From assembly GCF_002975435.1 (NCBI RefSeq), contig NZ_PCPT01000001.1, forward strand, positions 372,001 to 436,000: a DNA stretch of 64,000 nt, read 5' to 3'. Every line of letters begins with the position of its first letter. The first letter of the stretch is position 1. This document shows positions 1 to 64,000 of this stretch, piece after piece. This DNA is from Arthrobacter sp. MYb227. GTDB taxonomy: Bacteria > Actinomycetota > Actinomycetes > Actinomycetales > Micrococcaceae. A program made the translations under genes and the position numbers. Under the pieces are notes generated by a model that had not been told where the DNA came from, did no database searches, and saw only the letters and a program-made list of their open reading frames with translations.

Positions 1-1603
1 CATTGATCGGCACGCCTTCAAGGAGTAGGCCTTGAAGCACGCGCTGGACTTCGGCCAAGGAAAGCAGCCCAGGGATCAACTCCTCAACCGCGGAAGGGTT
101 AATATCCCGCACAGAATCGGTCAGTACGCGTACGTCTTCCCTGCTGAGCAACCGGGCCGCATGAGCATGCACAATCGAGGACAGATGCGTAACGATCACC
201 GAAACCCTGTCAATCGTTGTGGCTCCGGCCATCTCGGCATTGTGTCGAAGCTCCGTGGGAACCCATTTGCCGGCCAGGCCAAAGACCGGTTCCACGACGC
301 TGGCACCGGGAAGTGCCTCGAGGTGGTCGCCCAGCGCAAGAATTTTTCCGCGCGGCGCACTGCCGCGTCCCGCCTCGACCCCTGCGATACGTACAACATA
401 CGTCGCTGGCGGCAGTTCAACCGAGTCCCGGGTGCGCACCGGCGGCAGGACCACCCCAAGTTCCATGGCGACTCGCTTGCGTAGCGCCCTGACCCGGGCC
501 AGCAAATCGTCACCGCCTCCGTTGACCACATCGACTAGGTCTGGTGCCAGCTGAATCTCTAGTGCGTGCACACGCATTTTTTCGATCAGGTCTTCGGTAG
601 TTTCTTTCTGTGGGGCCGAGGCCTGATTTTGAGTTTGCACAGCCGCGATCGCTTCGGCTTTAGCTTTCTGTGCCTTGATCCGTTGCGCGCTGAAGATCAG
701 TAACCCACCGATCAGGACGAAGGGCAACTTTGGCATGCCCGGCACCAGGGCAAGGGCAATGGCTGCCGAACCGGCAATGAGCAGGGCGGTGCGAGATTGA
801 GCAAGTTGGGTTGAAGCACTGGATCCCATGTCATCGGCCGCATTGGACCTAGTGACAATCATGCCCGTGGATACCGCCATCAGCAGTGCGGGGATCTGCG
901 TTGCCAAACCATCACCGATGGTCAGCAATGCATAGGTGTTCAGGGCTTCGCCAACCTGCATTCCGCGCTGCAACATGCCGATCCCGATGCCACCGAGCAG
1001 ATTGATGATGATAATAATGACCCCGGCAATGGCATCGCCCTTGACGAACTTTGATGCACCATCCATCGCACCGTAGAAGTCGGCCTCCGCGGCTACCTCT
1101 GCACGGCGTTCACGTGCTTGAGCATCAGTGATAAGTCCCGCGTTTAGGTCTGCATCAATCGCCATCTGCTTACCGGGCATGGCATCGAGGGTGAATCGTG
1201 CCCCAACTTCTGCCACACGTTCGGCACCCTTAGTGACCACCACAAATTGAATAACAACTAGGATCAGGAAAATCACACAGCCAATGATCAGTGACCCACC
1301 CACGGCAATATTCCCGAATGCTGCAATGACCTCCCCCGCGTACCCATTTCCTAACACCAGTCGAGTTGAGGCGACATTCAGACCCAGGCGCAGCAAGGTT
1401 GCAACCAGCAGCAATGAAGGGAATACCGAGAAATCCAGGGGTCGTTTGGCAAACATGGTGGTCAAGAGGATCACCAAGGCCAAGAGGATACTTACGGCAA
1501 AGAGCACGTCCAACAGGGATGCGGGGATCGGAACCACCAGCAGCATGATGATGCCTACAACGCCCAACGGCACTGCAATCTTTGAGACACTCGCGAATTT
1601 CAT
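1..1603 (-). CDS. flhA: Flagellar export gate protein FlhA (3' end cut by window)
   Basis: FlhA forms the nonameric ring of the flagellar type III export gate; its membrane part uses the proton motive force and its cytoplasmic part docks substrates and chaperones. Reading down from ATG at 1603, about 534 residues are visible: a run of hydrophobic segments over the first ~310 residues, the FHIPEP-family stretch with KFVKGDAIAG in the loop after the fourth segment, a linker near residue 330 and the start of the cytoplasmic domain. The C-terminal ~150 residues lie beyond position 1. It is last in the visible flbD-motAB-fliMNOPQR-flhB-flhA unit. Family assignment is secure. Confidence 0.96.
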   Translation of the reverse strand, partial: MKFASVSKIAVPLGVVGIIMLLVVPIPASLLDVLFAVSILLALVILLTTMFAKRPLDFSVFPSLLLVATLLRLGLNVASTRLVLGNGYAGEVIAAFGNIAVGGSLIIGCVIFLILVVIQFVVVTKGAERVAEVGARFTLDAMPGKQMAIDADLNAGLITDAQARERRAEVAAEADFYGAMDGASKFVKGDAIAGVIIIIINLLGGIGIGMLQRGMQVGEALNTYALLTIGDGLATQIPALLMAVSTGMIVTRSNAADDMGSSASTQLAQSRTALLIAGSAAIALALVPGMPKLPFVLIGGLLIFSAQRIKAQKAKAEAIAAVQTQNQASAPQKETTEDLIEKMRVHALEIQLAPDLVDVVNGGGDDLLARVRALRKRVAMELGVVLPPVRTRDSVELPPATYVVRIAGVEAGRGSAPRGKILALGDHLEALPGASVVEPVFGLAGKWVPTELRHNAEMAGATTIDRVSVIVTHLSSIVHAHAARLLSREDVRVLTDSVRDINPSAVEELIPGLLSLAEVQRVLQGLLLEGVPIN

Positions 1604-1666
1604 GAAGAGGTGTTCCTTAGAGACTTTCGGGGGCGATGAATGAGAAGCGGTGTGTGGTGCAGCTAG

Positions 1667-2818
1667 TTACGTAGGTGGCCGGGCCGCGCGACGGCCCCTG
1701 CCTATAGTGACAGACGCATGTTCTTTCGCTGGGGGTGCCGGTGGCCCCGGGAGCGTATGCACTCCTGTAGCACTTCCACGAGTCTTGAGCGTCATCACGA
1801 ACGCGAGGACCCGGGCCACCTCGTTGTAAGTATCCGACGGGATCTCATCTCCAAGCTCACAGACCGAATGAAGGTTTCTGGCCAGTGGAATATCTTGCAC
1901 CATCGGGATCCGGTGGGTACTTGCTTCCTCACGGATGCGCGATGCAATATTCCCAGATCCCTTGGCCACCACCTTTGGCGCGGATTTTCCCGGCTCATAT
2001 TTCAGCGCCACGGCAACGTGGATGGGGTTCACTATCACCACATCGGAATCGGCGATCGCAGCCATCATACGATTTCGGCTCATCTCCATTTGCCGTGAGC
2101 GCCGTTGCGATTTGATCAACGGGTCACCATCGGATCGTTTGTTTTCGTCGGTGACCTCTTTACGGGTCATCCGTGTATGTTTGCGGTTGCGGCGCATCAC
2201 CACAAAAACATCGAGGGCCGCAAGCACCAACCCGGCGAGGACCGAGGCCCTGATCAACGAGGCTGCCCCGCCGGCCCCGGCACCGAGCAGCGAATTGATC
2301 GGCAGAGAACCAGATTGCAGGAGCAATGGCATCAGTGAAGAAACTACGCTCCAGAGCACCAGACCGATCACGCAGACCTTCAACAGCGCTTTGACACCCT
2401 GCCATAATGCTTGCAAACCAAAAACACGTTTGAAGCCATTGAGCAGATTCAGATTTGCTGGGTCGAGCCTGAATTTCTTAAACCTAATGCCACCCTGTAA
2501 TGCGGCAACCGCCAAGATCACCACCAACACGGCAATGAACAAAGGTGCTAGGGTTTTGGCCAGCGAGCCAAAACCAAGGTCCAACACCTGAACCGCGGAT
2601 TGTTCCTGTGGGTCACCAATCACCCGAGCGATGGCTGCAAATTGTTCTCGCCCTGCATCTTCGGCCAGAGACAGCAGCCCCGGGAGCATGAGTGCTGCCG
2701 CTGCGATACCCAACCAAGCGGTCAAATCCTGCGAGCGGGTCATCTTGCCCTTGGAACGCACCTCCTTCATGCGTTGGGGTGTTGCCTTTTCGCTGCGTTC
2801 CCCCGATTCCTCGCTCAT
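1667..2818 (-). CDS. flhB: Flagellar export switch protein FlhB with an NPIH motif
   Basis: FlhB is the inner-membrane export component whose cytoplasmic domain normally cleaves itself at NPTH to switch export from rod/hook to filament proteins. The 383-residue protein has the charged start MSEESGERSEKATPQRMKE, four hydrophobic segments between ~33 and ~210 and the cytoplasmic domain from ~211. The motif here reads N264-P265-I266-H267; the usual Thr codon is ATC at 2021-2023. Asn and Pro, between which cleavage occurs, are kept. A basic, Pro-rich tail of ~30 residues follows the conserved domain. Its start overlaps fliR by 4 nt. Whether NPIH cleaves normally cannot be judged from sequence. 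Confidence 0.96.
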   Translation of the reverse strand: MSEESGERSEKATPQRMKEVRSKGKMTRSQDLTAWLGIAAAALMLPGLLSLAEDAGREQFAAIARVIGDPQEQSAVQVLDLGFGSLAKTLAPLFIAVLVVILAVAALQGGIRFKKFRLDPANLNLLNGFKRVFGLQALWQGVKALLKVCVIGLVLWSVVSSLMPLLLQSGSLPINSLLGAGAGGAASLIRASVLAGLVLAALDVFVVMRRNRKHTRMTRKEVTDENKRSDGDPLIKSQRRSRQMEMSRNRMMAAIADSDVVIVNPIHVAVALKYEPGKSAPKVVAKGSGNIASRIREEASTHRIPMVQDIPLARNLHSVCELGDEIPSDTYNEVARVLAFVMTLKTRGSATGVHTLPGPPAPPAKEHASVTIGRGRRAARPPT

Positions 2819-3579
2819 GTGCCAAACACCTTGCCCATGGCTTCAAGGCCCGAATGCACCAATGCGGAGACCACCGAGGGCAGCAACACAAACACGGTGC
2901 CGGCCAGCGAAAGCGTCAGGAAGATTTTCAGAGGAAAGCCCATGGCAAAGGCGTTCAGTGCCGGCGCCGCACGAGTCAGCAGGCCCAGCCCAATATCCGC
3001 AAGTACCAAGACCACCAGCAACGGTCCGGCGATCTGGATAGCGGCAACAAACATCTGTCCCACCGAATGCACAAGATTCTCGGCAAGCGCATCAAGCCCC
3101 ACGCCGCCGCCCAGCGGGATGGCGTCAAAGGAACGAAAAAGCCCGGCGAGCACCAATTGGTAGCCATCTGAGGAGACCAATAGGGCTAGGGCTGCCCAGT
3201 GGAAGTACCGGGAGAATTGTGCGCCGTTGACCATCGATTGCGGGTCAAAGCCCTGAGCCATGGCAAAGCCACCAAATAGGTCGATTAGTCCACCGGCGCT
3301 CTGCACTGCGGAAAACAACACCATCACCAAGAAACCGAGTGCTGCCCCGGTGACAAGCTCCAGGATCACGGCTCCCAGGAAGGGCCCGGTGTCCATCAGC
3401 TGGTGCGTACTGCTGAGCTTGGGAGTCACGGCCAGCGCGAGTCCCAGGGCGATAGTGCCCTTGATACGCCCGGGAATCGCATTATGGGAGAAGGGAGGAG
3501 CAATAACAATGAACGCGGTGATCCGCACCGCCGCCAAAAGCATCGCTTCAATGGTTTCCAGGGGCAGCACGACCTGCAC
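2815..3579 (-). CDS. fliR: Flagellar export protein FliR
   Basis: FliR is a core subunit of the FliPQR helical export gate in the membrane. The 254-residue product is very hydrophobic, with about six segments and the family sequence around DLFGGFAMAQGFDPQSM near residues 106-122. Length is typical. It starts 1 nt after the fliQ stop and overlaps flhB by 4 nt, giving the canonical fliP-fliQ-fliR-flhB-flhA order and likely coupled translation. Nothing unusual seen. Confidence 0.95.
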   Translation of the reverse strand: MQVVLPLETIEAMLLAAVRITAFIVIAPPFSHNAIPGRIKGTIALGLALAVTPKLSSTHQLMDTGPFLGAVILELVTGAALGFLVMVLFSAVQSAGGLIDLFGGFAMAQGFDPQSMVNGAQFSRYFHWAALALLVSSDGYQLVLAGLFRSFDAIPLGGGVGLDALAENLVHSVGQMFVAAIQIAGPLLVVLVLADIGLGLLTRAAPALNAFAMGFPLKIFLTLSLAGTVFVLLPSVVSALVHSGLEAMGKVFGT

Positions 3580-3580
3580 G

Positions 3581-3856
3581 TCAGCTGCCCCTCAGCAGTG
3601 CCGGAATCTTGTCGAAGAGTTCGTGAGTAAACAGCACAATTTCGGAAATCATCCAGTGACCGCAGACAAGCAGCGCAATGGAAACTGCGACGGCCTTGGG
3701 CACGAAGGAAAGCGTGACCTCTTGGATCTGGGTCATCGATTGGAAGAGGGAAATCGCGAATCCGACCACTAGGGAGGTGATGAGCACCGGGGCCGCAAGC
3801 TTGGCCGCGATCAGTAGCCCGGAGAGTCCAATGTCCAATACGGCGTTCTGGTCCAT
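3581..3856 (-). CDS. fliQ: Flagellar export protein FliQ
   Basis: FliQ is the small two-helix subunit (about four copies per gate) of the FliPQR export channel. The 91-residue product has two hydrophobic hairpin segments (about 12-38 and 52-75) separated by the conserved QSMTQIQEVTLSFVPK loop, which identifies the family. It lies 3 nt after fliP and 1 nt before fliR in the export-gate gene run. Confidence 0.95.
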   Translation of the reverse strand: MDQNAVLDIGLSGLLIAAKLAAPVLITSLVVGFAISLFQSMTQIQEVTLSFVPKAVAVSIALLVCGHWMISEIVLFTHELFDKIPALLRGS

Positions 3857-3859
3857 GTG

Positions 3860-4666
3860 CTAGCCGCCCAACCGATAGCTGCCAATGAGGGCCGTGATGA
3901 TCAGTCCCCACCCATCAACCAGTACAAAAAGCAGGATCTTGAACGGTAGCGAGATCATTACCGGTGGAAGCATCATCATGCCCATGGACATCAGCGCGGA
4001 GGAAACCACCAGGTCAATGACCAAGAACGGTACAAAAATGACGAAGCCGATGATGAACGCGGCACGCAGCTCGGAGATCATAAATGCCGGGATCAACGTT
4101 GTCAGCGGAACATCGGCAGCCGTTTCCGGGTTCGGCAAGTCCGCGGCGCGGGTCATCAGTGCAATGTCTGCCTCACGGGTGTGCGCCAGCATGAAATCTG
4201 CAAGCGGTTTAACCCCGACCTCCATGGCCTGGTTGAAATCGAGTGTGCCGGCCAGATAAGGCTGAACACCCAGCTCGTTCATGGAAGTGAGCACCGGAGA
4301 CATGATGAAGAGGGACAGGAACAAGGCGAGGCCCGCGAGTACCTGGTTGGGCGGAATCGTCGGCAACGCCAAGGCGTTACGAGTCATGGCAAGCACCACA
4401 AAAATCTTCGTGAAGGAGCTCATCATCAGTAACAGCGCCGGTGCCACCGAGAGCAAGGTGATGGCGATCAGCGTGACAATGGCCGAGCTAGGAGTTCCGT
4501 TAGGTCCGTTAATTTCCACCGAAAGGCCACCGCCCTCGGGGGCGGAGGGGTCAACGGGTGCTGCCCACACGGCACCGGTGCTCACCAGGTTCGAAAGCAC
4601 CACCAGGACGAGCACCGCGAAGAGCTGCACCAGGGGCCGAAAACGTTTCGAGGCAAGCAGACTCAC
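3860..4666 (-). CDS. fliP: Flagellar export protein FliP
   Basis: FliP is the main (five-copy) subunit of the export gate. The 268-residue protein begins with a cleavable-looking signal peptide (basic start, then a hydrophobic stretch to ~32 ending at WA), as is usual for FliP. It then has a hydrophobic segment near 62-84, the FTKIFVVLAMTRNALALP stretch near 86-103, and the C-terminal membrane pair with GMMMLPPVMISLPFKILLFV. It overlaps fliO by 4 nt. Confidence 0.96.
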   Translation of the reverse strand: MSLLASKRFRPLVQLFAVLVLVVLSNLVSTGAVWAAPVDPSAPEGGGLSVEINGPNGTPSSAIVTLIAITLLSVAPALLLMMSSFTKIFVVLAMTRNALALPTIPPNQVLAGLALFLSLFIMSPVLTSMNELGVQPYLAGTLDFNQAMEVGVKPLADFMLAHTREADIALMTRAADLPNPETAADVPLTTLIPAFMISELRAAFIIGFVIFVPFLVIDLVVSSALMSMGMMMLPPVMISLPFKILLFVLVDGWGLIITALIGSYRLGG

Positions 4667-5160
4667 AGCGAGCGTCCCGTCTTCAGCGCTGTCCAGGCAT
4701 TTCGCCAGGTCTGCGCAGAGAGAATCGACCCAGCCAGTGGTGAGGTAGCTGCAAGGCTCGAAGGCTCACCGTGGTTTCCGGTTTCCGTTGGTGCGGCGCC
4801 GGTAAGCTTCTGCAGGGTCGCGGCGAAGGATCGCGAGCGTTGTTCGGCGGAACCATCCTGGTCTTGCCCGGCTACCGGATCAAGCACCAGGGGTTCGGGG
4901 GCTTCAAAGCTGTCGAGCACGTTAATCGAGGACTCCCCCACGCCCAGCAGATAGCGGCGCCCCTGTACGTCTAGGAGCACCACAGCGGATTTTGGTCCGA
5001 TGCTTTGGCGTTCAACGACATTCACCCGGTTGGTCTGCTGCGTGCCGAAACGTGGAAGGATGCGCTTGCGTAGGTAAAACAGGAGCCCGAGCACCGCGGC
5101 CAGTGAAATAATGACCCGTAGCAACAGGAAAAAATTCTCCAAGCTAGGACAAACCCTCAT
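4663..5160 (-). CDS. fliO: Flagellar assembly protein FliO
   Basis: FliO is a small membrane protein that helps FliP assemble into the gate. The 165-residue product has one hydrophobic segment near residues 11-27 (VIISLAAVLGLLFYL), followed by a basic anchor and a cytoplasmic part with the family pattern RVNVVERQSIGPKSAVVLLDVQGR. Sequence conservation is low in this family, so position between fliN and fliP is part of the case. The ATG start overlaps fliN by 17 nt without a clear Shine-Dalgarno; a TTG seven codons in is an alternative. Confidence 0.85.
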   Translation of the reverse strand: MRVCPSLENFFLLLRVIISLAAVLGLLFYLRKRILPRFGTQQTNRVNVVERQSIGPKSAVVLLDVQGRRYLLGVGESSINVLDSFEAPEPLVLDPVAGQDQDGSAEQRSRSFAATLQKLTGAAPTETGNHGEPSSLAATSPLAGSILSAQTWRNAWTALKTGRSL

Positions 5161-5890
5161 TCACATCAAGGATCTTGGTAATGCGCACACCGTAGTCCTG
5201 ATCCATGACTACAACTTCGCCGAGCGCTATTAAGCGTCCATTGAGTAGGATGTCTGCGGGTGCTCCGGCGGAACGGTCAAGTTCCACCACGGCGCCTGGT
5301 TCAAGATTTAACACGTCACGCACCGACATACGGGTACGCCCAATTTCTACCGTCAAGGCCATTTCCACATTGCTGATGCGACCCAGCCGGGCAGAGACGT
5401 CCTCGCGGTCTTCCCGCTGCGTATTCGCAGTGGATTCGAGAGTTGCGTGTTCACGGATCCGCAGGGCATACCAGCCAATGACAGATCCGTCACTGGCAAG
5501 TTCAAAGCACACTGTCTCGGCATCCCCGAGCAACGCTTCGGCACCAACGATGGCATCGGTGGACAAAGCCCCAGCGCCGAGCACCCCGGTTGCGGCATCC
5601 AACGCCGGACGCAAAACATCGGCGGTGGAGATCAGTGAGCCGGCTCCGCCAGGAGTTCCGCCAAGCAGTGGGGCCTGGATGCAAATGATCACGTCTGCCG
5701 AAAGTTGCCCGACGAATGTTGCACCAACAATTTCACCCATGGCCGTGAGCATTGAGGCATCCCGTGCCCCCGCAAGGAGCCTGGCCTGCACCGGCGCCGG
5801 GGTGGGAAGCATCGCGGCAAGAGCTTCGGCGGATGCTGAATAAAGCGCCGTCGAATGTAGCGCTGGGGTGCCTGATGGCGCGGGAATCAT
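5144..5890 (-). CDS. fliN: Flagellar switch protein FliN with extra N-terminal domain
   Basis: FliN forms the lower part of the rotor C-ring. The last ~80 residues of this 248-residue protein are a standard SpoA/FliN domain (NVEMALTVEIGRTRMSVRDV, then LNGRLIALGEVVVMDQDYGVRI). The first ~165 residues are not found in short FliN proteins and resemble the CheC-like part of FliY in size and place, but where CheC enzymes have an E-x3-N motif this protein has EIVGA around residue 53, so phosphatase activity looks unlikely. It lies 2 nt downstream of fliM. FliN is firm; FliY-like ancestry is inference. Confidence 0.9.
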   Translation of the reverse strand: MIPAPSGTPALHSTALYSASAEALAAMLPTPAPVQARLLAGARDASMLTAMGEIVGATFVGQLSADVIICIQAPLLGGTPGGAGSLISTADVLRPALDAATGVLGAGALSTDAIVGAEALLGDAETVCFELASDGSVIGWYALRIREHATLESTANTQREDREDVSARLGRISNVEMALTVEIGRTRMSVRDVLNLEPGAVVELDRSAGAPADILLNGRLIALGEVVVMDQDYGVRITKILDVNEGLS

Positions 5891-5892
5891 AT

Positions 5893-6849
5893 TTAGGTCT
5901 CCTCGGTAGAAACGATAACGGCGGCGATCCGACCGCTCCGGGTGCCAGCCGCGGCGGTGCCCATACGGCGTCCCTCCACGGAAAGCTCAAAGGGTTTATG
6001 TGTGGGATGCGGCAATGGCAGCACATCGCCCACCGCCAGATTCAAAATAGTGCCGGAGGTCACCACGGCAGGGCTCAGCGCCAAGGCAACATCCACCGGA
6101 ATCCCGGCCAAGGAATCGCTGAGCAGTTCACCGGCGTTTTCGATGGGGCCAGAGGGATTGGTTTCGCCCAGCTGCGCCATGATCAATTCCGCGGGTACCG
6201 CGATGCTGGCCAAAGTGCTGCGCTCACCCACACGTACGCGCAGCGATACGGCAATAACCAGTTCCGATTTGGTAGCTGCCTGAGCAAATTGCGAATTGTG
6301 CTGGATGCTGGCCACACTCAACTGATCTTGCAGGAGTGCACCCAGTGAATAATGGAGATCTTCGAGCGCTTCGTCCATGAGCCCGCGAACCAAGGTTTGT
6401 TCAATCCGGGTGAACTTACGTTCGGGAACATCTGTCGCCGTGGGGCTGCCAAGCATATGCGATATCCAATTCAACGCCGCCGATGCGGGGAACTGGATGA
6501 CCGTGCGGGCGGTTGTTGCCTCGGATTCGCATAAAACCATGGCTGTGGTCGGCGGCAACCCAGTGACGTAGTCATCATAGGACTGCATCGACACGTATTC
6601 GAGAGTCACCTGAGACATGACACGGATTTTGGCAGTGAGCTGAGTCCCCCACTGGCGGGCGAAGGTCTCAAAGGCCAGCTCAAGGACGCGCGCATGCTCG
6701 CGGGCCAATGTAGTTGGCCTACGGAAGTCATAGACCACGGCAAGTGCCGCGGCAGGAGAATTTAGAATCGGGGCGCCCATCACTGGCGGCCCACACACAG
6801 AGGGGTCACTGGCACCACTATCGGACGGCCTCGGCAAATGGTTAGCCAA
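5893..6849 (-). CDS. fliM: Flagellar switch protein FliM without the usual CheY-docking N-terminus
   Basis: FliM is the middle C-ring protein that links FliG to FliN and normally binds CheY-P through an N-terminal LSQ-x-EID helix. The 318-residue protein has the family YDFRRP at 40-45, the central CheC-like domain with a GLMDEALEDL stretch, and a C-terminal SpoA domain from ~245. Its first 35 residues are Pro/Ser/Gly-rich and show no LSQ-x-EID helix. It follows motB after a 65-nt gap and precedes fliN directly. Confidence 0.93.
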   Translation of the reverse strand: MANHLPRPSDSGASDPSVCGPPVMGAPILNSPAAALAVVYDFRRPTTLAREHARVLELAFETFARQWGTQLTAKIRVMSQVTLEYVSMQSYDDYVTGLPPTTAMVLCESEATTARTVIQFPASAALNWISHMLGSPTATDVPERKFTRIEQTLVRGLMDEALEDLHYSLGALLQDQLSVASIQHNSQFAQAATKSELVIAVSLRVRVGERSTLASIAVPAELIMAQLGETNPSGPIENAGELLSDSLAGIPVDVALALSPAVVTSGTILNLAVGDVLPLPHPTHKPFELSVEGRRMGTAAAGTRSGRIAAVIVSTEET

Positions 6850-6914
6850 TTGGTCATGTGGTGTTGAGACGACACAAAAATTCTCAGTGTCGGAAGATTT
6901 CTCCGGGGCCTGCC

Positions 6915-7727
6915 TTAGGTTTGCGGAAGTAGGTTTCTGACGTTCTCCGGCTGGTTAGAGAGTACGACAATGTCCACGCGCCGGTTCTTTGATCGGTCTT
7001 TGGTTCCCTTCAACGGACGTGCGTCGCCGTATCCGACCGAGGAAATCCTGTGCGGTTTCACTCCCCCGTCTTCGACCATGGCCCGTAGCACTCCGGTGGC
7101 CCGGCTTGCCGATAGCTCCCAATTGGTCGGGTATGGATCCACGGGCCGAATTTCGTCGGCAAACCCTTCAATTTCAAAGTGCCGGTTAGTTGGTGCCAGC
7201 ACCGGGGAAATTGAGTTAATAATTTCTCTGGCATTGCTGGTCAGTGCGGCGCTATTGGATCTAAAAAACGTTTCCGCGCTAACTAAACGAACGGTGAGTC
7301 CGCGTTGATTGATGGAAAATTCGGCTGCACCTTTATGGCCCGAGGCTTCCAAACGCTGATCGATGCGAATCTTCAGGTCGTAAAGAGCTTCTTCTTCGGC
7401 CTGGGCAAGTTTGACAAGTTTTTGTTTTGTCGCATCATCGATTTCCGCATTGGCAAGGAGTCCTTCGGAGCCAACAAGTTCGGGAGGAACCACAATGCCT
7501 TGGGCCGTATCGGCGATTTGGCTACTTTCAACCCCGAACCCCGAAGCCAACGAATTCTTTAGCGCAGCAAACTTATCCTGGTCAACTGTTGACATTGCGT
7601 AAAGCACTATGAAGAGGCACATAAGGACCGTGACCATATCCATATATGAGGCCATCCAGCGTTCGTCGGGGCCGTGATGCTCCGCGGGAGCTTTACGTGA
7701 GCGCCGGGAACCGCGCCGGGAACTCAA
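6915..7727 (-). CDS. motB: Flagellar stator protein MotB
   Basis: MotB, with MotA, forms the stator ion channel anchored to peptidoglycan. The 270-residue protein has a basic N-terminus, one membrane helix (about 26-46) with the ion-carrying Asp at residue 30 in YMDMVTVLMCLF, a plug/linker region, and an OmpA-like peptidoglycan-binding domain with EGFADE and NWELSASRA. The helix sequence fits proton-type MotB rather than sodium PomB, though ion choice is inference. It overlaps motA by 4 nt. Confidence 0.96.
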   Translation of the reverse strand: MSSRRGSRRSRKAPAEHHGPDERWMASYMDMVTVLMCLFIVLYAMSTVDQDKFAALKNSLASGFGVESSQIADTAQGIVVPPELVGSEGLLANAEIDDATKQKLVKLAQAEEEALYDLKIRIDQRLEASGHKGAAEFSINQRGLTVRLVSAETFFRSNSAALTSNAREIINSISPVLAPTNRHFEIEGFADEIRPVDPYPTNWELSASRATGVLRAMVEDGGVKPHRISSVGYGDARPLKGTKDRSKNRRVDIVVLSNQPENVRNLLPQT

Positions 7728-8545
7728 GCCGCTTCCTCGAAGTCCTTGAGCAGGTTGTCTTCCGCTTCTGCCTTTGGCTTCTTGCCCTTGGATTTGAGTT
7801 CGTGCGCCGGGGCCATGGCACGCAACCGCTCTTCGAGGAGCATCGGTTGGCTTCCGGCCTGGATGGCTAGTAGACCCTCAACCGCAAGGCTCATGCGTTC
7901 AACTTCGAGTTCGGAGAGGCGACGTAGTCGTGAGCCAATCGGTAGCCAGATGAAGTTTGCCGAGACCAAGCCCCACAGGGTTGCCACGAAGGCCGCAGCA
8001 ATCATGTGTCCGAGCTCGTCTGGCTTAGATAGATTTTCCAAAACGTGTGTCAGCGAGACTACGGTACCGATAATGCCGACCGTCGGTGCGTAACCACCAA
8101 GTGTAGAGAAGTACTTGTGTGCAATTGCGTCGGTGCTTTCACGCGTAGCAATTTCGTCTTCGAGCTGGTCCCGAAGTTCATCTCCGTCGATACCGTCAGC
8201 CATTGATTGCAGGGCACGTCCTAGGAACGGATCTTTGCTCTCCTGTGCCTCTGTTTCGAGGGCCAGTAATCCGTCCTTGCGCGCAATCTCGGCAAGTTGG
8301 ACTAGCCGGGATATTAGTTCCGTGATGGGTGTGATTTTGCCGCGGAATGCCGAAGGGAGCGTCTTGAAAGCAATAATGGTGTCGCTAATCGTGCCACTGG
8401 CGATTCCCACGGCGATGGTTCCAAAGAACACAATGATCATGGGGGCCGGCAAAAGAATCGACGAGACGCTGGCACCCTCCATGAAAAGCATGGTAAACAT
8501 TGCGCCGAAGGCCAGTAGTAGGCCAATGATTGTTGCGGGATCCAA
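7724..8545 (-). CDS. motA: Flagellar stator protein MotA
   Basis: MotA is the pentameric stator subunit that pushes on FliG. The 273-residue protein begins MDPATIIGLLLAFGAMFTML and has two N-terminal membrane helices, a cytoplasmic domain of ~100 residues (about 60-155) and two C-terminal helices, including YAPTVGIIGTVVSL near residues 150-163, the proline-bearing segment that faces MotB. A Lys/Glu-rich tail follows. It lies 12 nt downstream of flbD and overlaps motB. Confidence 0.96.
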   Translation of the reverse strand: MDPATIIGLLLAFGAMFTMLFMEGASVSSILLPAPMIIVFFGTIAVGIASGTISDTIIAFKTLPSAFRGKITPITELISRLVQLAEIARKDGLLALETEAQESKDPFLGRALQSMADGIDGDELRDQLEDEIATRESTDAIAHKYFSTLGGYAPTVGIIGTVVSLTHVLENLSKPDELGHMIAAAFVATLWGLVSANFIWLPIGSRLRRLSELEVERMSLAVEGLLAIQAGSQPMLLEERLRAMAPAHELKSKGKKPKAEAEDNLLKDFEEAA

Positions 8546-8557
8546 GGAAAATGTCCT

Positions 8558-8794
8558 CTATCGAAGCGAAGGTGGTACCGAGGATAGGTCTTCGGTTTTT
8601 TGCAGGCTTGCCAGTGAAATCACTGCCGCACGGTAGTGAACGACCAGTCCAATGACCTCTTCCATGGATTCGGTCACCACATATTTGGCTCCGTTGACCA
8701 TGACAATGACGGTGTCAGGGTTTTCCTGGATCCGTTCAATGAGGTCCGGATTGATAGAAAAGCGGCTCTTATTCAGCCTTGTTACAACAATCAT
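8558..8794 (-). CDS. flbD: FlbD/SwrD family small flagellar protein
   Basis: A 78-residue protein starting MIVVTRLNKSRFSINPDLIE with the pattern PDTVIVMVNGAKYVVTESMEEV, characteristic of the FlbD (SwrD) family found beside motAB in Gram-positive flagellar operons. In Bacillus subtilis SwrD raises motor torque through the stators. Here it is the first gene of the unit that continues with motA-motB-fliM, and a sigma-28-like promoter ends 24 nt upstream of the ATG. It resembles CsrA only in its first few residues and is not that protein. Confidence 0.88.
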   Translation of the reverse strand: MIVVTRLNKSRFSINPDLIERIQENPDTVIVMVNGAKYVVTESMEEVIGLVVHYRAAVISLASLQKTEDLSSVPPSLR

Positions 8795-8817
8795 GTGACC
8801 CGTCCTTTCGCAGGGAA

Positions 8818-8844
8818 CTGTCGGCAGCGGCGCAGTTTCCGTTA
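8818..8844 (-). promoter_or_regulatory. Sigma-28 (FliA)-type promoter for flbD-motAB-fliM unit
   Basis: On the minus strand a TAAC box (8841-8844) is followed by exactly 15 nt and GCCGACAG (8818-8825). This has the arrangement of the enteric FliA promoter (TAAA, 15 nt, GCCGATAA) and is the same as three other elements in this cluster apart from variable positions in the second box. The expected start site would leave a leader of about 15 nt before the flbD ATG at 8794. Confidence 0.72.
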
Positions 8845-9002
8845 GCTGGTCGGCCCCAAGGATGCCAAGTCATCCCGGATCCACCAGGTGCTGGGCGGCC
8901 CGCCAGGCAAGAAATTTGGGCACGACCTAAATCCTTCGGATCATGAGCAGGAACGGTTGTACTTCAGCACTCGAGCACGATCGTCAAAAGATCCGACCTA
9001 CC

Positions 9003-9049
9003 GTGACCGGAACCCAGCACGGTTCTTTCTTGAGGTAGATTCCGGTCAC
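9003..9049 (-). terminator. Hairpin after flgE
   Basis: Perfect 10-nt inverted repeat, GTGACCGGAA at 9003-9012 and TTCCGGTCAC at 9040-9049, starting 12 nt beyond the flgE stop (minus strand). There is no U-tract. With a sigma-28-like promoter downstream of it, it probably marks the end of the flgB-to-flgE operon. The rest of 8845-9060 shows nothing recognisable. Confidence 0.5.
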
Positions 9050-9060
9050 AGTTTCGTTCG

Positions 9061-10233
9061 CTAGCGCTTCAGATTTGCAAGTTCCTGAAGTACTTCATCA
9101 CTGGTGGTAATGATGCGGGCGTTCGCTTGGAAGCCACGCTGGGCAACAATTAAGTTAGTGAATTCTTGGGAAAGGTCAACATTAGACATTTCCAGCATGC
9201 CCCCGGCAATGTTCCCCATACCGGGATCACCCGGGGCACCGAACTCGATACCTCCGGAGTTCGCGGTGACAGCATGGCCAGACCCGCCAGCCTTTTGCAG
9301 ACCGGCAGGATTCGCCACGGAACCCAAGATGATCTGTGCGATCGCTTGCTGGGCTCCATTGGAGAAGGTGCCGGTGAGGGTTCCATCCGAGCCAAGGGTG
9401 TATGACTCAAGAGTGCCCGCAGAGCGACCGTTCTGTTCGCTGATAGAGACAGTCTTCAGCCCCGCGTACCCGGTGATCTTGCCGAGGTCCACGGCAATAC
9501 CTCCGACGTTTAAGGTGCCGCCGTTGAGGGTTCCATCTGCTGCGAGTGTCAGGTTGGAACTTCCGGTTGCCCCCGCACCGTCATTTGCAGCAACGCTCCA
9601 ACCGCCGGCCGTACGGGTGAAGGTCATTGACAGGGTGCGGCTGGTGCCATCTGCTGCAAAAATTTCCTTGTCCTGAACAATTGACTCGCCCACAGCTGTT
9701 TCCTTGGGCAGGTTCCCGATCAGTGATGCGTTTGTCGTGGCGATTCCTGGTGCAACGAGGTCCTTGGGCAAGACAATATCTTGCAGGGCACCACCATTTG
9801 GCATGACACCGTTGTTTGCCATGCGACCTTGGACAATTCCACCGCTGGGGCTAGTCAGCCGACCCATGGCATCAAAGTCAAAGGCACCGGCACGCGTCAG
9901 GGTGGTGGATCCGCCGTTGCGGGTAATGAAGAATCCGTCGCCGGCGATCATCATGTCCGAGGATCGACCGGTGTTCTGCGCCGATCCTTGGCCGAAGTTA
10001 GTGCTGATACCAGCGACCTGCACACCCAACCCGACCTGTGCGGGATTGCGCCCTCCGGCATTGGCACCTGGAGTGGTCGCGCCCTGAGTCATTTGGGACA
10101 GCGTGTCTTGGAACTGGATAGATGAGGATTTGAAACCCGCGGTATTGACGTTGGCAATATTATTACCGGTGGTATCGAGCATTGTTTGGTGGGCGCGCAG
10201 GCCCGAGATTCCTGAATACAGTGAACGAAGCAT
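9061..10233 (-). CDS. flgE: Flagellar hook protein FlgE
   Basis: FlgE polymerises into the flexible hook outside the cell. The 390-residue protein has the rod/hook N-terminal helix signature GISGLRAHQTMLDTTGNNIANVNT split over residues 8-31, a central variable hook domain, and the C-terminal VDLSQEFTNLIVAQRGFQANARI helix that packs against the N-terminus. The GMLEMSNVDLSQ region is typical of FlgE. No other long rod or hook gene (flgF, flgG) is in the window. Upstream flgD is 77 nt away. Confidence 0.94.
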   Translation of the reverse strand: MLRSLYSGISGLRAHQTMLDTTGNNIANVNTAGFKSSSIQFQDTLSQMTQGATTPGANAGGRNPAQVGLGVQVAGISTNFGQGSAQNTGRSSDMMIAGDGFFITRNGGSTTLTRAGAFDFDAMGRLTSPSGGIVQGRMANNGVMPNGGALQDIVLPKDLVAPGIATTNASLIGNLPKETAVGESIVQDKEIFAADGTSRTLSMTFTRTAGGWSVAANDGAGATGSSNLTLAADGTLNGGTLNVGGIAVDLGKITGYAGLKTVSISEQNGRSAGTLESYTLGSDGTLTGTFSNGAQQAIAQIILGSVANPAGLQKAGGSGHAVTANSGGIEFGAPGDPGMGNIAGGMLEMSNVDLSQEFTNLIVAQRGFQANARIITTSDEVLQELANLKR

Positions 10234-10310
10234 GTGGCTGACTCTTTTCTACGGATACGTGGGCAAATGGTGTTGGCTGAAAATTTGGTGCGACAGATCA
10301 AGGACTCGGT

Positions 10311-10793
10311 TTAGAGCAGTGCTATTTCCGGCTCAGGCTCGGGATCCGGTGATTGATCACCGGTGTCTTCTGGAGGTGTTGCTTCCGGAGAAATAGCTCC
10401 GATAGACACGATGTGCGAGTAGGGAATCTGCTTACCATCGACCGTGACAATGGGATCAATGCCGGCGAAAGACACGGCCGTGACAACGCCGGTGACCGGG
10501 TCCTTCCCGCCGGAGGTGATTTGGTGGCCGAGCAAGGATGAGACAGCGGTTCGTTGCTGGATGGCCAGAGATACGTCTTGCGTGGCACTGAGCATGTTCA
10601 GCTTTTCCATGGAGGCTAACTGAGTGGTCTGCGCAATCATGTCGTTGGTGTCCATGGGTGAGCTCGGGTCTTGGTTCGCTAGTTGAGTGACCAACAGATG
10701 CATGAACATTTCCCCGTCCATTGCTTGTTTGGGGGCACGAACCGGCTGGTTTCCCAATCCAAATTGAGATACTTCGATGGGTGAAATTGTCAT
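10311..10793 (-). CDS. flgD: Hook cap / scaffolding protein FlgD
   Basis: FlgD forms the temporary cap needed for hook growth. The frame is open further upstream but the real start is the ATG at 10793, with AGGAAGG ahead of it; residues upstream of that lack family similarity and overlap fliK. The 160-residue product has the FlgD signature FMHLLVTQLANQDPSSPMD followed by FIAQ-like DMIAQTTQLASMEKLN, then a hydrophilic Pro/Glu tail. It is short compared with enteric FlgD (about 230 residues) and has only a reduced C-terminal domain. It lies between fliK and flgE, as in many Gram-positive clusters. Confidence 0.92.
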   Translation of the reverse strand: MTISPIEVSQFGLGNQPVRAPKQAMDGEMFMHLLVTQLANQDPSSPMDTNDMIAQTTQLASMEKLNMLSATQDVSLAIQQRTAVSSLLGHQITSGGKDPVTGVVTAVSFAGIDPIVTVDGKQIPYSHIVSIGAISPEATPPEDTGDQSPDPEPEPEIALL

Positions 10794-10809
10794 GGTGTGA
10801 GCTTCCTTC

Positions 10810-12399
10810 CTAGGCCAGCACGTCGAGGTGGGTGGAATTCGGTGCGGGTAAAACGAGGTCTGCAATAGGAAGGACAGCCGGTACATCACTGGGTTGCCGT
10901 TCCCTCGATACATGGGTGGGGAGTCCAGGACCGAAACGCTGACCATCCGCGGCGCTGGGGTTTCCACTTCCGGTTCCGAGATCAGTTGCCGTTCCGAGGC
11001 TGAGCGTTCCTGCACCAGTAGCTGCCAGATCACGGCGTAATTCTGGCAACAGGGCGCGCAAGGCCTCTCGCCCGGCCTCGGTAGGTGCGCTCAATTCGAC
11101 GCGTAGGCCTTCCTGCCCGAGGTAGGCCCTGACGGTTACCGGACCCAGCGAATCTGGGGCAACGTTGATGCTCAATGTCCTCTCCCCATGAGGACCCGTT
11201 GCCAAGGCCACCAGGGGACCTACAAGTTGCCGGTGCAGCGATACCGTCTGTGCGCCTCGGGCTACTGCGCTTTCCACGGCGAGCGCACTAACCCCGGATG
11301 TTGCTTCGAGACTCGCGGTGGTTGTCTCTGGTGCTTCGAGAACTATGGTTCCGGGCGAGACAAGCGCCGGTATCTGAGGTGAAAGGTGAACAGTGGATCC
11401 CTGCGGATGCATCGCGGCTGGTTGCGGGACATCGATCACCATCGGATCCTGCGGCGCTAGCGCCGTTGTCTGCGAGGTATCGACAACGGTTGTGTGCTGT
11501 TCCGTGGATGAAGTTCTCACCGGCATTGTCGCAAGGTTTGCAGGTACAGCGCTAGGACGGAAAAACTGGCTCGGAACCTCAACTGAAGGTTCGGCCAGCG
11601 CAAGATCCGGATGACCGATCAGGGCGGCTTGTGGCGGCAGCGAAGTGTTCTGGCTTGCTGCTCCAAGCACTGCCGTATTTACCGAAGCACCCGTGGGGAA
11701 AGCCGTCGCACTCGATGAGCTGTCTTCTACGCTGCTGGAAATTAGCCGAGGTTCCTCTGCCATTTGTTCAAGGGGGCGCTTCCCCACGACTTCCGGTTCA
11801 AGCTGCCCGGCTGAGCCGGACTCAGCTAGCAGTGTTGCTTCCATCAAGGGATGAGGCAACATCCCGGTTTGTGTCTGCGGACTGTTGGTTGCTACGCCGG
11901 CGTTTTCCTTTGGAGCGGCAGGGCCGGTTGTCGATGCTGGCAGTGTGCCTTGAGTTTCGGGCGTCGGTTGCTTGAGCGGCGTTGTCGATTCAAACAGTTC
12001 CCGGTGCGAAAGACTGGCTGCGTTTTCATCCGGTTGCCGTGGGGCGGAGACGTCCTCCGGTGCGGCGCTCGGGGAGCAAAGCGGTTCGCTTACGGCTTCC
12101 TCTTTGGCAGGGGGCAGCACGGCAGTGCTATCAGGAGTCTGTGCAGGAATCACGAACATGGCAGAGATCTTTGCTGTGGGGAGCAACTTTTCCGTGTCTG
12201 GGCTCACCGGAATCTCCTGCGTGTTCTCTTCAGCGAGGGAATGCTCCGATTCTAGGTACCCGGGCGGCTGCGAAGTTGGTGCGTCGGAAGGCAACATCGA
12301 GGAAACTATTGATCTAAATGCGTTTGATGATGAATCACCGCCGCGTGAGGGCAGGAATGTTCCCGGCGTTGGTTGGAGCGCTGAGAGGAATGGAATCAA
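10810..12399 (-). CDS. fliK: Flagellar hook-length control protein FliK
   Basis: FliK is exported during hook growth and its C-terminal domain triggers the substrate switch of FlhB. The 529-residue protein is mostly low-complexity Pro/Ser/Thr/Ala sequence, as usual for the ruler part. From about residue 390 it has a compact domain with GERTLSINVAPDSLGPVTV and LRVELSAPTEAGREALR, which matches the FliK C-terminal (Flg_hook) domain. It overlaps the NlpC/P60 gene by 4 nt and is followed by flgD after 16 nt. Confidence 0.9.
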   Translation of the reverse strand: MIPFLSALQPTPGTFLPSRGGDSSSNAFRSIVSSMLPSDAPTSQPPGYLESEHSLAEENTQEIPVSPDTEKLLPTAKISAMFVIPAQTPDSTAVLPPAKEEAVSEPLCSPSAAPEDVSAPRQPDENAASLSHRELFESTTPLKQPTPETQGTLPASTTGPAAPKENAGVATNSPQTQTGMLPHPLMEATLLAESGSAGQLEPEVVGKRPLEQMAEEPRLISSSVEDSSSSATAFPTGASVNTAVLGAASQNTSLPPQAALIGHPDLALAEPSVEVPSQFFRPSAVPANLATMPVRTSSTEQHTTVVDTSQTTALAPQDPMVIDVPQPAAMHPQGSTVHLSPQIPALVSPGTIVLEAPETTTASLEATSGVSALAVESAVARGAQTVSLHRQLVGPLVALATGPHGERTLSINVAPDSLGPVTVRAYLGQEGLRVELSAPTEAGREALRALLPELRRDLAATGAGTLSLGTATDLGTGSGNPSAADGQRFGPGLPTHVSRERQPSDVPAVLPIADLVLPAPNSTHLDVLA

Positions 12400-13238
12400 G
12401 GATTTTTCACCGCCGTATTGAATGTTGCACGTTGGGCCGATGCAGTAAGTTCCGCGGCTTTGACGCTGGCTTCGCGTATTAGAGTTTCCGTCGCTTCTTG
12501 AGACGAGGGGGGTTCCTGAGCGGGAACGATACGTCTAATCGTCATAATTTGGGCGTCGGTTTCAAAAAGTTTGCGGATGCTCACGCTTTCACCGGGACGT
12601 GGAGCATGAATCATTTTATTTTCACCCAGGTAGATGCCGATATGTGCCCCGCCACGGGTGACAATCAGGTCACCGGGCTTGGCTTGTGTCAGTGAAGGAA
12701 CCTCGGTTCCCTGCTTTGCTTGGTCGCGAGCCACACGCGGTAATTCCACGCCCAGATCGCGAAATGTGTGTTGGACAAATGATGAACAGTCGAGGCCAAT
12801 CTTCGGGTTGTTACCGCCCCATACGTAGGGAACACCCAGATATTTGCGAGCTTCTCGAACCACGTCGACACCCGAGCTGGGGCCATCGGCGACCTTTTTG
12901 ACAGCTTCGACTTCCGTAGTTGTTTTCTTGCTCGTAGGGTTCCCTGCAGGGGCAAGAGTTTCAGGTGCTGTGGGAATGGTCTTGGTTTCGTCCACACGGC
13001 TGGTTGCAGGTTCTAGGGCTTGTTGCAGAAGTTTGGTGAAATCAGTGGAGTTGGTGTCATTAAACGGCCCGGTTGGTATTCCCGAACCCGTGGTTGAAGC
13101 TAGGCCTCCGGGAGCCGAGTTCTCATTGAGGCTCTTCACCGGGGCGGGTGCCAAATATGCACTGGGTTTGGAGCCAGTCATCGTGGCAAGAGTTCCTTGG
13201 ATGGCGCCAATGCGCGAAGCAACTTCGTGGTAGCCCAC
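12396..13238 (-). CDS. NlpC/P60 peptidoglycan hydrolase inside the flagellar operon
   Basis: This 280-residue protein has an NlpC/P60 cysteine peptidase domain at about 122-237: VREARKYLGVPYVWGGNNP, the catalytic Cys151 in LDCSSF, His199 in AHIGIYLG and a third polar residue His211 in KMIHAP. Such enzymes cleave peptide stems of peptidoglycan. It has no Sec signal peptide; the first 110 residues are Ser/Thr/Pro-rich with a small helix (TDFTKLLQQALE), resembling flagellar export substrates. It overlaps fliJ and fliK, so it belongs to the operon. The likely role is to open the wall for the rod, the job of FlgJ in proteobacteria; that role is inference. Confidence 0.88.
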   Translation of the reverse strand: MGYHEVASRIGAIQGTLATMTGSKPSAYLAPAPVKSLNENSAPGGLASTTGSGIPTGPFNDTNSTDFTKLLQQALEPATSRVDETKTIPTAPETLAPAGNPTSKKTTTEVEAVKKVADGPSSGVDVVREARKYLGVPYVWGGNNPKIGLDCSSFVQHTFRDLGVELPRVARDQAKQGTEVPSLTQAKPGDLIVTRGGAHIGIYLGENKMIHAPRPGESVSIRKLFETDAQIMTIRRIVPAQEPPSSQEATETLIREASVKAAELTASAQRATFNTAVKNP

Positions 13239-13660
13239 TATGTGTCCCTTCCTCGGGAGCCGCTAGAGCTCAGATCATCAAGCAATGCCTGCTCACGGCC
13301 CAAGTCTTCAAGACGCAATTCACATGCATGTTTCTCGGCAAGTTTTTCAAGTGCCTTAACATCACTTCTGGCATGTTGGTGCAGTTGGAGTGCGTGCTGT
13401 GCCTTCTCATTGAGGGTTTGAACCAAGGCATTGAGTTCTACGAGCATTGAGCTAGTTGATGCTCTTGCCGCGGCAGCAGCGAGCATTGTTGCTGCATCGA
13501 CTGGATTCTGCTCCGTCTGAGCTGTATTTTCACGGACCTTACGCATGGTGGCTTGCCCACCGCGCAGGGCTTTGTTGGCCGCCGCCAGTTCGCCCGCGGC
13601 CTTATTTTCCTGCAATTCTCGTAAGCGCAGGAGTCCCGAAAGAGGAAAGTTCCTACCCAT
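13238..13660 (-). CDS. fliJ: Flagellar export chaperone FliJ
   Basis: FliJ is the coiled-coil stalk of the export ATPase complex. The 140-residue product is almost entirely predicted helix, with Ala, Glu, Gln and Arg heptad patterns throughout (LLRLRELQENKAAGELAAAN, then ALVQTLNEKAQHALQLHQ). Primary sequence is weakly conserved in this family. The call rests on the coiled-coil nature, length and position immediately after fliI, with which it shares the boundary base 13660. Confidence 0.85.
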   Translation of the reverse strand: MGRNFPLSGLLRLRELQENKAAGELAAANKALRGGQATMRKVRENTAQTEQNPVDAATMLAAAAARASTSSMLVELNALVQTLNEKAQHALQLHQHARSDVKALEKLAEKHACELRLEDLGREQALLDDLSSSGSRGRDT

Positions 13661-14979
13661 TAGTTCACTCCCAAAGTTTGTAGCAGGTTAGCCAATTCGC
13701 TCCACGCTTGTTCCCCGGGCACTGGCTCTTCCAGACGCTGACGCAAGAAATTATTGATTGCCTGTTCGTTATCAACCGCTGTGTCAACCAAGGGGTTACT
13801 GCCGCGTTGGTAGGCACCAACATCCAGCAGATCTTGCACCGAGCGGCGGGCCGCCATCACCCGACGCAGTGTTGCAGCTGCCTTAGCCTGCTCTCGGGTA
13901 GTGACCCTGTTGGCCACACGGGACACCGATGCAAGTGCATCAATAGACGGGAAATGCCCGGCGACCGCAAGTTTCCGATCCAGCACAATGTGCCCATCGA
14001 GTAGCGATCGAGTGGAATCGGCAATTGGCTCATTGTGGTCATCACCGTCAACGAGCACCGTATAGATCCCGGTGATTGAACCATGTGCGTCGCTTCCGGC
14101 ACGTTCCAATAGGCGGGCCAGCAACGAGAACGTTGATGGTGGGTATCCGCGAGTTGCCGGTGGTTCGCCCGCGGAAAGCCCAATTTCGCGTTGGGCCATG
14201 GCCACGCGGGTCAATGAATCCATCATCAACAGGACTTGCGCGCCAGATTCCCTGAAAGACTCCGCGATGCGAGTGGCAACAAAGGCTGCCCGCAGGCGCA
14301 TACGAGCGGGCTCATCCGCCGTGGACACAACGACAATGGAGCGTGCCAAGCCCTCGGGACCCAGGTCTTCTTCGAGGAACTCGCGAACTTCACGGCCGCG
14401 CTCCCCCACTAGGGCAATGACATTGATTTGGGCAGCGGAGCCGCGAGCAATCATCGATAGAAGCGAAGATTTACCAACCCCCGAGCCTGCGAATAGGCCG
14501 ATACGTTGGCCAGCGCCCACTGCGGTGAGCGTGTCCATCACTCGGACGCCCAAATGTAGGGATTCGGTGATGCGGGTGCGTTCCAGTGCGGCTGGCGTCG
14601 TATGCTCCATCGGAACTAGCTGTTGTTCCCCCAGCGGTCCCTTTCCATCAATGGGATTACCCAGACCATCGAGGACTCGTCCAAGTAGGCCGGGGCCGGT
14701 GGGGACTGACGCTGCGGATCCGCTGTTGAACACTAGATCACCGACGCTGATTTTTTCGATTTCACCCAGCGGCATGCAGTGCAGGGTGGAACGGCGGGCG
14801 GCTACAACCTCGGCGGATACCTTTTGCTCTCCTATTTCAAGAACTGTGCCCAAGGGTGCGTTGAGTCCAGAAATCTCTAGCCCCAGGCCCACCACAGAGG
14901 TGACGACGCCGAGACGAGCTGGGGCAGCCGCTGTCAGCGCGAGTTCAAGTTCCGGCCAGGCAAGCGTGTTCGAACGCAT
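13660..14979 (-). CDS. fliI: Flagellum-specific ATPase FliI
   Basis: FliI is the F1-beta-like ATPase that feeds substrates to the export gate. The 439-residue protein has an N-terminal beta-barrel domain, Walker A GSGVGKSS at 165-172, Walker B in VLLMMDSLTRVA, and the family sequence GEPPATRGYPPSTFSLLARLLERAG. The C-terminal helical domain ends in LANLLQTLGVN. Length is typical. It lies between fliH and fliJ with 1-nt overlaps on both sides. Confidence 0.97.
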   Translation of the reverse strand: MRSNTLAWPELELALTAAAPARLGVVTSVVGLGLEISGLNAPLGTVLEIGEQKVSAEVVAARRSTLHCMPLGEIEKISVGDLVFNSGSAASVPTGPGLLGRVLDGLGNPIDGKGPLGEQQLVPMEHTTPAALERTRITESLHLGVRVMDTLTAVGAGQRIGLFAGSGVGKSSLLSMIARGSAAQINVIALVGERGREVREFLEEDLGPEGLARSIVVVSTADEPARMRLRAAFVATRIAESFRESGAQVLLMMDSLTRVAMAQREIGLSAGEPPATRGYPPSTFSLLARLLERAGSDAHGSITGIYTVLVDGDDHNEPIADSTRSLLDGHIVLDRKLAVAGHFPSIDALASVSRVANRVTTREQAKAAATLRRVMAARRSVQDLLDVGAYQRGSNPLVDTAVDNEQAINNFLRQRLEEPVPGEQAWSELANLLQTLGVN

Positions 14980-15581
14980 TAGAGCCCACCCCGTAATGCC
15001 TTGGCTGCGCGTTCGAAGGCTGTCTTGATGCGTGCGTCCAAGAAGCCTTCGGCAAACGCCGTCATGGCATCCCCGCGCGCAAGCGATGAATCAGCAACCA
15101 ACGCAATATCCGTGCCGGGAACCTTGCTCAGTCCCAGCAGCGAGAGGTCTTCGTGGTTCATCCGAATTTCGCGCACGGTATGTGCCTCAATGCCAGCTAG
15201 TGCCCTATCGATCGCGGCCTTGGCGCCCAGAGACTCATTGGACAGTTCCTGACCAATGATCTTTTCGGCAAGGAGCAAGGCGGTTTCGGCCATGACCGAT
15301 GACGCCTGCTCAAGTACTGGAACGGTGCGCTGGGTTAGCGCGTCGGCGGCTGCCGCTAAGGCTCTAATAGCACGTGCTTGTTCAGCAGCGTGCTGTGCTT
15401 CGGCCGCTGCCTGAACTTGGGCAAGGTGCTCGCGTTGCCTGCGCGCAGCGGCTTCTGCTGCCCGCATACCCGTTGCATATCCTGCTGCGTAGCCATGGGT
15501 TTGCGATAAGGCACCTTGGCGCGCTGCCTCACCGGACACCTCTAGTTGGCCAAATACGGCAGGTTCAAATCCCCGTGGCAT
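14979..15581 (-). CDS. fliH: Flagellar assembly protein FliH
   Basis: FliH holds FliI inactive and tethers it to the C-ring. The 200-residue protein has a helical, Ala/Gln/Glu-rich central part (AAEAAARRQREHLAQVQAA) and a C-terminal domain with AETALLLAEKIIGQEL and LGAKAAIDRALAGI, typical of FliH/V-ATPase E-like stators. The ATG at 15581 is preferred because GGAGGG lies just upstream; the frame stays open to 15629 but that would overlap fliG. It lies between fliG and fliI. Confidence 0.9.
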   Translation of the reverse strand: MPRGFEPAVFGQLEVSGEAARQGALSQTHGYAAGYATGMRAAEAAARRQREHLAQVQAAAEAQHAAEQARAIRALAAAADALTQRTVPVLEQASSVMAETALLLAEKIIGQELSNESLGAKAAIDRALAGIEAHTVREIRMNHEDLSLLGLSKVPGTDIALVADSSLARGDAMTAFAEGFLDARIKTAFERAAKALRGGL

Positions 15582-15594
15582 AAGGCCCTCCGGT

Positions 15595-16626
15595 TCAGAG
15601 GACAAAGTCATCTTCGTCGCCACGCTCAATAGTTATTTCACCAGTGGTTTCCAATTCCCGAATGGATCGAACAATATCGGCACGGGCTTCCTCAACTTGG
15701 GACACACGCACCCGACCCATTGAAGCGATTTCCGCATCCAACACTTCTTTGGTGCGGTCGGAGATGTTCGCCCGAATGGTCGTCTCGACACCATCCCCGG
15801 CCCCCTTGAGTGCATAGGCCAGGATGGTGGGGTTGATACCACGGAGTACCCGCTGGACGTCTTTGCGTTCGAACTTCACGATGTCACTGAAGGAGAGCAT
15901 GCGGGAACGTACTTCCTCGGCAAGCAATGGATCACGCAGTTCAAGGGATTGCAGCACATCCTTCTCGATGGCCACATCCGACCTATTAAGGATTTCCACC
16001 AAGGGTTGGATACCACCGACGGCTTCCACTGGCTCACGCGGTGTGGTGATGTTTCCGGTGCGTTTCTTCAGTGCCTCGGCCACCACACGCACGGCCTCAG
16101 GTGCAGCCGATCCCATGGTCGCCAGCGCGCTTGCTACGTCGGTTCGAACACCTGATTCAAAGCTGGAAAGAACTGCCGATCCAATATCTGGGCGCAGGTG
16201 GGCAATGACTAGGGCAGCTGTCTGCGGCAGCTCCCCATCAAGCAGCGCAACAACTTGTGCGGCATCGGTACCTTCCAAGAACTCAAAGGTCATTCCAGCA
16301 AGTGATGAGGAGAGCCTGTCCATCACCGAATTGGCTTTGTCCGAACCAAATGATGCTTCCAGCAGCCCGGCGGCAATTTCCCGCCCACCGCGTGCGTTCA
16401 ATTGCCCGGAAGTTGCAAGCTCATGGACCTCGTGGATTGCATCTTGCACGGTTTGAGCATCAACTCGGCGCAGGCGCACCAGTTCTCCGGCAATCTCGTC
16501 CGCCTCGAATTCATTGAAGTGCCGTAGCACTTCCGCGGCGTGTTCCTTTTCCATTTGCATCAAGACAATGGCGACTTTTTGGGTTCCGCTCAACATCGCT
16601 GAACCACCCGGTCCGAGGGGCTTCAC
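15595..16626 (-). CDS. fliG: Flagellar motor switch protein FliG
   Basis: FliG is the rotor protein that receives torque from MotA and binds FliF. The 343-residue product has the N-terminal FliF-binding domain (GTQKVAIVLMQMEKEHAAEVL), the middle domain with GELPQTAALVIAHL in place of the EHPQ motif, and the C-terminal torque domain with LKGAGDGVETTIRANISDR. The charged torque-helix residues are present. It overlaps fliF by 4 nt. Confidence 0.96.
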   Translation of the reverse strand: MKPLGPGGSAMLSGTQKVAIVLMQMEKEHAAEVLRHFNEFEADEIAGELVRLRRVDAQTVQDAIHEVHELATSGQLNARGGREIAAGLLEASFGSDKANSVMDRLSSSLAGMTFEFLEGTDAAQVVALLDGELPQTAALVIAHLRPDIGSAVLSSFESGVRTDVASALATMGSAAPEAVRVVAEALKKRTGNITTPREPVEAVGGIQPLVEILNRSDVAIEKDVLQSLELRDPLLAEEVRSRMLSFSDIVKFERKDVQRVLRGINPTILAYALKGAGDGVETTIRANISDRTKEVLDAEIASMGRVRVSQVEEARADIVRSIRELETTGEITIERGDEDDFVL

Positions 16627-18221
16627 TCGTTCCTCTTATCATCCATAACGGTGCGCAAGTAGTCGGCCATGAGTGCTGGGTCGGTGGCGGCCAGGGCGGA
16701 GAGTTCCTCACGCTTGGCGTTGTGCGAGATGGGGAACGTCGCAACGGGTTGCGGTAACACCACGTTTGTCAGGGCCACCGTCTCCGGATGGGGGTTTTCC
16801 ATGGGCACCGGCACCGCAGACAGGGACGCGTAGTCGTGCAGTTCACCCAGGTCGATCGGCTCACGCTTCTGCTTGTTGCGGCGCACATACAAGGCGTATA
16901 CGACGGCAAGGATGAGCGCAAGCACGACGACACCGGCATAGATCAACTGGCGTTGCAAGGCCGCATTACGCAGTGCTGTCTCAGCTGCGGCGGCAGCCGC
17001 TAGCTCGCTTTGGGCCGCTGCCGCAGAATCTGTGTTGAAAGGAACCACCGAGATGCTGACTTGGTCGTTACGGGCAGCGCTGATCCCTGCTGCGTTGGAA
17101 ACCATTTCGGTTAGCTGCTCCATGTTTAGCTCCCGGGCCGCGCTTTCATTGACCGCCACCGAAACACTCTGGCGCTGCAATGTTCCGGATGGAATCATGC
17201 GGTTTTCGGTGACTTTGTTAATGGCGTTAGTGCGTTGATTGTCAGTTGAGGTGAAGGTCCCGTTGCCACTGGCATTCTCGGGCACAGCAATGTTGTCTGG
17301 GCCCAAGACACCCGCGGATGGAGCGCCGTTTCCTTCATAGCTTTCTTCCTTTTCGGATTCCGTCAGGGCAGGAGAACCCTCGGGATCGGTAAATGTTTCC
17401 TCGGTACGCTCGGCAGACTCTAGACTCATCTCCGCGGCCACGGCAACAGTTGAATTACCCGTTCCAACCACACGGTCAAGCATTCCCTGAACGGAGCTGG
17501 CAACTCGCGTCTCATAGTCGGAGGCTTGCTGGTCTGCTCCCCCGGTCATGCCCACCCCCGCGGCCGAGAGCAGGTTACCTGCCGCATCGACGAGCGATAC
17601 GTCTTCGGGCTTGAGTCCATCAACCGATGCCGAGGTCAGGTGGATCACGGACTGCACCTGATCGCGGGTGAGTGTTGAACCCGGCCTGGTCTCAACAAAA
17701 ATCGAGGCCGTCGGGTTGGTTTTGGACGCCACAAAAACTGTTTGTTCGGGGATGGCAAGTTTCACCGAGGCCAGCTTGACGCCATCCATTGACTGGATGG
17801 TGGCGGCAAGTTCTCCCTCCAGTGCGCGTTTGTAGGTGATGCTTTGCTGGAATTCGCTGGAGGTGACGCCCATTTGGTCCAGCAGCGAGTATCCGGCGGT
17901 TCCCGCGCTGGGAAGGCCTGCCGCCGCTGCCTTGAGTCTGGCGTCGTAGACGCTTGCTTCGGGAACCATGATGGTTCCACCACCGCCGGTCAATTCATAG
18001 GCGACGCCGTCGGTCTTGAGCTGTTCGACGATCCCAGCGGCATCTTCGGGGGCAAGCCCCGAGTACAGGGGTGTCATTTTGGGTTGGTTCAGAAACGTAG
18101 CAAGAGCGATCGCACCCATGACAAGGATGGCAACGCCGATGATCATGATGGTTCGCTGTGCCAAGCTGAACCCACGCACGGATTCCATCAGCTTGCCCAA
18201 GGGGGCAGGAACAGCGGCCAT
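16623..18221 (-). CDS. fliF: Flagellar MS-ring protein FliF
   Basis: FliF forms the MS-ring that founds the basal body in the membrane. The 532-residue protein has a first membrane helix near 25-45 (IMIIGVAILVMGAIALATFL), ring-building motifs with GTAGYSLLDQ and FQQSITYKRALEGELAATIQS, a second membrane helix near 438-458, and a C-terminal FliG-binding tail with PTHP-like SHNAKREELSALAATDPALMA. Length is typical. It overlaps fliG by 4 nt and fliE by 1 nt. Confidence 0.96.
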   Translation of the reverse strand: MAAVPAPLGKLMESVRGFSLAQRTIMIIGVAILVMGAIALATFLNQPKMTPLYSGLAPEDAAGIVEQLKTDGVAYELTGGGGTIMVPEASVYDARLKAAAAGLPSAGTAGYSLLDQMGVTSSEFQQSITYKRALEGELAATIQSMDGVKLASVKLAIPEQTVFVASKTNPTASIFVETRPGSTLTRDQVQSVIHLTSASVDGLKPEDVSLVDAAGNLLSAAGVGMTGGADQQASDYETRVASSVQGMLDRVVGTGNSTVAVAAEMSLESAERTEETFTDPEGSPALTESEKEESYEGNGAPSAGVLGPDNIAVPENASGNGTFTSTDNQRTNAINKVTENRMIPSGTLQRQSVSVAVNESAARELNMEQLTEMVSNAAGISAARNDQVSISVVPFNTDSAAAAQSELAAAAAAETALRNAALQRQLIYAGVVVLALILAVVYALYVRRNKQKREPIDLGELHDYASLSAVPVPMENPHPETVALTNVVLPQPVATFPISHNAKREELSALAATDPALMADYLRTVMDDKRNE

Positions 18222-18529
18222 CAGGCTTGCATCCGCATGATCTCATTGAATGCTTCAACCCCACGATTGCGGAATGTTGAAACCATTTCAAGTGCAACTG
18301 CCGCACGAGTTGAAGCAAGCGTCGCGGCATGAATGTCGGTCAGATCCCCGGTGACGGCCTTAATCGACAGGTCATTTGAGGTGCTTTGAAGGCTCTGCAC
18401 TTCGTTGATCGCGCCGCCCAGCGCATTGGCGAAGGCAGCACCCTCGGTTCCGGCCTTGGCAGGTGACTGAGCGAACCCGGTGGCTGTAGTGGGGCTGACA
18501 CCGGTGACTGGGGTAATGTTCATGGGCAT
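18221..18529 (-). CDS. fliE: Flagellar hook-basal body protein FliE
   Basis: FliE links the MS-ring to the proximal rod. The 102-residue protein ends with the family helix LASTRAAVALEMVSTFRNRGVEAFNEIMRM, given here only in part as the diagnostic region (residues ~70-100), and has FANALGGAINEVQSLQ before it. Order flgB-flgC-fliE-fliF is the canonical one. Confidence 0.94.
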   Translation of the reverse strand: MPMNITPVTGVSPTTATGFAQSPAKAGTEGAAFANALGGAINEVQSLQSTSNDLSIKAVTGDLTDIHAATLASTRAAVALEMVSTFRNRGVEAFNEIMRMQA

Positions 18530-18918
18530 TAGTTGCGTCCGATCTGCAGTGCAGCTTGGTAGGTTTCCTTGGCGCGGTCCACTACCGCGGCATTCACTTG
18601 GTAACCGCGCTGGGCCAGAATCAGTGCACCCATTTGCTCGGACATGTCGATGTCTGGGTAACGCACATTGCCCTCGGCATCGGCTAAGGGATGATCCGGT
18701 TCGTGAACGATCCGGCCATCGGCGTTGCCGAATTCGGTACCCGAAACGAATACTCCCTGATTGTTCCCGCTGGCTTGCGCCACGATGTAGCGGGCACGGA
18801 AGGCTTCTCCATCGGTGGAGGTCACTGTATTTGCATTTGCAAGGTTGTCCGAGATTGCATCAAGCCATTTTCGGTGGACTGTCAATGCTGTGCCGGCAAT
18901 GCCGATTGCGTCTGGCAT
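18529..18918 (-). CDS. flgC: Flagellar rod protein FlgC
   Basis: FlgC is a proximal rod subunit. The 129-residue protein has the rod N-terminal signature (LTVHRKWLDAISDNLANANT near residues 12-31) and the C-terminal helix (VDMSEQMGALILAQRGYQVN-like, here IDMSEQMGALILAQRGYQ). It shares single-base junctions with flgB and fliE, so the three rod genes are translated in tandem. Confidence 0.95.
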   Translation of the reverse strand: MPDAIGIAGTALTVHRKWLDAISDNLANANTVTSTDGEAFRARYIVAQASGNNQGVFVSGTEFGNADGRIVHEPDHPLADAEGNVRYPDIDMSEQMGALILAQRGYQVNAAVVDRAKETYQAALQIGRN

Positions 18919-19259
18919 TAGTTGCTCCTGAGTGCTGTGCGGATGCTGTTAAAGGGACCCGATGCAGCCTGTGTAGCGAATTGGAAGCGCAGCACTGTGT
19001 CAATGTTGGAGAGCGTCTCGGTGTCAAGATTGACGTTTGAGCCGTCGAGCCGGGTGGGCTCCAGCGAGGTAGAGGTGGTCGCTGCACTCTTGCCGTCACG
19101 GTTTGCCACGGACCGCGTCAACGCGGCTTCGAAATCTACGCGGCGGGCATGGTAGCCGGGGGTATTGACGTTTGCAATGTTATTGGCGATGGCACGCTGG
19201 CGCGAGGCCAACCCGTCTAGGGCACTTTCCAATGCCAATGACGTGACGGAATCGAACAC
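18918..19259 (-). CDS. flgB: Flagellar rod protein FlgB, first gene of the long basal-body operon
   Basis: FlgB is a proximal rod subunit. The protein begins at the GTG at 19259 (start VFDSVTSLALESALDGLASRQ) with TGGAG upstream; the frame is open to 19304 but the extra 15 residues are not family-like. At 113 residues it carries the signature RAIANNIANVNTPGYHARRVDF and a C-terminal segment that ends at LRSN. A sigma-28-like promoter lies 77 nt upstream. Confidence 0.92.
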   Translation of the reverse strand: MFDSVTSLALESALDGLASRQRAIANNIANVNTPGYHARRVDFEAALTRSVANRDGKSAATTSTSLEPTRLDGSNVNLDTETLSNIDTVLRFQFATQAASGPFNSIRTALRSN

Positions 19260-19335
19260 GAAACGAAGCTCCAGAATCGAAATGCGGCCCATCCTTGGGC
19301 ACAAAAATGGATGAGCAATCCATGCTCACCTCAGA

Positions 19336-19362
19336 CAATCGACCAACAATCCCTAGCCGTTA
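19336..19362 (-). promoter_or_regulatory. Sigma-28 (FliA)-type promoter for the flgB operon
   Basis: Minus-strand TAAC (19359-19362), 15 nt, then GTCGATTG (19336-19343). Same boxes and same spacing as the elements ahead of fliC, flgN and flbD. It lies in the short gap between the fliT-like gene and flgB, so the 13-gene basal-body operon would start here with a leader of roughly 70 nt. Confidence 0.72.
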
Positions 19363-19372
19363 GCTGTTTTCG

Positions 19373-19699
19373 CTAACCTTCCACATCTAAATAAAGAGAA
19401 GTAGGCGATTCATAACGGGGCACCGAATCAACAACCCGCAGTTGGCGCGCAGTCTCATCTCGGCGTTCGGTCAGCATTCGGGCTAATTCCTGCATTTGAC
19501 CGAAAACCGCTTGAGCACGATTTTTCAGGGTAGCGGGCATGAGACCAATATTCGCGGGTGCTGTCCACCCGGTGGGCAGCTCAAAGAGAACCTCATGGTC
19601 GGCCGTGAAGCGGCGCAGTCCTGCCATGTCCGCTTCCAGTGCTTCCAACACGGCAATCCAGGCTTGTTCCGTCGCTTCCGTGGTGGGTTCCCTATCCAA
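19373..19699 (-). CDS. Small FliT-like flagellar protein after fliS
   Basis: A 108-residue, mostly helical acidic protein (WIAVLEALEADMAGLRRFTA; later LARMLTERRDETARQLRVVD). It overlaps the end of fliS by 8 nt. The slot directly after fliD-fliS is that of FliT, the FliD chaperone, in many bacteria, and size and helicity fit. No convincing sequence motif was recognised, so the FliT call is positional. The ending YESPTSLYLDVEG resembles a short tail rather than a domain. Confidence 0.65.
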   Translation of the reverse strand: MDREPTTEATEQAWIAVLEALEADMAGLRRFTADHEVLFELPTGWTAPANIGLMPATLKNRAQAVFGQMQELARMLTERRDETARQLRVVDSVPRYESPTSLYLDVEG

Positions 19700-20105
19700 T
19701 TTGCATACCAGTGCTAAGTGAGGTTGCTACAAGCGGTGCTATCGCGGCTTCATGCCAGGCCTGCCGCAGCGGCTCCATGAGTCCTTTGACGTGGCTCGTC
19801 AGTACCGGGTCACGACGGATATTTGCGTTGATCAGTGTTTGGGTTGCATATGTGTAAAGGCCTTGCAGCCCGTGGGCGCCGTCCCAAGCCTCTGCGTTCA
19901 GGGACGAAGCAAGTTCCGCAATGATCTCCTGGGCGTGTACAAGGTTCTCGGACGCTGTTGCCCAGTCCGCTGAATGCTGGGCAGCTTCGGCTCGGCTCAG
20001 GTCAAGTACCAGCCGGTCATAAAGCATGATCAGCAGCCGAGCTGGACTAGCCGAAAGAATGGCTTCCCTGTTGAGCTGGGCACGTTTTTGGGCTGGATTC
20101 ATCAT
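19692..20105 (-). CDS. fliS: Flagellin chaperone FliS
   Basis: FliS binds the C-terminus of flagellin and keeps it unfolded until export. The 137-residue helical protein has the family motif ASPARLLIMLYDRLVLDLSRAE near residues 18-39 and LYTYATQTLINANIRRD further on. Length is typical. It shares the boundary base with fliD and overlaps the following small gene. Confidence 0.94.
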   Translation of the reverse strand: MMNPAQKRAQLNREAILSASPARLLIMLYDRLVLDLSRAEAAQHSADWATASENLVHAQEIIAELASSLNAEAWDGAHGLQGLYTYATQTLINANIRRDPVLTSHVKGLMEPLRQAWHEAAIAPLVATSLSTGMQIG

Positions 20106-21430
20106 CAGTTTTGTGCTCCAGCATTCAAGGAGGAAAGTTGTGAGGCCATGTATGACTGTTGGGAGTTGAGCTTGCTCAGCTGGACTTCCAAGGCCGAATA
20201 GGTTCGTTTAAGTGTTGCTTCGCGGGTTGCCAGTCGACGGTCCCAGTCAAGAATTTGCGTGTCCAGCCTGGACACCATGGATTCTTGGCCCTTGATACGC
20301 GAGGTAATTGCTCCGTCGTATTTATCAGACAACGTCGATGTCGTACCAGAGACTCGGGAGGAAACTGTTTGCAATGTCGCATCTATTCGAGCCGGATCCT
20401 CGGCAAGTACTTTCGCGAACTTTTCGGCATCGAATTCCAACTTGCCGTCTTTAGTGATCGAGATACCGACCTCGGAGGGAGATTTTCCATCAATCGGCGC
20501 AGTCACGGCTTCCATGACACGTTGTTTGACATCCCGAACAGTGCTGTCACCGGTGAAGATCATACCCGTCGTTGCGCCACCGGCCCCGCTGCTAACTGCC
20601 GAGTTGACCGCGATGAATTTGAAGAGGTCATTGAGCTTATCCACTAGATCTGAAGCGACCTTGGTGGATGCTTCAGTATCCCGGGCCACCGATACGGTAA
20701 CCGGTTCTGAAGAAACCTTGGACACTGTAATGTCCACGCCCGGCAGCAACGACGCGAAGGTATTAGTGGCGGAGGTGACTTTTTGTTCGGCCTCGGTGCC
20801 GGACCACAGTGTCAGCTCGGCATCTTGTGCCTGCCGTATGACTTTCAAATCCTCCGGCGTACTTCCGTCCGCCTTGGTAATCGTGAACCCGTTGGTGGCA
20901 CCGGTTTCTACCGAAGAGAATTGTACACGGAACGTTGTGCCATCCCCCGTGGCAACCTTGACGGCCTTGACTCCGGAATCTGAGGCATTGACGGCCTTGA
21001 TCACGTCGTCAAGCGAACTCGAGGAAGCGACTATGGACGTGGATTTGGTACCGTCTGCCGATTTGATGTCGAAGGTGGATCCCGGCCATTCAGTGAGGGC
21101 TTCCGAAACATGAATCTGGCCCTGGGCCAGTTTTGTGACGGTGACGTCCAAGGAGCCGGGGTTGGCCCCCGCACTGGCCGTGGCCTTGACACCATCGGAG
21201 CTGCTGGAGGTGCTGAAGAGCTGCAGTGACTCCGGCATAGCAAGTTTTTTGGTCAAGTCGGCCAGATCCGCGACCTTTGTATTTAGCGCTTGCAAAGCAC
21301 TAACCATGGTCTGCGTTGATTTGACCTTGTTCTTCAAGATGTTCTGCGGAATCGCTTCGACCTGCATCAGTGATTTGATCAGTTCAGTGGTGTTCAAGCC
21401 ACTGGATAGTCCGTCTAATGACAGGCCCAT
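20105..21430 (-). CDS. fliD: Flagellar filament cap protein FliD
   Basis: FliD caps the filament and promotes flagellin insertion. The 441-residue protein has the FliD N-terminal domain (GLSSGLNTTELIKSLMQVEA), the middle variable domain, and the C-terminal FliD domain with GISITKDGKLEFDAEKFAKVL and a helical end (SRLDTQILDWDRRLATREATL). GGAG lies upstream of the ATG. No promoter was recognised between fliC and fliD, so it may depend on read-through from fliC. Confidence 0.95.
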   Translation of the reverse strand: MGLSLDGLSSGLNTTELIKSLMQVEAIPQNILKNKVKSTQTMVSALQALNTKVADLADLTKKLAMPESLQLFSTSSSSDGVKATASAGANPGSLDVTVTKLAQGQIHVSEALTEWPGSTFDIKSADGTKSTSIVASSSSLDDVIKAVNASDSGVKAVKVATGDGTTFRVQFSSVETGATNGFTITKADGSTPEDLKVIRQAQDAELTLWSGTEAEQKVTSATNTFASLLPGVDITVSKVSSEPVTVSVARDTEASTKVASDLVDKLNDLFKFIAVNSAVSSGAGGATTGMIFTGDSTVRDVKQRVMEAVTAPIDGKSPSEVGISITKDGKLEFDAEKFAKVLAEDPARIDATLQTVSSRVSGTTSTLSDKYDGAITSRIKGQESMVSRLDTQILDWDRRLATREATLKRTYSALEVQLSKLNSQQSYMASQLSSLNAGAQN

Positions 21431-21466
21431 ACCGTCTCCGCTTCTTCAGTCTTGTATACATATTGC

Positions 21467-21520
21467 GAATCTCCCGTGGCATACGTGCACTTCGTGCACC
21501 GCGGATGCCACGGGAGATTC
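21467..21520 (-). terminator. Strong hairpin between fliC and fliD
   Basis: A perfect 16-nt inverted repeat, arms 21467-21482 and 21505-21520, with an inner GTGCAC/GTGCAC pair in the loop. It sits about 105 nt beyond the fliC stop and 37 nt before fliD. No U-tract follows. It may end most fliC transcripts while letting some pass into fliD. Confidence 0.6.
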
Positions 21521-21625
21521 ATGAGTCAAACTTCTTGTTTCCTCAATGGCCAGCTGCATAGCTAGCACCTGATGAGCGTTTCAAACTCTCATGCCGATCA
21601 AGGAACCGCCTTACTGCCTTGGGTT

Positions 21626-22489
21626 TTAGCGCAGCAAGGAAAGAACACCCTGAGTGGACTGGTTTGCCTGCGCGAGCATGGCGGTACCGGCCTGGGACAG
21701 GATGTTCTTGGCGGTGAACTTGACCATTTCGCCAGCCATGTCAACGTCGCGGATGCGGGACTCTGCAGCCGAGAGGTTTTCGCGCGAGACGTTCAGCGAG
21801 TTGATTGCCGACTCGAAGCGGTTCTGGCTTGCACCCAGTTCCGAGCGGCTCGAGGAGATAGCCGTAATGGCCGTGTCAATGGCGGTGATCGACGTGGCGG
21901 CCGCCGTGGCTGAAGTCAAATCGATGGCCAGTGTTGAGGTTCCGGCGGCGACGTCGGTGCCAGCTACTAGGGCCGTAACAGTCTTCACTGCGTCAGCCAG
22001 GTCGGTCAGGTTGACCGAGATCTGCGAGGACGGATCGCCGTTGGCGCCGACCTGGAAGCTCAGTGCAGCACCGTCCATCAGGTTGATGCCATTGAAGTTC
22101 GTGGTATCGGCGATGCGCGCCAGCTCGTCACCCAGGGCTGTTGCTTCGGTGGTGAGTGCCTTACGCGAATCATCGTTGTTCGAGTCACTGCCGGCCTGGA
22201 CAGCCAGGTCGCGAACGCGCTGCAGGATCGAGTGGACCTCGGTCAGGGCGCCTTCAGCGGTCTGGATGACCGAGATGCCGTCCTGGGCGTTGCGGGCTGC
22301 AACGCCAAGGCCGTTGGACTGCGCGCGCAGACCTTCTGAGATGGACAGGCCTGCTGCGTCATCGGCTGCACGGTTGATGCGCAAACCGGAGGAGAGCTTC
22401 TCCAGCGACTTGGACAGGTCGTTCTGCGTGTTGGAAAGGTTTCGGTGAGCGTTGAGCGCCGAAATGTTGGTGTTAATTTGCATACCCAT
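21626..22489 (-). CDS. fliC: Flagellin
   Basis: Flagellin is the filament subunit. The 287-residue protein has the conserved N-terminal D0/D1 region (MQINTNISALNAHRNL, then LEKLSSGLRINRAADDAAGL), a short central part with Ala/Thr-rich sequence, and the C-terminal D1/D0 region (AESRIRDVDMAGEMVKFTAK, then QANQSTQGVLSLLR). The variable domain is nearly absent, so this is a small flagellin. The start at 22489 is chosen because GGAGGA is 8 nt upstream; an internal ATG two codons on is possible. Codon use looks more GC-biased than in neighbouring flgK/flgL, as expected for an abundant protein. Confidence 0.97.
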   Translation of the reverse strand: MGMQINTNISALNAHRNLSNTQNDLSKSLEKLSSGLRINRAADDAAGLSISEGLRAQSNGLGVAARNAQDGISVIQTAEGALTEVHSILQRVRDLAVQAGSDSNNDDSRKALTTEATALGDELARIADTTNFNGINLMDGAALSFQVGANGDPSSQISVNLTDLADAVKTVTALVAGTDVAAGTSTLAIDLTSATAAATSITAIDTAITAISSSRSELGASQNRFESAINSLNVSRENLSAAESRIRDVDMAGEMVKFTAKNILSQAGTAMLAQANQSTQGVLSLLR

Positions 22490-22496
22490 GGTGAAT

Positions 22497-22542
22497 TCCT
22501 CCGTGAGACGGGTGTCTTAGACGAGGTCCATCCATGGACCTC
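22497..22542 (-). promoter_or_regulatory. fliC leader: GGA-loop hairpin plus GGA in the Shine-Dalgarno
   Basis: In the fliC transcript an 8-bp hairpin (22523-22542, GAGGTCCA/TGGACCTC) presents TGGA as its loop. About 20 nt downstream, the Shine-Dalgarno GGAGGA (22497-22502) contains a second GGA. CsrA proteins bind GGA in hairpin loops and near start sites, and the Bacillus hag leader has such a pair. The sequence shows the layout; binding is inference. Confidence 0.5.
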
Positions 22543-22550
22543 AAGACCAA

Positions 22551-22577
22551 CTATCGGCCGGCACCATGATCCGGTTA
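22551..22577 (-). promoter_or_regulatory. Sigma-28 (FliA)-type promoter of fliC
   Basis: Minus-strand TAAC (22574-22577), 15 nt, GCCGATAG (22551-22558): the best match in the window to the FliA consensus. Transcription would begin near 22542-22545, placing the GGA-loop hairpin at the very 5' end of the flagellin mRNA. Confidence 0.8.
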
Positions 22578-22611
22578 GCCATTCACAACAATAATTCTCG
22601 AGTGACTGTCG

Positions 22612-23430
22612 CTACATCGTCGCGGTAAGAGCTTCTCGAGAGCCCTCCGGCTTGGTGATACCACCGGCGGCAAGGTCATGAAACTCACCGAGATACTGTT
22701 CCCTGCGTTGTGTGGCTGCCCGAGTTAGCCTTTGTTCTAGCACCGGTTCGGCATCAACCAGATAGAGCGATTGCAGCCCTTCTTGCAGAAGTTTCATTGC
22801 AGCAGTTCGGCGCTGCGACACAGCCGAATGTGTAACTCTCATTTCGGCGGCCACGTCCTTAACCGTTAGGCCTTGGAAGTAAATTCGCTCAATCACTGAG
22901 CGTAGGTTCTCGGGCAGCGCTGCGACTGCTGCCCGAACAATCTGCACGTGTTCTGCTTCAAGTACTGTTTCTTCAGGCGTCAGGTTGCCGGAGCTGAGAT
23001 AGTCGTTCATCGCGTCATCGATCCCCACCACGGTGCGGGCGGAATCACTGAGTATTGACAACGTGGATTCTTGGTCGGTGCCCAAAGCGTCTGACAGCTC
23101 AGCCAGGGTTGGGGTACGTCCGATGGCTGCGGTCAGCGTTTCTTGTATGGTTCGCAGCTCGGTAATGCGTTTGCGGGCACCGCGCGGAGCCCAATCATTT
23201 GAACGCATATCGTCTGCGAAGGCGCCAATGATGCGGCGACGCGCATAAGCACCGAACGGGACACCTAGGTTCACATCAAAGGCCTCAGCCGCCGAAATCA
23301 GCGCGATCGCGCCAACCGAGGCAAGATCTTCTCGAGACAGATGAGTTGCCTTTGCACACATTTCGGCTGCGAGATAGCCGACAAGCGGCAAGTTCTCGAC
23401 AACTAAGCTGTTGCGTGCGTGCTGATCCAC
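22612..23430 (-). CDS. fliA: Flagellar sigma factor, sigma-28 (FliA/SigD) type
   Basis: A sigma-70 family factor of the FliA/SigD/WhiG type that would direct flagellar transcription. Region 2 is visible at the N-terminus (VENLPLVGYLAAEM, then EAFDVNLGVPFGAYARRRI and GAFADDMRSNDW), region 3 in the middle, and region 4 near the C-terminus (AALPENLRSVIERIYFQGLTVKDVA, HSAVSQRR). The GTG at 23430 is preferred because AAGGA lies 8 nt upstream; the frame is open to GTG at 23448. A tail of ~40 residues follows region 4. No FlgM anti-sigma gene is seen in the window. Confidence 0.92.
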   Translation of the reverse strand: MDQHARNSLVVENLPLVGYLAAEMCAKATHLSREDLASVGAIALISAAEAFDVNLGVPFGAYARRRIIGAFADDMRSNDWAPRGARKRITELRTIQETLTAAIGRTPTLAELSDALGTDQESTLSILSDSARTVVGIDDAMNDYLSSGNLTPEETVLEAEHVQIVRAAVAALPENLRSVIERIYFQGLTVKDVAAEMRVTHSAVSQRRTAAMKLLQEGLQSLYLVDAEPVLEQRLTRAATQRREQYLGEFHDLAAGGITKPEGSREALTATM

Positions 23431-23567
23431 TAGTTGGTTCCTTATCACTTAGAGAGAATGACTTGACCGGCTACCCATATGTTCCTGGCCACTCAGCTAT
23501 TTCTCCCCAAAGAATTCAAGCCACAAGAGATATTAGCTCCAAAATCTGATAGTGGTGGGAATCTAAC

Positions 23568-23594
23568 TAACGCGCGTCGCTTTGCAGTCGATAG
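23568..23594 (+). promoter_or_regulatory. Sigma-28 (FliA)-type promoter of flgN-flgK-flgL-fliW
   Basis: Plus-strand TAAC (23568-23571), 15 nt, GTCGATAG (23587-23594), about 60 nt upstream of the flgN ATG. It is the only one of the four sigma-28-like elements on the plus strand. The remainder of 23449-23653, between divergent fliA and flgN, shows no other clear site; the fliA promoter was not recognised. Confidence 0.75.
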
Positions 23595-23653
23595 AGTTGT
23601 TCGAACTGGGGATGCGTAATGGGGGGGTAGCTAAGGCTTGGGAAGGAATATTC

Positions 23654-24139
23654 ATGGGAACCAATGAACTTTCAGTACTTTTGTGGAAAGAACGCGAATT
23701 GCTTGAACTTCTGCAGTTCAAATTGGAAGAACAACATCTACTTTTAGTGGCCGGAAAGTCGCGCTGGATCAGTCTTGCAACTCGTGAAATTGAAAACGTG
23801 TTAGAAAAGGTAAACGCTGCAGGCTTGCTGCGCGCTATCGAAGCGTCAAGCGTTGCTTCAAGTTGGGGAATCAATGACGATTCTTCCTTGGCCCAAATCA
23901 TTGACTCCGCACCTGAGGGACCTTGGAAAGAAATATTTGCAGCCCACCTTGCGGCACTTCGATCTACAAGCACGGAAATTGCTGCCCTGCGTGAGGCCAA
24001 TGACCAGTATCTTCGCTCCGCGTACCGTTCAACGCAAGAGACACTGGCCAAATTAGGCGAAGACCCTTCGCTTTATGGTCCGGCCGGCACTTCCGCGTCT
24101 CGCGATTCTGGTGCCCATATTATCGACACAAATCTTTAA
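23654..24139 (+). CDS. flgN: FlgN-type chaperone for hook-filament junction proteins
   Basis: FlgN keeps FlgK and FlgL export-ready. The start is ATG at 23654 with GGAAGGA upstream; the frame extends to 23582 but that would overlap the promoter. The 161-residue product is helical with the FlgN pattern LLWKERELLELLQFKLEEQHLLLVAG in part (residues ~8-33), and ends in a polar tail. It directly precedes flgK: the AAGGAG of flgK overlaps its stop codon. Confidence 0.85.
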   Translation: MGTNELSVLLWKERELLELLQFKLEEQHLLLVAGKSRWISLATREIENVLEKVNAAGLLRAIEASSVASSWGINDDSSLAQIIDSAPEGPWKEIFAAHLAALRSTSTEIAALREANDQYLRSAYRSTQETLAKLGEDPSLYGPAGTSASRDSGAHIIDTNL

Positions 24140-24148
24140 GGAGTGCCT

Positions 24149-25564
24149 GTGAGCACATTCAGTGGACTGAATACCGCGATGACGGGATTGAATGCGGCAC
24201 GTTTGGCAATGGAGACGGCCGGAAACAATCTCGCCAACATCGGAACGAGGGGATACACGCGTCAACGTGCTGACTTTGTTTCGGTAGGTTCAGTTACGCA
24301 AACTGGTCTATTGACGAGCAGAAATGGTGTTGGTCAGGGCGTAGGGTTCTCTGGAATTGCCCGCTTATCCGACTCCCATTTAGATGCCCGTGTACGTGGC
24401 ACCTTAGCCATAGCATCGCATTCAGATATTCGGGCCGATGGGCTATCGAATCTGGAAGACATCCTTCGCGAGCCTGGTGAGAATGGGCTTTCCGCCTTGC
24501 TCAATGATTTTTGGGCTGGCTGGGAAGACGTCGCAGGTGACCCGGGTAAAGCAGCCCCAGCAGCGGTTCTCATTGAACGAGCCAAGGCTGCGGCCAGCCG
24601 CATCAGTCTCTCGCATTCCGAAATGGCTGCGCAGTGGAATAGCCATCGGACGGGCCTCGAAACCATGGCCACAGACGTAAATAGCGCCGCAAATGCCATT
24701 GCCGAACTCAATGGGCAGATTCGTTCCGTTATCGCGTCCGGAGGGTCACCAAATGCACTCATTGACCAGCGTTCCCTACTTGCCGAGCAAGTCTCAGAAT
24801 TAACTGGCGCTACTGTTCGCGAGGCTCCTGACGGCACCATCGATGTGCTGATTAGTGGTAATGCGCTGGTCAGTGGAACTACGGCGCGCACCATCAAAGT
24901 CACAGGTTCGTTGTCCATGAATTCGTTGCCAGCACCCACCATTGAATGGACCCATAGCAATGCTGGAGCCATTGGTGCTCAAACTGGACGCATTGCGGGT
25001 GCGCTTTCGCTCTTGGCCCCTGCAGATGCGGCAGGAACCGGTGGTGTATTGGCTGAAAGCGCTAAGGCCTTGGACGCCATTGCCTTGGCTCTGGCCACCA
25101 CTGTCAACACTGCCCAAGCCAACGGCAAAACTGTTGACGGGGTTCAAGGCTCTGATTTCTTCTTTATCGATACAAATAATCCGGCTCTTTCGTTAAAAGT
25201 TTTGGCGATTGGAGCCAGTGATTTGGCGACCGGTTCGGCTACCGGTGGTCCGTTGGACGGCTCAAATGCTTCAGCGATCTCCCAATTGGGAAAGCTAAAA
25301 GACGGCGCCGACTCCAAATGGTCCGAGTTGGTCATTCGTATCGGTGTAGCAACCAAATTCGAAGCACAACAAGCAGTTTCGACAGCCGTCGCGGCTTCCA
25401 CTGCAGTGAATGCTCAGCTCTCGGTTTCTGCTGTATCACTCGATGAAGAGAACGTTGCTTTGCTAACCCATCAACATGCTTTCCAGGGGGCTGCACGAGT
25501 CATGACCGCTGTGGATGAGATGCTCGATACGCTGATCAATCGCACCGGTCTCGTTGGAAGATAG
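24149..25564 (+). CDS. flgK: Hook-filament junction protein FlgK
   Basis: FlgK is the first of two junction proteins between hook and filament. GTG at 24149 is 5 nt after AAGGAG and is taken as the start; an in-frame GTG at 24143 lies inside that Shine-Dalgarno. The 471-residue protein has the axial N-terminus (FSGLNTAMTGLNAARLAMET then NNLANIGTRGYTRQRADF) and the C-terminal helix (LTHQHAFQGAARVMTAVDEM). The length is at the short end for FlgK (about 500-550). Base composition is a little more AT-rich than the minus-strand operon. Confidence 0.95.
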   Translation: MSTFSGLNTAMTGLNAARLAMETAGNNLANIGTRGYTRQRADFVSVGSVTQTGLLTSRNGVGQGVGFSGIARLSDSHLDARVRGTLAIASHSDIRADGLSNLEDILREPGENGLSALLNDFWAGWEDVAGDPGKAAPAAVLIERAKAAASRISLSHSEMAAQWNSHRTGLETMATDVNSAANAIAELNGQIRSVIASGGSPNALIDQRSLLAEQVSELTGATVREAPDGTIDVLISGNALVSGTTARTIKVTGSLSMNSLPAPTIEWTHSNAGAIGAQTGRIAGALSLLAPADAAGTGGVLAESAKALDAIALALATTVNTAQANGKTVDGVQGSDFFFIDTNNPALSLKVLAIGASDLATGSATGGPLDGSNASAISQLGKLKDGADSKWSELVIRIGVATKFEAQQAVSTAVAASTAVNAQLSVSAVSLDEENVALLTHQHAFQGAARVMTAVDEMLDTLINRTGLVGR

Positions 25565-25578
25565 GCAGTCATAAACTC

Positions 25579-26454
25579 ATGAGAATTACTACCGCTTCAT
25601 TAAGCAACACCACTGATCGCAACCTTCAAGCCGCGATGAATCGATTGGCAACCGTACAGAACAAGGCCGGTACGCAGAAAGAAATCGGTCGTCCTAGCGA
25701 TGATCCAAGCGGGACTGCCAATGCGATGGCAGTTCGCGCCCAACAGCGGCAGACTGACCAATATACGCGAAACACCCAAGACGCAAATGGGTGGCTCTCA
25801 ACGGCGGATCGAGCCATGAGCACCGCCACAGATCTTATCCAGCAACTCCGCGATCTAACTGTTGCTGGGGCAAACGATGGTGCCTTGGCTCCCGAGGCAA
25901 AAGAAGCAATTGCCTTAGAACTTATTCAGGTTCGAGACTCATTGATGGTTGTAGCCAATACTCAATACAACGGTCGGCACATATTCGCGGGAAGTTCTAA
26001 TGGCGCGAACGCACTCGACAAAGATAACTACACCTTTTCTGTCGGTAGCAGCGTGGAACGTCGGGTCGGAGATAATTCCACCGTTCGCGTAGATGTCGAT
26101 GGCACCAAAGCGTTCGGCAACGGGACAACAAGCGTTTTTGCGTTAGTCACTGAAATCGTTGCAGAGCTCCGCTTGGGTACTAACATCGGCTCTCGGATAG
26201 CAAAGGTAGATGGTTTTTTGCAGCAGGTACTTGGTGTGCATTCAACGATAGGCGCAAGTCACGCGAGCGTCCTAGCGGCCGAGGAATCTTTACTGAACGA
26301 TGCTGTGGCTCTCGAAGGACGCCGAAGCATCATTGAAGACATAGATTTGGGGGCCGTTGTGCTCGATTTGAAGAAGCAAGAACTTGCTTATCAAGCGGCA
26401 TTGTCTGCTGCTGCTCGTACGTTACAGCCTTCTTTGATGGACTTTTTGCGATGA
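25579..26454 (+). CDS. flgL: Hook-filament junction protein FlgL
   Basis: FlgL is the second junction protein and resembles flagellin at its ends. The 291-residue protein has the N-terminal pattern RITTASLSNTTDRNLQAAMN and GRPSDDPSGTANAMAVR, and a C-terminal helix with LKKQELAYQAALSAAARTLQ ending in SLMDFLR. It starts 14 nt after flgK and overlaps fliW by 4 nt. Confidence 0.95.
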   Translation: MRITTASLSNTTDRNLQAAMNRLATVQNKAGTQKEIGRPSDDPSGTANAMAVRAQQRQTDQYTRNTQDANGWLSTADRAMSTATDLIQQLRDLTVAGANDGALAPEAKEAIALELIQVRDSLMVVANTQYNGRHIFAGSSNGANALDKDNYTFSVGSSVERRVGDNSTVRVDVDGTKAFGNGTTSVFALVTEIVAELRLGTNIGSRIAKVDGFLQQVLGVHSTIGASHASVLAAEESLLNDAVALEGRRSIIEDIDLGAVVLDLKKQELAYQAALSAAARTLQPSLMDFLR

Positions 26455-26825
26455 GCCGGGTCTTGGTTCCGCAAGCCCCATTGCTCGGTTTCCCCACGGC
26501 TGTCACATTGTCGCTGGACCCGGTTGAGGGTGCCGTTGGCCTATACTCTTTGAGCTCTGTTCAGGTTGCTGAATTGCGGCTTTTCGTGCTTGATGCAGCA
26601 ATCCATTTTCCCGATTATTGCCCAGTGTTTACACACAATCAGCTCCTACTTCTTGGAACCCCGGATGAATCAAATCAAAGCGTGTTTGTCATAGTCAATA
26701 CGGCTAATAATCAAACTACGGTGAATTTGCTTGCCCCGATCCTTGTGAACGCTGGCACTGGCTCCTGCGCACAAGTCATTTTGGACGGTCAAGACTGGCC
26801 CTTGCGACACATCCTGCCAGCCTAG
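26451..26825 (+). CDS. fliW: Flagellar assembly factor FliW
   Basis: FliW binds flagellin and, when free, blocks the translational repressor CsrA; it thus couples flagellin export to synthesis. The 124-residue protein has LLGFPTAVTLSLDPVEGAVGLYSL near the N-terminus and a VFVIVNTANNQTTVNLLAPILVN stretch matching the family pattern for FliW beta-strands (residues ~80-102). It is slightly shorter than the Bacillus protein. It ends the flgN operon by ATGA overlap with flgL. Its usual partner gene csrA, often next door, is absent from the window. Confidence 0.88.
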   Translation: MSRVLVPQAPLLGFPTAVTLSLDPVEGAVGLYSLSSVQVAELRLFVLDAAIHFPDYCPVFTHNQLLLLGTPDESNQSVFVIVNTANNQTTVNLLAPILVNAGTGSCAQVILDGQDWPLRHILPA

Positions 26826-26873
26826 GACGCTAGGACACTGTTCGAGTCAATCCGAGACGCTAGGCTTAAGCGT

Positions 26874-28127
26874 ATGCCCTCACATAGTTCCGATGCTTCC
26901 GGCTCCCAGCTTGCAATCTTGTTAACCACCGAAGGATGGCAACTACTTAATTCTGTTGACCCGTCGTCTGCGGGAACTAAAGATGCAGCATTTGCGCTCA
27001 ATCTCGAACTGCGTAAGGCCGGACATTCGGCCGAACTGGCTACGGCAGTAGTCCAACAAACCCAGCTGCGTTTCAAGGCACGCACAAAATTTGGGCCTTT
27101 CGCTGACAGCATGGTTTTTACCCAGGCTGGATTAGAACAGGCAACACGCCTAAATATTGCGGGCTTACATGCCCAACGCTTCACCCGTGCCGGGATCAAG
27201 AAGGTTGCTGATCTGGGTTGCGGAATCGGAGCAGATTCCTTGGCCCTTGCCAGTGCCGATATTGAGGTCACGGCAGTAGAGCTCGATGAAATCACCGCAG
27301 CTGCAACGACACTAAATCTCATGCCCTGGCCCAATGCTCGGGTAGTGAATACCGATGCCATGAGTTTTGACCTTGAGGGATTCGACGGGGTCTGGCTCGA
27401 TCCGGCACGCCGCACCACCGATACCTCGGGAACCTCACGGATTTTTGACCCCGAAGCCTTCAGCCCACCGCTGTCCTTCGTTGAAAAACTCGCCGATGAG
27501 GGCCTGGCCGTAGGCGTCAAGATGGGCCCGGGAGTCCCACATGAAGCTATTCCGAGCAATTGTGAAGTCCAATGGGTCTCTGTCAATGGGGATGTCATCG
27601 AGGCAGCCTTGTGGTTTGGCCCACTGGCCCGACCGAACATTCGTCGAGCCGCGCTTGTCACAAATGATCATGGCGCTCACGAAATCACTAGCTCGGTGGA
27701 CTTCGATCCAGATGCGGCACTACGTGGCGAGGTGCCCGTAGGGCCGGTTCCTGCCTATGTTTATGAACCCGATGGTGCGGTAATTCGCGCAGGTCTCATC
27801 GATGAACTGCTCAAGCGCACCGGCGGACACCTGTTGGACCCCCACATTGCCTATTTTGGTACTGAAGCACCAGTTCAAACCCCATTTGCCAAGGCTTTCA
27901 GGGTAGTAAATGTGCGTCCATACCACATCAAAAATCTGCGTGCTTGGGTCAAGGCGGAAAACATCGGAGTGCTTGATATCAAGAAACGCGGTATGGATGT
28001 GACTCCCGAAGAACTGCGGAAGGTATTGCTGGCTGGCATGGGCAAGGGGGCCAAAAATAAGGCAACCTTGATCCTTACACGCATTGGCGAGACACGCGTG
28101 GCCATCGAAGTTGAACCGCTGCCCTAA
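26874..28127 (+). CDS. Class I SAM-dependent methyltransferase with THUMP-like C-terminal domain
   Basis: A 417-residue cytoplasmic protein with a Rossmann methyltransferase core near residues 100-220: VADLGCGIGADSLALA (motif I), VTAVELDE (acidic motif II) and VWLDPARR (motif IV-like). The C-terminal part, with KTPFAKAFRV-like and IKNLRAWVKAENIGVLDIKKRG, matches the THUMP-domain-like methyltransferases common in actinobacteria, whose RNA or other substrate is unknown. It begins 48 nt after fliW and probably marks the end of the flagellar cluster. No Shine-Dalgarno was seen, so it may be leaderless. Confidence 0.85.
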   Translation: MPSHSSDASGSQLAILLTTEGWQLLNSVDPSSAGTKDAAFALNLELRKAGHSAELATAVVQQTQLRFKARTKFGPFADSMVFTQAGLEQATRLNIAGLHAQRFTRAGIKKVADLGCGIGADSLALASADIEVTAVELDEITAAATTLNLMPWPNARVVNTDAMSFDLEGFDGVWLDPARRTTDTSGTSRIFDPEAFSPPLSFVEKLADEGLAVGVKMGPGVPHEAIPSNCEVQWVSVNGDVIEAALWFGPLARPNIRRAALVTNDHGAHEITSSVDFDPDAALRGEVPVGPVPAYVYEPDGAVIRAGLIDELLKRTGGHLLDPHIAYFGTEAPVQTPFAKAFRVVNVRPYHIKNLRAWVKAENIGVLDIKKRGMDVTPEELRKVLLAGMGKGAKNKATLILTRIGETRVAIEVEPLP

Positions 28128-28263
28128 CCACGCACCTTGCCACCATGACTTGCGGCACGAGCTTGGATTAGTCCATCGATGTCATCAAGAGCCCTCACAG
28201 ACTCGATAGACTATTAGCTGCAAGAATTTTGGGGTGATTCACCGCAATTAACATGGAGGTACG

Positions 28264-29406
28264 ATGCACATTGAATTCGCATCATCACGCCAGTCAACAC
28301 TTGGTGTTGAATGGGAAATTGCGTTGGTGGATCGAAATACCGCAGATCTAAGTTCTGTGGCCGAAGACGTGCTGGCACAGCTACACGCAAAGCACGGTTC
28401 GTTAACTGAAGACGAGGAACACCCACACGTCAAGCAGGAACTGTTGCTCAACACCGTGGAAATTGTTACAGGAGTCTGTGACACAGTCGCCGAGGCCAAA
28501 GTCGAGCTTCATGAGAATCTCGTAGCGATCCGGGAAGTTACCGACCCCATGGGCGTCGACCTCTACTGTGCAGGCTCCCACCCCTTTGCCCCTCCGAAGC
28601 TACAGCCGGTCACCGATAAAGATCGCTACGCGAGGATGATTGATCGCACCCAATGGTGGGGTCAGCAGATGGTCATTTATGGCGTGCATGTCCATGTTGG
28701 CTTAGATTCCCGCGATAAGGCGCTGCCAATAGTCGATGGACTCATCAACTATCAGGCTCATTTTCAGGCGCTTTCCGCTTCCAGCCCTTTCTGGGGCGGC
28801 GAAGATACCGGCTACGCTTCGCATCGGGCTCTGATGTTTCAGCAACTACCTACAGCAGGAGTTCCATATCATTTCCCCACGTGGGAAGACTATGAAGCTT
28901 ACGTAGCAGACATGATGCATACGGGTGTTATCGACGATATCTCCGAGATCCGCTGGGATGTTCGCCCCGTGCCACGATTTGGCACGGTCGAGATGCGTAT
29001 TGCCGACGGTTTATCCTCACTCCAGGATATTGGTGCCATTGCAGCGCTCACCCAATGTCTAGTGGATGACATGTCGACCACTTTGGATCAGGGTGGGTCC
29101 ATCCCGGTCATGCCCCCGTGGTTCCGTGTCGAGAATAAGTGGCGAGCGGCTCGCTACGGTATGGATGCAATCATCATTCTCAACGCTGCGGGTGATGAAA
29201 TGCTTGTCACCGATCATTTGCGGATGGAACTTGAGCGGCTAGCACCCGTTGCCGAAAAGCTTGGTTGCGCCTTAGAACTCAAAGACGTAGAACGCATTAT
29301 CGACGGTGGTGCAGGTTACCAGTGGCAGCACAAGGTCGCTGCAGAGCACAGTGGCGATCTGCGCGAAGTCGTGAAAGACAATATTCGCCGGATGAACATT
29401 GCATAA
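28264..29406 (+). CDS. Glutamate-cysteine ligase family protein (YbdK-type carboxylate-amine ligase)
   Basis: A 380-residue enzyme of the GCS2 / YbdK family, which makes gamma-glutamyl bonds between glutamate and an amine such as cysteine using ATP. The protein shows LGVEWEIALVDR near the N-terminus, the HVHVGLDSRDKALPIVDGL region (residues ~142-160) and VEMRIADGLSSLQD. GGAGG lies 4 nt before the ATG. It stands alone between the methyltransferase and convergent tsaD. Actinobacteria generally use mycothiol rather than glutathione, so the true product is uncertain. Confidence 0.88.
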   Translation: MHIEFASSRQSTLGVEWEIALVDRNTADLSSVAEDVLAQLHAKHGSLTEDEEHPHVKQELLLNTVEIVTGVCDTVAEAKVELHENLVAIREVTDPMGVDLYCAGSHPFAPPKLQPVTDKDRYARMIDRTQWWGQQMVIYGVHVHVGLDSRDKALPIVDGLINYQAHFQALSASSPFWGGEDTGYASHRALMFQQLPTAGVPYHFPTWEDYEAYVADMMHTGVIDDISEIRWDVRPVPRFGTVEMRIADGLSSLQDIGAIAALTQCLVDDMSTTLDQGGSIPVMPPWFRVENKWRAARYGMDAIIILNAAGDEMLVTDHLRMELERLAPVAEKLGCALELKDVERIIDGGAGYQWQHKVAAEHSGDLREVVKDNIRRMNIA

Positions 29407-29420
29407 GAGGCCAAAATGAT

Positions 29421-29459
29421 GGCCGGGGTCCAGTTCATTTGCAGAACCGGACCCAGGCC
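29421..29459. terminator. Bidirectional hairpin between convergent genes
   Basis: Near-perfect inverted repeat of about 16 nt, left arm starting GGCCGGGGTCC and right arm ending GGACCCAGGCC, located between the ends of the GCS2-family gene (plus) and tsaD (minus). T-rich stretches follow on both strands. Confidence 0.65.
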
Positions 29460-29477
29460 TTCTTTGGTCCTCAGAGA

Positions 29478-30557
29478 TTACGCGGGTAACGAGATCAGAC
29501 TTACCGGCTGGCCAGAATCCGTCGAAAATTTCAGTCCCGTCGGTTGAACTCCGGCAGTAACCAACAGTGAACCCAACGCAGCAACCATCGCTCCATTATC
29601 GGTACACAAGCTGATCGGCGGAACCCTCAGGGTAATTCCCGCCGAGGCACAGCGAGCGGCAAGAAGCTCGCGTAAGCGAGAGTTCGCTGCAACCCCTCCC
29701 CCGAGCAATAGGTTGCTGAGGCCGTGCTCCTGGCAGGCACGCACGGCCTTAGAGGTTATGACATCGACAACTGCTTCCTGAAAGCTTGCCGCGATATCTG
29801 CCACCGGCACTTCTTCCCCACGCTTGAGGTATTGCTCGACACAGCGGGCAACCGCAGTCTTGAGTCCCGAGAATGAGAAGTCGTGTCGATGCTTTCCGGG
29901 TTCTTCTGCGGTACCGACAAACTTTGGCATCGTAAGCCCACGGGGAAATCTAATGGCCTTGGGATTGCCCTCTGTGGCGAGTTTGTCAATGGCAGGACCC
30001 CCTGGGTACCCGAGGCCCAAAAGCCGTGCGACCTTGTCGTAAGCTTCCCCCGCTGCGTCATCAATTGTTGCGCCAAGAAGTACTACATCGTCGGCTAGGG
30101 AATTCACTTGGAGGATCTCTGTATGCCCGCCGGATACCAGTAAGGCGCCAAGGTTTTCTGGTAGTTTCCCACCGTCAAGTATTCCCACACCCACATGGGC
30201 GACTAGATGATTAATCGCATAGAGGGGCTTTTCACTGGCTAGGGCCAAGGCCTTGGCAGCGGCCACGCCCACCATGAGTGCCCCCGAGAGTCCTGGACCA
30301 CTGGTAACAGCAATCGCATCAATCTCATCCAGGGTCACCCCGGCCTGCTCCAGAGCTGATTCCAATGTTGGAACGAACTCATTCAGGTGCGCTCGCGAAG
30401 CAATTTCGGGGATAACACCGCCAAACCGCACGTGCTCTTCCATTGAAGAAGCAACTGCGTTAACGAGCAACTCGGTTCCTCGCACGATGCCAATGCCTGT
30501 CTCGTCACATGAAGATTCAATGCCGAGGATCAGTGGCTTTGAAGTAGAGGTTGCCAT
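29478..30557 (-). CDS. tsaD: tRNA N6-adenosine threonylcarbamoyltransferase TsaD
   Basis: TsaD transfers threonylcarbamoyl to A37 of ANN-decoding tRNAs. The 359-residue protein has the ASKHA start [11 protein letters not shown], the metal-binding pair His117 and His121 in INHLVAHVG, and the nucleotide-binding [15 protein letters not shown]. An AGGAGACC Shine-Dalgarno precedes the ATG. It is last in the alr-tsaE-tsaB-rimI-tsaD run, separated from rimI by 67 nt. Confidence 0.97.
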
Positions 30558-30624
30558 GAAATTTAGGTCTCCTGAGCCGTGAATTCAAAAAGTTTCGGGT
30601 ACCTGCTGCAAATAGCAAGCTTCG

Positions 30625-31110
30625 CTAGATAGATGGGATCAGCACTTTTCGCATGATGACCGCATCTACACCGTCGCGGTAGTATCTCGGGCGGCGATGA
30701 ATTGCTTCAAAGCCAAAACGTTCGTAGAGGTTTTGAGCTCGCGGATTATCTGCGCGCACTTCGAGCAAAAGATCGGTAGCGCTTCGATCGGTCGCTTCGG
30801 CGATCATGGTTACTAATAGATGCGATCCGATTCCGCGTCCCTCATACTCTGGGATCACCGCAATGGTCTGCACATCGGCCAAGGGTAATACACTCATCAG
30901 ACCGCAATAGGCAACAATTCGCGGGCCATCTTCAACCACCCAATAGTTGCGGGTGTCGCTGAGCGTCAATTCACCGGCAAACATTTCGTACGGCCAGGCG
31001 TCAGCAGGGAACAGCTCTGTTTCAAGTGCCCACACCTCGGGAAGATCGGCAATTGTCATACACCTAGTTTTCAAGCCATCAAGAGGATTAGCACCCGTTG
31101 CCTGATTCAC
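30625..31110 (-). CDS. rimI: Ribosomal protein S18 alanine N-acetyltransferase RimI-like GNAT
   Basis: A 161-residue GNAT acetyltransferase with the acetyl-CoA loop VIPEYEGRGIGSHLL and a C-terminal RAQNLYERFGFEAIHRRPRYY, the pattern of RimI. RimI acetylates the N-terminus of ribosomal protein S18 in E. coli; in actinobacteria the target is broader or unknown. It overlaps tsaB by 4 nt, the standard tsaB-rimI-tsaD order. Confidence 0.93.
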   Translation of the reverse strand: MNQATGANPLDGLKTRCMTIADLPEVWALETELFPADAWPYEMFAGELTLSDTRNYWVVEDGPRIVAYCGLMSVLPLADVQTIAVIPEYEGRGIGSHLLVTMIAEATDRSATDLLLEVRADNPRAQNLYERFGFEAIHRRPRYYRDGVDAVIMRKVLIPSI

Positions 31111-31787
31111 AGCAATTTTCCCTTCATAACCGCAGGAACCTTGGCATCCGATTCACGAAGGTAAAGCGGTTCGGAAGAGAGCATCTCTTCACCCGCGGCC
31201 AGCCGCTGTGCAGCCCGTGTTCCCAAGGCAACGGCGCTGGGGTTCGTCTGACGAAATTCTTCGCTCACTTTGGCACCGGTTGCTTCTAGACGTTCGGAGT
31301 ACAGTCCGGCGCCGGAACCATACACTGGCAGCGCCGGTAGCTCTTCAACAACCGTGACATTTGGCCCGTCCAGCAATGCACCAGTTACGTCATAACGAGC
31401 CCAGTAGACTTCCTTGCGTCGAGCATCAATAGCAACAATGAAGTCGGATTCAACACCACTGCGAACCGCGTCAAAACAAATAGCGTCGAGACTCATCACT
31501 CCGTGTAATGGAACGCCCCACACGAAACTGAGCGTACGTGCTGTAGCAAGTCCCACGCGCAGGCCCGTAAAAGGTCCGGGTCCTACGCCAACGGCAATTC
31601 CTGCAAGATTCTTGCCATCAAGGGTGGCTTCATTGAGCAACATCTGAATCGCCGGTGCTAGGGCTTCGGCGTGATCATTGTTCTCGACCGAGGTAAACGA
31701 ACCAATGATCCGAACATTATGTGGATCGCTAATTTCCAGCAGGGCCGCCGAAGCATTTGCCGAGGTATCAATCGCCAGTAAATGCAC
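31107..31787 (-). CDS. tsaB: tRNA threonylcarbamoyladenosine protein TsaB
   Basis: TsaB is the inactive ASKHA partner of TsaD in t6A synthesis. The 226-residue protein begins HLLAIDTSANASAALLEI and carries GVGPGPFTGLRVGLATART, the family signature near residues 67-85. The start is a GTG. It lies 3 nt after tsaE and overlaps rimI. Confidence 0.95.
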   Translation of the reverse strand: MHLLAIDTSANASAALLEISDPHNVRIIGSFTSVENNDHAEALAPAIQMLLNEATLDGKNLAGIAVGVGPGPFTGLRVGLATARTLSFVWGVPLHGVMSLDAICFDAVRSGVESDFIVAIDARRKEVYWARYDVTGALLDGPNVTVVEELPALPVYGSGAGLYSERLEATGAKVSEEFRQTNPSAVALGTRAAQRLAAGEEMLSSEPLYLRESDAKVPAVMKGKLL

Positions 31788-31790
31788 TGT

Positions 31791-32363
31791 CTATTTCCTT
31801 GTGCTTTCGAATTCGTTCAGTAACGAGATTAGCTGTTCATCCTTGGCCCAGCGTGGGCCAAATGCCTCGAGCTTGATCGTGCGAGGCTCTTCGTCTTCAC
31901 CTTCATGAAAGTCAAAGACGAGTTCGTGGTCCAGATCAACCGATCCCGCACGCAACAACGTGACTTCTAACCGTGAATCGTTAAGTTGTTCGACCTTACC
32001 GTTGCCCCACTCCACCACCGTCACCGAAGTACTCATGGTGGCTTCCAAGTCCAAATCATCTACCTCTGCGGCACTAGTGAGCCGGTATGCGTCAACGTGC
32101 ACAAGGTTTGGTCCGCTGGCTAGGGTTGGGTGAATCCTTGAGAGTACAAAAGTTGGGGAAATGATGCCTTCCCGCACACCTATGCCCGCTCCAAGGCCTT
32201 GGGTAAAGGTGGTTTTTCCAGCACCTAGTTCCCCGCTAAGGATCAACAGATCGCCACGTTCCAGCAGTTTTCCGAGTCGCTGCGCAAAGCCTTGGGTTTC
32301 ATCAACGTTTGTCACAGAGATATGGGTTTCGAACATGGCCTCGGCCATTGAAGCATCACTCAC
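31791..32363 (-). CDS. tsaE: tRNA threonylcarbamoyladenosine ATPase TsaE
   Basis: TsaE is the small P-loop ATPase of the TsaBDE complex. The Walker A motif is GELGAGKTTFTQGLG, followed by ISPTFVLSRIH and VHVDAYRL; the C-terminal third (~40 residues) is an acidic extension beyond the compact family. GTG at 32363 (190 residues) is preferred because GGGGTGA lies upstream and it overlaps the alr stop; a TTG at 32387 and an ATG at 32348 are alternatives. Confidence 0.93.
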   Translation of the reverse strand: MSDASMAEAMFETHISVTNVDETQGFAQRLGKLLERGDLLILSGELGAGKTTFTQGLGAGIGVREGIISPTFVLSRIHPTLASGPNLVHVDAYRLTSAAEVDDLDLEATMSTSVTVVEWGNGKVEQLNDSRLEVTLLRAGSVDLDHELVFDFHEGEDEEPRTIKLEAFGPRWAKDEQLISLLNEFESTRK

Positions 32364-33558
32364 CGGATTCACCCCAGGTGCCTTCAACTAAGAAACGAGG
32401 AACACGTGGAGAAATACGGGTGACTACCTCGTAGTTAATAGTTCCTGCGGCGTCTGCCCATTCGGTGACCTGAGGGCCTCCTTCGCCAAAAAGAATCACT
32501 TCTGCACCCAAGAACTCATCAACATCGATATCGGGGCCAAGATCAACAACGAATTGATCCATGGCGATGGTCCCACGTACCAGATATGTCTTGCCGTTAA
32601 TGCTTACCGGAGCATTGTTTGCTACCCGTGGGATGCCATCGGCGTAACCCATGGGAACTAGGCCAAGGTACGTATCTTCTGTGGTGGTGTAACGGAGACC
32701 GTAGCCAACGCGTTGTCCCGCGGGAACTCGTTTTACGTTTGCCATGCGACTGACCAAACTCATTGCCGGGCGCAAGCCAAAGCTTTCAGGGCTTTCGCCA
32801 TTGAAGGGGCTCAGGCCATAAAGGCCAAGGCCTAGTCGCACCATGTCAAAGTGTGCATCGGGGCGGGTGAGGATTGCCGGCGTATTGGCGATATGGCGGA
32901 CCTCAAGATCAAAACCTGCATCTTCGGCAAGTGCCACGGCTTCACCGAATGCTACAAGCTGTTCATCTGTTTCCGGGCGCTCCGGCTCATCGGCCACCGC
33001 TAGGTGGGAGAAGACGCCGACAACGCGAAGTAGGCCTTCCTCCTGGTAACTTGCCGCGCGTCCCAAAAGTGCATCCCATTGAGCCGGAGTGCTTCCATTA
33101 CGGCCCAGCCCGGTGTCAATTTTCAGGTGGATGCGTGCCGGCAGTGCCGCTGCTTCGGCGGCACGTGCAACATAGTCCAGTTCCCAGCCTGAGACGGCTA
33201 GGTCAATGTTTGCGGCGATTGCCTCTTCAAAGGGTGTACCTTCGGTGTGCAGCCAGGCAAGTAGTGGTGCGGTGAGACCCGCCTCGCGAAGCTTCATTGC
33301 TTCGGTCACATGCGCACAGCCAAGCCATGTTGCACCCGCTTGTAGTGCTGCGCGGCCCACTGCTACGGCGCCATGGCCGTAGCCGTCGGCTTTGACTACC
33401 GCCATGATTTTGGCGGGGGCAACGAGCTCGGCAACTCGCTTAACATTCTCGCGCACGTTCGCCAAGTCGACGATTGCTCGGCGTTCCCAGCGTGGCGTCG
33501 TTGCCAGCGTCTGCTCTGATGTCGGGTTCTCGGGCTTTTGAATTGATTGTGCACTCAC
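32356..33558 (-). CDS. alr: Alanine racemase
   Basis: Alr is a pyridoxal-phosphate enzyme that makes D-alanine for peptidoglycan. The PLP lysine lies in AVVKADGYGHGAVAVG near the N-terminus, and the catalytic tyrosine region RVGYGLRYTTTEDTYLGLVPMGYADG in the C-terminal barrel domain (diagnostic part only). GTG at 33558 (400 residues) is preferred by a weak GGGATGA; an in-frame GTG at 33597 has no Shine-Dalgarno. It is first of the alr-tsaE-tsaB-rimI-tsaD operon. Confidence 0.95.
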   Translation of the reverse strand: MSAQSIQKPENPTSEQTLATTPRWERRAIVDLANVRENVKRVAELVAPAKIMAVVKADGYGHGAVAVGRAALQAGATWLGCAHVTEAMKLREAGLTAPLLAWLHTEGTPFEEAIAANIDLAVSGWELDYVARAAEAAALPARIHLKIDTGLGRNGSTPAQWDALLGRAASYQEEGLLRVVGVFSHLAVADEPERPETDEQLVAFGEAVALAEDAGFDLEVRHIANTPAILTRPDAHFDMVRLGLGLYGLSPFNGESPESFGLRPAMSLVSRMANVKRVPAGQRVGYGLRYTTTEDTYLGLVPMGYADGIPRVANNAPVSINGKTYLVRGTIAMDQFVVDLGPDIDVDEFLGAEVILFGEGGPQVTEWADAAGTINYEVVTRISPRVPRFLVEGTWGESGE

Positions 33559-33640
33559 ATACCAATCATCCCATCTTCCGCACTTTGCTGCCGCCACTGG
33601 GTAACTCGGTGTCGAGAAATACCTTGGAGGTTTAAACAGA

Positions 33641-33686
33641 AATGTCTCGTTTCGCCGATTCCTAGGGTTCGGCGAAACGAGACATT
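33641..33686 (-). terminator. Terminator after mscL
   Basis: Perfect 18-nt stem, arms 33641-33658 and 33669-33686, 10-nt loop. On the minus strand it is followed by TTTCTGTTTAAA-like sequence. It lies 28 nt beyond the mscL stop and just upstream of alr. Confidence 0.82.
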
Positions 33687-33713
33687 CTCGTGGTTCGTTG
33701 ATGACCTATTTCT

Positions 33714-34112
33714 TTAGGGTGTTCGCTTGCGCAGTTCGTCGCGAATTTCGGCAAGCAAGGCAACCTGCGGATCAATTTCTTCTTCGTCTTCTTCAAGACC
33801 GAGCTTGGCCTTGCTCATCTCGGTAATCTTCTTCATCGGCACTACAACGATGAAGTAGATTGCTGCTGCAACGAGTAAGAAGTTCACCAGTACTGTCAGG
33901 AATGCACCAAATTCTACGTCGACGCCCTTCTTGATTGTCCATACGAGGAAACCATCAAAGCTAGGCGAACCCACGATCCCAGCGATCAAGGGCATGATGA
34001 TTTTGTCGACAAGCGCGGTGACTACTGCACCAAAAGCTGCACCAATAACAACAGCGACGGCAAGGTCTACGACATTGCCCTTCATTATGAAATCTCTGAA
34101 TCCCTTAAGCAT
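33714..34112 (-). CDS. mscL: Large-conductance mechanosensitive channel MscL
   Basis: MscL opens under membrane tension to release solutes in osmotic downshock. The 132-residue protein starts MLKGFRDFIMKGNVVDLAVAVVIGAAFG (residues 1-28, of which the first 20 are diagnostic: gate helix), has a short external loop, a second helix near 68-90 and a charged C-terminal bundle EEEIDPQVALLAEIRDELRK. The ATG at 34112 is chosen; the frame continues to 34145 without family sequence. Confidence 0.94.
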   Translation of the reverse strand: MLKGFRDFIMKGNVVDLAVAVVIGAAFGAVVTALVDKIIMPLIAGIVGSPSFDGFLVWTIKKGVDVEFGAFLTVLVNFLLVAAAIYFIVVVPMKKITEMSKAKLGLEEDEEEIDPQVALLAEIRDELRKRTP

Positions 34113-34205
34113 GTGCTTAGTTTTGCACAGACTTGGCCATGTCAACAGGCAAAGGCACGAGATTTAATGAAAGATTCGCCAACTGGCTAGAACTCTGGCA
34201 TGAAG

Positions 34206-35165
34206 TTAGATCTTACGCAGCAGCATTCGTCGGATCGAGTGGTCGGCCGACTTGCTCAAGACCAGCTGGGCTCGGCCGCGTGTAGGGACAACATTTTCTC
34301 GCAGGTTAGGCTCGTTTATGCGTTTCCAGATCCCGTGGGCGGTCTCACGTGCTTCCTCGTCACTGAGATTTGCGTAGCGGTGGAAGTACGATGCCGGGTC
34401 AGAGAAGGCCCCGGAACGAAGCTTCATGAATCGGCGAATGTACCATTCTTCAATGTCGGAGGTTCTTGCGTCGACGAAAACCGAAAAGTCGAAGAAGTCG
34501 CTCAAGGCAAGCCCCGCAGTTCCATCCATGCGAGACCGCGCCGGCTGTAAGACGTTGAGCCCTTCAACAATCAGTACCTGCGGTGAGCGGACCACGACTT
34601 CCTTACCCGGAACAATGTCGTACGTCAGGTGTGAATACCAAGGCGCCCGCACTTCCGGGGAACCAGATTTTACTTCGGAGACGAAACGTAGAAGTCGACG
34701 GCGGTCATAGGATTCGGGGAATCCCTTACGGTGCATGATGCCGCGTTTTTCTAGATCCGCGTTCGGGTAAAGGAAACCGTCTGTGGTTATCAGCTGAACA
34801 TCTGGGGTGTCGGGCCAACGGCGCAAGAGTTCTTGCAGCACGCGAGCTGTAGTTGATTTACCAACGGCAACCGACCCGGCAACACCAATAACAAAGGGTG
34901 TACGCCTGGTTTTTTCGCCCAAAAAGGTATTAGTTGCCTGATGCAAAGATGCTGAGCCCTGTACATACAGGTTCAGTAATCTCGAAAGAGGGAGGTAAAC
35001 CTCTCGCACTTCATCAAGATTTAGTTGTTCGCCCAAGCCACTCAGACGCCGAAGATCGGCTTCATCAAGCGGCTGTTCTAACTGATTTGAGAGACGTGCC
35101 CATGTTTGACGGTCCAATTCGACGAAGGGAGTCGCCCCATAGTCGACCGTGCGCTGTCCATTCAC
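34206..35165 (-). CDS. coaA: Type I pantothenate kinase CoaA
   Basis: CoaA phosphorylates pantothenate, the first and regulated step of coenzyme A synthesis. The 319-residue protein has the P-loop [17 protein letters not shown] near residue 94, followed by TTDGFLYPN and the [17 protein letters not shown] region. Length is typical of the bacterial type I enzyme. The start is GTG with no strong Shine-Dalgarno. It is divergent from glmS. Confidence 0.95.
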
Positions 35166-35313
35166 GCCTTGAATTGTGCCAAGAAAACACCGGTATTCCC
35201 AAACGTGGATCGGAACCTATGTCGCAAAAGCATGGTGAAGCCCATAAAAATTTCCTTACTCCACTTTGGCAAAAGTACACTTTTTGGTGCTTTTGGGCAT
35301 GTACGCTTTTTCC

Positions 35314-37185
35314 ATGTGTGGAATTGTTGGATATGTAGGTAACCCTGAACGAACGGCCTCTCATGGTGCGCTCGATGTCATTGTCGAAGGTTTGCGCCGT
35401 CTTGAGTACCGCGGTTATGACTCGGCAGGAATCGCCGTCGTCACCGAAGCAGGTGTTGATTCTCGAAAGAAGGCTGGCAAACTTGTCAACCTGATCAACA
35501 CTCTCGAAGACGACCCTTTACCGTATTCCCTCACGGGTATTGGCCATACACGTTGGGCAACTCACGGTGGACCGACCGATACTAACGCTCATCCCCATCT
35601 TGCAGATGATCAAAACCTAGCATTGATTCACAATGGCATCATCGAAAATTTTGCTGAGATTAAAGCGCAACTGACACGCGAAGGCGTTTCATTCCTTTCC
35701 GATACCGATACCGAAGTCGCAGCCGCCTTGCTCGGCTCTATATTCCGCGGCGCAGGCAAGGGCAATCTGACCCGTTCAATGGAATTGACCGCACGTCAGC
35801 TAGAAGGTGCCTTCACCCTCTTAGCAGTTCACGCGGATCACCCGGGTGTAGTAGTTGCAGCACGCCGTAATTCACCCCTGGTCTTGGGCTTGGGCGAGGG
35901 CGAAAACTTCCTGGGCTCGGACGTTTCTGGATTTATTGATTTCACGCGCCGCGCTGTTGAACTTGGCCAGGATCAGATTGTTACGATCACCCCCGATAGC
36001 CACTCAATTACCGATTTCTTTGGCAACCCCGCCGAGGGTAAAGAGTTTGTCGTCGATTGGGATGCGGCAAGCGCCGAAAAAAGTGGCTTCCCTTCCTTCA
36101 TGGAAAAGGAAATCTACGACCAACCCGCAGCTGTAGCCGATACCCTCTTGGGCCGTTCGGATGCTTTCGGTCGTCTGACCCTTGATGAGATGCGCATCGC
36201 TCCGGAAGAATTAGCCCATGTCACAAAGATCGTTGTGCTTGCCTGCGGTACTTCTGCCTACGCTGGTTCGGTTGCCAAGTACGCGATCGAGAATTGGTGC
36301 CGCATCCCGGTCGAAGTCGAATTGAGCCACGAGTTCCGTTACCGTGACCCCATCGTTGATGCAAATACTTTGGTAGTTTCAATATCGCAATCTGGCGAGA
36401 CCATGGACACCCTCATGGCTGTTCGTTACGCCAAGGAACAGGGCGCAAAAACCCTATCGATCTGCAATACCAATGGGTCAACGATTCCTCGTGAATCCGA
36501 TGCCGTGTTGTATACCCACGCGGGTCCGGAGATCGCTGTTGCATCGACCAAAGCATTCCTGGCTCAGATCACCGCAACCTACCTTCTGGGGCTCTACCTG
36601 GCTCAGCTGCGCGGCAATCTCTTCAGCGGTCAGATCAAGGACATTCTTGCCGACCTGGGCAAGATTCCCTCTAAGATCCAGGACATTCTGGATCGTGCCG
36701 ATGAGATCAAGGAACTCGCGCGCTCCATGGCTCAGGCATCCTCGGTACTCTTCTTGGGCCGCCATGTCGGTTACCCGGTAGCTATGGAAGGCGCCTTGAA
36801 GCTCAAGGAAATCGCCTACATCCATGCCGAAGGTTTCGCCGCTGGAGAGCTGAAGCACGGCCCGATCGCTTTGATCGATGATGGCCAGCCGGTCTTTGTT
36901 GTGGTGCCGTCTCCTCGAGGACGCGACTCACTGCATTCAAAGGTGGTCTCCAACATTCAAGAGGTTCGTGCCCGCGGCGCCAAGACCTTGGTAATTGCCG
37001 AATCCGGGGACGAAGCTGTACGCGAATTCGCCGAGTTCGTTTTCTATGTGCCCGAAACCCCAACGTTGTTGATGCCGTTGTTGGCAACTGTACCGTTGCA
37101 GCTTTTTGCCTGCGAGCTAGCAACAGCTAAGGGGCTTGACGTAGATCAGCCCCGAAACCTTGCAAAATCTGTGACTGTCGAATAG
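35314..37185 (+). CDS. glmS: Glutamine-fructose-6-phosphate aminotransferase GlmS
   Basis: GlmS makes glucosamine-6-phosphate from fructose-6-phosphate and glutamine, entering peptidoglycan and other amino-sugar routes. The start at 35314 gives MCGIVGYVG so that Cys2 becomes the N-terminal nucleophile; starts further upstream (to 35266) would bury it. The 623-residue protein has the Ntn glutaminase domain (1-~225), two SIS sugar domains and the C-terminal DQPRNLAKSVTVE. No Shine-Dalgarno is seen before the ATG. No glmS ribozyme features were found in the leader. Confidence 0.96.
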   Translation: MCGIVGYVGNPERTASHGALDVIVEGLRRLEYRGYDSAGIAVVTEAGVDSRKKAGKLVNLINTLEDDPLPYSLTGIGHTRWATHGGPTDTNAHPHLADDQNLALIHNGIIENFAEIKAQLTREGVSFLSDTDTEVAAALLGSIFRGAGKGNLTRSMELTARQLEGAFTLLAVHADHPGVVVAARRNSPLVLGLGEGENFLGSDVSGFIDFTRRAVELGQDQIVTITPDSHSITDFFGNPAEGKEFVVDWDAASAEKSGFPSFMEKEIYDQPAAVADTLLGRSDAFGRLTLDEMRIAPEELAHVTKIVVLACGTSAYAGSVAKYAIENWCRIPVEVELSHEFRYRDPIVDANTLVVSISQSGETMDTLMAVRYAKEQGAKTLSICNTNGSTIPRESDAVLYTHAGPEIAVASTKAFLAQITATYLLGLYLAQLRGNLFSGQIKDILADLGKIPSKIQDILDRADEIKELARSMAQASSVLFLGRHVGYPVAMEGALKLKEIAYIHAEGFAAGELKHGPIALIDDGQPVFVVVPSPRGRDSLHSKVVSNIQEVRARGAKTLVIAESGDEAVREFAEFVFYVPETPTLLMPLLATVPLQLFACELATAKGLDVDQPRNLAKSVTVE

Positions 37186-37213
37186 ATCGAGCCAGGTTTA
37201 ATAGCACGCCACG

Positions 37214-37263
37214 ACTGCGGCGCTGGTGCTTCTCGCTTGTGCGAGCGGCACCAGCGCCGCAGT
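37214..37263 (+). terminator. Terminator after glmS
   Basis: Perfect 16-nt stem (arms 37214-37229 and 37248-37263) with an 18-nt loop, followed by TTCTTTCC. It lies 28 nt beyond the glmS stop and before the convergent DinB gene. Confidence 0.78.
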
Positions 37264-37300
37264 TCTTTCCTCGCCGCCACTTCGCGGAGATGACGAGAGC

Positions 37301-37867
37301 TCAAGAATGCGGTGCAGCCGAGAAGAGACCCGAAATATACTCGGCCTGGCCTATGTGCTTGGTGGTGTCCTCCAAAACACTAACCAACCTGACCGCTGTA
37401 CTCACCGGAGGATTCCACCGATGATCAATAATCGTCTGAAGATTTCTCACCTGTAGCTTGCCAAGGATCGCATTACTGCCCTGGTGAACCGCTGAATGAT
37501 AGGCGGCCAGTAGGGCCGCATCGTACATTCCAAAAGCCTGCACTTGCTCGCTTGTCTGTCCATATCCTGTTTCCCGTTCGGCATAGGGCAACTTGAATTT
37601 TCCTGACCAACCACCACTGATCCAACATTCTTCAAAGCTCTGCGTGGGCCATAGGGCCCGAGCCAAATGCACAAAGTGATCGTCTTGGATTCGACTCAGA
37701 TGCCAGATCAACCACGCAATATGGTTCGCATTAGCTTCGGGTCGATATCTAAGCATTTGGGGACTTGCCTGCTCCATAAGATCGGTAACGCTTATATTCA
37801 CACGCTCGAAACCATCACGTAGCAACGCTACAAGCACCGCATCCTCAGATTTCATGTGATCAATCAT
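37301..37867 (-). CDS. DinB family protein, mycothiol-transferase-like
   Basis: A helical-bundle protein of the DinB/DUF664 family, many of which in actinobacteria use mycothiol to modify or detoxify substrates. Likely metal-binding histidines are in WHLSRIQDDHF, YHSAVHQG and TKHIGQAEYI, as in metal-dependent DinB enzymes. ANHIAWLIWHL is typical of this subgroup. The ATG at 37867 (188 residues) has GAGAGG 8 nt upstream; the frame extends to 37939 without a Shine-Dalgarno. It stands alone, convergent with glmS. Substrate unknown. Confidence 0.8.
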   Translation of the reverse strand: MIDHMKSEDAVLVALLRDGFERVNISVTDLMEQASPQMLRYRPEANANHIAWLIWHLSRIQDDHFVHLARALWPTQSFEECWISGGWSGKFKLPYAERETGYGQTSEQVQAFGMYDAALLAAYHSAVHQGSNAILGKLQVRNLQTIIDHRWNPPVSTAVRLVSVLEDTTKHIGQAEYISGLFSAAPHS

Positions 37868-37991
37868 CTTGGTAACCTCTCGTAAGATGCTTGTTCCTTG
37901 GACTTCCCCACGTTCCAAGATTGGGCCTTGGCCCGCCATAGATCAATGGTAGTTTCGGCTTCTCGAGCACTTCGCCGATAAACTCGAGCAT

Positions 37992-38342
37992 ATGATCGTG
38001 GGAATTGGTGTTGATGTAGTTGAAGTCTCTAGGTTCAAAGCCCAGCTGGAGAGAACCCCAGCATTACGCGAGCGACTCTTTGTGCCTGCCGAACGTGAAC
38101 TGCATATCCGCTCCCTGGCTGCACGTTTTGCCGCCAAAGAAGCAATTGCTAAGGCACTCGGTGCCCCTGCCGGAATGAATTGGCAGCATTGTTGGATTGA
38201 AAAAGATGAAGCTGGTGACCCGTATGTTGTTCTTGATGGATCGGTCGCAGAAGCCGCGGCAGCCAAAGGTGTTATCCATTGGCACCTGTCGATGAGTCAT
38301 GACGGAGACTTGGCAACCGCCATGGTCGTAGCCGAACGTTAA
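37992..38342 (+). CDS. acpS: Holo-[acyl-carrier-protein] synthase AcpS
   Basis: AcpS transfers phosphopantetheine from CoA to acyl carrier protein. The 116-residue protein has the start [15 protein letters not shown] with the magnesium Asp, the [12 protein letters not shown] motif and [17 protein letters not shown]. Length and motifs are standard. It lies close to nnr, 101 nt upstream of it. Confidence 0.95.
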
Positions 38343-38443
38343 GAAACCGTTAGTTTCCTTTTCCTTACTCTTATTCGTCTCTGTTTCTGCACCGAATTCA
38401 GGTTTCGGAGCACACACCATAAATAGTTAGGTATTGTGGGCAA

Positions 38444-39979
38444 ATGATCCCCGTCTATGCTGGTACCCACGTTCGAGAAGCCGAAGCCATAGTGTTGAGT
38501 GGTGCCGACGACCTTAGATTGATGCGTTTAGCAGCAGATTCCCTGGCTCATCAAGCAATCTTGATGCTTAAAGAACTCACCGGTAGGCTCTACGGAGCTC
38601 AAGTCGTTGCGCTCATCGGACCCGGCAATAACGGTGGAGATGGTCTCTTCGCTCTCGCAGCGCTAGCAAAACGTGGAGTTAAGACCACCGCCGTATTACT
38701 TTCGAAGAGATCTCATCAAGCCGCTCTTGAAGCCTTTATACGAGCCTCGGGACGAACTACGTCAGTGGAAAGCCTCGAAGTCTTATTAGAGGACTGTGAT
38801 CTTCTCATTGATGCTGGGTATGGAACCGGTGTCCGCCTTGACGTGCAGCTTCCTAGCATTCCCCGTGATGTACCGGTTCTGGCTGCGGACCTACCCAGTG
38901 GCGTTGATGCCGATACCGGAAATGTCGCCACGACGGTGATAGCGGCTGATCGAACAGTGTGCTTTGGTGCTTTGAAGACAGGTTTGACAGTTGGATCTGG
39001 ACATCTGGTCTCCGGGCAAATCCACATCACTGACCTAGGTCTTGGGCAAGCACTAGCCGAACCAGAGGCATGGATAGTTCAAGACGATGATCTCGAGGTC
39101 TTACTGAATCGTGACGAGGATTGGACCAGCGCTGGTGCGCATAAGTATCAGCGCGGGGTTCTGGGGCTGCTGGCGGGTTCGGCCCAATACCCTGGTGCTG
39201 CAATACTTACCGCTCGGGCAGCAGTAGCAAGTGGACTTGGCCTTTTACGAACCATGGTGCCCCCGGCCGTTTCGGCTACTCTCACCAATCATGTACCAGA
39301 AGCTGTACCACTGTCTGATCAAGAGCTGACGGTTCTGCTGGCCCGTAATCGGCGTAATGTCCGTGAAGGAGCAACACGGATCGGTGCCTGGGCCGTTGGG
39401 CCGGGCATGGAAGACACTCTCGAATCGCGTGGGCGACTACAGGAGATCCTGCAGGCAGAGACTCCATGTGTCATTGATGCAAGTGCGCTGGGGATGTTGG
39501 AACCCGGCGAGCACCATCAATTGCGCATCCTTACTCCGCATGCAGGAGAATTGCGTTCATTGCTATCCAGAGCCGGGGTTCGTGTTGATGCCGCAGACAT
39601 TGCTGCAGATCCCATTCGCTGGGCGCGTTGGGCAGCCGTAGCTTATGACTGTGTAGTCCTCTTCAAGGGACCAGCAACCATTTGCACTGCTCCCGACGGA
39701 TATACCCTCATTGTCCATGCGCACACCCCAGAATTGGCAACAGCAGGTAGTGGGGATGTACTCACAGGCATTCTGGGAATGCTCGTTGCGGGCGCGAAGC
39801 TCCCTGCGACACCGACGCCAGGAAGCCTGCTACCGCTTGCTCACCGGCTGACAGATCTTGCGGCAGCTGGTGCCTTGATCCATGCTCATGCTGGCTCAGT
39901 AGCTGCGTCACGAGGAACAGTTAGCGCCATGAGTATCATTGACGCATTGCCTTTCGCTGCCCGGCACCTAGGAATCTAA
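38444..39979 (+). CDS. nnr: Bifunctional NAD(P)H-hydrate epimerase / dehydratase
   Basis: Repairs hydrated NAD(P)H. The 511-residue protein joins an N-terminal epimerase domain (YjeF_N; IGPGNNGGDGLFALAALAK near residues 64-82) to a C-terminal ADP-dependent dehydratase domain (from ~225; RGVLGLLAGSAQYPGAA, AWAVGPGM, and ATAGSGDVLTGILGMLV with the catalytic Asp). The fused form is the usual bacterial one. It is followed by a hairpin and convergent ugd. Confidence 0.95.
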   Translation: MIPVYAGTHVREAEAIVLSGADDLRLMRLAADSLAHQAILMLKELTGRLYGAQVVALIGPGNNGGDGLFALAALAKRGVKTTAVLLSKRSHQAALEAFIRASGRTTSVESLEVLLEDCDLLIDAGYGTGVRLDVQLPSIPRDVPVLAADLPSGVDADTGNVATTVIAADRTVCFGALKTGLTVGSGHLVSGQIHITDLGLGQALAEPEAWIVQDDDLEVLLNRDEDWTSAGAHKYQRGVLGLLAGSAQYPGAAILTARAAVASGLGLLRTMVPPAVSATLTNHVPEAVPLSDQELTVLLARNRRNVREGATRIGAWAVGPGMEDTLESRGRLQEILQAETPCVIDASALGMLEPGEHHQLRILTPHAGELRSLLSRAGVRVDAADIAADPIRWARWAAVAYDCVVLFKGPATICTAPDGYTLIVHAHTPELATAGSGDVLTGILGMLVAGAKLPATPTPGSLLPLAHRLTDLAAAGALIHAHAGSVAASRGTVSAMSIIDALPFAARHLGI

Positions 39980-40004
39980 GACACAATTTCAGCCAGGTTC
40001 ACCT

Positions 40005-40046
40005 GGGTATGGTTTCTTATCGCACCTGCGATGAGGGACCATACCC
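40005..40046. terminator. Hairpin between convergent nnr and ugd
   Basis: Nine-nt stem GGGTATGGT (40005-40013) with ACCATACCC (40038-40046), and an inner TCGCA/TGCGA stem. Located 26 nt after nnr and 72 nt after the ugd stop, so it can serve both. No clear U-tract. Confidence 0.55.
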
Positions 40047-40117
40047 CCCGAAGGAATCTTGGACGCTAGGAAAAGTACGGGAAGCTCTACCATCACGAAT
40101 CTGCTCGATGAGTGACC

Positions 40118-41461
40118 CTAGATGTCCCCATCGAGTGGTGCATAATGTTGCCCCATGGAAGTAATTTCCCATCCGGCAGTTTTCCAGTCTTGCTTGGCCA
40201 ACACGTTTCGTCCATCGATCATGCGTCGATGAGTAACAAGAGGCGTCAAGTCTTCAGGGGTAAGCGCCTTGAATTCTGCCCACTCAGTGAGCAGCAAGAT
40301 CAGGTCGGCATTTTGTGCCGCAGCTTCTAAGTTATCGACGTAGTGCAAGCGTGGGAAACGCCCCGCAGCATTCTTATTGCCCTTAGGGTCAAATACGAAG
40401 ACCTCGGCACCTGCGTTGAAAAGCTCTACGGCGATTTCCAATGCTGGTGAGTCTCGAACATCATCACTATCCGGCTTAAACGTGACGCCGAGAACAGCAA
40501 TTTTCTGCCCCACGAGTTCTCCGGAAAGCATTGCTTTTGCCAGTCGCACCACGCGTTCCCTGCGCCGCAGGTTAATCTCATCGACCTCGGCCAAAAATCC
40601 CATGGTATGGGTCAGTCCGAGCTCGCTGACACGAGCTTGTAAGGCTCGGATATCTTTGGGAAGGCAACCTCCACCAAAACCTACCCCTGCATTGAGGAAT
40701 TTTCTTCCAATGCGGACGTCATGTCCGATGGCGTCGGCAAGGGTAGTAATGTCTCCGCCCACGGTTTCGGTGACTTCAGCAAAAGCGTTGATAAAGGAGA
40801 TCTTGGTGGCAAGAAAGGCATTGGCCGCAACCTTAACCAACTCAGCGGTTTCAAAATCTGTGACAATCAGCGGAGTGTTAGTCGCCAGCGCCGAAGCATA
40901 AACCTCGCGCAGGATGGCTTCCGAATCGTCATCCTGTGTACCAATAACCAAACGGTCCGGTGTCATCGTATCGGCTACTGCAAAGCCTTCACGCAAAAAT
41001 TCTGGGTTCCAGGCCAAGGAGATTTCGGCTTCGGGATGCGCTTCGGACTCAATAAGTGCTGCGAGTCGGCGTGCAGTACCTACCGGAACCGTGGATTTAC
41101 CCACGATCAGGGCCTTCCCACGAATGCGTTGGGCAAGCTCACGCACCGCAGCATCCACATAACGCATGTCAGCACCGTGGCCATCGGCGCGTTGTGGTGT
41201 CCCAACCCCAATAAAGTGAATATCGGCCCAGGCGGTGACGTCTTCGTAATTGGTAGTAAACCGCAAACGTCCGGAGGCTACATGCTTGCGCAAGAGCTCG
41301 GGCAATCCGGGTTCGTGGAAAGGTAACTCCCCCAACGCCAAGGAATCGATCTTGGCTTGGTCTATGTCAAGGCCGATAACCTCAAAGCCCAGCTCCGCCA
41401 TGCATGCAGCATGGGTTGCGCCAAGGTAGCCGGTGCCAATCACCGATATTTTCAAAGCCAT
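40118..41461 (-). CDS. ugd: UDP-glucose/GDP-mannose dehydrogenase family protein (UDP-glucose 6-dehydrogenase)
   Basis: Oxidises UDP-glucose to UDP-glucuronate, a precursor of acidic surface polysaccharides. The 447-residue protein has the NAD fold VIGTGYLGATHAACMAELGF, the STVPVGTA loop and catalytic Cys266 in GVGFGGGCLPKD. The C-terminal UDP-binding domain has VLGVTFKPDSDDVRDSPAL, typical of the UDP-glucose type. No polysaccharide cluster surrounds it here. The specific substrate is inferred from the family. Confidence 0.9.
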   Translation of the reverse strand: MALKISVIGTGYLGATHAACMAELGFEVIGLDIDQAKIDSLALGELPFHEPGLPELLRKHVASGRLRFTTNYEDVTAWADIHFIGVGTPQRADGHGADMRYVDAAVRELAQRIRGKALIVGKSTVPVGTARRLAALIESEAHPEAEISLAWNPEFLREGFAVADTMTPDRLVIGTQDDDSEAILREVYASALATNTPLIVTDFETAELVKVAANAFLATKISFINAFAEVTETVGGDITTLADAIGHDVRIGRKFLNAGVGFGGGCLPKDIRALQARVSELGLTHTMGFLAEVDEINLRRRERVVRLAKAMLSGELVGQKIAVLGVTFKPDSDDVRDSPALEIAVELFNAGAEVFVFDPKGNKNAAGRFPRLHYVDNLEAAAQNADLILLLTEWAEFKALTPEDLTPLVTHRRMIDGRNVLAKQDWKTAGWEITSMGQHYAPLDGDI

Positions 41462-41520
41462 AACCTAAACGATATTCCTTTCAGGAGCCAAAACACCTTG
41501 TGGTGGGATAGCTACCAGCA

Positions 41521-41565
41521 CTGTGGCCGAGAAGAACGGAACTATCCCGTCCTGCCCGGCCACAG
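41521..41565 (-). terminator. Hairpin after glmM
   Basis: Nine-nt stem CTGTGGCCG (41521-41529) with CGGCCACAG (41557-41565), 24 nt beyond the glmM stop. No U-tract, so its role as terminator is tentative. Confidence 0.45.
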
Positions 41566-41588
41566 AAAACTCATTATTGTCTAAACCG

Positions 41589-42935
41589 TTAAAGAGCTAA
41601 CTCGCGTGTAACAACTTCAGCAAGCGAACCGGCAATCATCTCTGCAACGTCCTGGGAGGTTGCCTCAACCATGACTCTGACCACGGGTTCGGTACCGGAA
41701 GGTCGAAGCAAGACGCGACCTGAGTCCCCCAGTTGCTCTTCGGCCGCCAAAACTGCTGCTGCAAGAACTGCATTTGTTGTGGTTGCGTCCTTGTCCACGC
41801 CCTTAACGTTGATCAGAATTTGCGGAAGCACCGTCATTGCCCCTGCTAGTTCTTTCAAGCTCTTACCCGTGGCGTTCATGCGGGCAGCGATCTGCAGACC
41901 GGTCAAGACACCGTCTCCGGTGGTTGCGTAATCGGCGAAGATTACGTGCCCCGACTGCTCGCCTCCGAGGTTGAAATCGCCTTCACGCATGCCCTCAAGC
42001 ACGTAACGATCACCGACTCCGGTTTCCTTGACAGTGATTCCGGCTTCGCGCATGGCGATTTTCAGGCCAAGGTTGCTCATGACCGTTGCTACAAGGGTAT
42101 TGTCCTTGAGCTTGCCCATGTCCTTCATGGCAGTTGCCATAATCGACATGATCTGGTCCCCATCAACGATGGTTCCTTCATGATCTACGGCCAGGCAACG
42201 GTCGGCATCGCCATCGTGGGCAATACCAAGATCGGCCCGGTGCTCCAAGACTGCTGCCTGCAGGTTTTCTAGGTGTGTGGAACCATAGCCGTCGTTGATG
42301 TTAATTCCATCTGGTTCGGCACCAATAACGATGACTTTGGCTCCAGCAGCTGTGAAAACTTCCGGGGAGCATCCACTTGCAGCGCCGTGCGCACAGTCAA
42401 GGACCACGGTGAGCCCCTCTAGGCGGTTAGGGAGCGATTGCAACAGGTGCATGGTGTAACGGTCCTCGGCATCGGCAAATCGCCGTATACGGCCCACGTC
42501 GCCACCTTGTGGGCGGTACTTAGGCCTTTCGAGGGCTGCCTCGATAGCGTCTTCGAGCGCATCATCAAGTTTCTTGCCACCGCGGGCCAGGAATTTGATT
42601 CCATTGTCGGGGGCGGGGTTGTGCGAGGCCGAAATCATCACGCCAAAGTCAGCACCGAGGTCCGCCACGAGATAAGCGGCAGCCGGGGTAGGCAGCGTAC
42701 CTGCATCATGTACGTCAACGCCGCTTGCCGCTAACCCTGCCTCAATGGCAGCCGAAAGGAAATCACCACTAATGCGCGGGTCCTTGGCAACCACTGCCAC
42801 GGGACGACGCCCGTCAGTGATTTGCTCGTGGCCCAAAACCATGGCGGCAGCCTGTGAAAGTGCCATCGCCAGTTCGGGCGTCAATAATTCATTTGCTTTT
42901 CCGCGGACACCATCGGTCCCAAATAACCTTGCCAT
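41589..42935 (-). CDS. glmM: Phosphoglucosamine mutase GlmM
   Basis: GlmM interconverts glucosamine-6-phosphate and glucosamine-1-phosphate, the step after GlmS. The 448-residue protein starts [12 protein letters not shown], with the phosphoserine loop [12 protein letters not shown], the metal loop [11 protein letters not shown] and the sugar loop [10 protein letters not shown]. An ATG two codons upstream (42941) is an alternative with poorer spacing. It follows rpsI, as in most actinobacteria, separated by a hairpin. Confidence 0.96.
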
Positions 42936-43047
42936 CGTCATCCATCATAAGACCAGTTGAAGCAAATACTGGGAAATTGCGATCTTTCGCACCTTGTTAG
43001 CCGCGTGATGCTCGTACTTCCGGGCTTCGGCGGGTCTCCTTAACGGG

Positions 43048-43083
43048 CGAAGGGCCCAAGGAAATGAATCCTTGAGCCCTTCG
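43048..43083 (-). terminator. Terminator after rpsI
   Basis: Arms of 15 nt, CGAAGGGCCCAAGGA (43048-43062) and TCCTTGAGCCCTTCG (43069-43083), one wobble, 6-nt loop. It lies 28 nt after the rpsI stop and ahead of glmM. Confidence 0.7.
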
Positions 43084-43110
43084 TGTCGGTAAAAAACCGA
43101 CGCAAGCGGT

Positions 43111-43611
43111 TTAGCGCTTGGAGAACTGCGAAGCCTTACGAGCCTTCTTGAGACCGGCCTTCTTGCGTTCGATGACGCGAGCGTCACGAGTCAAGTAGCC
43201 AGCCTTCTTCAGCTGCGCACGGTTGTTGTCGCGGTCGATCTCGTTCAGCGAACGGGCGATGCCCAGACGCAGAGCGCCGGCCTGACCTGAGGGGCCACCA
43301 CCGTGGATACGAGCGATAACGTCGTAAGCGCCTTCGAGTTCAAGAAGCTTGAACGGTTCGTTAACATCCTGCTGGTGCAGCTTGTTCGGGAAGTAGTTTT
43401 CCAGCGTGCGACCGTTAAGGGTCCACTGGCCGGTACCCGGAACAACGCGCACGCGGGCGATTGCCTGCTTGCGACGGCCAACAGCTGCACCTGCAACGGT
43501 CAGTGCCGGACGTTCCTTGGCTACAACGGCCTCAGCCGGTGCGGACTCCGAGGTGTATGAAGTCGGTGCTTCACCCTCGAATTCAGTGATCTCTTCAGTG
43601 TTCTGAGCCAC
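43111..43611 (-). CDS. rpsI: 30S ribosomal protein S9 (uS9)
   Basis: uS9 contacts P-site tRNA with its C-terminal tail. The 166-residue protein has the family part from about residue 42 ([20 protein letters not shown]; then [19 protein letters not shown]) and ends in [12 protein letters not shown]. The first ~40 residues form the acidic N-terminal extension typical of actinobacteria. GTG start with AGGAG upstream. It follows rplM by 36 nt. Confidence 0.97.
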
Positions 43612-43647
43612 GATAATCTCCTAAAGTCTTTTTCTCGGGGCCCAGCG

Positions 43648-44091
43648 CTACTGCGCGACCTGGGTGATTTCGAAGGTAACCGGCTGCTGTGCAGCGTGCG
43701 GGTGCTCTGCACCGCGGTAAACCTTCAACTTGGACAGCTGATCTGCGGCCAGTGAGTTCTTCGGGAGCATGCCCTTGATGGCCTTCTCCACAGCCTGAAC
43801 CGGGTTCTTCTCAAGAAGTTCGGCGTAGGTCACGGACTTCAGGCCGCCCGGGAAACCCGAGTGGCGGTAAGCGCGCTTGTTTTCGAGCTTGGCACCGGTG
43901 AGGGCAACCTTCTCGGCGTTGATGATGATGACGTGATCGCCCATGTCCATGTGGGGGGCGAAGGTAGCCTTGTGCTTGCCACGCAGCAGGGTTGCGGCCT
44001 GGACGGCGAGGCGACCGAGAACAACGTCGGAGGCATCAATGATGTGCCACTGACGGGTCTGATCGGCCGGCTTTGGAGTGAACGTACGCAC
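43648..44091 (-). CDS. rplM: 50S ribosomal protein L13 (uL13)
   Basis: uL13 is an early-assembling 50S protein. The 147-residue product has [27 protein letters not shown] (diagnostic region, residues ~15-41) and [31 protein letters not shown] (part). It begins with GTG at 44091. It heads the rplM-rpsI operon; the long upstream stretch is described separately. Confidence 0.97.
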
Positions 44092-44432
44092 TGTAATTGC
44101 CTTTGTTTATTGGTTACTGGTCAAGCGCACTCTTGAAAGGCGGCTGTGAGATCCACCATTCGTAAATGTGCTGTGTTTAGATGCGCTGTAACCAGTTCGC
44201 CAGGTGAGGACTGAAAAGACCGGCCGTCCATGAATGTTCGCAATCCCCGCAGACCAGTGGCTCTGCAACTGAGCCGTCACGCGGAGAAGGTTGTGTCGAA
44301 CAAAGGACACGCACAACAGCCAATAGTCTATCGGATTAAACGCGCATGCACCAAAGCACGCCACGTGACGCTGACAACTTACGAGATTTGCTCCAGCTAG
44401 GTGTCCTGGCCCTTTGAGGCATAAATGCGAAA

Positions 44433-44516
44433 ACGTGCGTGCACTTCAACTTTTCCTAGGCGAGCTACGTCCATGGAAGGAACGGCTACAAGGAAGCGTT
44501 GAAGAAGCACGCACGT
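44433..44516. repeat. Long imperfect inverted repeat
   Basis: Arm ACGTGCGTGCACTTCAAC (44433-44450) pairs with GTTGAAGAAGCACGCACGT (44498-44516): 17 pairs interrupted by one small bulge, and TTTTCC/AGGAAG extend it inward. The 47-nt interior has no gene. It could be an operator, an RNA element or a remnant end of a mobile element. Confidence 0.5.
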
Positions 44517-44525
44517 GATTCGAAG

Positions 44526-44558
44526 CGCGGCGAACAAGAGGGGGGCTTGCTCGCCGCG
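44526..44558 (-). terminator. Terminator of the surface-locus 3' end
   Basis: Arms of 13 nt, 44526-44538 and 44546-44558, one wobble pair, 7-nt loop; 15 nt beyond the stop of the LAQTG gene on the minus strand. Weak T content after it. Confidence 0.6.
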
Positions 44559-44573
44559 GGTATATTTCGATCG

Positions 44574-45365
44574 TTACTGATGCTTGCGCCGCTTGGAAAG
44601 AACTAAGAATGCTGCTCCTAGTCCTCCCACCAGCAGTGCGATGAAGCCTACGAAAAGAGTCGTAGAACCTGTCTGCGCGAGCTTTTTCACTGTATCGGTA
44701 GCTGTGGGTGGAACCGAGGGCTCTGGTGTTTCGTCCGAATCGGAGGGCGGCTCGGTCGATGGGTCGAGTGTTGGGCCCGGGGTAGGGTCTGGGCTCGGAT
44801 CTAGTGTGGGCTCCGGGCTCGGCGTTGGGTCCGGGCTCGGCGTTGGGTCCGGCGTAGGAACCGGTGGCAACTCACCACCAATACGCAGTTCAACATCGAA
44901 TGCGGCACGCAACCGCGTTAGGTCTTGGTAGTTTCCACTGACGGATTCGAACGGGAAATCGTAGTCCAGTGGCAGTTGCGTGCTCTGCCCTGGTTCCAAA
45001 CGCTCGACTGCCACTTCGGTCCGGTGCTCAAAATAATCGACGAAAGGCAACCCGTTAAGCGTTAGATCCTTATAGAAATCGTCTTTGGGATCGGTGTCAA
45101 GCTTGACGTTGACGATCCAGGCTTTGAGCGTTCCTGCGGTGGGGCCGTCATTACGTACTTCTAACACCCGCGCGCCTGAATCCCCCGGAACAATCCGTGG
45201 TCCTGGAAAACCAGGCACATGAATAGTGGTTGACCATTCCGTTTCACCATCCCATTTTACCGCGATCTGATGTGGTTCAACCTTCTCGGCCTTGGCCGGT
45301 GCCGCATTACCGGCAAACGCCAAAATGAGCGCTGCTGCTAAGCCTATGCGGATTCGCTTCTTCAC
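44574..45365 (-). CDS. Secreted, proline-rich surface protein with LAQTG sortase-type anchor
   Basis: A 263-residue exported protein. Residues 1-26 are a Sec signal peptide ending AKA; 27-165 form a beta-rich domain of the kind seen beside SipW-type proteins (RIVPGDSGARVLEVRNDGP, FELR-like strands); 168-222 are a Pro/Thr/Ser/Asp/Glu spacer with DPTPSP repeats; LAQTG at 229-233 is followed by a membrane helix (236-256) and SKRRKHQ. LAxTG is the motif used by class E sortases of actinobacteria. It starts with GTG overlapping the signal peptidase gene by 4 nt. No sortase gene is in the window. Function unknown; probable wall-attached component of the surface locus. Confidence 0.82.
   Translation of the reverse strand: MKKRIRIGLAAALILAFAGNAAPAKAEKVEPHQIAVKWDGETEWSTTIHVPGFPGPRIVPGDSGARVLEVRNDGPTAGTLKAWIVNVKLDTDPKDDFYKDLTLNGLPFVDYFEHRTEVAVERLEPGQSTQLPLDYDFPFESVSGNYQDLTRLRAAFDVELRIGGELPPVPTPDPTPSPDPTPSPEPTLDPSPDPTPGPTLDPSTEPPSDSDETPEPSVPPTATDTVKKLAQTGSTTLFVGFIALLVGGLGAAFLVLSKRRKHQ
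44815..44850 (-). repeat. 18-bp tandem repeat coding DPTPSP
   Basis: Two perfect 18-bp copies (44815-44832 and 44833-44850), with degenerate neighbours, encode the Pro-rich wall spacer of the LAQTG protein. Such repeats can change copy number by slippage and so alter spacer length. Confidence 0.8.
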
Positions 45366-45985
45366 TTCTGCTCCCCCGTGAGTGGATTATTGGTTCTACT
45401 TTTTTTCGCCGGTCGAGCCAAGGAAACCACTGCCCCAACCAGCAATAGGGCCCCGGCCCCCTGAAGCAGGCCAGTTCGCAGCTTCGGGTTCAAGGCATTA
45501 ACCACATGTCCTACCCAGGGCAAGGTATACAGCACCTTCCCGCGAACCTGTGCGCCGATGATGGGCTCATCGTCAACGCCGTTGGCATCACCTCTTGTCG
45601 TGAACCCGATGGCGCCTCCCTCACCCACGAATTTGGACACCACTCGGTGAGTCACCAGGGCAGGGTTATTCGCTTCGGGTTGGAAAGTCACGATGTCACC
45701 GATGCTGATTTGGGCGGGGTCCACTGGCTGGCTAATCACTAGATCACCGGCGGAAAACCTCGGTTCCATTGAACCGCTTAGAACCGCGAGTGGAACCGCC
45801 CCGATCACTCGGGGCAGCACACTTGAGCCCAATAGCAGTGCCACCAACGCGCCAACTAATATCCAGCCCAGTAAGGTGAACATTAGTTTCAGCGGACTTC
45901 GTCGCATGTGGACACGAGGCTCGGCACCGAGCTGATTAGTTGTGGAGCCATGTCTCATCGATTCAATATTCAGCATCTCGCTCAC
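45362..45985 (-). CDS. SipW-like (ER-type) signal peptidase I
   Basis: A 207-residue membrane peptidase with a hydrophobic segment near 36-54, catalytic Ser72 in LSGSMEP, and His113 in ALVTHRVV where bacterial P-type enzymes have Lys. This Ser/His pair is the archaeal/ER/SipW type. RGDANGVDD (131-139) is the conserved C-terminal box, and a second membrane helix lies near 170-187. SipW-type enzymes process TasA/camelysin-like proteins; two such proteins are encoded next to it. It overlaps both neighbours by 4 nt (GTGA), so the three genes are translationally coupled. Confidence 0.9.
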   Translation of the reverse strand: MSEMLNIESMRHGSTTNQLGAEPRVHMRRSPLKLMFTLLGWILVGALVALLLGSSVLPRVIGAVPLAVLSGSMEPRFSAGDLVISQPVDPAQISIGDIVTFQPEANNPALVTHRVVSKFVGEGGAIGFTTRGDANGVDDEPIIGAQVRGKVLYTLPWVGHVVNALNPKLRTGLLQGAGALLLVGAVVSLARPAKKSRTNNPLTGEQK

Positions 45986-46758
45986 GGCTCACTGCCAGGA
46001 CGGTAGGTCTGGTGAGTGAAGGTGAAGTCGACGCCAGCCTGGCGGGCTGCCTGCGTGGGCTCGATCAAAGCACTCCAAGAATCGCTCGCGCTAAGCTCGG
46101 TGTCTGCTTCGAGGCCGCCGTCAGCAGTTCCTGTTACCGTGGCGATATTGGTGTAGCTAAGGTCGTCGGCACTCAGCGAAAACCCAAGACATAGATACTC
46201 GGTGACCGGCTTATTCCAGCTTTCGGTCGAATATGCTGCTGATACTAATTCGCGCGGTGCGATCTTGGCTTCGAAAAGCGACCCCGTGTACAAAGGTGTT
46301 CCCACATTATTGGGGGAACAATCCGAGGGTTCAGCGACCTTGCCAATTTTTATGCTGGTGCGCTCGGCCAGCGTTGGATCCCCACTAATCCTGACATTGG
46401 CTAATGAGTATGCCAGCCCGCGGTTTCCTTGTGATTGACCGTCAATGCGAATTACCGCACTTTGTGGTTTTGCGGGGCTCAGCTTTCCCAAAATATCAGC
46501 CAGCTGGCCGTCCGTACCCAAAGGTCTATCCACTTCACCGGCTGGAAGCTTCCACGACAAGGAATCACCAGCGAGCTGAATCGCTTGGAGTACCCCTGAA
46601 TCAGGTTTGGGGTCATCAACGGCAAAATGAATTGCCCCCGATTTCACCGAAGCTTTCAGGCCAGTTTGGGCTTCCCAGGATGCGTAGGTCGCCATGGCGC
46701 CTACGCCAAGCACTGCCCCAAGGCTCAGGGCCAGTGCTGCGGCAGGAATGGTTTTCAT
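45982..46758 (-). CDS. Exported protein with SipW-dependent-type signal peptide
   Basis: A 258-residue protein starting MKTIPAAALALSLGAVLGVG, then AMATYASWEAQTGLKASVKSG: the pattern G-x-A-x-Y/F-A-x-W with later G-x-I/L is that of signal peptides processed by SipW-type peptidases. The rest is beta-rich with two cysteines and no recognised domain. ATG at 46758 follows GAAAGG; an in-frame TTG nine codons upstream is less likely. It lies downstream of the 193-residue camelysin-like gene and a 15-bp hairpin. Likely a minor fibre or surface subunit; that is inference. Confidence 0.78.
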   Translation of the reverse strand: MKTIPAAALALSLGAVLGVGAMATYASWEAQTGLKASVKSGAIHFAVDDPKPDSGVLQAIQLAGDSLSWKLPAGEVDRPLGTDGQLADILGKLSPAKPQSAVIRIDGQSQGNRGLAYSLANVRISGDPTLAERTSIKIGKVAEPSDCSPNNVGTPLYTGSLFEAKIAPRELVSAAYSTESWNKPVTEYLCLGFSLSADDLSYTNIATVTGTADGGLEADTELSASDSWSALIEPTQAARQAGVDFTFTHQTYRPGSEP

Positions 46759-46930
46759 AATGCAAGCCTTTCGAAGGGGATCCAATACTGGCCCCTACGT
46801 GCTGGGGACGGTGCGATGGGAGCCGTGCTGTGTGGTGCCGGAAACAGGTCGTCGGCACAAAGTGTGGGGGCGCTAATGCGGTTCACAGAAATGGAAACGC
46901 AAACGCGAGGTGCGACCGATGTTCTAACTA

Positions 46931-46989
46931 CGAGAGATGTTTCCGCGGCGACTGGGGTCCACCACGGAAACATCTCTCGGTCCGTTTTA
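46931..46989 (-). terminator. Hairpin between the two SipW-type protein genes
   Basis: Perfect 15-nt arms, 46931-46945 and 46975-46989, about 66 nt beyond the stop of the camelysin-like gene. The tail is not U-rich. It may reduce transcription of downstream genes relative to the camelysin-like gene. The rest of 46759-47054 shows nothing else. Confidence 0.6.
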
Positions 46990-47054
46990 GGTGCGCGGAT
47001 ACCGTAATTTCAGGCGGTTAGCCATAGATACGCGAGTATGTTGAATCCTGATCT

Positions 47055-47636
47055 TTAGCGGGTCTGCTTCAGATCGAATGTCAGCCCCTCAAGTGTTGCA
47101 GCTGCGTTGACGCGAACCTGGTCAGGGGTATCAATGTCGAAATCAAGATCAACAGCGACCGTAAACGTCGTGTCGTTGTCGCTTGCAGTGAAGTTTGCGC
47201 TGTTCAACACGATCGGGTCACCCAGATCTGCGGTGGGACCCACTGGAGTTCCTGCGGCGTCAAGCAGAGTCACTGTTCCGCTCACACCGTCGGACGCAGC
47301 GGCGAGATCGCCGGTCAACACCGGGGCATCAACCGTTAGTGCGGCGCTGATGTTGTCACCGGCGAGGTTGATTTTGACCTGGTCGGTCATCCGAACCGTA
47401 TCTCCGGGGACCATCAGGAAAGTAGCCGGGTCAATGGAGCGTGGGTTGCCTTCGATATCATCGCTGACGTCCTGCCAGGTGGTCTTCTCAGGGACTACCG
47501 AGATGTCGAGGTTACCGGCGGTGATGATGCCTCCGGGAACGGTCACGCTATCCTCCCATTTTGCGAAGGTTGCCCCGCCCGCGAGCAGTCCGAGGCCTAG
47601 TGCACCTGCGATGATTCCCTTGGTTGCTTTGTTCAT
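47055..47636 (-). CDS. TasA/camelysin-like protein with SipW-dependent-type signal peptide
   Basis: A 193-residue exported protein. The N-terminus MNKATKGIIAGALGLGLLAG then GATFAKWEDSV and IITAGNLDISV is the standard alternate-type signal of SipW-processed proteins. The mature part (about 160 residues) is rich in Asp, Thr, Val and Ala and looks all-beta, with no Cys, like TasA/camelysin fibre subunits. AAGGAG lies 6 nt before the ATG. It sits between the vWA protein and the second SipW-type protein. It is the best candidate for a major fibre subunit. Confidence 0.84.
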   Translation of the reverse strand: MNKATKGIIAGALGLGLLAGGATFAKWEDSVTVPGGIITAGNLDISVVPEKTTWQDVSDDIEGNPRSIDPATFLMVPGDTVRMTDQVKINLAGDNISAALTVDAPVLTGDLAAASDGVSGTVTLLDAAGTPVGPTADLGDPIVLNSANFTASDNDTTFTVAVDLDFDIDTPDQVRVNAAATLEGLTFDLKQTR

Positions 47637-47771
47637 GATGACTCCTTAGTTCTGACGGCTTGTAGACCGTTGGATGGGTGTGTTGCTGCCGCAGCCTTGA
47701 GATGGGTGCGACGAAGGACAAAATCGAATTACTCTTGTGTGCTACTTGGGAGATGGGAACGGAAATATGGG

Positions 47772-47801
47772 GCTCGGGGCACCGGTGGTGGTACCCCGAG
47801 C
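47772..47801 (-). terminator. Hairpin after the vWA gene
   Basis: GCTCGGGG (47772-47779) pairs with CCCCGAGC (47794-47801), with further CC/GG pairing in the loop; it lies about 45 nt past the vWA stop on the minus strand. Some T residues follow. The remaining 47637-47847 region is non-coding in all sensible frames. Confidence 0.5.
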
Positions 47802-47847
47802 AAGTTTCTGGATTCAACGGATGTGCCAGAAACCGGTTTGGCTGGGG

Positions 47848-50274
47848 TTATTCCATACCGATGGGGCCACTAGCCGTACAAATCATGGATTTACCTGGTG
47901 CTAGTTGCGTCGCTGGGCAACTCACCGCATCTTTTGCCAACTTGTCATCCCTGACTGTGATCCCGTTTACGGGCATGGCTCCACGGTTGGTTACGGTGTA
48001 GCTCCAGCTCATGGTTCCGCTCGGGGCAGGTGATCCAGATGGAATTTCATGTTCTGCTGTCGGCAGTTTTCCTGATGCCAAGCTGGTAAGTTTCCAACCT
48101 TGCTTCTTGACCGTTAGTTCTTGCCATACATTGGTGAATTCGCATGTCACCGAAGCACCGTGGGCAACGCTCAAGGTGCCTTCGAGCGGTTGCATCGCGC
48201 CGTCTATACCGGTGGAGCACTGTAGCGAGGCCAGCGTGTATCCCGCACGATCGCCCTTTTCACTGAGCTTGTATGCGGTCTCAGGCGTGATCTTGTGCGT
48301 ACTGCCCTTGGTGGATCCGGGCGTGCTCACCTCCGCTGTGGTACTGCCCGATGGGGTGAGGGTCAATGTCCACTCATTGGGGATGGCAGTTCCACTCTGG
48401 CCGTTCATGACAATCTTCTTGAGCACGACTTCACTGGTGCAGTCGACCACATTGGTCAGCGAGAACTTGTTTAGTCCCGTGGCAAGGGTCTTAGTTCCAA
48501 GATCTCCCTGGGTTGTCCCGATGGTGCAGCGTTCAGCGTTGGGAACCTTTGTGGTTTCATCGATCTTCACCTTGTATCCGGCTTCATAGCCGTCGTATTC
48601 GGTGGCGAAGCGCTTGGATTTCTCATCGATTAGCAAATTGGCTTCGAATCCCTTTGGCTGGCTGCCGTCGGCGTATTTTTTGCCATTGATGACCCATGAT
48701 TTACTGACACTCAGGCTAGCTTTAGGTGTCGGCGGTTGGTTGTAGACATGGCAGGTCACTACCGAGCCGCCAACTGCATCCACGGTGAATCCGTGAGTGC
48801 CCTGGTTGGTGACCGGCACATTCGTTTGTCCTGCATCCTTGGTGCATACCGCGTTCTTGCCCTTCACCTGTACCAAGGTGTGGTCTTGGGGGTCCGTCTC
48901 CGTGATGGTCACTGGGGTAGTTCCGGCAGCTGATAGGTCCGACGCTTTAAAACTCACGGCACCGGATTCATCGGTGACTCCGTTAGTCGGAGATATCTTT
49001 TTTCCCTCGGCATTGAATCGCCATCCCGCTGAGGGCTGTGCCGTGGCAAGATCACCTGCATCATTGGTCACTTGTTTAATGACGTTGACCGTTGAATCGC
49101 AGTAGCCTGCTGCCAGGGACTTTAGGTAGCTTCCGAGCGCTGTATAGTCGCTGACCGTGGTGTAGTCAGTTCCTGCGTTGTTCCCCGAGATTGCTGCCAA
49201 GTTTCCTTTGGACGATGAGACCCCGCTGCCGATACCCACCGCAACGATTCGAGTGCCACGTGCCTTTACAGCATTGGCCGAGAATACTGCACGCTCCACC
49301 TCGCGACGGTAGGTCGAATTACCTGGACCGTCCGGTTTGCTGGCGGTAATTGTGGATCTGGTCGGGTCCCCATCGGTCAGCATCAGCAGCACATCAACAT
49401 TCTCACCGGCCGGGGCATTAGCCACCTGCCAAAGTCCTGCATCCCAGTTTGTCCCTTGTTCCCAGGAGCCGGTGGATACTACAGTGAGCGATTTTGCCTT
49501 GTCGCGGACTATCGTGGCATCCGCCGCGCTAGCTACCGAAGTAAGTGGAAGATTTGCATTGTTTTTCGCGGGTGCCCCACCGGCGAAGGTCCACATCGCA
49601 ATCTGGGTTGGGGTGCCTTCGAGCCCATCAACAAATGTTGTTGCAGCGGTACGTAGTGCTTTCTGGCTGTCTTTGAGGGAGGCAGATAGATCCACGAGCA
49701 TCCCGATACGCAGACCACATTTGGGAGCAACAACTTGCGGGTTCTTTAATCCGGTGGCCCAAAATGAGGAACTCGCATTTCCGGTCGCTGGTAGCAGCGT
49801 ACTTTTTCCGGCTCTGAGCATTTCACGTGGTAGTTGAATCCGGCCGGATTCGTTGCCTTGAGAATTATCTAGGTTCCTTGTGAGATTCAGTTTAGGGAGC
49901 GTGAAATCTCCCGATGCTGGATTGCTCTCTTGAATGTAAGGCCGTTTATCTCGATTAGTCTGGCTCTTGCCAGTTTCCGGAACCGTAAAAGTACAGATCC
50001 CGGCGCTATCAGAACGACAGGTGCCCCAGGAAGCAGCGGTGAAGTTGGTCCCGTCGGAGTTGACTAGCTTGAGCGTAGTTCCAGCTCTAGGCGAAAAGTC
50101 GCTGTTCCCACTACCTGTGCGTTTGGAGGCCACTTTGACTTTAACTTCTGCAGTATCGGCAGCTGCATAGGCGGCTGGCAGACCCGCGCTTCCTCCTGCG
50201 AAGCCCATGGTCATTGCCCCCGCAGCAACGGTTAGGGCCAACGCCCCGCCGAGCACACGAGTGAATCGTCGCAT
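47848..50274 (-). CDS. Large secreted vWA-domain surface protein, abrupt C-terminus
   Basis: An 808-residue exported protein. Start is ATG at 50274 with GGGGG upstream; the frame extends to 50376 without signal-peptide character. Residues 1-37 are a signal peptide ending AYA. A von Willebrand A domain at about 187-385 has the metal site D195-L-S197-A-S199 and LMLTDGDP. Three or four beta-sandwich (prealbumin/SpaA-like) repeats follow, then a DUF11-like domain (YTVTNRGAMPVNGITVRDD). The chain stops at CTASGPIGME, inside the expected DUF11 fold, with no sortase motif or membrane anchor. Such proteins are often pilus-tip-like adhesins. It precedes the SipW genes on the same strand. Confidence 0.82.
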   Translation of the reverse strand: MRRFTRVLGGALALTVAAGAMTMGFAGGSAGLPAAYAAADTAEVKVKVASKRTGSGNSDFSPRAGTTLKLVNSDGTNFTAASWGTCRSDSAGICTFTVPETGKSQTNRDKRPYIQESNPASGDFTLPKLNLTRNLDNSQGNESGRIQLPREMLRAGKSTLLPATGNASSSFWATGLKNPQVVAPKCGLRIGMLVDLSASLKDSQKALRTAATTFVDGLEGTPTQIAMWTFAGGAPAKNNANLPLTSVASAADATIVRDKAKSLTVVSTGSWEQGTNWDAGLWQVANAPAGENVDVLLMLTDGDPTRSTITASKPDGPGNSTYRREVERAVFSANAVKARGTRIVAVGIGSGVSSSKGNLAAISGNNAGTDYTTVSDYTALGSYLKSLAAGYCDSTVNVIKQVTNDAGDLATAQPSAGWRFNAEGKKISPTNGVTDESGAVSFKASDLSAAGTTPVTITETDPQDHTLVQVKGKNAVCTKDAGQTNVPVTNQGTHGFTVDAVGGSVVTCHVYNQPPTPKASLSVSKSWVINGKKYADGSQPKGFEANLLIDEKSKRFATEYDGYEAGYKVKIDETTKVPNAERCTIGTTQGDLGTKTLATGLNKFSLTNVVDCTSEVVLKKIVMNGQSGTAIPNEWTLTLTPSGSTTAEVSTPGSTKGSTHKITPETAYKLSEKGDRAGYTLASLQCSTGIDGAMQPLEGTLSVAHGASVTCEFTNVWQELTVKKQGWKLTSLASGKLPTAEHEIPSGSPAPSGTMSWSYTVTNRGAMPVNGITVRDDKLAKDAVSCPATQLAPGKSMICTASGPIGME

Positions 50275-50510
50275 GGTATTCCCCCTTTGGCCGATAGCCG
50301 CTAGGCTCCGGTACATTATCTGGTTGACGTGCTTGTTTCCCCAGATCAGTGGGGCTTTCGAACACAGACAACACACTATTGACGGGGGTGCGAGCCTCGC
50401 ATTACGCAGTGACTACGTGAGTTGCTGTTGAACACTACGTAGTTTGATCGACGGACTGATAATTGCTTTCAAATAACCTGGGCCGGAATCCGGGACGGCG
50501 TTAAACAAAG

Positions 50511-50567
50511 CAACGCATCGTTGGATCACCCGAGGCAAGAACCTGTGGGTGATCCAACGATGCGTTG
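50511..50567 (-). terminator. Strong terminator after the 856-residue regulator gene
   Basis: Perfect 21-nt stem, arms 50511-50531 and 50547-50567, 15-nt loop, followed on the minus strand by CTTTGTTTAA. It lies 18 nt past the stop codon. The rest of 50377-50585 presumably includes the promoter of the vWA gene, but none was recognised. Confidence 0.88.
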
Positions 50568-50585
50568 TAGTGATATGTGTTGCCG

Positions 50586-53156
50586 CTAGACGAGGTCGAG
50601 TGCACCGGTTTCCAGCAAGAGTTCCTCTCTGCGGTCAAGAGACAGCTTTCCCAATGCCGCAGCGATGTGCCCTTCGATCGTACGGATCGACAGCGTCAGT
50701 TCCCGTGCTATCTGACGATTGTTCATGCCGGCACGTGCGAGCTTCGAGATTTCCTCTTCGCGTGGGGTCAGCGTACGAGCGCGAAGCTCGTGAGCCAGAA
50801 ACGGGAGGCTCGGTAGCGTCTGACTTTCAAACATACTCAACCGGTTCAGTAGTTCGCGACTTACCCCGGGAACAGGTTTTGTTCCCAATGGTGTTAGCAG
50901 TGTTCGCACGATTTCCATGGGTTCCAACGGGTGCAGGCTGTGGACTTCAGCAACCTTTTCCGGTCCGCAATGTTCAAACACGTGACTCATGATCACACCG
51001 TCGGCAACCCAGGCGGCGTCAAAACCTTGATCGAGCAAGAGCAACGTATCAATTGCTACTATCGGGTCACAAAGACCTAACTGACTCCGCGCGCGAATCT
51101 TTAAGCCCTGAGCACGCGGATCAGAAAGACTGCTGAGATGTTCAAGAAGTAATCTTTGAGTTGCCGGGTCACGCAATAATCCGGCCGTTGCTATATCTTC
51201 AATGCCATGTCGCCCCTCGAAGACAAGGCTCATAGCTACCCCGGATTTCACACCGCTTTTCTCGAGGGCAGGGAAATCGCTAAAACGAGTTACTACCTGA
51301 TCGATGTCTTGGATTGAGCAGTGTACCGACTCTGCATCAATCAAAATGGCACTTTGTGCGGCAAGTTCTAGAGACTGGGCGCCATCAAAAAGTTTGCCCT
51401 GCTGTAGTTCACGTAGCCCCTGTGACAGCTCGAGCGCTGCAATGCTTCGAGCATGCCACGGGCTGGGGTGACGATGTAGATATTCGCTGAGCATGCGCAG
51501 TCCTTGAGCGTATCCGCCCATTGCTAAGTAAATTCCAGTGGCGCTAAGCAGTGTGCCACGTAATGCCACAGCGTTATTTGAGGGCTCACCGCCCGAACAC
51601 ATTCGAAGACCCGAGACCATGTGGATGGCTGCGGTGCGCATGTTAGCATTCTTAGATGCTTCGAGTGCAGCTTTCAACTTCCTGCTCAGCGAGTCCTGCG
51701 GCAGCAGCTCCAATATCGCTGGATCATCGCGTGTTAGCGGTGCTTCGAGTCCTCGCAGTGTGGCAACTCGTTGAAGCGTTGGCAGCAAACGCCCAGTTTC
51801 TAGGCAAATTTGAACAAGTAATTGAGCGGTTTCGGCACTATTCCACAGACCAGCATGCTGCGCCGAACCGCGTTTAAGTTCTCTCAGGGCGGCATGCGAA
51901 CCGTGTCTTACATAGCTATACCGGGCCAAGGCTACTGCAGCGCAAATCCCGTGGCGTGAATTTTTAATCTGTGGCAATGATTGTCGTACGAATAGCGCCG
52001 CGGCTTCGCCTTGAGAGGGGTTCTGGGATTCCGAGGCCACGTTCAATGCCTCAACCACCGCTTCAACTTGGTGTTCTTCATCCCGTGCCAACGCTGAAGA
52101 GACCGTATGTGGAAGACCCGCCATGCAGCATTTCTCGATTTTAAGGGCTTCGTTTTCGAGTTCAAGAAGTTCAAAACCCGTCAAACTCTGCTGCCAGTGA
52201 CGTTCCAGAATGGGCGAAGCCATGGTGATAGTTTGAGTATCACCGCAACTATGTCTCCTACCCATTCCGGAGTTGAGCACCACATCTACGGTCTCTCGGC
52301 CCACCATTTGATGGGCGGCGTCCAATGGAACATGGCCAAGGATCGCGCATAGGCTCAGCAGCTTTTGTGCTTCGGGGGCGAGTGCCTTGCGACGTACTTG
52401 AAGTAGCATCGTTGCTTTAGCGATTACGGGAAGCAGACCAGTGCCGCCCGATAGCAGGACAGCTCTTAAAACACTTGGGTCAACGTTTTCTAGCATGAGG
52501 TCGAGCTGACCGGCAGAACCATGTGCGGCATGGTGCAAAGCGAAGGCGCCAAGCCAAGGAACCCTGTATCCGAGGGCTTGTGAAATCACGTTGACTGCTT
52601 GGTGAACATCCACTCTGCCTTCTGGGCACGTGGAAATATTCCCAGATTCGTACATGGTGCGCCATTGGCGCGGCAAGCTAGATACTGCGCCGGTGTGAAT
52701 GAACAGTCTAATGTCATCATTCAGGGCCAGACGGGTCAGTACATCACAGCTTCCGGCGTCGAGTTCGTCTGGATCGCGCACAAGGATTATGGACTGCGTT
52801 CCCTGAACGTTTTTACGCACTAAGGCACGTAACGTACGGAAATAGCCAAAACCCGGTTCCTCAGCGAAGCTATTTGCCGGTGCGTAAGGTTCGGCTGGAT
52901 CTTCAGCCGTACGTCCGCGTAATTGCGCGATCAATGGATCAAGGGCAAGATATTCCCCATGGCCCTGCCACTTGACTCCACGTACTTCGCCGATGAGTTG
53001 CAAAGCTCCGCTACGTTCGAGCTCTTGGCTCCAGAAGCGCAGTGATTGGCCAACAGTCTCGCACAAAATCCAGCCAAGGGTCCCACTAATGGAACGCTCT
53101 GAGAAAATATCAGCCGGGTTGACTACCTGCTTTAGAATTGCGTTCGTTTCTCTCAA
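50586..53156 (-). CDS. Large LuxR-family regulator with degenerate P-loop
   Basis: An 856-residue protein with a C-terminal LuxR/FixJ HTH (LTPREEEISKLARAGMNNRQ then IARELTLSIRTIEGHIAAAL). Its layout matches LAL/MalT-like regulators: N-terminal ATPase-like domain, long helical-repeat middle and HTH end. At the place of Walker A (residues 30-39, ILCETVGQSL) the first Gly is Cys32 and the essential Lys is Gln37, so ATP use looks lost; the B region reads ILVRDPDELD. It overlaps the end of the upstream, intact-P-loop regulator by 4 nt (ATGA). Confidence 0.87.
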   Translation of the reverse strand: MRETNAILKQVVNPADIFSERSISGTLGWILCETVGQSLRFWSQELERSGALQLIGEVRGVKWQGHGEYLALDPLIAQLRGRTAEDPAEPYAPANSFAEEPGFGYFRTLRALVRKNVQGTQSIILVRDPDELDAGSCDVLTRLALNDDIRLFIHTGAVSSLPRQWRTMYESGNISTCPEGRVDVHQAVNVISQALGYRVPWLGAFALHHAAHGSAGQLDLMLENVDPSVLRAVLLSGGTGLLPVIAKATMLLQVRRKALAPEAQKLLSLCAILGHVPLDAAHQMVGRETVDVVLNSGMGRRHSCGDTQTITMASPILERHWQQSLTGFELLELENEALKIEKCCMAGLPHTVSSALARDEEHQVEAVVEALNVASESQNPSQGEAAALFVRQSLPQIKNSRHGICAAVALARYSYVRHGSHAALRELKRGSAQHAGLWNSAETAQLLVQICLETGRLLPTLQRVATLRGLEAPLTRDDPAILELLPQDSLSRKLKAALEASKNANMRTAAIHMVSGLRMCSGGEPSNNAVALRGTLLSATGIYLAMGGYAQGLRMLSEYLHRHPSPWHARSIAALELSQGLRELQQGKLFDGAQSLELAAQSAILIDAESVHCSIQDIDQVVTRFSDFPALEKSGVKSGVAMSLVFEGRHGIEDIATAGLLRDPATQRLLLEHLSSLSDPRAQGLKIRARSQLGLCDPIVAIDTLLLLDQGFDAAWVADGVIMSHVFEHCGPEKVAEVHSLHPLEPMEIVRTLLTPLGTKPVPGVSRELLNRLSMFESQTLPSLPFLAHELRARTLTPREEEISKLARAGMNNRQIARELTLSIRTIEGHIAAALGKLSLDRREELLLETGALDLV

Positions 53157-55456
53157 CGGGCACCGACCTGAGATCCAAGGATCGATGTAAGTTCGTCACG
53201 GCCAGAAATTTCCAATTTCTTGTACGTGTTTTCCAAATGTTTCTCAACGGTGCGAACAGAGAGATCTAGCTCCATTGCAATATCGACGCTACTGCTTCCA
53301 TCCGCTGCCCAGTTAGCGATCTCAAGTTCACGAGGACTCAGCGGCGTACTTGTTGATATTTGGGCTTTTAGATTCGGAGGAATCCACGATCCAAGGCCCT
53401 GACGCTGCGCAAGAGATATTGCTGCTTCTAGTTTGTTTCCTGATTTTTCTCGTATTCCTACGCTGAGCATGGAGATGAGTTGTGCAATCGTTCCATCACA
53501 GCTTTGAGCTAGCGTTTCAAGCTCTTTCAAGAACGTGGTCTCCGGCTGATTCCCGTTCTCTAGTCGCAGTTTTAGTTCCCATCCCAGTCCCAAGAGGCGC
53601 AGCCCTTTTGGAAATTCTCGTGCATAACGCTGATTGTAGGATTGCAGGTCAACCAATGCATCGGCCGTTGGCCGTTCGACAACAATGCGCGCTAATTCGC
53701 GAATTTGCGCATAGCCAAAGGGTGCTGGTGCATCATAGTTAATGGGGTCAGCGGTAGCTCCCGAGGGCTCCCCCAGCAGTCTTCCGATATCTGTACTTAA
53801 ACCCGAGCGATCCAATAGTGCATGTAACCCATATTCGCCCAAGTTGGCTGCTCGAAGACCGTTCCACTCCCCCGCAAGGAATTGCACAGCCTGTTTGGTT
53901 TCTGCAACGTTATGTGCCGTAATCGATGAAGCCTCGGTCGCAACGACACCCACACGAGCAATACGTTCCAAGGCTGCTCGCGAATTTCCCGCCATAACTT
54001 CACCGAGCGCAGCGAATGCCTGAACGTTCTGCCACATTTGCTCATCAACCCCTCGATCAAGGGATACTGCCAAGGCGATACATTTTTCGTACTCGCGGAT
54101 GGAGCTTAAATACACGCCTTTGGCCGCGGCTTCAAGGCCGTTTACATGAACAAAACGTCCGGCATACTTGGGCCAGTAACCAGCTGCCAGACAGACCAGA
54201 GCTTCTCTTGCCCCGAGTTGTTCAGGGGCAAGAGAATCGGATAACGCGGCTTCTAGGTTGCTAATGACCCCGGACGAATTCCCGGTCAAAACATGGGCCT
54301 CGGCCGCGAGCCAAGCAGCTTCATGGCTACTATCGTTTTCCAAAAGTAAGAGAGCCGAGGCGGGCTGCGCAGCAAGCAAGGCCGAGCGTGCACCGGCCAG
54401 AACCAATTCGCGCGGAATCTCGATGCCCAGGGACTGCCACCAAAAGATGTGTTCCGGCGGTGGTGACATGGTGTTTTTGGGGAATACCGGAGACACTCGT
54501 GATTCATAGATCGTTCGAGCTAGATCGGTCTCCATGCTCAATCGCAGACTCAAATCCAATAGACCATTTGCCAGCTGAATCGGGGATTTCGGGCTTTCTT
54601 GGGAAATGAGTCCGCGGACGTCCATCTCCTGCAGCCTAGCTGAAGGAATCCATTGCAATGCCTGAGCTAAGCTACAAGGTCCAACGACGGCAAGAATCTG
54701 TAGCGCATCAAAAATTTCTGGTTCATGGTTCTCTTTGAGGGAACGAACATGCGCATATAACGTTGTATGCGAGAATTTCCCCACGTCCTGGATATGCCGA
54801 TGCCATGCATTGGGGCCACGCTCATGGGGAAAATTTTCATCGACGAATCCGGCAAAGGTCCGTACGGCCGCCATATTCGCTCCAGCAAATCGAGTGACCG
54901 CTACAACTTCCCAGGTCTTGACCGAACGGTTCCATAGTTCTTCAAGCAGGTTCTTGATCTGCGCAAAGTCCAGCAACGGCAATTCCAAATGTCTTACGTG
55001 GTTCTCGAATTTGGCTTCAGCCAACAAGGGAATCGAATCCATACTCGCGCAGGAAACCACCAGAGTGATCGGAGCATTTTGGATACCCCATAGAAGCAGA
55101 CGTGCGGATCCTTCATCTAAATGCTGGAAATCATCTACAACAATAAGCAGCGAACCATGTTCGTTGGCGAGCTCTATCAGATCAATATGCGCACGAGCAG
55201 AACTAGTAATCAGGTGTGCCAAGGCAGCATAGCGGTGACTCTTCTCGCTAGGATCTGGGAAGATTCGTCGTACGGCGCCATAATTTGACCGGGCAGCAAC
55301 GGTGGAGAGTAGTCGAGATTTTCCGGATCCTACGGGGCCCTCAAGAATTACGAGTCGGTCGCTACCGAGCTCCAGCAATACTTCTTCAGCCATCTCACTG
55401 CGAATACGTCCCAAGCGTAGTGCCCCCACTAGATGCAAAAAGTCGCTAGGGCCCAT
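53153..55456 (-). CDS. LuxR-family AAA/STAND regulator with intact P-loop
   Basis: A 767-residue LAL/MalT-type regulator. Walker A is EGPVGSGKSRLL (residues 39-50), Walker B LLIVVDDFQHLD near 105-116, a long helical middle part, and a C-terminal LuxR HTH (LSPRELEIANWAADGSSSVD then IAMELDLSVRTVEKHLENTY). Such STAND ATPases respond to a ligand or protein and then bind DNA. It is transcribed first, followed by the overlapping 856-residue paralogue. They lie directly upstream of the surface locus on the same strand, so control of that locus is plausible but unproven. Confidence 0.9.
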   Translation of the reverse strand: MGPSDFLHLVGALRLGRIRSEMAEEVLLELGSDRLVILEGPVGSGKSRLLSTVAARSNYGAVRRIFPDPSEKSHRYAALAHLITSSARAHIDLIELANEHGSLLIVVDDFQHLDEGSARLLLWGIQNAPITLVVSCASMDSIPLLAEAKFENHVRHLELPLLDFAQIKNLLEELWNRSVKTWEVVAVTRFAGANMAAVRTFAGFVDENFPHERGPNAWHRHIQDVGKFSHTTLYAHVRSLKENHEPEIFDALQILAVVGPCSLAQALQWIPSARLQEMDVRGLISQESPKSPIQLANGLLDLSLRLSMETDLARTIYESRVSPVFPKNTMSPPPEHIFWWQSLGIEIPRELVLAGARSALLAAQPASALLLLENDSSHEAAWLAAEAHVLTGNSSGVISNLEAALSDSLAPEQLGAREALVCLAAGYWPKYAGRFVHVNGLEAAAKGVYLSSIREYEKCIALAVSLDRGVDEQMWQNVQAFAALGEVMAGNSRAALERIARVGVVATEASSITAHNVAETKQAVQFLAGEWNGLRAANLGEYGLHALLDRSGLSTDIGRLLGEPSGATADPINYDAPAPFGYAQIRELARIVVERPTADALVDLQSYNQRYAREFPKGLRLLGLGWELKLRLENGNQPETTFLKELETLAQSCDGTIAQLISMLSVGIREKSGNKLEAAISLAQRQGLGSWIPPNLKAQISTSTPLSPRELEIANWAADGSSSVDIAMELDLSVRTVEKHLENTYKKLEISGRDELTSILGSQVGAR

Positions 55457-55618
55457 CCCACAGCGAAATATTCTGGGAGTCCTAACTTGAACTAGCCGCA
55501 GTAATCCCCGCTTGAATTTAGCACCGCTTAGGGGACAACGCCAACCCGCTAATACTCAAACGTCGTTATGAAAACACATGTCAGCTAGCATTTTCACGGA
55601 AGACTGGGAGGAACGTTT

Positions 55619-56536
55619 CTACTGCTGGTCAAGCACCCGCCGTTGCCGTGTGGCTTGAGCCCGCCAGGCAATTTCGGCTTGATCTTGTGGATAGGCGACT
55701 TCTTCTAGTACCAAGGCCCGCGGGTCGGCAAGCATGTTCTTTGAATCACGTACAGCCATTTCTAACCGCTCGGCCACCCAACCAGGTTTCTGGCTTCCGT
55801 CCCCCACCGCGATACAGGCTCCGATCATGGCCCGGACCATATTGTGGCAAAAGGCATCGGCCTTTAGATGAGCGACAATAATACCGGCCTCATCACGTTC
55901 AAACGTGAATTCTGTAAGCGTGCGAATAGTCGTTGCTCGCTCACGCGGTTTGCAGAAAGAAAGAAAGTCGTGCCGCCCTAGCAGCGATTGGGCTTCGGCA
56001 TTGAGCAGTTCGAGATTCAGGTCTTTTTTGTGCCACATAGTAAACGCCCGGGTGAGCGGATCAAAACGCGCCGGCCCATCGGCAATCCGGTAAGCGTAGC
56101 GGCGCCAAAGCGCGGAGAATCTAGCATCAAATCCGGTAGGCGCCAGGTAAGCCTCGTGAACGAGGACGCGCCCTTCTTCTCTTCCCAGCACTCCGCGTAG
56201 TCGACGAACTAGTGCATAGCCCGGGTCAAGATCTGCCCCACGGTTTAGGCTAGCAAATTCCGCTTCGGTCAGATCAAAATGCACCATCTGGTGCCGAGCA
56301 TGCACTCCGGCGTCGGTACGTCCGGCAACAGTGGTGCGAATGGGGCGACGAATCAGCATCTCCAGCGCTGCCTCAAGCACTCCCTGAATTGTCGGCAGTC
56401 CTGGTTGCAGTGCCCACCCGTTATAGCTGCTGCCGTCATAGCCAAGGCGTAGACACATACGAACCAATGCGGGTTCGGTCTGTGCATCGCTTGGTGCCAG
56501 TGCCGGGTTTAGGTGACTTAGCTCGGAGAAATTCAT
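55619..56536 (-). CDS. truA: tRNA pseudouridine synthase TruA
   Basis: TruA makes pseudouridine at positions 38-40 of tRNA anticodon stems. The protein (305 residues from ATG at 56536, with GGATAGGGTCA upstream) has RLGYDGSSYNGWALQPG and the catalytic Asp in VAGRTDAGVHARHQMVHFD (diagnostic part). The C-terminal part has SFCKPRERATTIRTL and HNMVRAMIGACIAVG. The frame stays open to 56674 but lacks family sequence. It follows rplQ, with a strong terminator between. Confidence 0.95.
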   Translation of the reverse strand: MNFSELSHLNPALAPSDAQTEPALVRMCLRLGYDGSSYNGWALQPGLPTIQGVLEAALEMLIRRPIRTTVAGRTDAGVHARHQMVHFDLTEAEFASLNRGADLDPGYALVRRLRGVLGREEGRVLVHEAYLAPTGFDARFSALWRRYAYRIADGPARFDPLTRAFTMWHKKDLNLELLNAEAQSLLGRHDFLSFCKPRERATTIRTLTEFTFERDEAGIIVAHLKADAFCHNMVRAMIGACIAVGDGSQKPGWVAERLEMAVRDSKNMLADPRALVLEEVAYPQDQAEIAWRAQATRQRRVLDQQ

Positions 56537-56657
56537 TGACCCTATCCAGATTGGTGCTTTATCCGTGCTGAGAGCCACGGAGGGGAAACGTCTCCTCAAT
56601 CTAGAGGTGCGTCCGCGGTGGGAACCTATTTCTAGTTGGAGGCAGGTGATTGTTAAA

Positions 56658-56693
56658 ACTTTGGCCCGGTGCATAAATGCACCGGGCCAAAGT
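56658..56693 (-). terminator. Terminator after rplQ
   Basis: Perfect 16-nt stem (56658-56673 with 56678-56693), 4-nt loop, followed on the minus strand by TTTTAACAA. It is 30 nt past the rplQ stop and lies inside the open frame upstream of the truA start. Confidence 0.88.
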
Positions 56694-56722
56694 ATCAGCT
56701 ATTGCTGAGGGGTAAACAAGGA

Positions 56723-57235
56723 CTAGGCCTTGTTCTCCTCTGCAGCTTCGGTCTCTACAACCTCAGCGGTTTCGGTTGCTTCGGTCTCAACGACCTCTTC
56801 AACCGGAGCAGCAACTGCGGCAGCCTTTTCGGCTTCCTTCACAACTGCCTGCTTCGGGGAAACCGGTTCCATAACCAATTCGATAACAGCCATCGGAGCG
56901 TTGTCGCCCTTACGGTTGCCGATCTTGGTGATGCGGGTGTAACCACCCTGGCGCTCGGCCATAACTGGTGCGATGTTCTCGAACAGTTCGTGAACGATCG
57001 ACTTGTTGGTGCGGCTACGTGAGGCAATGACTGCCTGAACGCGGCGACGTGAGGCCAGATCTCCACGCTTTGCGAAGGTGATCAGACGCTCAGCATGCGG
57101 ACGAAGGCGCTTGGCCTTGGTCAGCGTGGTGGTGATGGACTTGTTCTCGAACAGCTGCGCGGACAGGTTCGCGAGCATCAAACGCTCGTGAGCTGCGCTG
57201 CCGCCGAGACGCGGACCCTTTGGCGGGGTAGGCAT
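56723..57235 (-). CDS. rplQ: 50S ribosomal protein L17 (bL17)
   Basis: bL17 is a 50S protein near the exit-tunnel side. The 170-residue product has the standard ~120-residue core ([20 protein letters not shown], then [20 protein letters not shown]) and a ~50-residue acidic, Ala/Val/Glu/Thr-rich tail common in actinobacteria. GGAG precedes the ATG. It follows rpoA as usual. Confidence 0.96.
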
Positions 57236-57257
57236 AGTGTTCTCCTAATATGGTGGC

Positions 57258-57301
57258 CCTTTGCGCCCGGTTCCGGAAAGGGGTTTTCCGGGCGCAAGGG
57301 T
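57258..57301 (-). terminator. Hairpin in the rpoA-rplQ junction
   Basis: Arms of about 13 nt, CCCTTTGCGCCCGG side (57258-57271) and CCGGGCGCAAGGG side (57289-57301), with further inner pairing. It lies 31 nt past the rpoA stop and just before rplQ. It lacks a U-tract and may act as a partial terminator or RNA processing site. Confidence 0.5.
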
Positions 57302-57331
57302 TTAAGTTCTGTAGCGGGTGTTTAGAAGTCT

Positions 57332-58339
57332 TTAGACTTCTTCGTCACCGTAGACTTCATCGTCGCCAATGGCTGCAGCACGGGCTGCCAGATCAAAGCC
57401 CGGAGGGGAATCCTTCAGGGCCAGACCCAGATCGATCAGCTTCGCCTTGACCTCATCGATGGACTTCGCACCAAAGTTGCGGATGTCCATCAGGTCAGCC
57501 TCGGAGCGTGCAACGAGTTCACCCACGGAGTGGATGCCCTCACGCTTGAGGCAGTTGTACGAACGAACTGTCAATTCGAGGTCTTCGATCGGCAGTGCCA
57601 TATCGGCGGCGAGAGCGGCATCCGTCGGGGACGGGCCAATCTCGATGCCTTCAGCGGCAGTGTTCAGCTCGCGTGCCAGGCCAAACAGTTCAACCAAGGT
57701 GGTGCCAGCGGATGCTACTGCATCGCGCGGGGCAATCGAATCCTTGGTTTCAACATCAACGATGAGCTTGTCAAAGTCGGTGCGCTGTTCAACACGGGTG
57801 GCCTCCACGCGGAAGGTCACCTTCATTACCGGCGAGTAAATCGAATCCACAGGGATACGACCAATTTCGGCGTCCGCGTTCTTGTTCTGCGCTGCAGAAA
57901 CATAGCCACGGCCACGTTCGATGGTCAGTTCCATGTCGAACTTGCCCTTCGCGTTCAATGTCGCGATGTGCAGGTCCGGGTTGTGGAATTCAACGCCAGC
58001 TGGCGGGGTGATGTCGGCTGCGGTAACGACGCCCGGGCCCTGCTTGCGCAGGTAGGCGACAACCGGCTCGTCATGTTCGGAGGAGACCGAGAGGCTCTTA
58101 ATGTTAAGAATCAGCTCGGTGACGTCTTCCTTCACGCCGGCTACGGTGGTGAACTCGTGCAGTACTCCGTCAATTCGTACGCTGGTGACAGCTGCACCAG
58201 GGATCGAGGAGAGCAGGGTACGGCGAAGTGAGTTACCAAGGGTGTAGCCGAAGCCAGGCTCCAACGGTTCAATTACGAAACGGGAGCGGTTCTCCGCTAC
58301 GACTTCTTCGGTCAGGGTGGGGCGCTGTGCAATAAGCAC
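57332..58339 (-). CDS. rpoA: RNA polymerase alpha subunit
   Basis: RpoA dimerises to seed RNA polymerase and its C-terminal domain contacts promoters and activators. The 335-residue protein has the N-terminal domain ([40 protein letters not shown]) and the C-terminal domain with [20 protein letters not shown] and [13 protein letters not shown]. The start is GTG with AAAGGA upstream. Length is standard. Confidence 0.98.
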
Positions 58340-58445
58340 TTACATTTCCTTTCAGCGAGCGTCCGCTATATGACGCAACACAGGGGGTGGAAACGACGTA
58401 AGCCTCGTCGGCGTTCGTCTGGTTCGGTCTGGCTTGCCGTGGCGA

Positions 58446-58494
58446 TCCTGCCGCCGTGTCAAAACCTAAGCGGTAATGAAACACGGCGGCAGGA
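58446..58494 (-). terminator. Hairpin between rpsK and rpoA
   Basis: Perfect 14-nt arms, 58446-58459 and 58481-58494, 21-nt loop. No U-tract. It lies 16 nt past the rpsK stop. Given that rpoA must be expressed with these genes, it may modulate or process rather than end transcription. Confidence 0.5.
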
Positions 58495-58509
58495 AAGCCA
58501 GACAGTCAA

Positions 58510-58911
58510 TTAGACGCGGCGACGCTTTGGCGGGCGGCAACCGTTGTGTGCGCTTGGGGAAACGTCCTGGATGGACCCAACCTCAAGGCCAGCAGCCTGC
58601 AGCGAACGGATCGCGGTTTCGCGTCCCGAGCCTGGGCCCTTGACGAAAACGTCAACCTTGCGCAAGCCGTGCTCCTGTGCGCGCTTTGCAGCGGCTTCAG
58701 CAGCCATCTGTGCAGCGTACGGGGTCGACTTACGTGAGCCCTTGAAGCCAACCTCGCCGGCCGAGGCCCACGAGATGACAGCACCGCTCGGATCCGTGAT
58801 GGAAACGATGGTGTTGTTAAAGGTGCTCTTGATGTGCGCCTGGCCTAGCGCGATATTCTTTTTGTCCTTGCGACGCGGCTTACGCACCGCTCCACGAGTC
58901 TTGGGGGGCAT
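58510..58911 (-). CDS. rpsK: 30S ribosomal protein S11 (uS11)
   Basis: uS11 lies at the 30S platform. The 133-residue product contains [34 protein letters not shown] and the C-terminal [18 protein letters not shown]. Length and motifs are standard. In this genome rpsD is not between rpsK and rpoA, as in other Micrococcaceae-type alpha operons. Confidence 0.97.
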
Positions 58912-58954
58912 TCTTACTCCTACGAGAAATTTGGCTTAGTGACGACCGCTAGAT

Positions 58955-59329
58955 TTAGCGGGTCTTCTTCTTACCGGCGACTGTGCGCTTCGGGCCCTTG
59001 CGGGTGCGAGCGTTGGTCTTGGTGCGCTGACCGCGGACCGGCAGGCCCTTGCGGTGGCGGATACCTTCGTAGGAGCCAATTTCAACCTTGCGGCGAATAT
59101 CAGCTGCCACTTCACGGCGGAGGTCACCCTCAACCTTGAAGCTGCCTTCAATGAAGTCACGCAGCTGAACCAGCTCAGCGTCGGTCAGATCCTTGACACG
59201 GGTTTCCGGGTTAATCCCGGTTCCGGCAATGGTCTGTTCTGCACGGGTCTTGCCCACGCCGTAGATGTAGGTGAGCGCAATGATCACACGCTTTTCGCGT
59301 GGGATGTCTACGCCAGCTAGACGAGCCAT
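58955..59329 (-). CDS. rpsM: 30S ribosomal protein S13 (uS13)
   Basis: uS13 sits at the 30S head and contacts tRNA. The 124-residue protein begins [20 protein letters not shown] and carries [20 protein letters not shown] near its basic C-terminus. Standard length. It follows rpmJ after about 150 nt. Confidence 0.97.
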
Positions 59330-59482
59330 ATGCTTTGTCTACCTTTCGATGTTCGGAGGTCTTAAGCAGTACATCCTGGTTTCCCAGTCCCCGGCCTCCG
59401 TGCCGAGGGTATGCATCGCGCGTTGTGATGCTGTACTACCGATTTCGTTACTACGCGCAGAGCATTTCCCAAAGAAGGGAAA

Positions 59483-59596
59483 TTAGCCCTGACGCTGCTT
59501 GTGGCGTGGGTTTTCGCAGATCACCATGACCACACCATTACGGCGGATCACCTTGCACTTATCGCAGATCGGCTTCACGCTAGGGTTAACCTTCAA
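59483..59596 (-). CDS. rpmJ: 50S ribosomal protein L36 (bL36), TTG start
   Basis: A 37-residue zinc-ribbon ribosomal protein. From TTG at 59596 it reads [20 protein letters not shown] and has the metal-binding CxxC (C11, C14), C27 and H32, ending KQRQG. GGAG lies 6 nt before the TTG, and no in-frame ATG is nearby. It lies between infA and rpsM, as in most bacteria. Confidence 0.95.
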
Positions 59597-59687
59597 GGCT
59601 TACTCCTTTTGCGGTTGCTGTTTCAGTGGAGCGTAATTACCTTCGTCGCCCGCTACCCCCAAAGGGATACCCGACTGTAAAAAGTGT

Positions 59688-59909
59688 TTACTTGTAGCGG
59701 TAGACGATACGGCCGCGGTTGAGGTCGTACGGGCTGAGTTCCACCACTACGCGATCCTCCGGGAGGATTCGAATGTAGTGCTGACGCATCTTTCCCGAGA
59801 TAGTTGCAAGCACAACGTGTCCATTGGGCAGCTCAACACGGAACATCGCGTTGGGCAGCGCCTCTGATACGGTGCCTTCTACCTCGATGACACCCTCTTT
59901 CTTGGCCAT
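59688..59909 (-). CDS. infA: Translation initiation factor IF-1
   Basis: IF-1 binds the 30S A-site during initiation. From ATG at 59909 (after GCGGAGG) the 73-residue OB-fold protein reads [20 protein letters not shown] and includes [20 protein letters not shown] and [18 protein letters not shown]. The frame remains open upstream to 60101, but that part has no family similarity. Confidence 0.97.
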
Positions 59910-60386
59910 ATCCTCCGCTAACTTTTGTTGTTGGCAACATTTATCACCAACAGGTTTATGGTACTGGCTGCTCTTCAACATAACTGACCTAGGCGAACGC
60001 TTTTGGGCACCATGGAATAGACAACCAACAGTCAAGCCTACGCGGTGCCGGGCATAAAAGGAAATCCCTTGGAGCGGGAATTTTAGTAACCTTCCCCACA
60101 TACTTTCGACAGCTCATGGGCGAGATCCGCGGGTGCTGGCGGTTTTAACTCTCATTGGCCCAGCCCCTGCTACCCACGATGCAGCAACACGGCGCAATCG
60201 GGGTGCCGGTAGGCCGCCGAGTCGTTGTGCTAGAACGCACAGTCCACACGAGGTTTTGCACCCACCATAGATTCTGGAATGCAGGATCCTCGGCTCACGG
60301 CTTTGCTGCCGCACACACAAGGGAGCCGGGTCGGCTGGAAGATATTTCCAAGCCGACCCGGCTCCCCCGAGCTATGGACGCTGGGC
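59910..60386. other. Non-coding stretch between map and infA
   Basis: About 475 nt. It holds the hairpin after map (60321-60366) and presumably the infA promoter nearer 59910-60100; no -35/-10 pair stood out clearly. The middle part, 60100-60320, shows no gene on either strand with family-like sequence. Confidence 0.5.
60321..60366 (-). terminator. Hairpin after map
   Basis: Arms of about 19 nt, 60321-60339 and 60347-60366, one unpaired base, 7-nt loop; 20 nt past the map stop. On the minus strand TTGTGTGTG follows. It separates secY-adk-map from infA-rpmJ-rpsM. Confidence 0.75.
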
Positions 60387-61217
60387 CTACGCCAGGATGG
60401 GAGATGGAGTCACACCAAATGGTGCAAGACCAGCGACTCCTCCATCGTGGGCGGTAAGAACCCAAATGCCACCCATGTGAACCGCAACGCTATGCTCCCA
60501 CTGCGAGGCGTGCTGGCCATCAACAGTGACAACTGTCCAGTCATCTTCCAGAATGCGGGTTTCAAGGTCTCCACGCACCAGCATCGGCTCGATGGCCAGA
60601 CACAGGCCCGGCTTCACGCGCGGACCACGGTGTGAGGTGCGGTAGTTCAACACGTCGGGTGCCTGGTGCATTTCCGAACCAATGCCGTGACCCACGTAGT
60701 CTTCCAAGATGCCCAGCGGTGCACCGGGAACCGAAGAAACAAAATCATCGATGGCTTCACCGATCTGCCCGACGAAACGTGCGTTGGCCAGCGCAGCGAT
60801 CCCGCGCCACATGGCTTCCTGGGTGACATCGGACAGACGCTGGTCTTCGGGGTCCGCGGTGCCCATGATGACGGTGCGCGCCGAGTCGGCATGCCAGCCA
60901 TCAACAATTGCACCACCATCAATCTTCAGCACGTCCCCGTCCTTTAAGACATAGTCGCTGGGGAAGCCGTGAACAACTTCTTCATTCACCGAGGCACAGA
61001 TGGTTGCGGGGAAGCCGTGATATCCCTTGAAGTTGGATTTGGCACCGTGACGTTCAAGCACCGCGGCAAACACCGAATCAACGTGTGCGGTGGTGGCACC
61101 GATCTGCGCTGCAGCTACCGCCTCGTCAAGTGCTTCGGCAAGAACCAAGCCTGCTTCACGCATCTTGAGGATCTGCGAATTTGTCTTGTATTCAATTTTG
61201 GGTTGGCCGAACGCCAT
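60387..61217 (-). CDS. map: Type I methionine aminopeptidase
   Basis: Map removes the initiator methionine from nascent proteins. The 276-residue protein has the pita-bread fold with metal ligands in KIDGGAIVDGWHADSART, GHGIGSEMHQAPDVLNY and LCLAIEPML. It begins with MAFGQPKIEYKTNSQILKMREAG-type sequence (first 20 residues diagnostic). It lies between adk and infA, with hairpins on both sides. Confidence 0.97.
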   Translation of the reverse strand: MAFGQPKIEYKTNSQILKMREAGLVLAEALDEAVAAAQIGATTAHVDSVFAAVLERHGAKSNFKGYHGFPATICASVNEEVVHGFPSDYVLKDGDVLKIDGGAIVDGWHADSARTVIMGTADPEDQRLSDVTQEAMWRGIAALANARFVGQIGEAIDDFVSSVPGAPLGILEDYVGHGIGSEMHQAPDVLNYRTSHRGPRVKPGLCLAIEPMLVRGDLETRILEDDWTVVTVDGQHASQWEHSVAVHMGGIWVLTAHDGGVAGLAPFGVTPSPILA

Positions 61218-61264
61218 GGTGAATTGTCCCTTCCGAAGACTGATTACCCCTATTATCGCAAAAA

Positions 61265-61301
61265 CCGTGGGGTACTGCGCATTATGCGCTGTACCCCACG
61301 G
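61265..61301 (-). terminator. Intrinsic terminator between adk and map
   Basis: Eleven-nt perfect stem (61265-61275 with 61291-61301), an inner GCGCA/TGCGC pairing, and UUUUU directly after it on the minus strand (61260-61264). It is 22 nt past the adk stop and 48 nt ahead of map: the most canonical terminator of the window. Confidence 0.88.
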
Positions 61302-61322
61302 CTTTAAGCGTGTGAGATTGCT

Positions 61323-61895
61323 CTAGACGTTCTGGCCTAGCGCCGCAAGTACACGATCGGTGACCTCATCGATTCCACCAATTCCGTCCACCAGACGCAC
61401 GATGCCGCGCTCCTGGAAGCGGTTGACAACGATTGCGGTTTCCTGGTGGTACAGGCTCAGACGGTGGCGGATGACCTCTTCTGTGTCATCGGCACGGCCT
61501 TCGATTTCGGCGCGCTTGAGCAGGCGTACAACCAGCTCTTCGTCGTCGGCGGTCAGCTGCAGTACAGCATCAAGCTGCACTCCGGCATCGGCCAGGATTG
61601 AATCCAACTCATCGACCTGTGCGCTGGTGCGCGGGTAGCCATCGAGCAGGAAGCCGTCAGCGACGTCCTGCTGAGCCAGGCGGTCGCGCACCATGGAGTT
61701 GGTGACCGAGTCCGGAACGAAGTTGCCAGCATCGATGTACTTCTTGGCCTCAACACCAAGGGGCGTTCCACCCTTGACGTTTGCACGGAAGATATCACCG
61801 GTGGAGATGGCCACAACATTGAGGCGCTCGGAGATGCGTACCGCCTGGGTGCCTTTACCGGCGCCGGGTGGTCCAATGATCAACAGTCTTGTCAT
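61323..61895 (-). CDS. adk: Adenylate kinase
   Basis: Adk equilibrates AMP, ADP and ATP. The 190-residue protein has the P-loop GPPGAGKGTQ at 7-16, the NMP-binding STGDIFRANV and the DGYPRTSAQ motif. It is the short-lid type without a zinc finger, common in actinobacteria. It overlaps secY by 4 nt (ATGA). Confidence 0.97.
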   Translation of the reverse strand: MTRLLIIGPPGAGKGTQAVRISERLNVVAISTGDIFRANVKGGTPLGVEAKKYIDAGNFVPDSVTNSMVRDRLAQQDVADGFLLDGYPRTSAQVDELDSILADAGVQLDAVLQLTADDEELVVRLLKRAEIEGRADDTEEVIRHRLSLYHQETAIVVNRFQERGIVRLVDGIGGIDEVTDRVLAALGQNV

Positions 61896-63196
61896 CGCAG
61901 AAGTCCTTCGTAGTGTCGCTGCTGCATTTGCGCGTTGATTTGCTTGACGGTTTCAAGACCCACACCAACCATGATGAGGATCGAGGTTCCACCAAACGGG
62001 AAGTTCTGATCGGCGTTGAAGAGCACAAAGGCGATCAACGGGATCAGGGCCACGAATGCCAGATAGAGGGCACCGGGGAATGTGATGCGGCTCAGTACGT
62101 ATTCAAGGTACTGAACCGTTGGGCGTCCTGCACGGATACCCGGGATGAAGCCACCGTACTGCTTCATGTTGTCTGCAACCTCTGTTGGGTTGAACGTGAT
62201 AGCAACGTAGAAGTAGGTGAAGCCGATGATCAGCAGCGTGTACACGGCCATGTACAACGGTGACGAACCGGAGAAGTTAGTGGAGATCCACAGCGCCCAA
62301 CCCGGAAGTGTTCCGTCCTGGCGGGTGTTGAACTGCACCAGCATGCTTGGCAGCGCCAGCATCGAGGATGCGAAGATCACCGGGATCACACCGGCCATGT
62401 TGACCTTGATCGGGATATAGGTGGAGGTTCCGCCGACGGTACGTCGTCCCACCATACGCTTGGCGTACTGCACCGGGATACGGCGCTGAGACTGCTCAAC
62501 GAAGACCACCAGGGCAATAACGGCGAGGCCCACCAGGATCACCCCGAGGAAAGTTCCCCAACCCTGGGAGCGCAGGATGGCTCCCATGGATACCGGGAAG
62601 CCCGAAGCGATCGAAACGAAGATCAGCAGTGACATACCGTTGCCGATGCCGCGTTCGGTGGCCAGTTCGCCCATCCACATGATCAGACCGGTGCCGGCCG
62701 TCAGTGTGATGATCATCAGCAAGATGACCATGATCGATTGGTCCGGGACGATTGGTAGCTGACACGAGGGGAAGAGCATTCCGCTGCGAGCCAACGAGAC
62801 AAGCGTTGTTGCTTGGAGCAGACCCAGTGCGATGGTGAGATAGCGGGTGTACTGCGTCAGGATTGCCTGGCCAGCTTGGCCTTCCTTATGCAGTTCCTCA
62901 AAGCGTGGAATAACTACACGTAGCAACTGCACAATAATCGAGGCAGTAATGTAGGGCATGATACCCATGGCAAAGATCGAAACCTGCAGCAAGGCACCGC
63001 CACTGAAGAGGTTTACGAATTGGTAGAGACCGCCGCTTGTGTTGCCGGCGGCAAGACACTGCTGAACGTTCGTGTAATCCACTCCGGGTGCAGGAATGTA
63101 AACACCTACGCGGTAGATCGCGATAATGGCGAGCGTGAACAACAACTTGCGTCGCAGGTCAGGCGTCCGGAATACCCGGGCTATGGCGCTGAACAA
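61892..63196 (-). CDS. secY: Protein translocase subunit SecY, TTG start
   Basis: SecY is the channel of the Sec translocon. The 434-residue protein has ten hydrophobic segments, GVDYTNVQQCL near residues 38-48 and the cytoplasmic loop PVQYAKRMVGRRTVGGTSTY. The only sensible start is TTG at 63196 preceded by AGGAGG. It lies between rplO and adk, as in most bacteria. Confidence 0.97.
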   Translation of the reverse strand: MFSAIARVFRTPDLRRKLLFTLAIIAIYRVGVYIPAPGVDYTNVQQCLAAGNTSGGLYQFVNLFSGGALLQVSIFAMGIMPYITASIIVQLLRVVIPRFEELHKEGQAGQAILTQYTRYLTIALGLLQATTLVSLARSGMLFPSCQLPIVPDQSIMVILLMIITLTAGTGLIMWMGELATERGIGNGMSLLIFVSIASGFPVSMGAILRSQGWGTFLGVILVGLAVIALVVFVEQSQRRIPVQYAKRMVGRRTVGGTSTYIPIKVNMAGVIPVIFASSMLALPSMLVQFNTRQDGTLPGWALWISTNFSGSSPLYMAVYTLLIIGFTYFYVAITFNPTEVADNMKQYGGFIPGIRAGRPTVQYLEYVLSRITFPGALYLAFVALIPLIAFVLFNADQNFPFGGTSILIMVGVGLETVKQINAQMQQRHYEGLLR

Positions 63197-63403
63197 GCGT
63201 CCTCCTGAATGGTGATGGCCGGGATACCCGGAGATGACCTATCGATTCTACCGGGTGACTAGCGTTACTAACCAAATACGCCGCGGTAAAAAGTTCTCTG
63301 AAAGACGAACCGATCGATATTTTCGGTTCGAATTCACGCATTATTCCCACAATTTGTGGTGGTGCAATGCAAAGTTGGGGAAATATGTGTGTAAGTACAA
63401 GAA

Positions 63404-63449
63404 AGAGGGGTCTCAAGGAATTCGTTACCGAATCCCCCGAAACCCCTCT
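63404..63449 (-). terminator. Hairpin after rplO
   Basis: Stem AGAGGGGT (63404-63411) with ACCCCTCT (63442-63449), with additional partial pairing inside; the minus strand then reads TTTCTTGTAC. It is 33 nt past the rplO stop, between rplO and secY; secY would then need its own promoter within 63197-63400. Confidence 0.7.
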
Positions 63450-63481
63450 GACTTTAGCTATGTGATCAGATGACCTTTAGC

Positions 63482-63937
63482 TTAGAGCTCTACAGCCGAA
63501 CCGCCGGCAGCAGCGATCTTCTCTGCTGCGGAGGACGAGAAAGCGTTAACCTTCACGTCAACCTTGACGGTGAGCTCTCCCGAGCCAAGGACCTTGACTG
63601 GCTCGTTCTTACGAACGGCGCCCTTCGCGATCAGTGCCTCTACGGTGACCTCGCCACCTTCCGGGAACAGTTCCGAGATCTTGTCCAGGTTTACAACCTG
63701 GTACTCGACGCGGAACGGGTTCTTGAAGCCGCGAAGCTTCGGAAGGCGCATGTGCAACGGCAGCTGGCCGCCGGCGAAGCCGGCCTTGACCTGGTAGCGT
63801 GCCTTGGTGCCCTTGGTACCGCGACCAGCGGTCTTACCCTTGGATGCCTCACCACGACCCACACGGGTCTTGGCCTTCTTGGCACCTTCGGCTGGACGCA
63901 GGTGGTGAACCTTCAATGCGTTGTCTTTTTCAGCCAT
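63482..63937 (-). CDS. rplO: 50S ribosomal protein L15 (uL15)
   Basis: uL15 is a 50S assembly protein. The 151-residue product has the basic, Gly-rich N-terminus with [20 protein letters not shown] and [19 protein letters not shown], then [19 protein letters not shown] and a C-terminal beta domain. It lies between rpmD and secY. Confidence 0.97.
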
Positions 63938-63939
63938 GA

Positions 63940-64000
63940 TTACTTCGCCTCCTCAACCTTTACGAGGTGCGGAACCGTGTTGACCATGCCTACGGTGACG
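63940..64000 (-). CDS. rpmD: 50S ribosomal protein L30 (uL30), C-terminal end only
   Basis: The last 19 residues are visible, reading [19 protein letters not shown] before the stop at 63940-63942. The [11 protein letters not shown] ending is that of bacterial uL30, and its place just upstream of rplO is standard. The 5' part lies outside the window. Confidence 0.9.

Follow-up and report, generated by a model that had tools for sequence, protein, structure and literature searches.

All flagellar operons of a Micrococcaceae genome appear to share one switch, a dedicated FliA-type sigma factor acting through a slightly rewritten promoter

Results

Four flagellar units start behind the same promoter box

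The stretch of DNA analysed here (64 kb, hereafter the window) carries a flagellar gene cluster, whose genes were named with NCBIfam and Pfam, and in the case of flgB and its neighbours by homology, gene order and inspection by eye. The host is a soil bacterium whose genome belongs to the Paeniglutamicibacter group of the Micrococcaceae. FliA-type boxes precede four unit heads: flbD (box at 8818..8844, minus strand), which opens the row flbD-motA-motB-fliM to flhB; flgB (19336..19362, minus), which opens the rod, MS-ring, export ATPase and hook row; fliC (22551..22577, minus), the filament unit; and flgN (23568..23594, plus), the head of flgN-flgK-flgL-fliW, in which fliW (26451..26825, plus) matches Pfam FliW. 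Situated among these is fliA (22612..23448, minus; Pfam sigma-70 r2 and r4), a sigma factor gene of the FliA/WhiG kind; in the PDB its product is closest to chains of FliA/sigma-28 and of other alternative sigma factors. The coordinates of flbD were corrected to 8558-8794; flgB likely starts at the GTG at 19259, not at the TTG at 19304, and flgN at the ATG at 23654.

The original prediction that TAAC stands exactly 15 nt before the −10 element at four flagellar units was borne out: the coordinates of the four 27-mers are right, the window holds four exact matches where 0.03 are expected, and none of 100 dinucleotide shuffles reaches four. In its exact form the motif occurs six times in the 4.31-Mb genome, against three for the backward-read pattern, and four of the six are the boxes at flagellar unit heads. 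The others lie within a 270-aa ORF of contig C21 (L026 798-1610) and on C27, where the match and the 3' end of an MFS gene overlap and a bPH-domain ORF follows 98 nt downstream; we rejected regulon members outside the cluster, since both matches are inside or overlap genes. The chemotaxis branch gave no MCP match in the host genome. Loosening the motif to TAAV-N14-16-GYCGAYWR brought no enrichment across the genome, with 36 matches against 73 for the backward control, and this form was discarded as a genome-wide regulon finder. The signal is thus carried by the exact form together with its position.

The boxes are conserved in relatives that have FliA

Among the family genomes, TAAC-N15/16-GYCGAYAG has 3.40 copies per genome in the 63 that encode FliA and 0.54 in the 132 that do not, and at least one copy is present in 63/63 and 45/132 of them, respectively. 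The backward control is an imperfect null, because in genomes lacking FliA it is more frequent than the motif itself (1.42 against 0.54 per genome). In loci with the FliA type of the window, T[AT]AC-N15/16-GYCGA precedes fliC in 39 of 43 cases, flgB in 36 of 43 (38 if a variant first base is allowed), flbD in all 23, and flgN in 41 of 43 divergent regions (41/42 with refined flgN starts); shuffles give 0.45 at most. Within the same set of loci the box is absent from fliF (0/43), fliI (0/42) and flgE (0/38). Many flgB promoters of this clade have TTAC, and TAAC is a trait of the clade, not of the host genome alone. In the order's other families, boxes were found at flgB in 12 of 33 loci and at fliC in 23 of 33.

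The −35 element and the recognition helix of FliA differ together

The sigma-28 (FliA/SigD/WhiG) consensus is given as TAAA and GCCGATAA in PMC8325347, and as TAAAGTTT-n11-GCCGATAA elsewhere (PMC2859248). The promoters of the clade resemble it in register, spacing, positions 1 (T) and 3 (A) of the −35 element, the GCCGAT core of the −10 element, about 15 nt downstream, and the presence of fliA in the cluster. They differ in their −35 element, T[A/T]AC (mostly TCA[AG] in the order's other families), in a −10 element that ends in AG, and in a recognition helix with [TS]H[SA]A instead of ESR; in the window this helix, in region 4.2 of FliA, reads THSAVSQRR (22807..22833, minus). The predicted sigma-28 regulon over rod, motor/export, filament and junction genes is supported by the conserved sites, the contrast between genomes with and without FliA, and the fliA gene in the cluster, but the label "classical" fits incompletely because the −35 element is a T[A/T]AC variant and not TAAA.

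The FliA recognition helix of the other families differs alongside their −35 element. When sites are divided between two helix classes, which were drawn up after the data had been seen, C at −35 position 2 is found in 0/34 sites of the class of the window and 23/27 of the other, and C at position 4 in 32/34 fliC sites and 2/27, respectively, with the qualification that one locus may supply several sites (three for L113, two for L157). The association corresponds to a single change on the tree, with exceptions at L159, L140, L169 and L139. We considered a mapping from helix residue to −35 base taken from sigma-70 and make no such claim, because domain 4 of sigma-28 has been argued to be placed differently from that of sigma-70 (PMC2859248).

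FlgM is not found, and fliA alone among the unit heads has no box

Searches for the anti-sigma factor FlgM gave no match above the cut-off in any of the 197 family genomes; an FlgM-like match in G051 was below threshold and was rejected. FlgM is not required for a sigma-28 regulon in Actinobacteria, and its absence from the later actinobacterial classes has been published (PMC2587704, PMC4255298, PMC10746217, PMC8325347). Alone among the unit heads, fliA has no box, with matches in 2/43 loci in one scan and 0/43 in another, and autoregulation of fliA was rejected on these counts. A different factor would thus drive fliA, with FliA as the single switch of the other units. Since no FlgM was found, the host likely has a one-tier FliA regulon; the 12 of 33 loci with a flgB box do not establish this reading for the order's other families.

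Rod and flagellin leaders carry conserved hairpins

Downstream of two of the boxes, the leaders contain hairpins with an ANGGA loop. The flgB leader has GGTGAGC[ATGGATT]GCTCATC (19310..19330, minus) and GCCC[AAGGAT]GGGC (19287..19300, minus), and the fliC leader has TGAGGTCC[ATGGAT]GGACCTCG (22522..22543, minus), after which the ribosome-binding site and start (CACGGAGGAATTCACCATG; 22487..22505, minus) hold another ANGGA. We retained the loci matching both fliC and flgB (76 of 112, 36 being dropped) and counted hairpins with an A[CU]GGA loop within 75 nt of the start, a limit that is approximate for flgB, whose starts were extrapolated from an over-long ORF: they occur in 67 of the 76 fliC leaders and 69 of the 76 flgB leaders (0.2 expected in each case), and mostly as two in tandem at flgB. 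Twenty other genes gave zero or one, and flgN 0/75. An ANGGA lies downstream of the fliC hairpin in 72 of the 73 loci examined, and the first flgB loop lies 11 or 12 nt past the −10 box in 42/69.

The loops keep ANGGA while the stems vary. In alignments whose rows were picked beforehand for at least four pairs beside the loop, two-sided changes number 66 in the fliC hairpin against 18.9 in shuffles, indicating compensatory change, and 21 in the flgB hairpin against 10.1, but for flgB a slide of −3 scores equally high on covariation (0.121 against 0.111). Rows with other or odd hairpins and near copies were omitted by hand (7/64 for fliC, alignment A2; 8/66 for flgB, A3), and the flgB row of the window was re-cut after a mispaired site, giving a spacing of 27, not 31. 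This selection makes the pair counts lean towards structure, and the 76-locus count is the cleaner test. Model R1 found 17 genomes, 12 of them partly by construction, and by locus bookkeeping G015, G018, G031, G045 and G057 gave no rows. Compared with shuffles, the two window leaders have ordinary minimum free energies (z −0.52 and −1.34), and the single Rfam match (E 0.19) falls outside the features.

These hairpins are likely of the kind bound by the translation regulator CsrA. The host has csrA in the same gene row (C1:370286-370438). Above the cut-off, csrA is present in 62 of the 197 family genomes, all within the 63 that encode FliA (lists compared by eye), and two flagellated relatives without csrA lack the hairpins too.

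Discussion

The explanation that we consider probable is that the boxes are FliA promoters, that FliA acts as a single switch, and that CsrA and FliW order expression after transcription. Transcription from sigma-28 promoters starts about 7 nt after the box, and RNA polymerase with FliA would most likely initiate at this distance from each of the four. FliA would thereby drive the flbD/motor/export, rod/MS-ring/hook and filament units and the junction unit with FliW, with T[A/T]AC replacing the classical TAAA together with the altered region 4.2 helix. Given that FlgM was not matched, assembly is probably ordered post-transcriptionally: CsrA would likely bind the fliC and flgB messages at the ANGGA hairpins close to their 5' ends, and FliW would relieve it once flagellin is exported. 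The predicted lack of a class 2/class 3 hierarchy is accordingly plausible for transcription, where only fliA is boxless and FlgM was not found, whereas the conserved hairpins suggest that order may be kept at translation.

That the four boxes resemble FliA promoters by chance can practically be dismissed: the loosened motif is not enriched across the genome, but the counts in the window, the conservation across genomes and the contrast between genomes with and without FliA refute it. It is a more serious question whether FliA merely boosts rod, motor and export rows that are also driven by a vegetative sigma factor, so that a class hierarchy survives. The fla/che operon of Bacillus subtilis is mostly SigA-driven, and the lower frequency of the box at flgB than at fliC in the other families indicates that the rod row is not under FliA everywhere; we nevertheless regard this as unlikely for the clade, given how regularly its flgB promoters have the box and that FlgM was found in none of the family genomes. 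The differences in −35 element and helix may also be unrelated drift along one shared branch, which we hold less plausible than a linked change, though it deserves more weight than extra vegetative promoters. The change occurs only once on the tree, and loci with an SR helix have TAAC, TTAA or TTAT at some units; it sits, however, in the helix expected to read the −35 element, two −35 positions are altered together while positions 1 and 3 are unchanged, and L137, a long branch in the same helix class, likewise has TAAC.

The hairpins could instead be 5' stabilisers or ribosome stand-by structures, as their closeness to the predicted 5' end and the regular distance of the first flgB loop from the −10 box would allow. 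We find this rather improbable: the loop is constant while the stems vary, csrA co-occurs with FliA, the hairpins are missing from the two flagellated relatives without csrA, and CsrA of C. jejuni binds similar loops in the flaA leader (PMC4894983). Binding by CsrA in the host would also fit the parallel with the CsrA-FliW systems acting on hag of B. subtilis and flaA of C. jejuni, which share the flagellin-leader ANGGA stem-loop, the second ANGGA at the ribosome-binding site and the presence of both fliW and csrA. Unlike these systems, the host has ANGGA hairpins in its rod row leader as well, and flgB mRNA of C. jejuni was not enriched with CsrA (1.6x), which counts against an action of CsrA on the flgB leader.

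Control of actinobacterial flagellar genes by FliA-type sigma factors has a parallel in Actinoplanes missouriensis, where the flagellar cluster is under such control (Jang 2016, Hashiguchi 2020, as cited in PMC8325347); unlike the host, that species has three FliA factors and developmental control (PMC11064477). More tentatively, and with slightly less than even confidence, we propose that in the flagellated members of the order an RNA checkpoint replaces the FlgM secretion checkpoint: a single sigma-28 tier would produce the flagellar messages together, FliW and exported flagellin would titrate CsrA, and CsrA would use dedicated ANGGA hairpins to restrain the rod row as well as flagellin. The flgB leader would then represent a new, tandem class of CsrA element, and in one clade a few changes in the recognition helix would also have rewritten the −35 code. 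The ordering of flagellar expression may thus have shifted to translation, and the promoter set, the naturally varied pairs of −35 element and helix, and the two leader elements would allow these ideas to be tested in soil bacteria.

FliA-type promoters in the flagellar cluster

The window holds a flagellar gene cluster that includes fliA (22612-23448), whose product has its closest named relatives in Paeniglutamicibacter species and in Arthrobacter sp. C2 and AQ5-05 (72-75% identity), which places the host in the Micrococcaceae. The original prediction placed four TAAC-N15 boxes of the sigma-28 type before flbD, flgB, fliC and flgN, and all four were confirmed (4 matches against 0.03 expected). 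In the full-genome scan for the exact motif that it had proposed as a check (27 contigs, 4.31 Mb), we obtained six matches, i.e., the four flagellar boxes and two others inside or overlapping genes. The flbD gene row extends to the left beyond the window with flhA (FHIPEP), a 363-aa ORF that has no Pfam match, and csrA. The basal-body row contains, between fliK and fliJ, an NlpC/P60 peptidase gene (12396-13238) with homologous matches in many relatives; its product is perhaps a wall-opening rod enzyme. Methyl-accepting chemotaxis proteins (PF00015) had no match across the whole host genome, though the flagellar cluster is near complete.

The boxes are conserved among relatives. FliA is matched at E < 1e-60 in 63 of 197 genomes of the family (FliA+), and two further genomes, G102 and G133, have a divergent match (E about 1e-39) and were omitted from the motif comparison. 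TAAC-N15/16-GYCGAYAG occurs at 3.40 copies per FliA+ genome (at least once in 63/63) versus 0.54 copies in the 132 FliA- genomes (at least once in 45); the same motif read backward, an imperfect null, gives 1.59 and 1.42 copies, respectively. Across 39 loci of relatives, TAAC-N15/16-GYCGA reappears at flgN, fliC, flgB and flbD/motA; certain genera show it near fliM as well. An additional TAAC box lies near or overlaps the estimated fliM start in eight loci (L071, L082, L086, L092, L093, L096, L099 and L191); the upstream counts for fliM give 0/9, its placement relative to the true start being unsure.

We counted the boxes by class of FliA region 4.2 recognition helix, HxA (the host's clade) or xxR (other families of the order). 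In HxA-type loci, T[AT]AC-N15/16-GYCGA lies upstream of fliC (39/43), flgB (36/43) and flbD (23/23) and in the divergent flgN region (41/43), with opposite-strand controls of 0 for the first three and 2 for the flgN stretch. It precedes fliA in just 2/43 loci, and fliF (0/43), fliI (0/42) and flgE (0/38) in none. Most of the fliC and flgB loci that it misses have a different first base in the -10, and a pattern with this base variable is found at fliC in 38/43, flgB in 38/43 and flgN in 39/43 loci, at flbD in 13/23 (the pattern demands Y at position 6) and upstream of fliA in 0/43, with shuffles at most 0.45. With the flgN start corrected, the flgN box is present in 41/42 HxA-type loci. In xxR-type loci, TCA-N16/17-GYCGA occurs at fliC (23/33), flgB (12/33) and flgN (20/33, or 24/33 with the corrected start).

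The -35 letters and the recognition helix

In the remaining families of the order GCCGAT is retained in register, but the -35 mostly reads TCA[AG]. Anchoring solely on GYCGAY before fliC, we found C at -35 position 2 in 0/34 HxA versus 23/27 xxR sites, and at position 4 in 32/34 versus 2/27, with little change at position 1 (T in 32/34 and 22/27) or position 3 (A in 32/34 and 24/27). The FliA helix reads [TS]H[SA]A[VI]SQ[QRM]R in the 43 HxA loci and [TS][EQR]SR[VIA]SQ[LMI][RK] in the 33 xxR loci; it is ESRVSQLH in the FliA chain of PDB 6pmi and ESRVSQIH in chain 6pfv, which we take to be WhiG. The helix class switched once on a FliA tree computed with the helix columns excluded, so the association, which has four exceptions (L159, L140, L169 and L139), is one natural experiment, and its small Fisher p-values are not independent evidence. 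The near constancy of positions 1 and 3 fits the E. coli data of PMC2859248 (Table 1), where changes at these positions weaken the aer promoter about ninefold. No title or abstract among the papers listed pointed to a TAAC -35; the search reached few subscription papers and does not prove absence.

Hairpins in the fliC and flgB leaders

Beyond what had been predicted, the fliC and flgB leaders carry conserved hairpins with an A[CU]GGA loop between box and start codon, one before fliC (22522-22543) and two before flgB (19287-19330). A strict test (loop of 6-7, at least 4 Watson-Crick pairs, at most 75 nt from the estimated start) found them at fliC in 67/76 and at flgB in 69/76 loci (0.2 expected each from dinucleotide shuffles), and at flgN in 0/75; for each of 20 other flagellar genes, no more than one locus had such a hairpin. 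In the fliC alignment, whose rows were preselected for pairing, 66 cells changed on both sides versus 18.9 in shuffles, and 91.5% were paired versus 20-53% when slid. The flgB leader has two hairpins in 69/76 loci, with loops mostly 21-28 nt apart and the first loop 11 or 12 nt downstream of the -10 box in 42 loci. Covariation is weak at flgB because the stems hardly vary: 21 two-sided cells versus 10.1 in shuffles and 4 pairs versus 2.6 (a level reached by 48 of 500 shuffles), with one slid version scoring as high for covariation. Searching with a covariance model built on the flgB pair gave one strong match (E up to 1.6e-6) in 17/18 FliA+ genomes (G030 was missed; G038 had an additional weak second match) and no comparably strong match in 43 FliA- genomes, seven of which had weak ones (3e-4 to 0.01). 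Within the window, the best and next-best matches were 2.3e-8 and 0.22 for the flgB model, and 1.2e-4 and 1.2 for the fliC model. The two window leaders fold with unremarkable energies (z of -0.52 and -1.34); in their minimum-energy folds, the first hairpin of flgB and the one of fliC are present, with one more A-U pair closing into the loop.

These loops resemble the CsrA site, described in PMC4894983 as ANGGA in a stem-loop, two of which lie in the C. jejuni flaA leader. Across the family, csrA is over the cut-off in 62/197 genomes, all within the 63 FliA+ ones (compared by eye; G100 is FliA+ without csrA). Among 40 further FliA-matching genomes, csrA is present in all 38 that belong to other families of the order and absent from the two of the host's own family, G102 and G133. 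In these two, the leader stretches of fliC and flgB show no ANGGA hairpin, and no T[A/T]AC box precedes those flagellar genes that were located; they represent a single genus whose cluster is divergent and so count as one comparison. Their loci (L184 and L185) have the FliA helix SDATVSKEK and a -10-like string, GCCGATAA, upstream of fliC, and the cluster is perhaps foreign. If the flbD row is one operon, csrA would belong to it; fliW is located in the flgN row. For C. jejuni, no enrichment of flgB mRNA with CsrA is reported (1.6x). No title or abstract among the papers listed, few of them from the subscription literature, linked CsrA to a flgB leader, which does not prove that such work is absent.

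Regulatory hierarchy and a possible checkpoint

No FlgM was over the cut-off in the 197 family genomes, and the same search detected it in three control genomes. The literature already describes it as missing from the flagellated Actinobacteria whose genomes were available by 2008 and by 2013, and from later-branching classes (PMC2587704, PMC4255298, PMC10746217), and Actinoplanes flagellar genes are under FliA-type control, as cited in PMC8325347. Together, these observations make a one-tier FliA regulon likely in the host's clade, judging from sequence, and to this extent the suggested lack of a class 2/class 3 hierarchy is plausible for transcription. Compatible with such a regulon, without proving it, is the joint decrease of flagellin, flgB, flbD and fliM (21, 11, 8 and 5 fold) in Arthrobacter sp. 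Helios under PEG, as reported in PMC9608346. The region between fliA and flgN (23449-23567) contains TTGGGGA repeats upstream of fliA, found in 17/43 loci (any 7-mer in at most 6 in shuffles), a possible operator for a regulator of fliA.

Whether CsrA and FliW, acting on the fliC and flgB leaders, replace the FlgM checkpoint is a more tentative matter: we hold it to be slightly short of an even chance, a little lower than our earlier estimate because of the row selection in the alignment and the weak flgB covariation. The promoter part of the mechanism is well supported, and motif, structure and co-occurrence point to the CsrA part, for which the direction of control is adopted by analogy from B. 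subtilis and C. jejuni. In the reading we favour, FliA, whose own gene would have a different type of promoter, would be the single transcriptional switch that the other flagellar rows follow, while CsrA would restrain the translation of flagellin and rod until FliW relieves it once flagellin leaves the cell.
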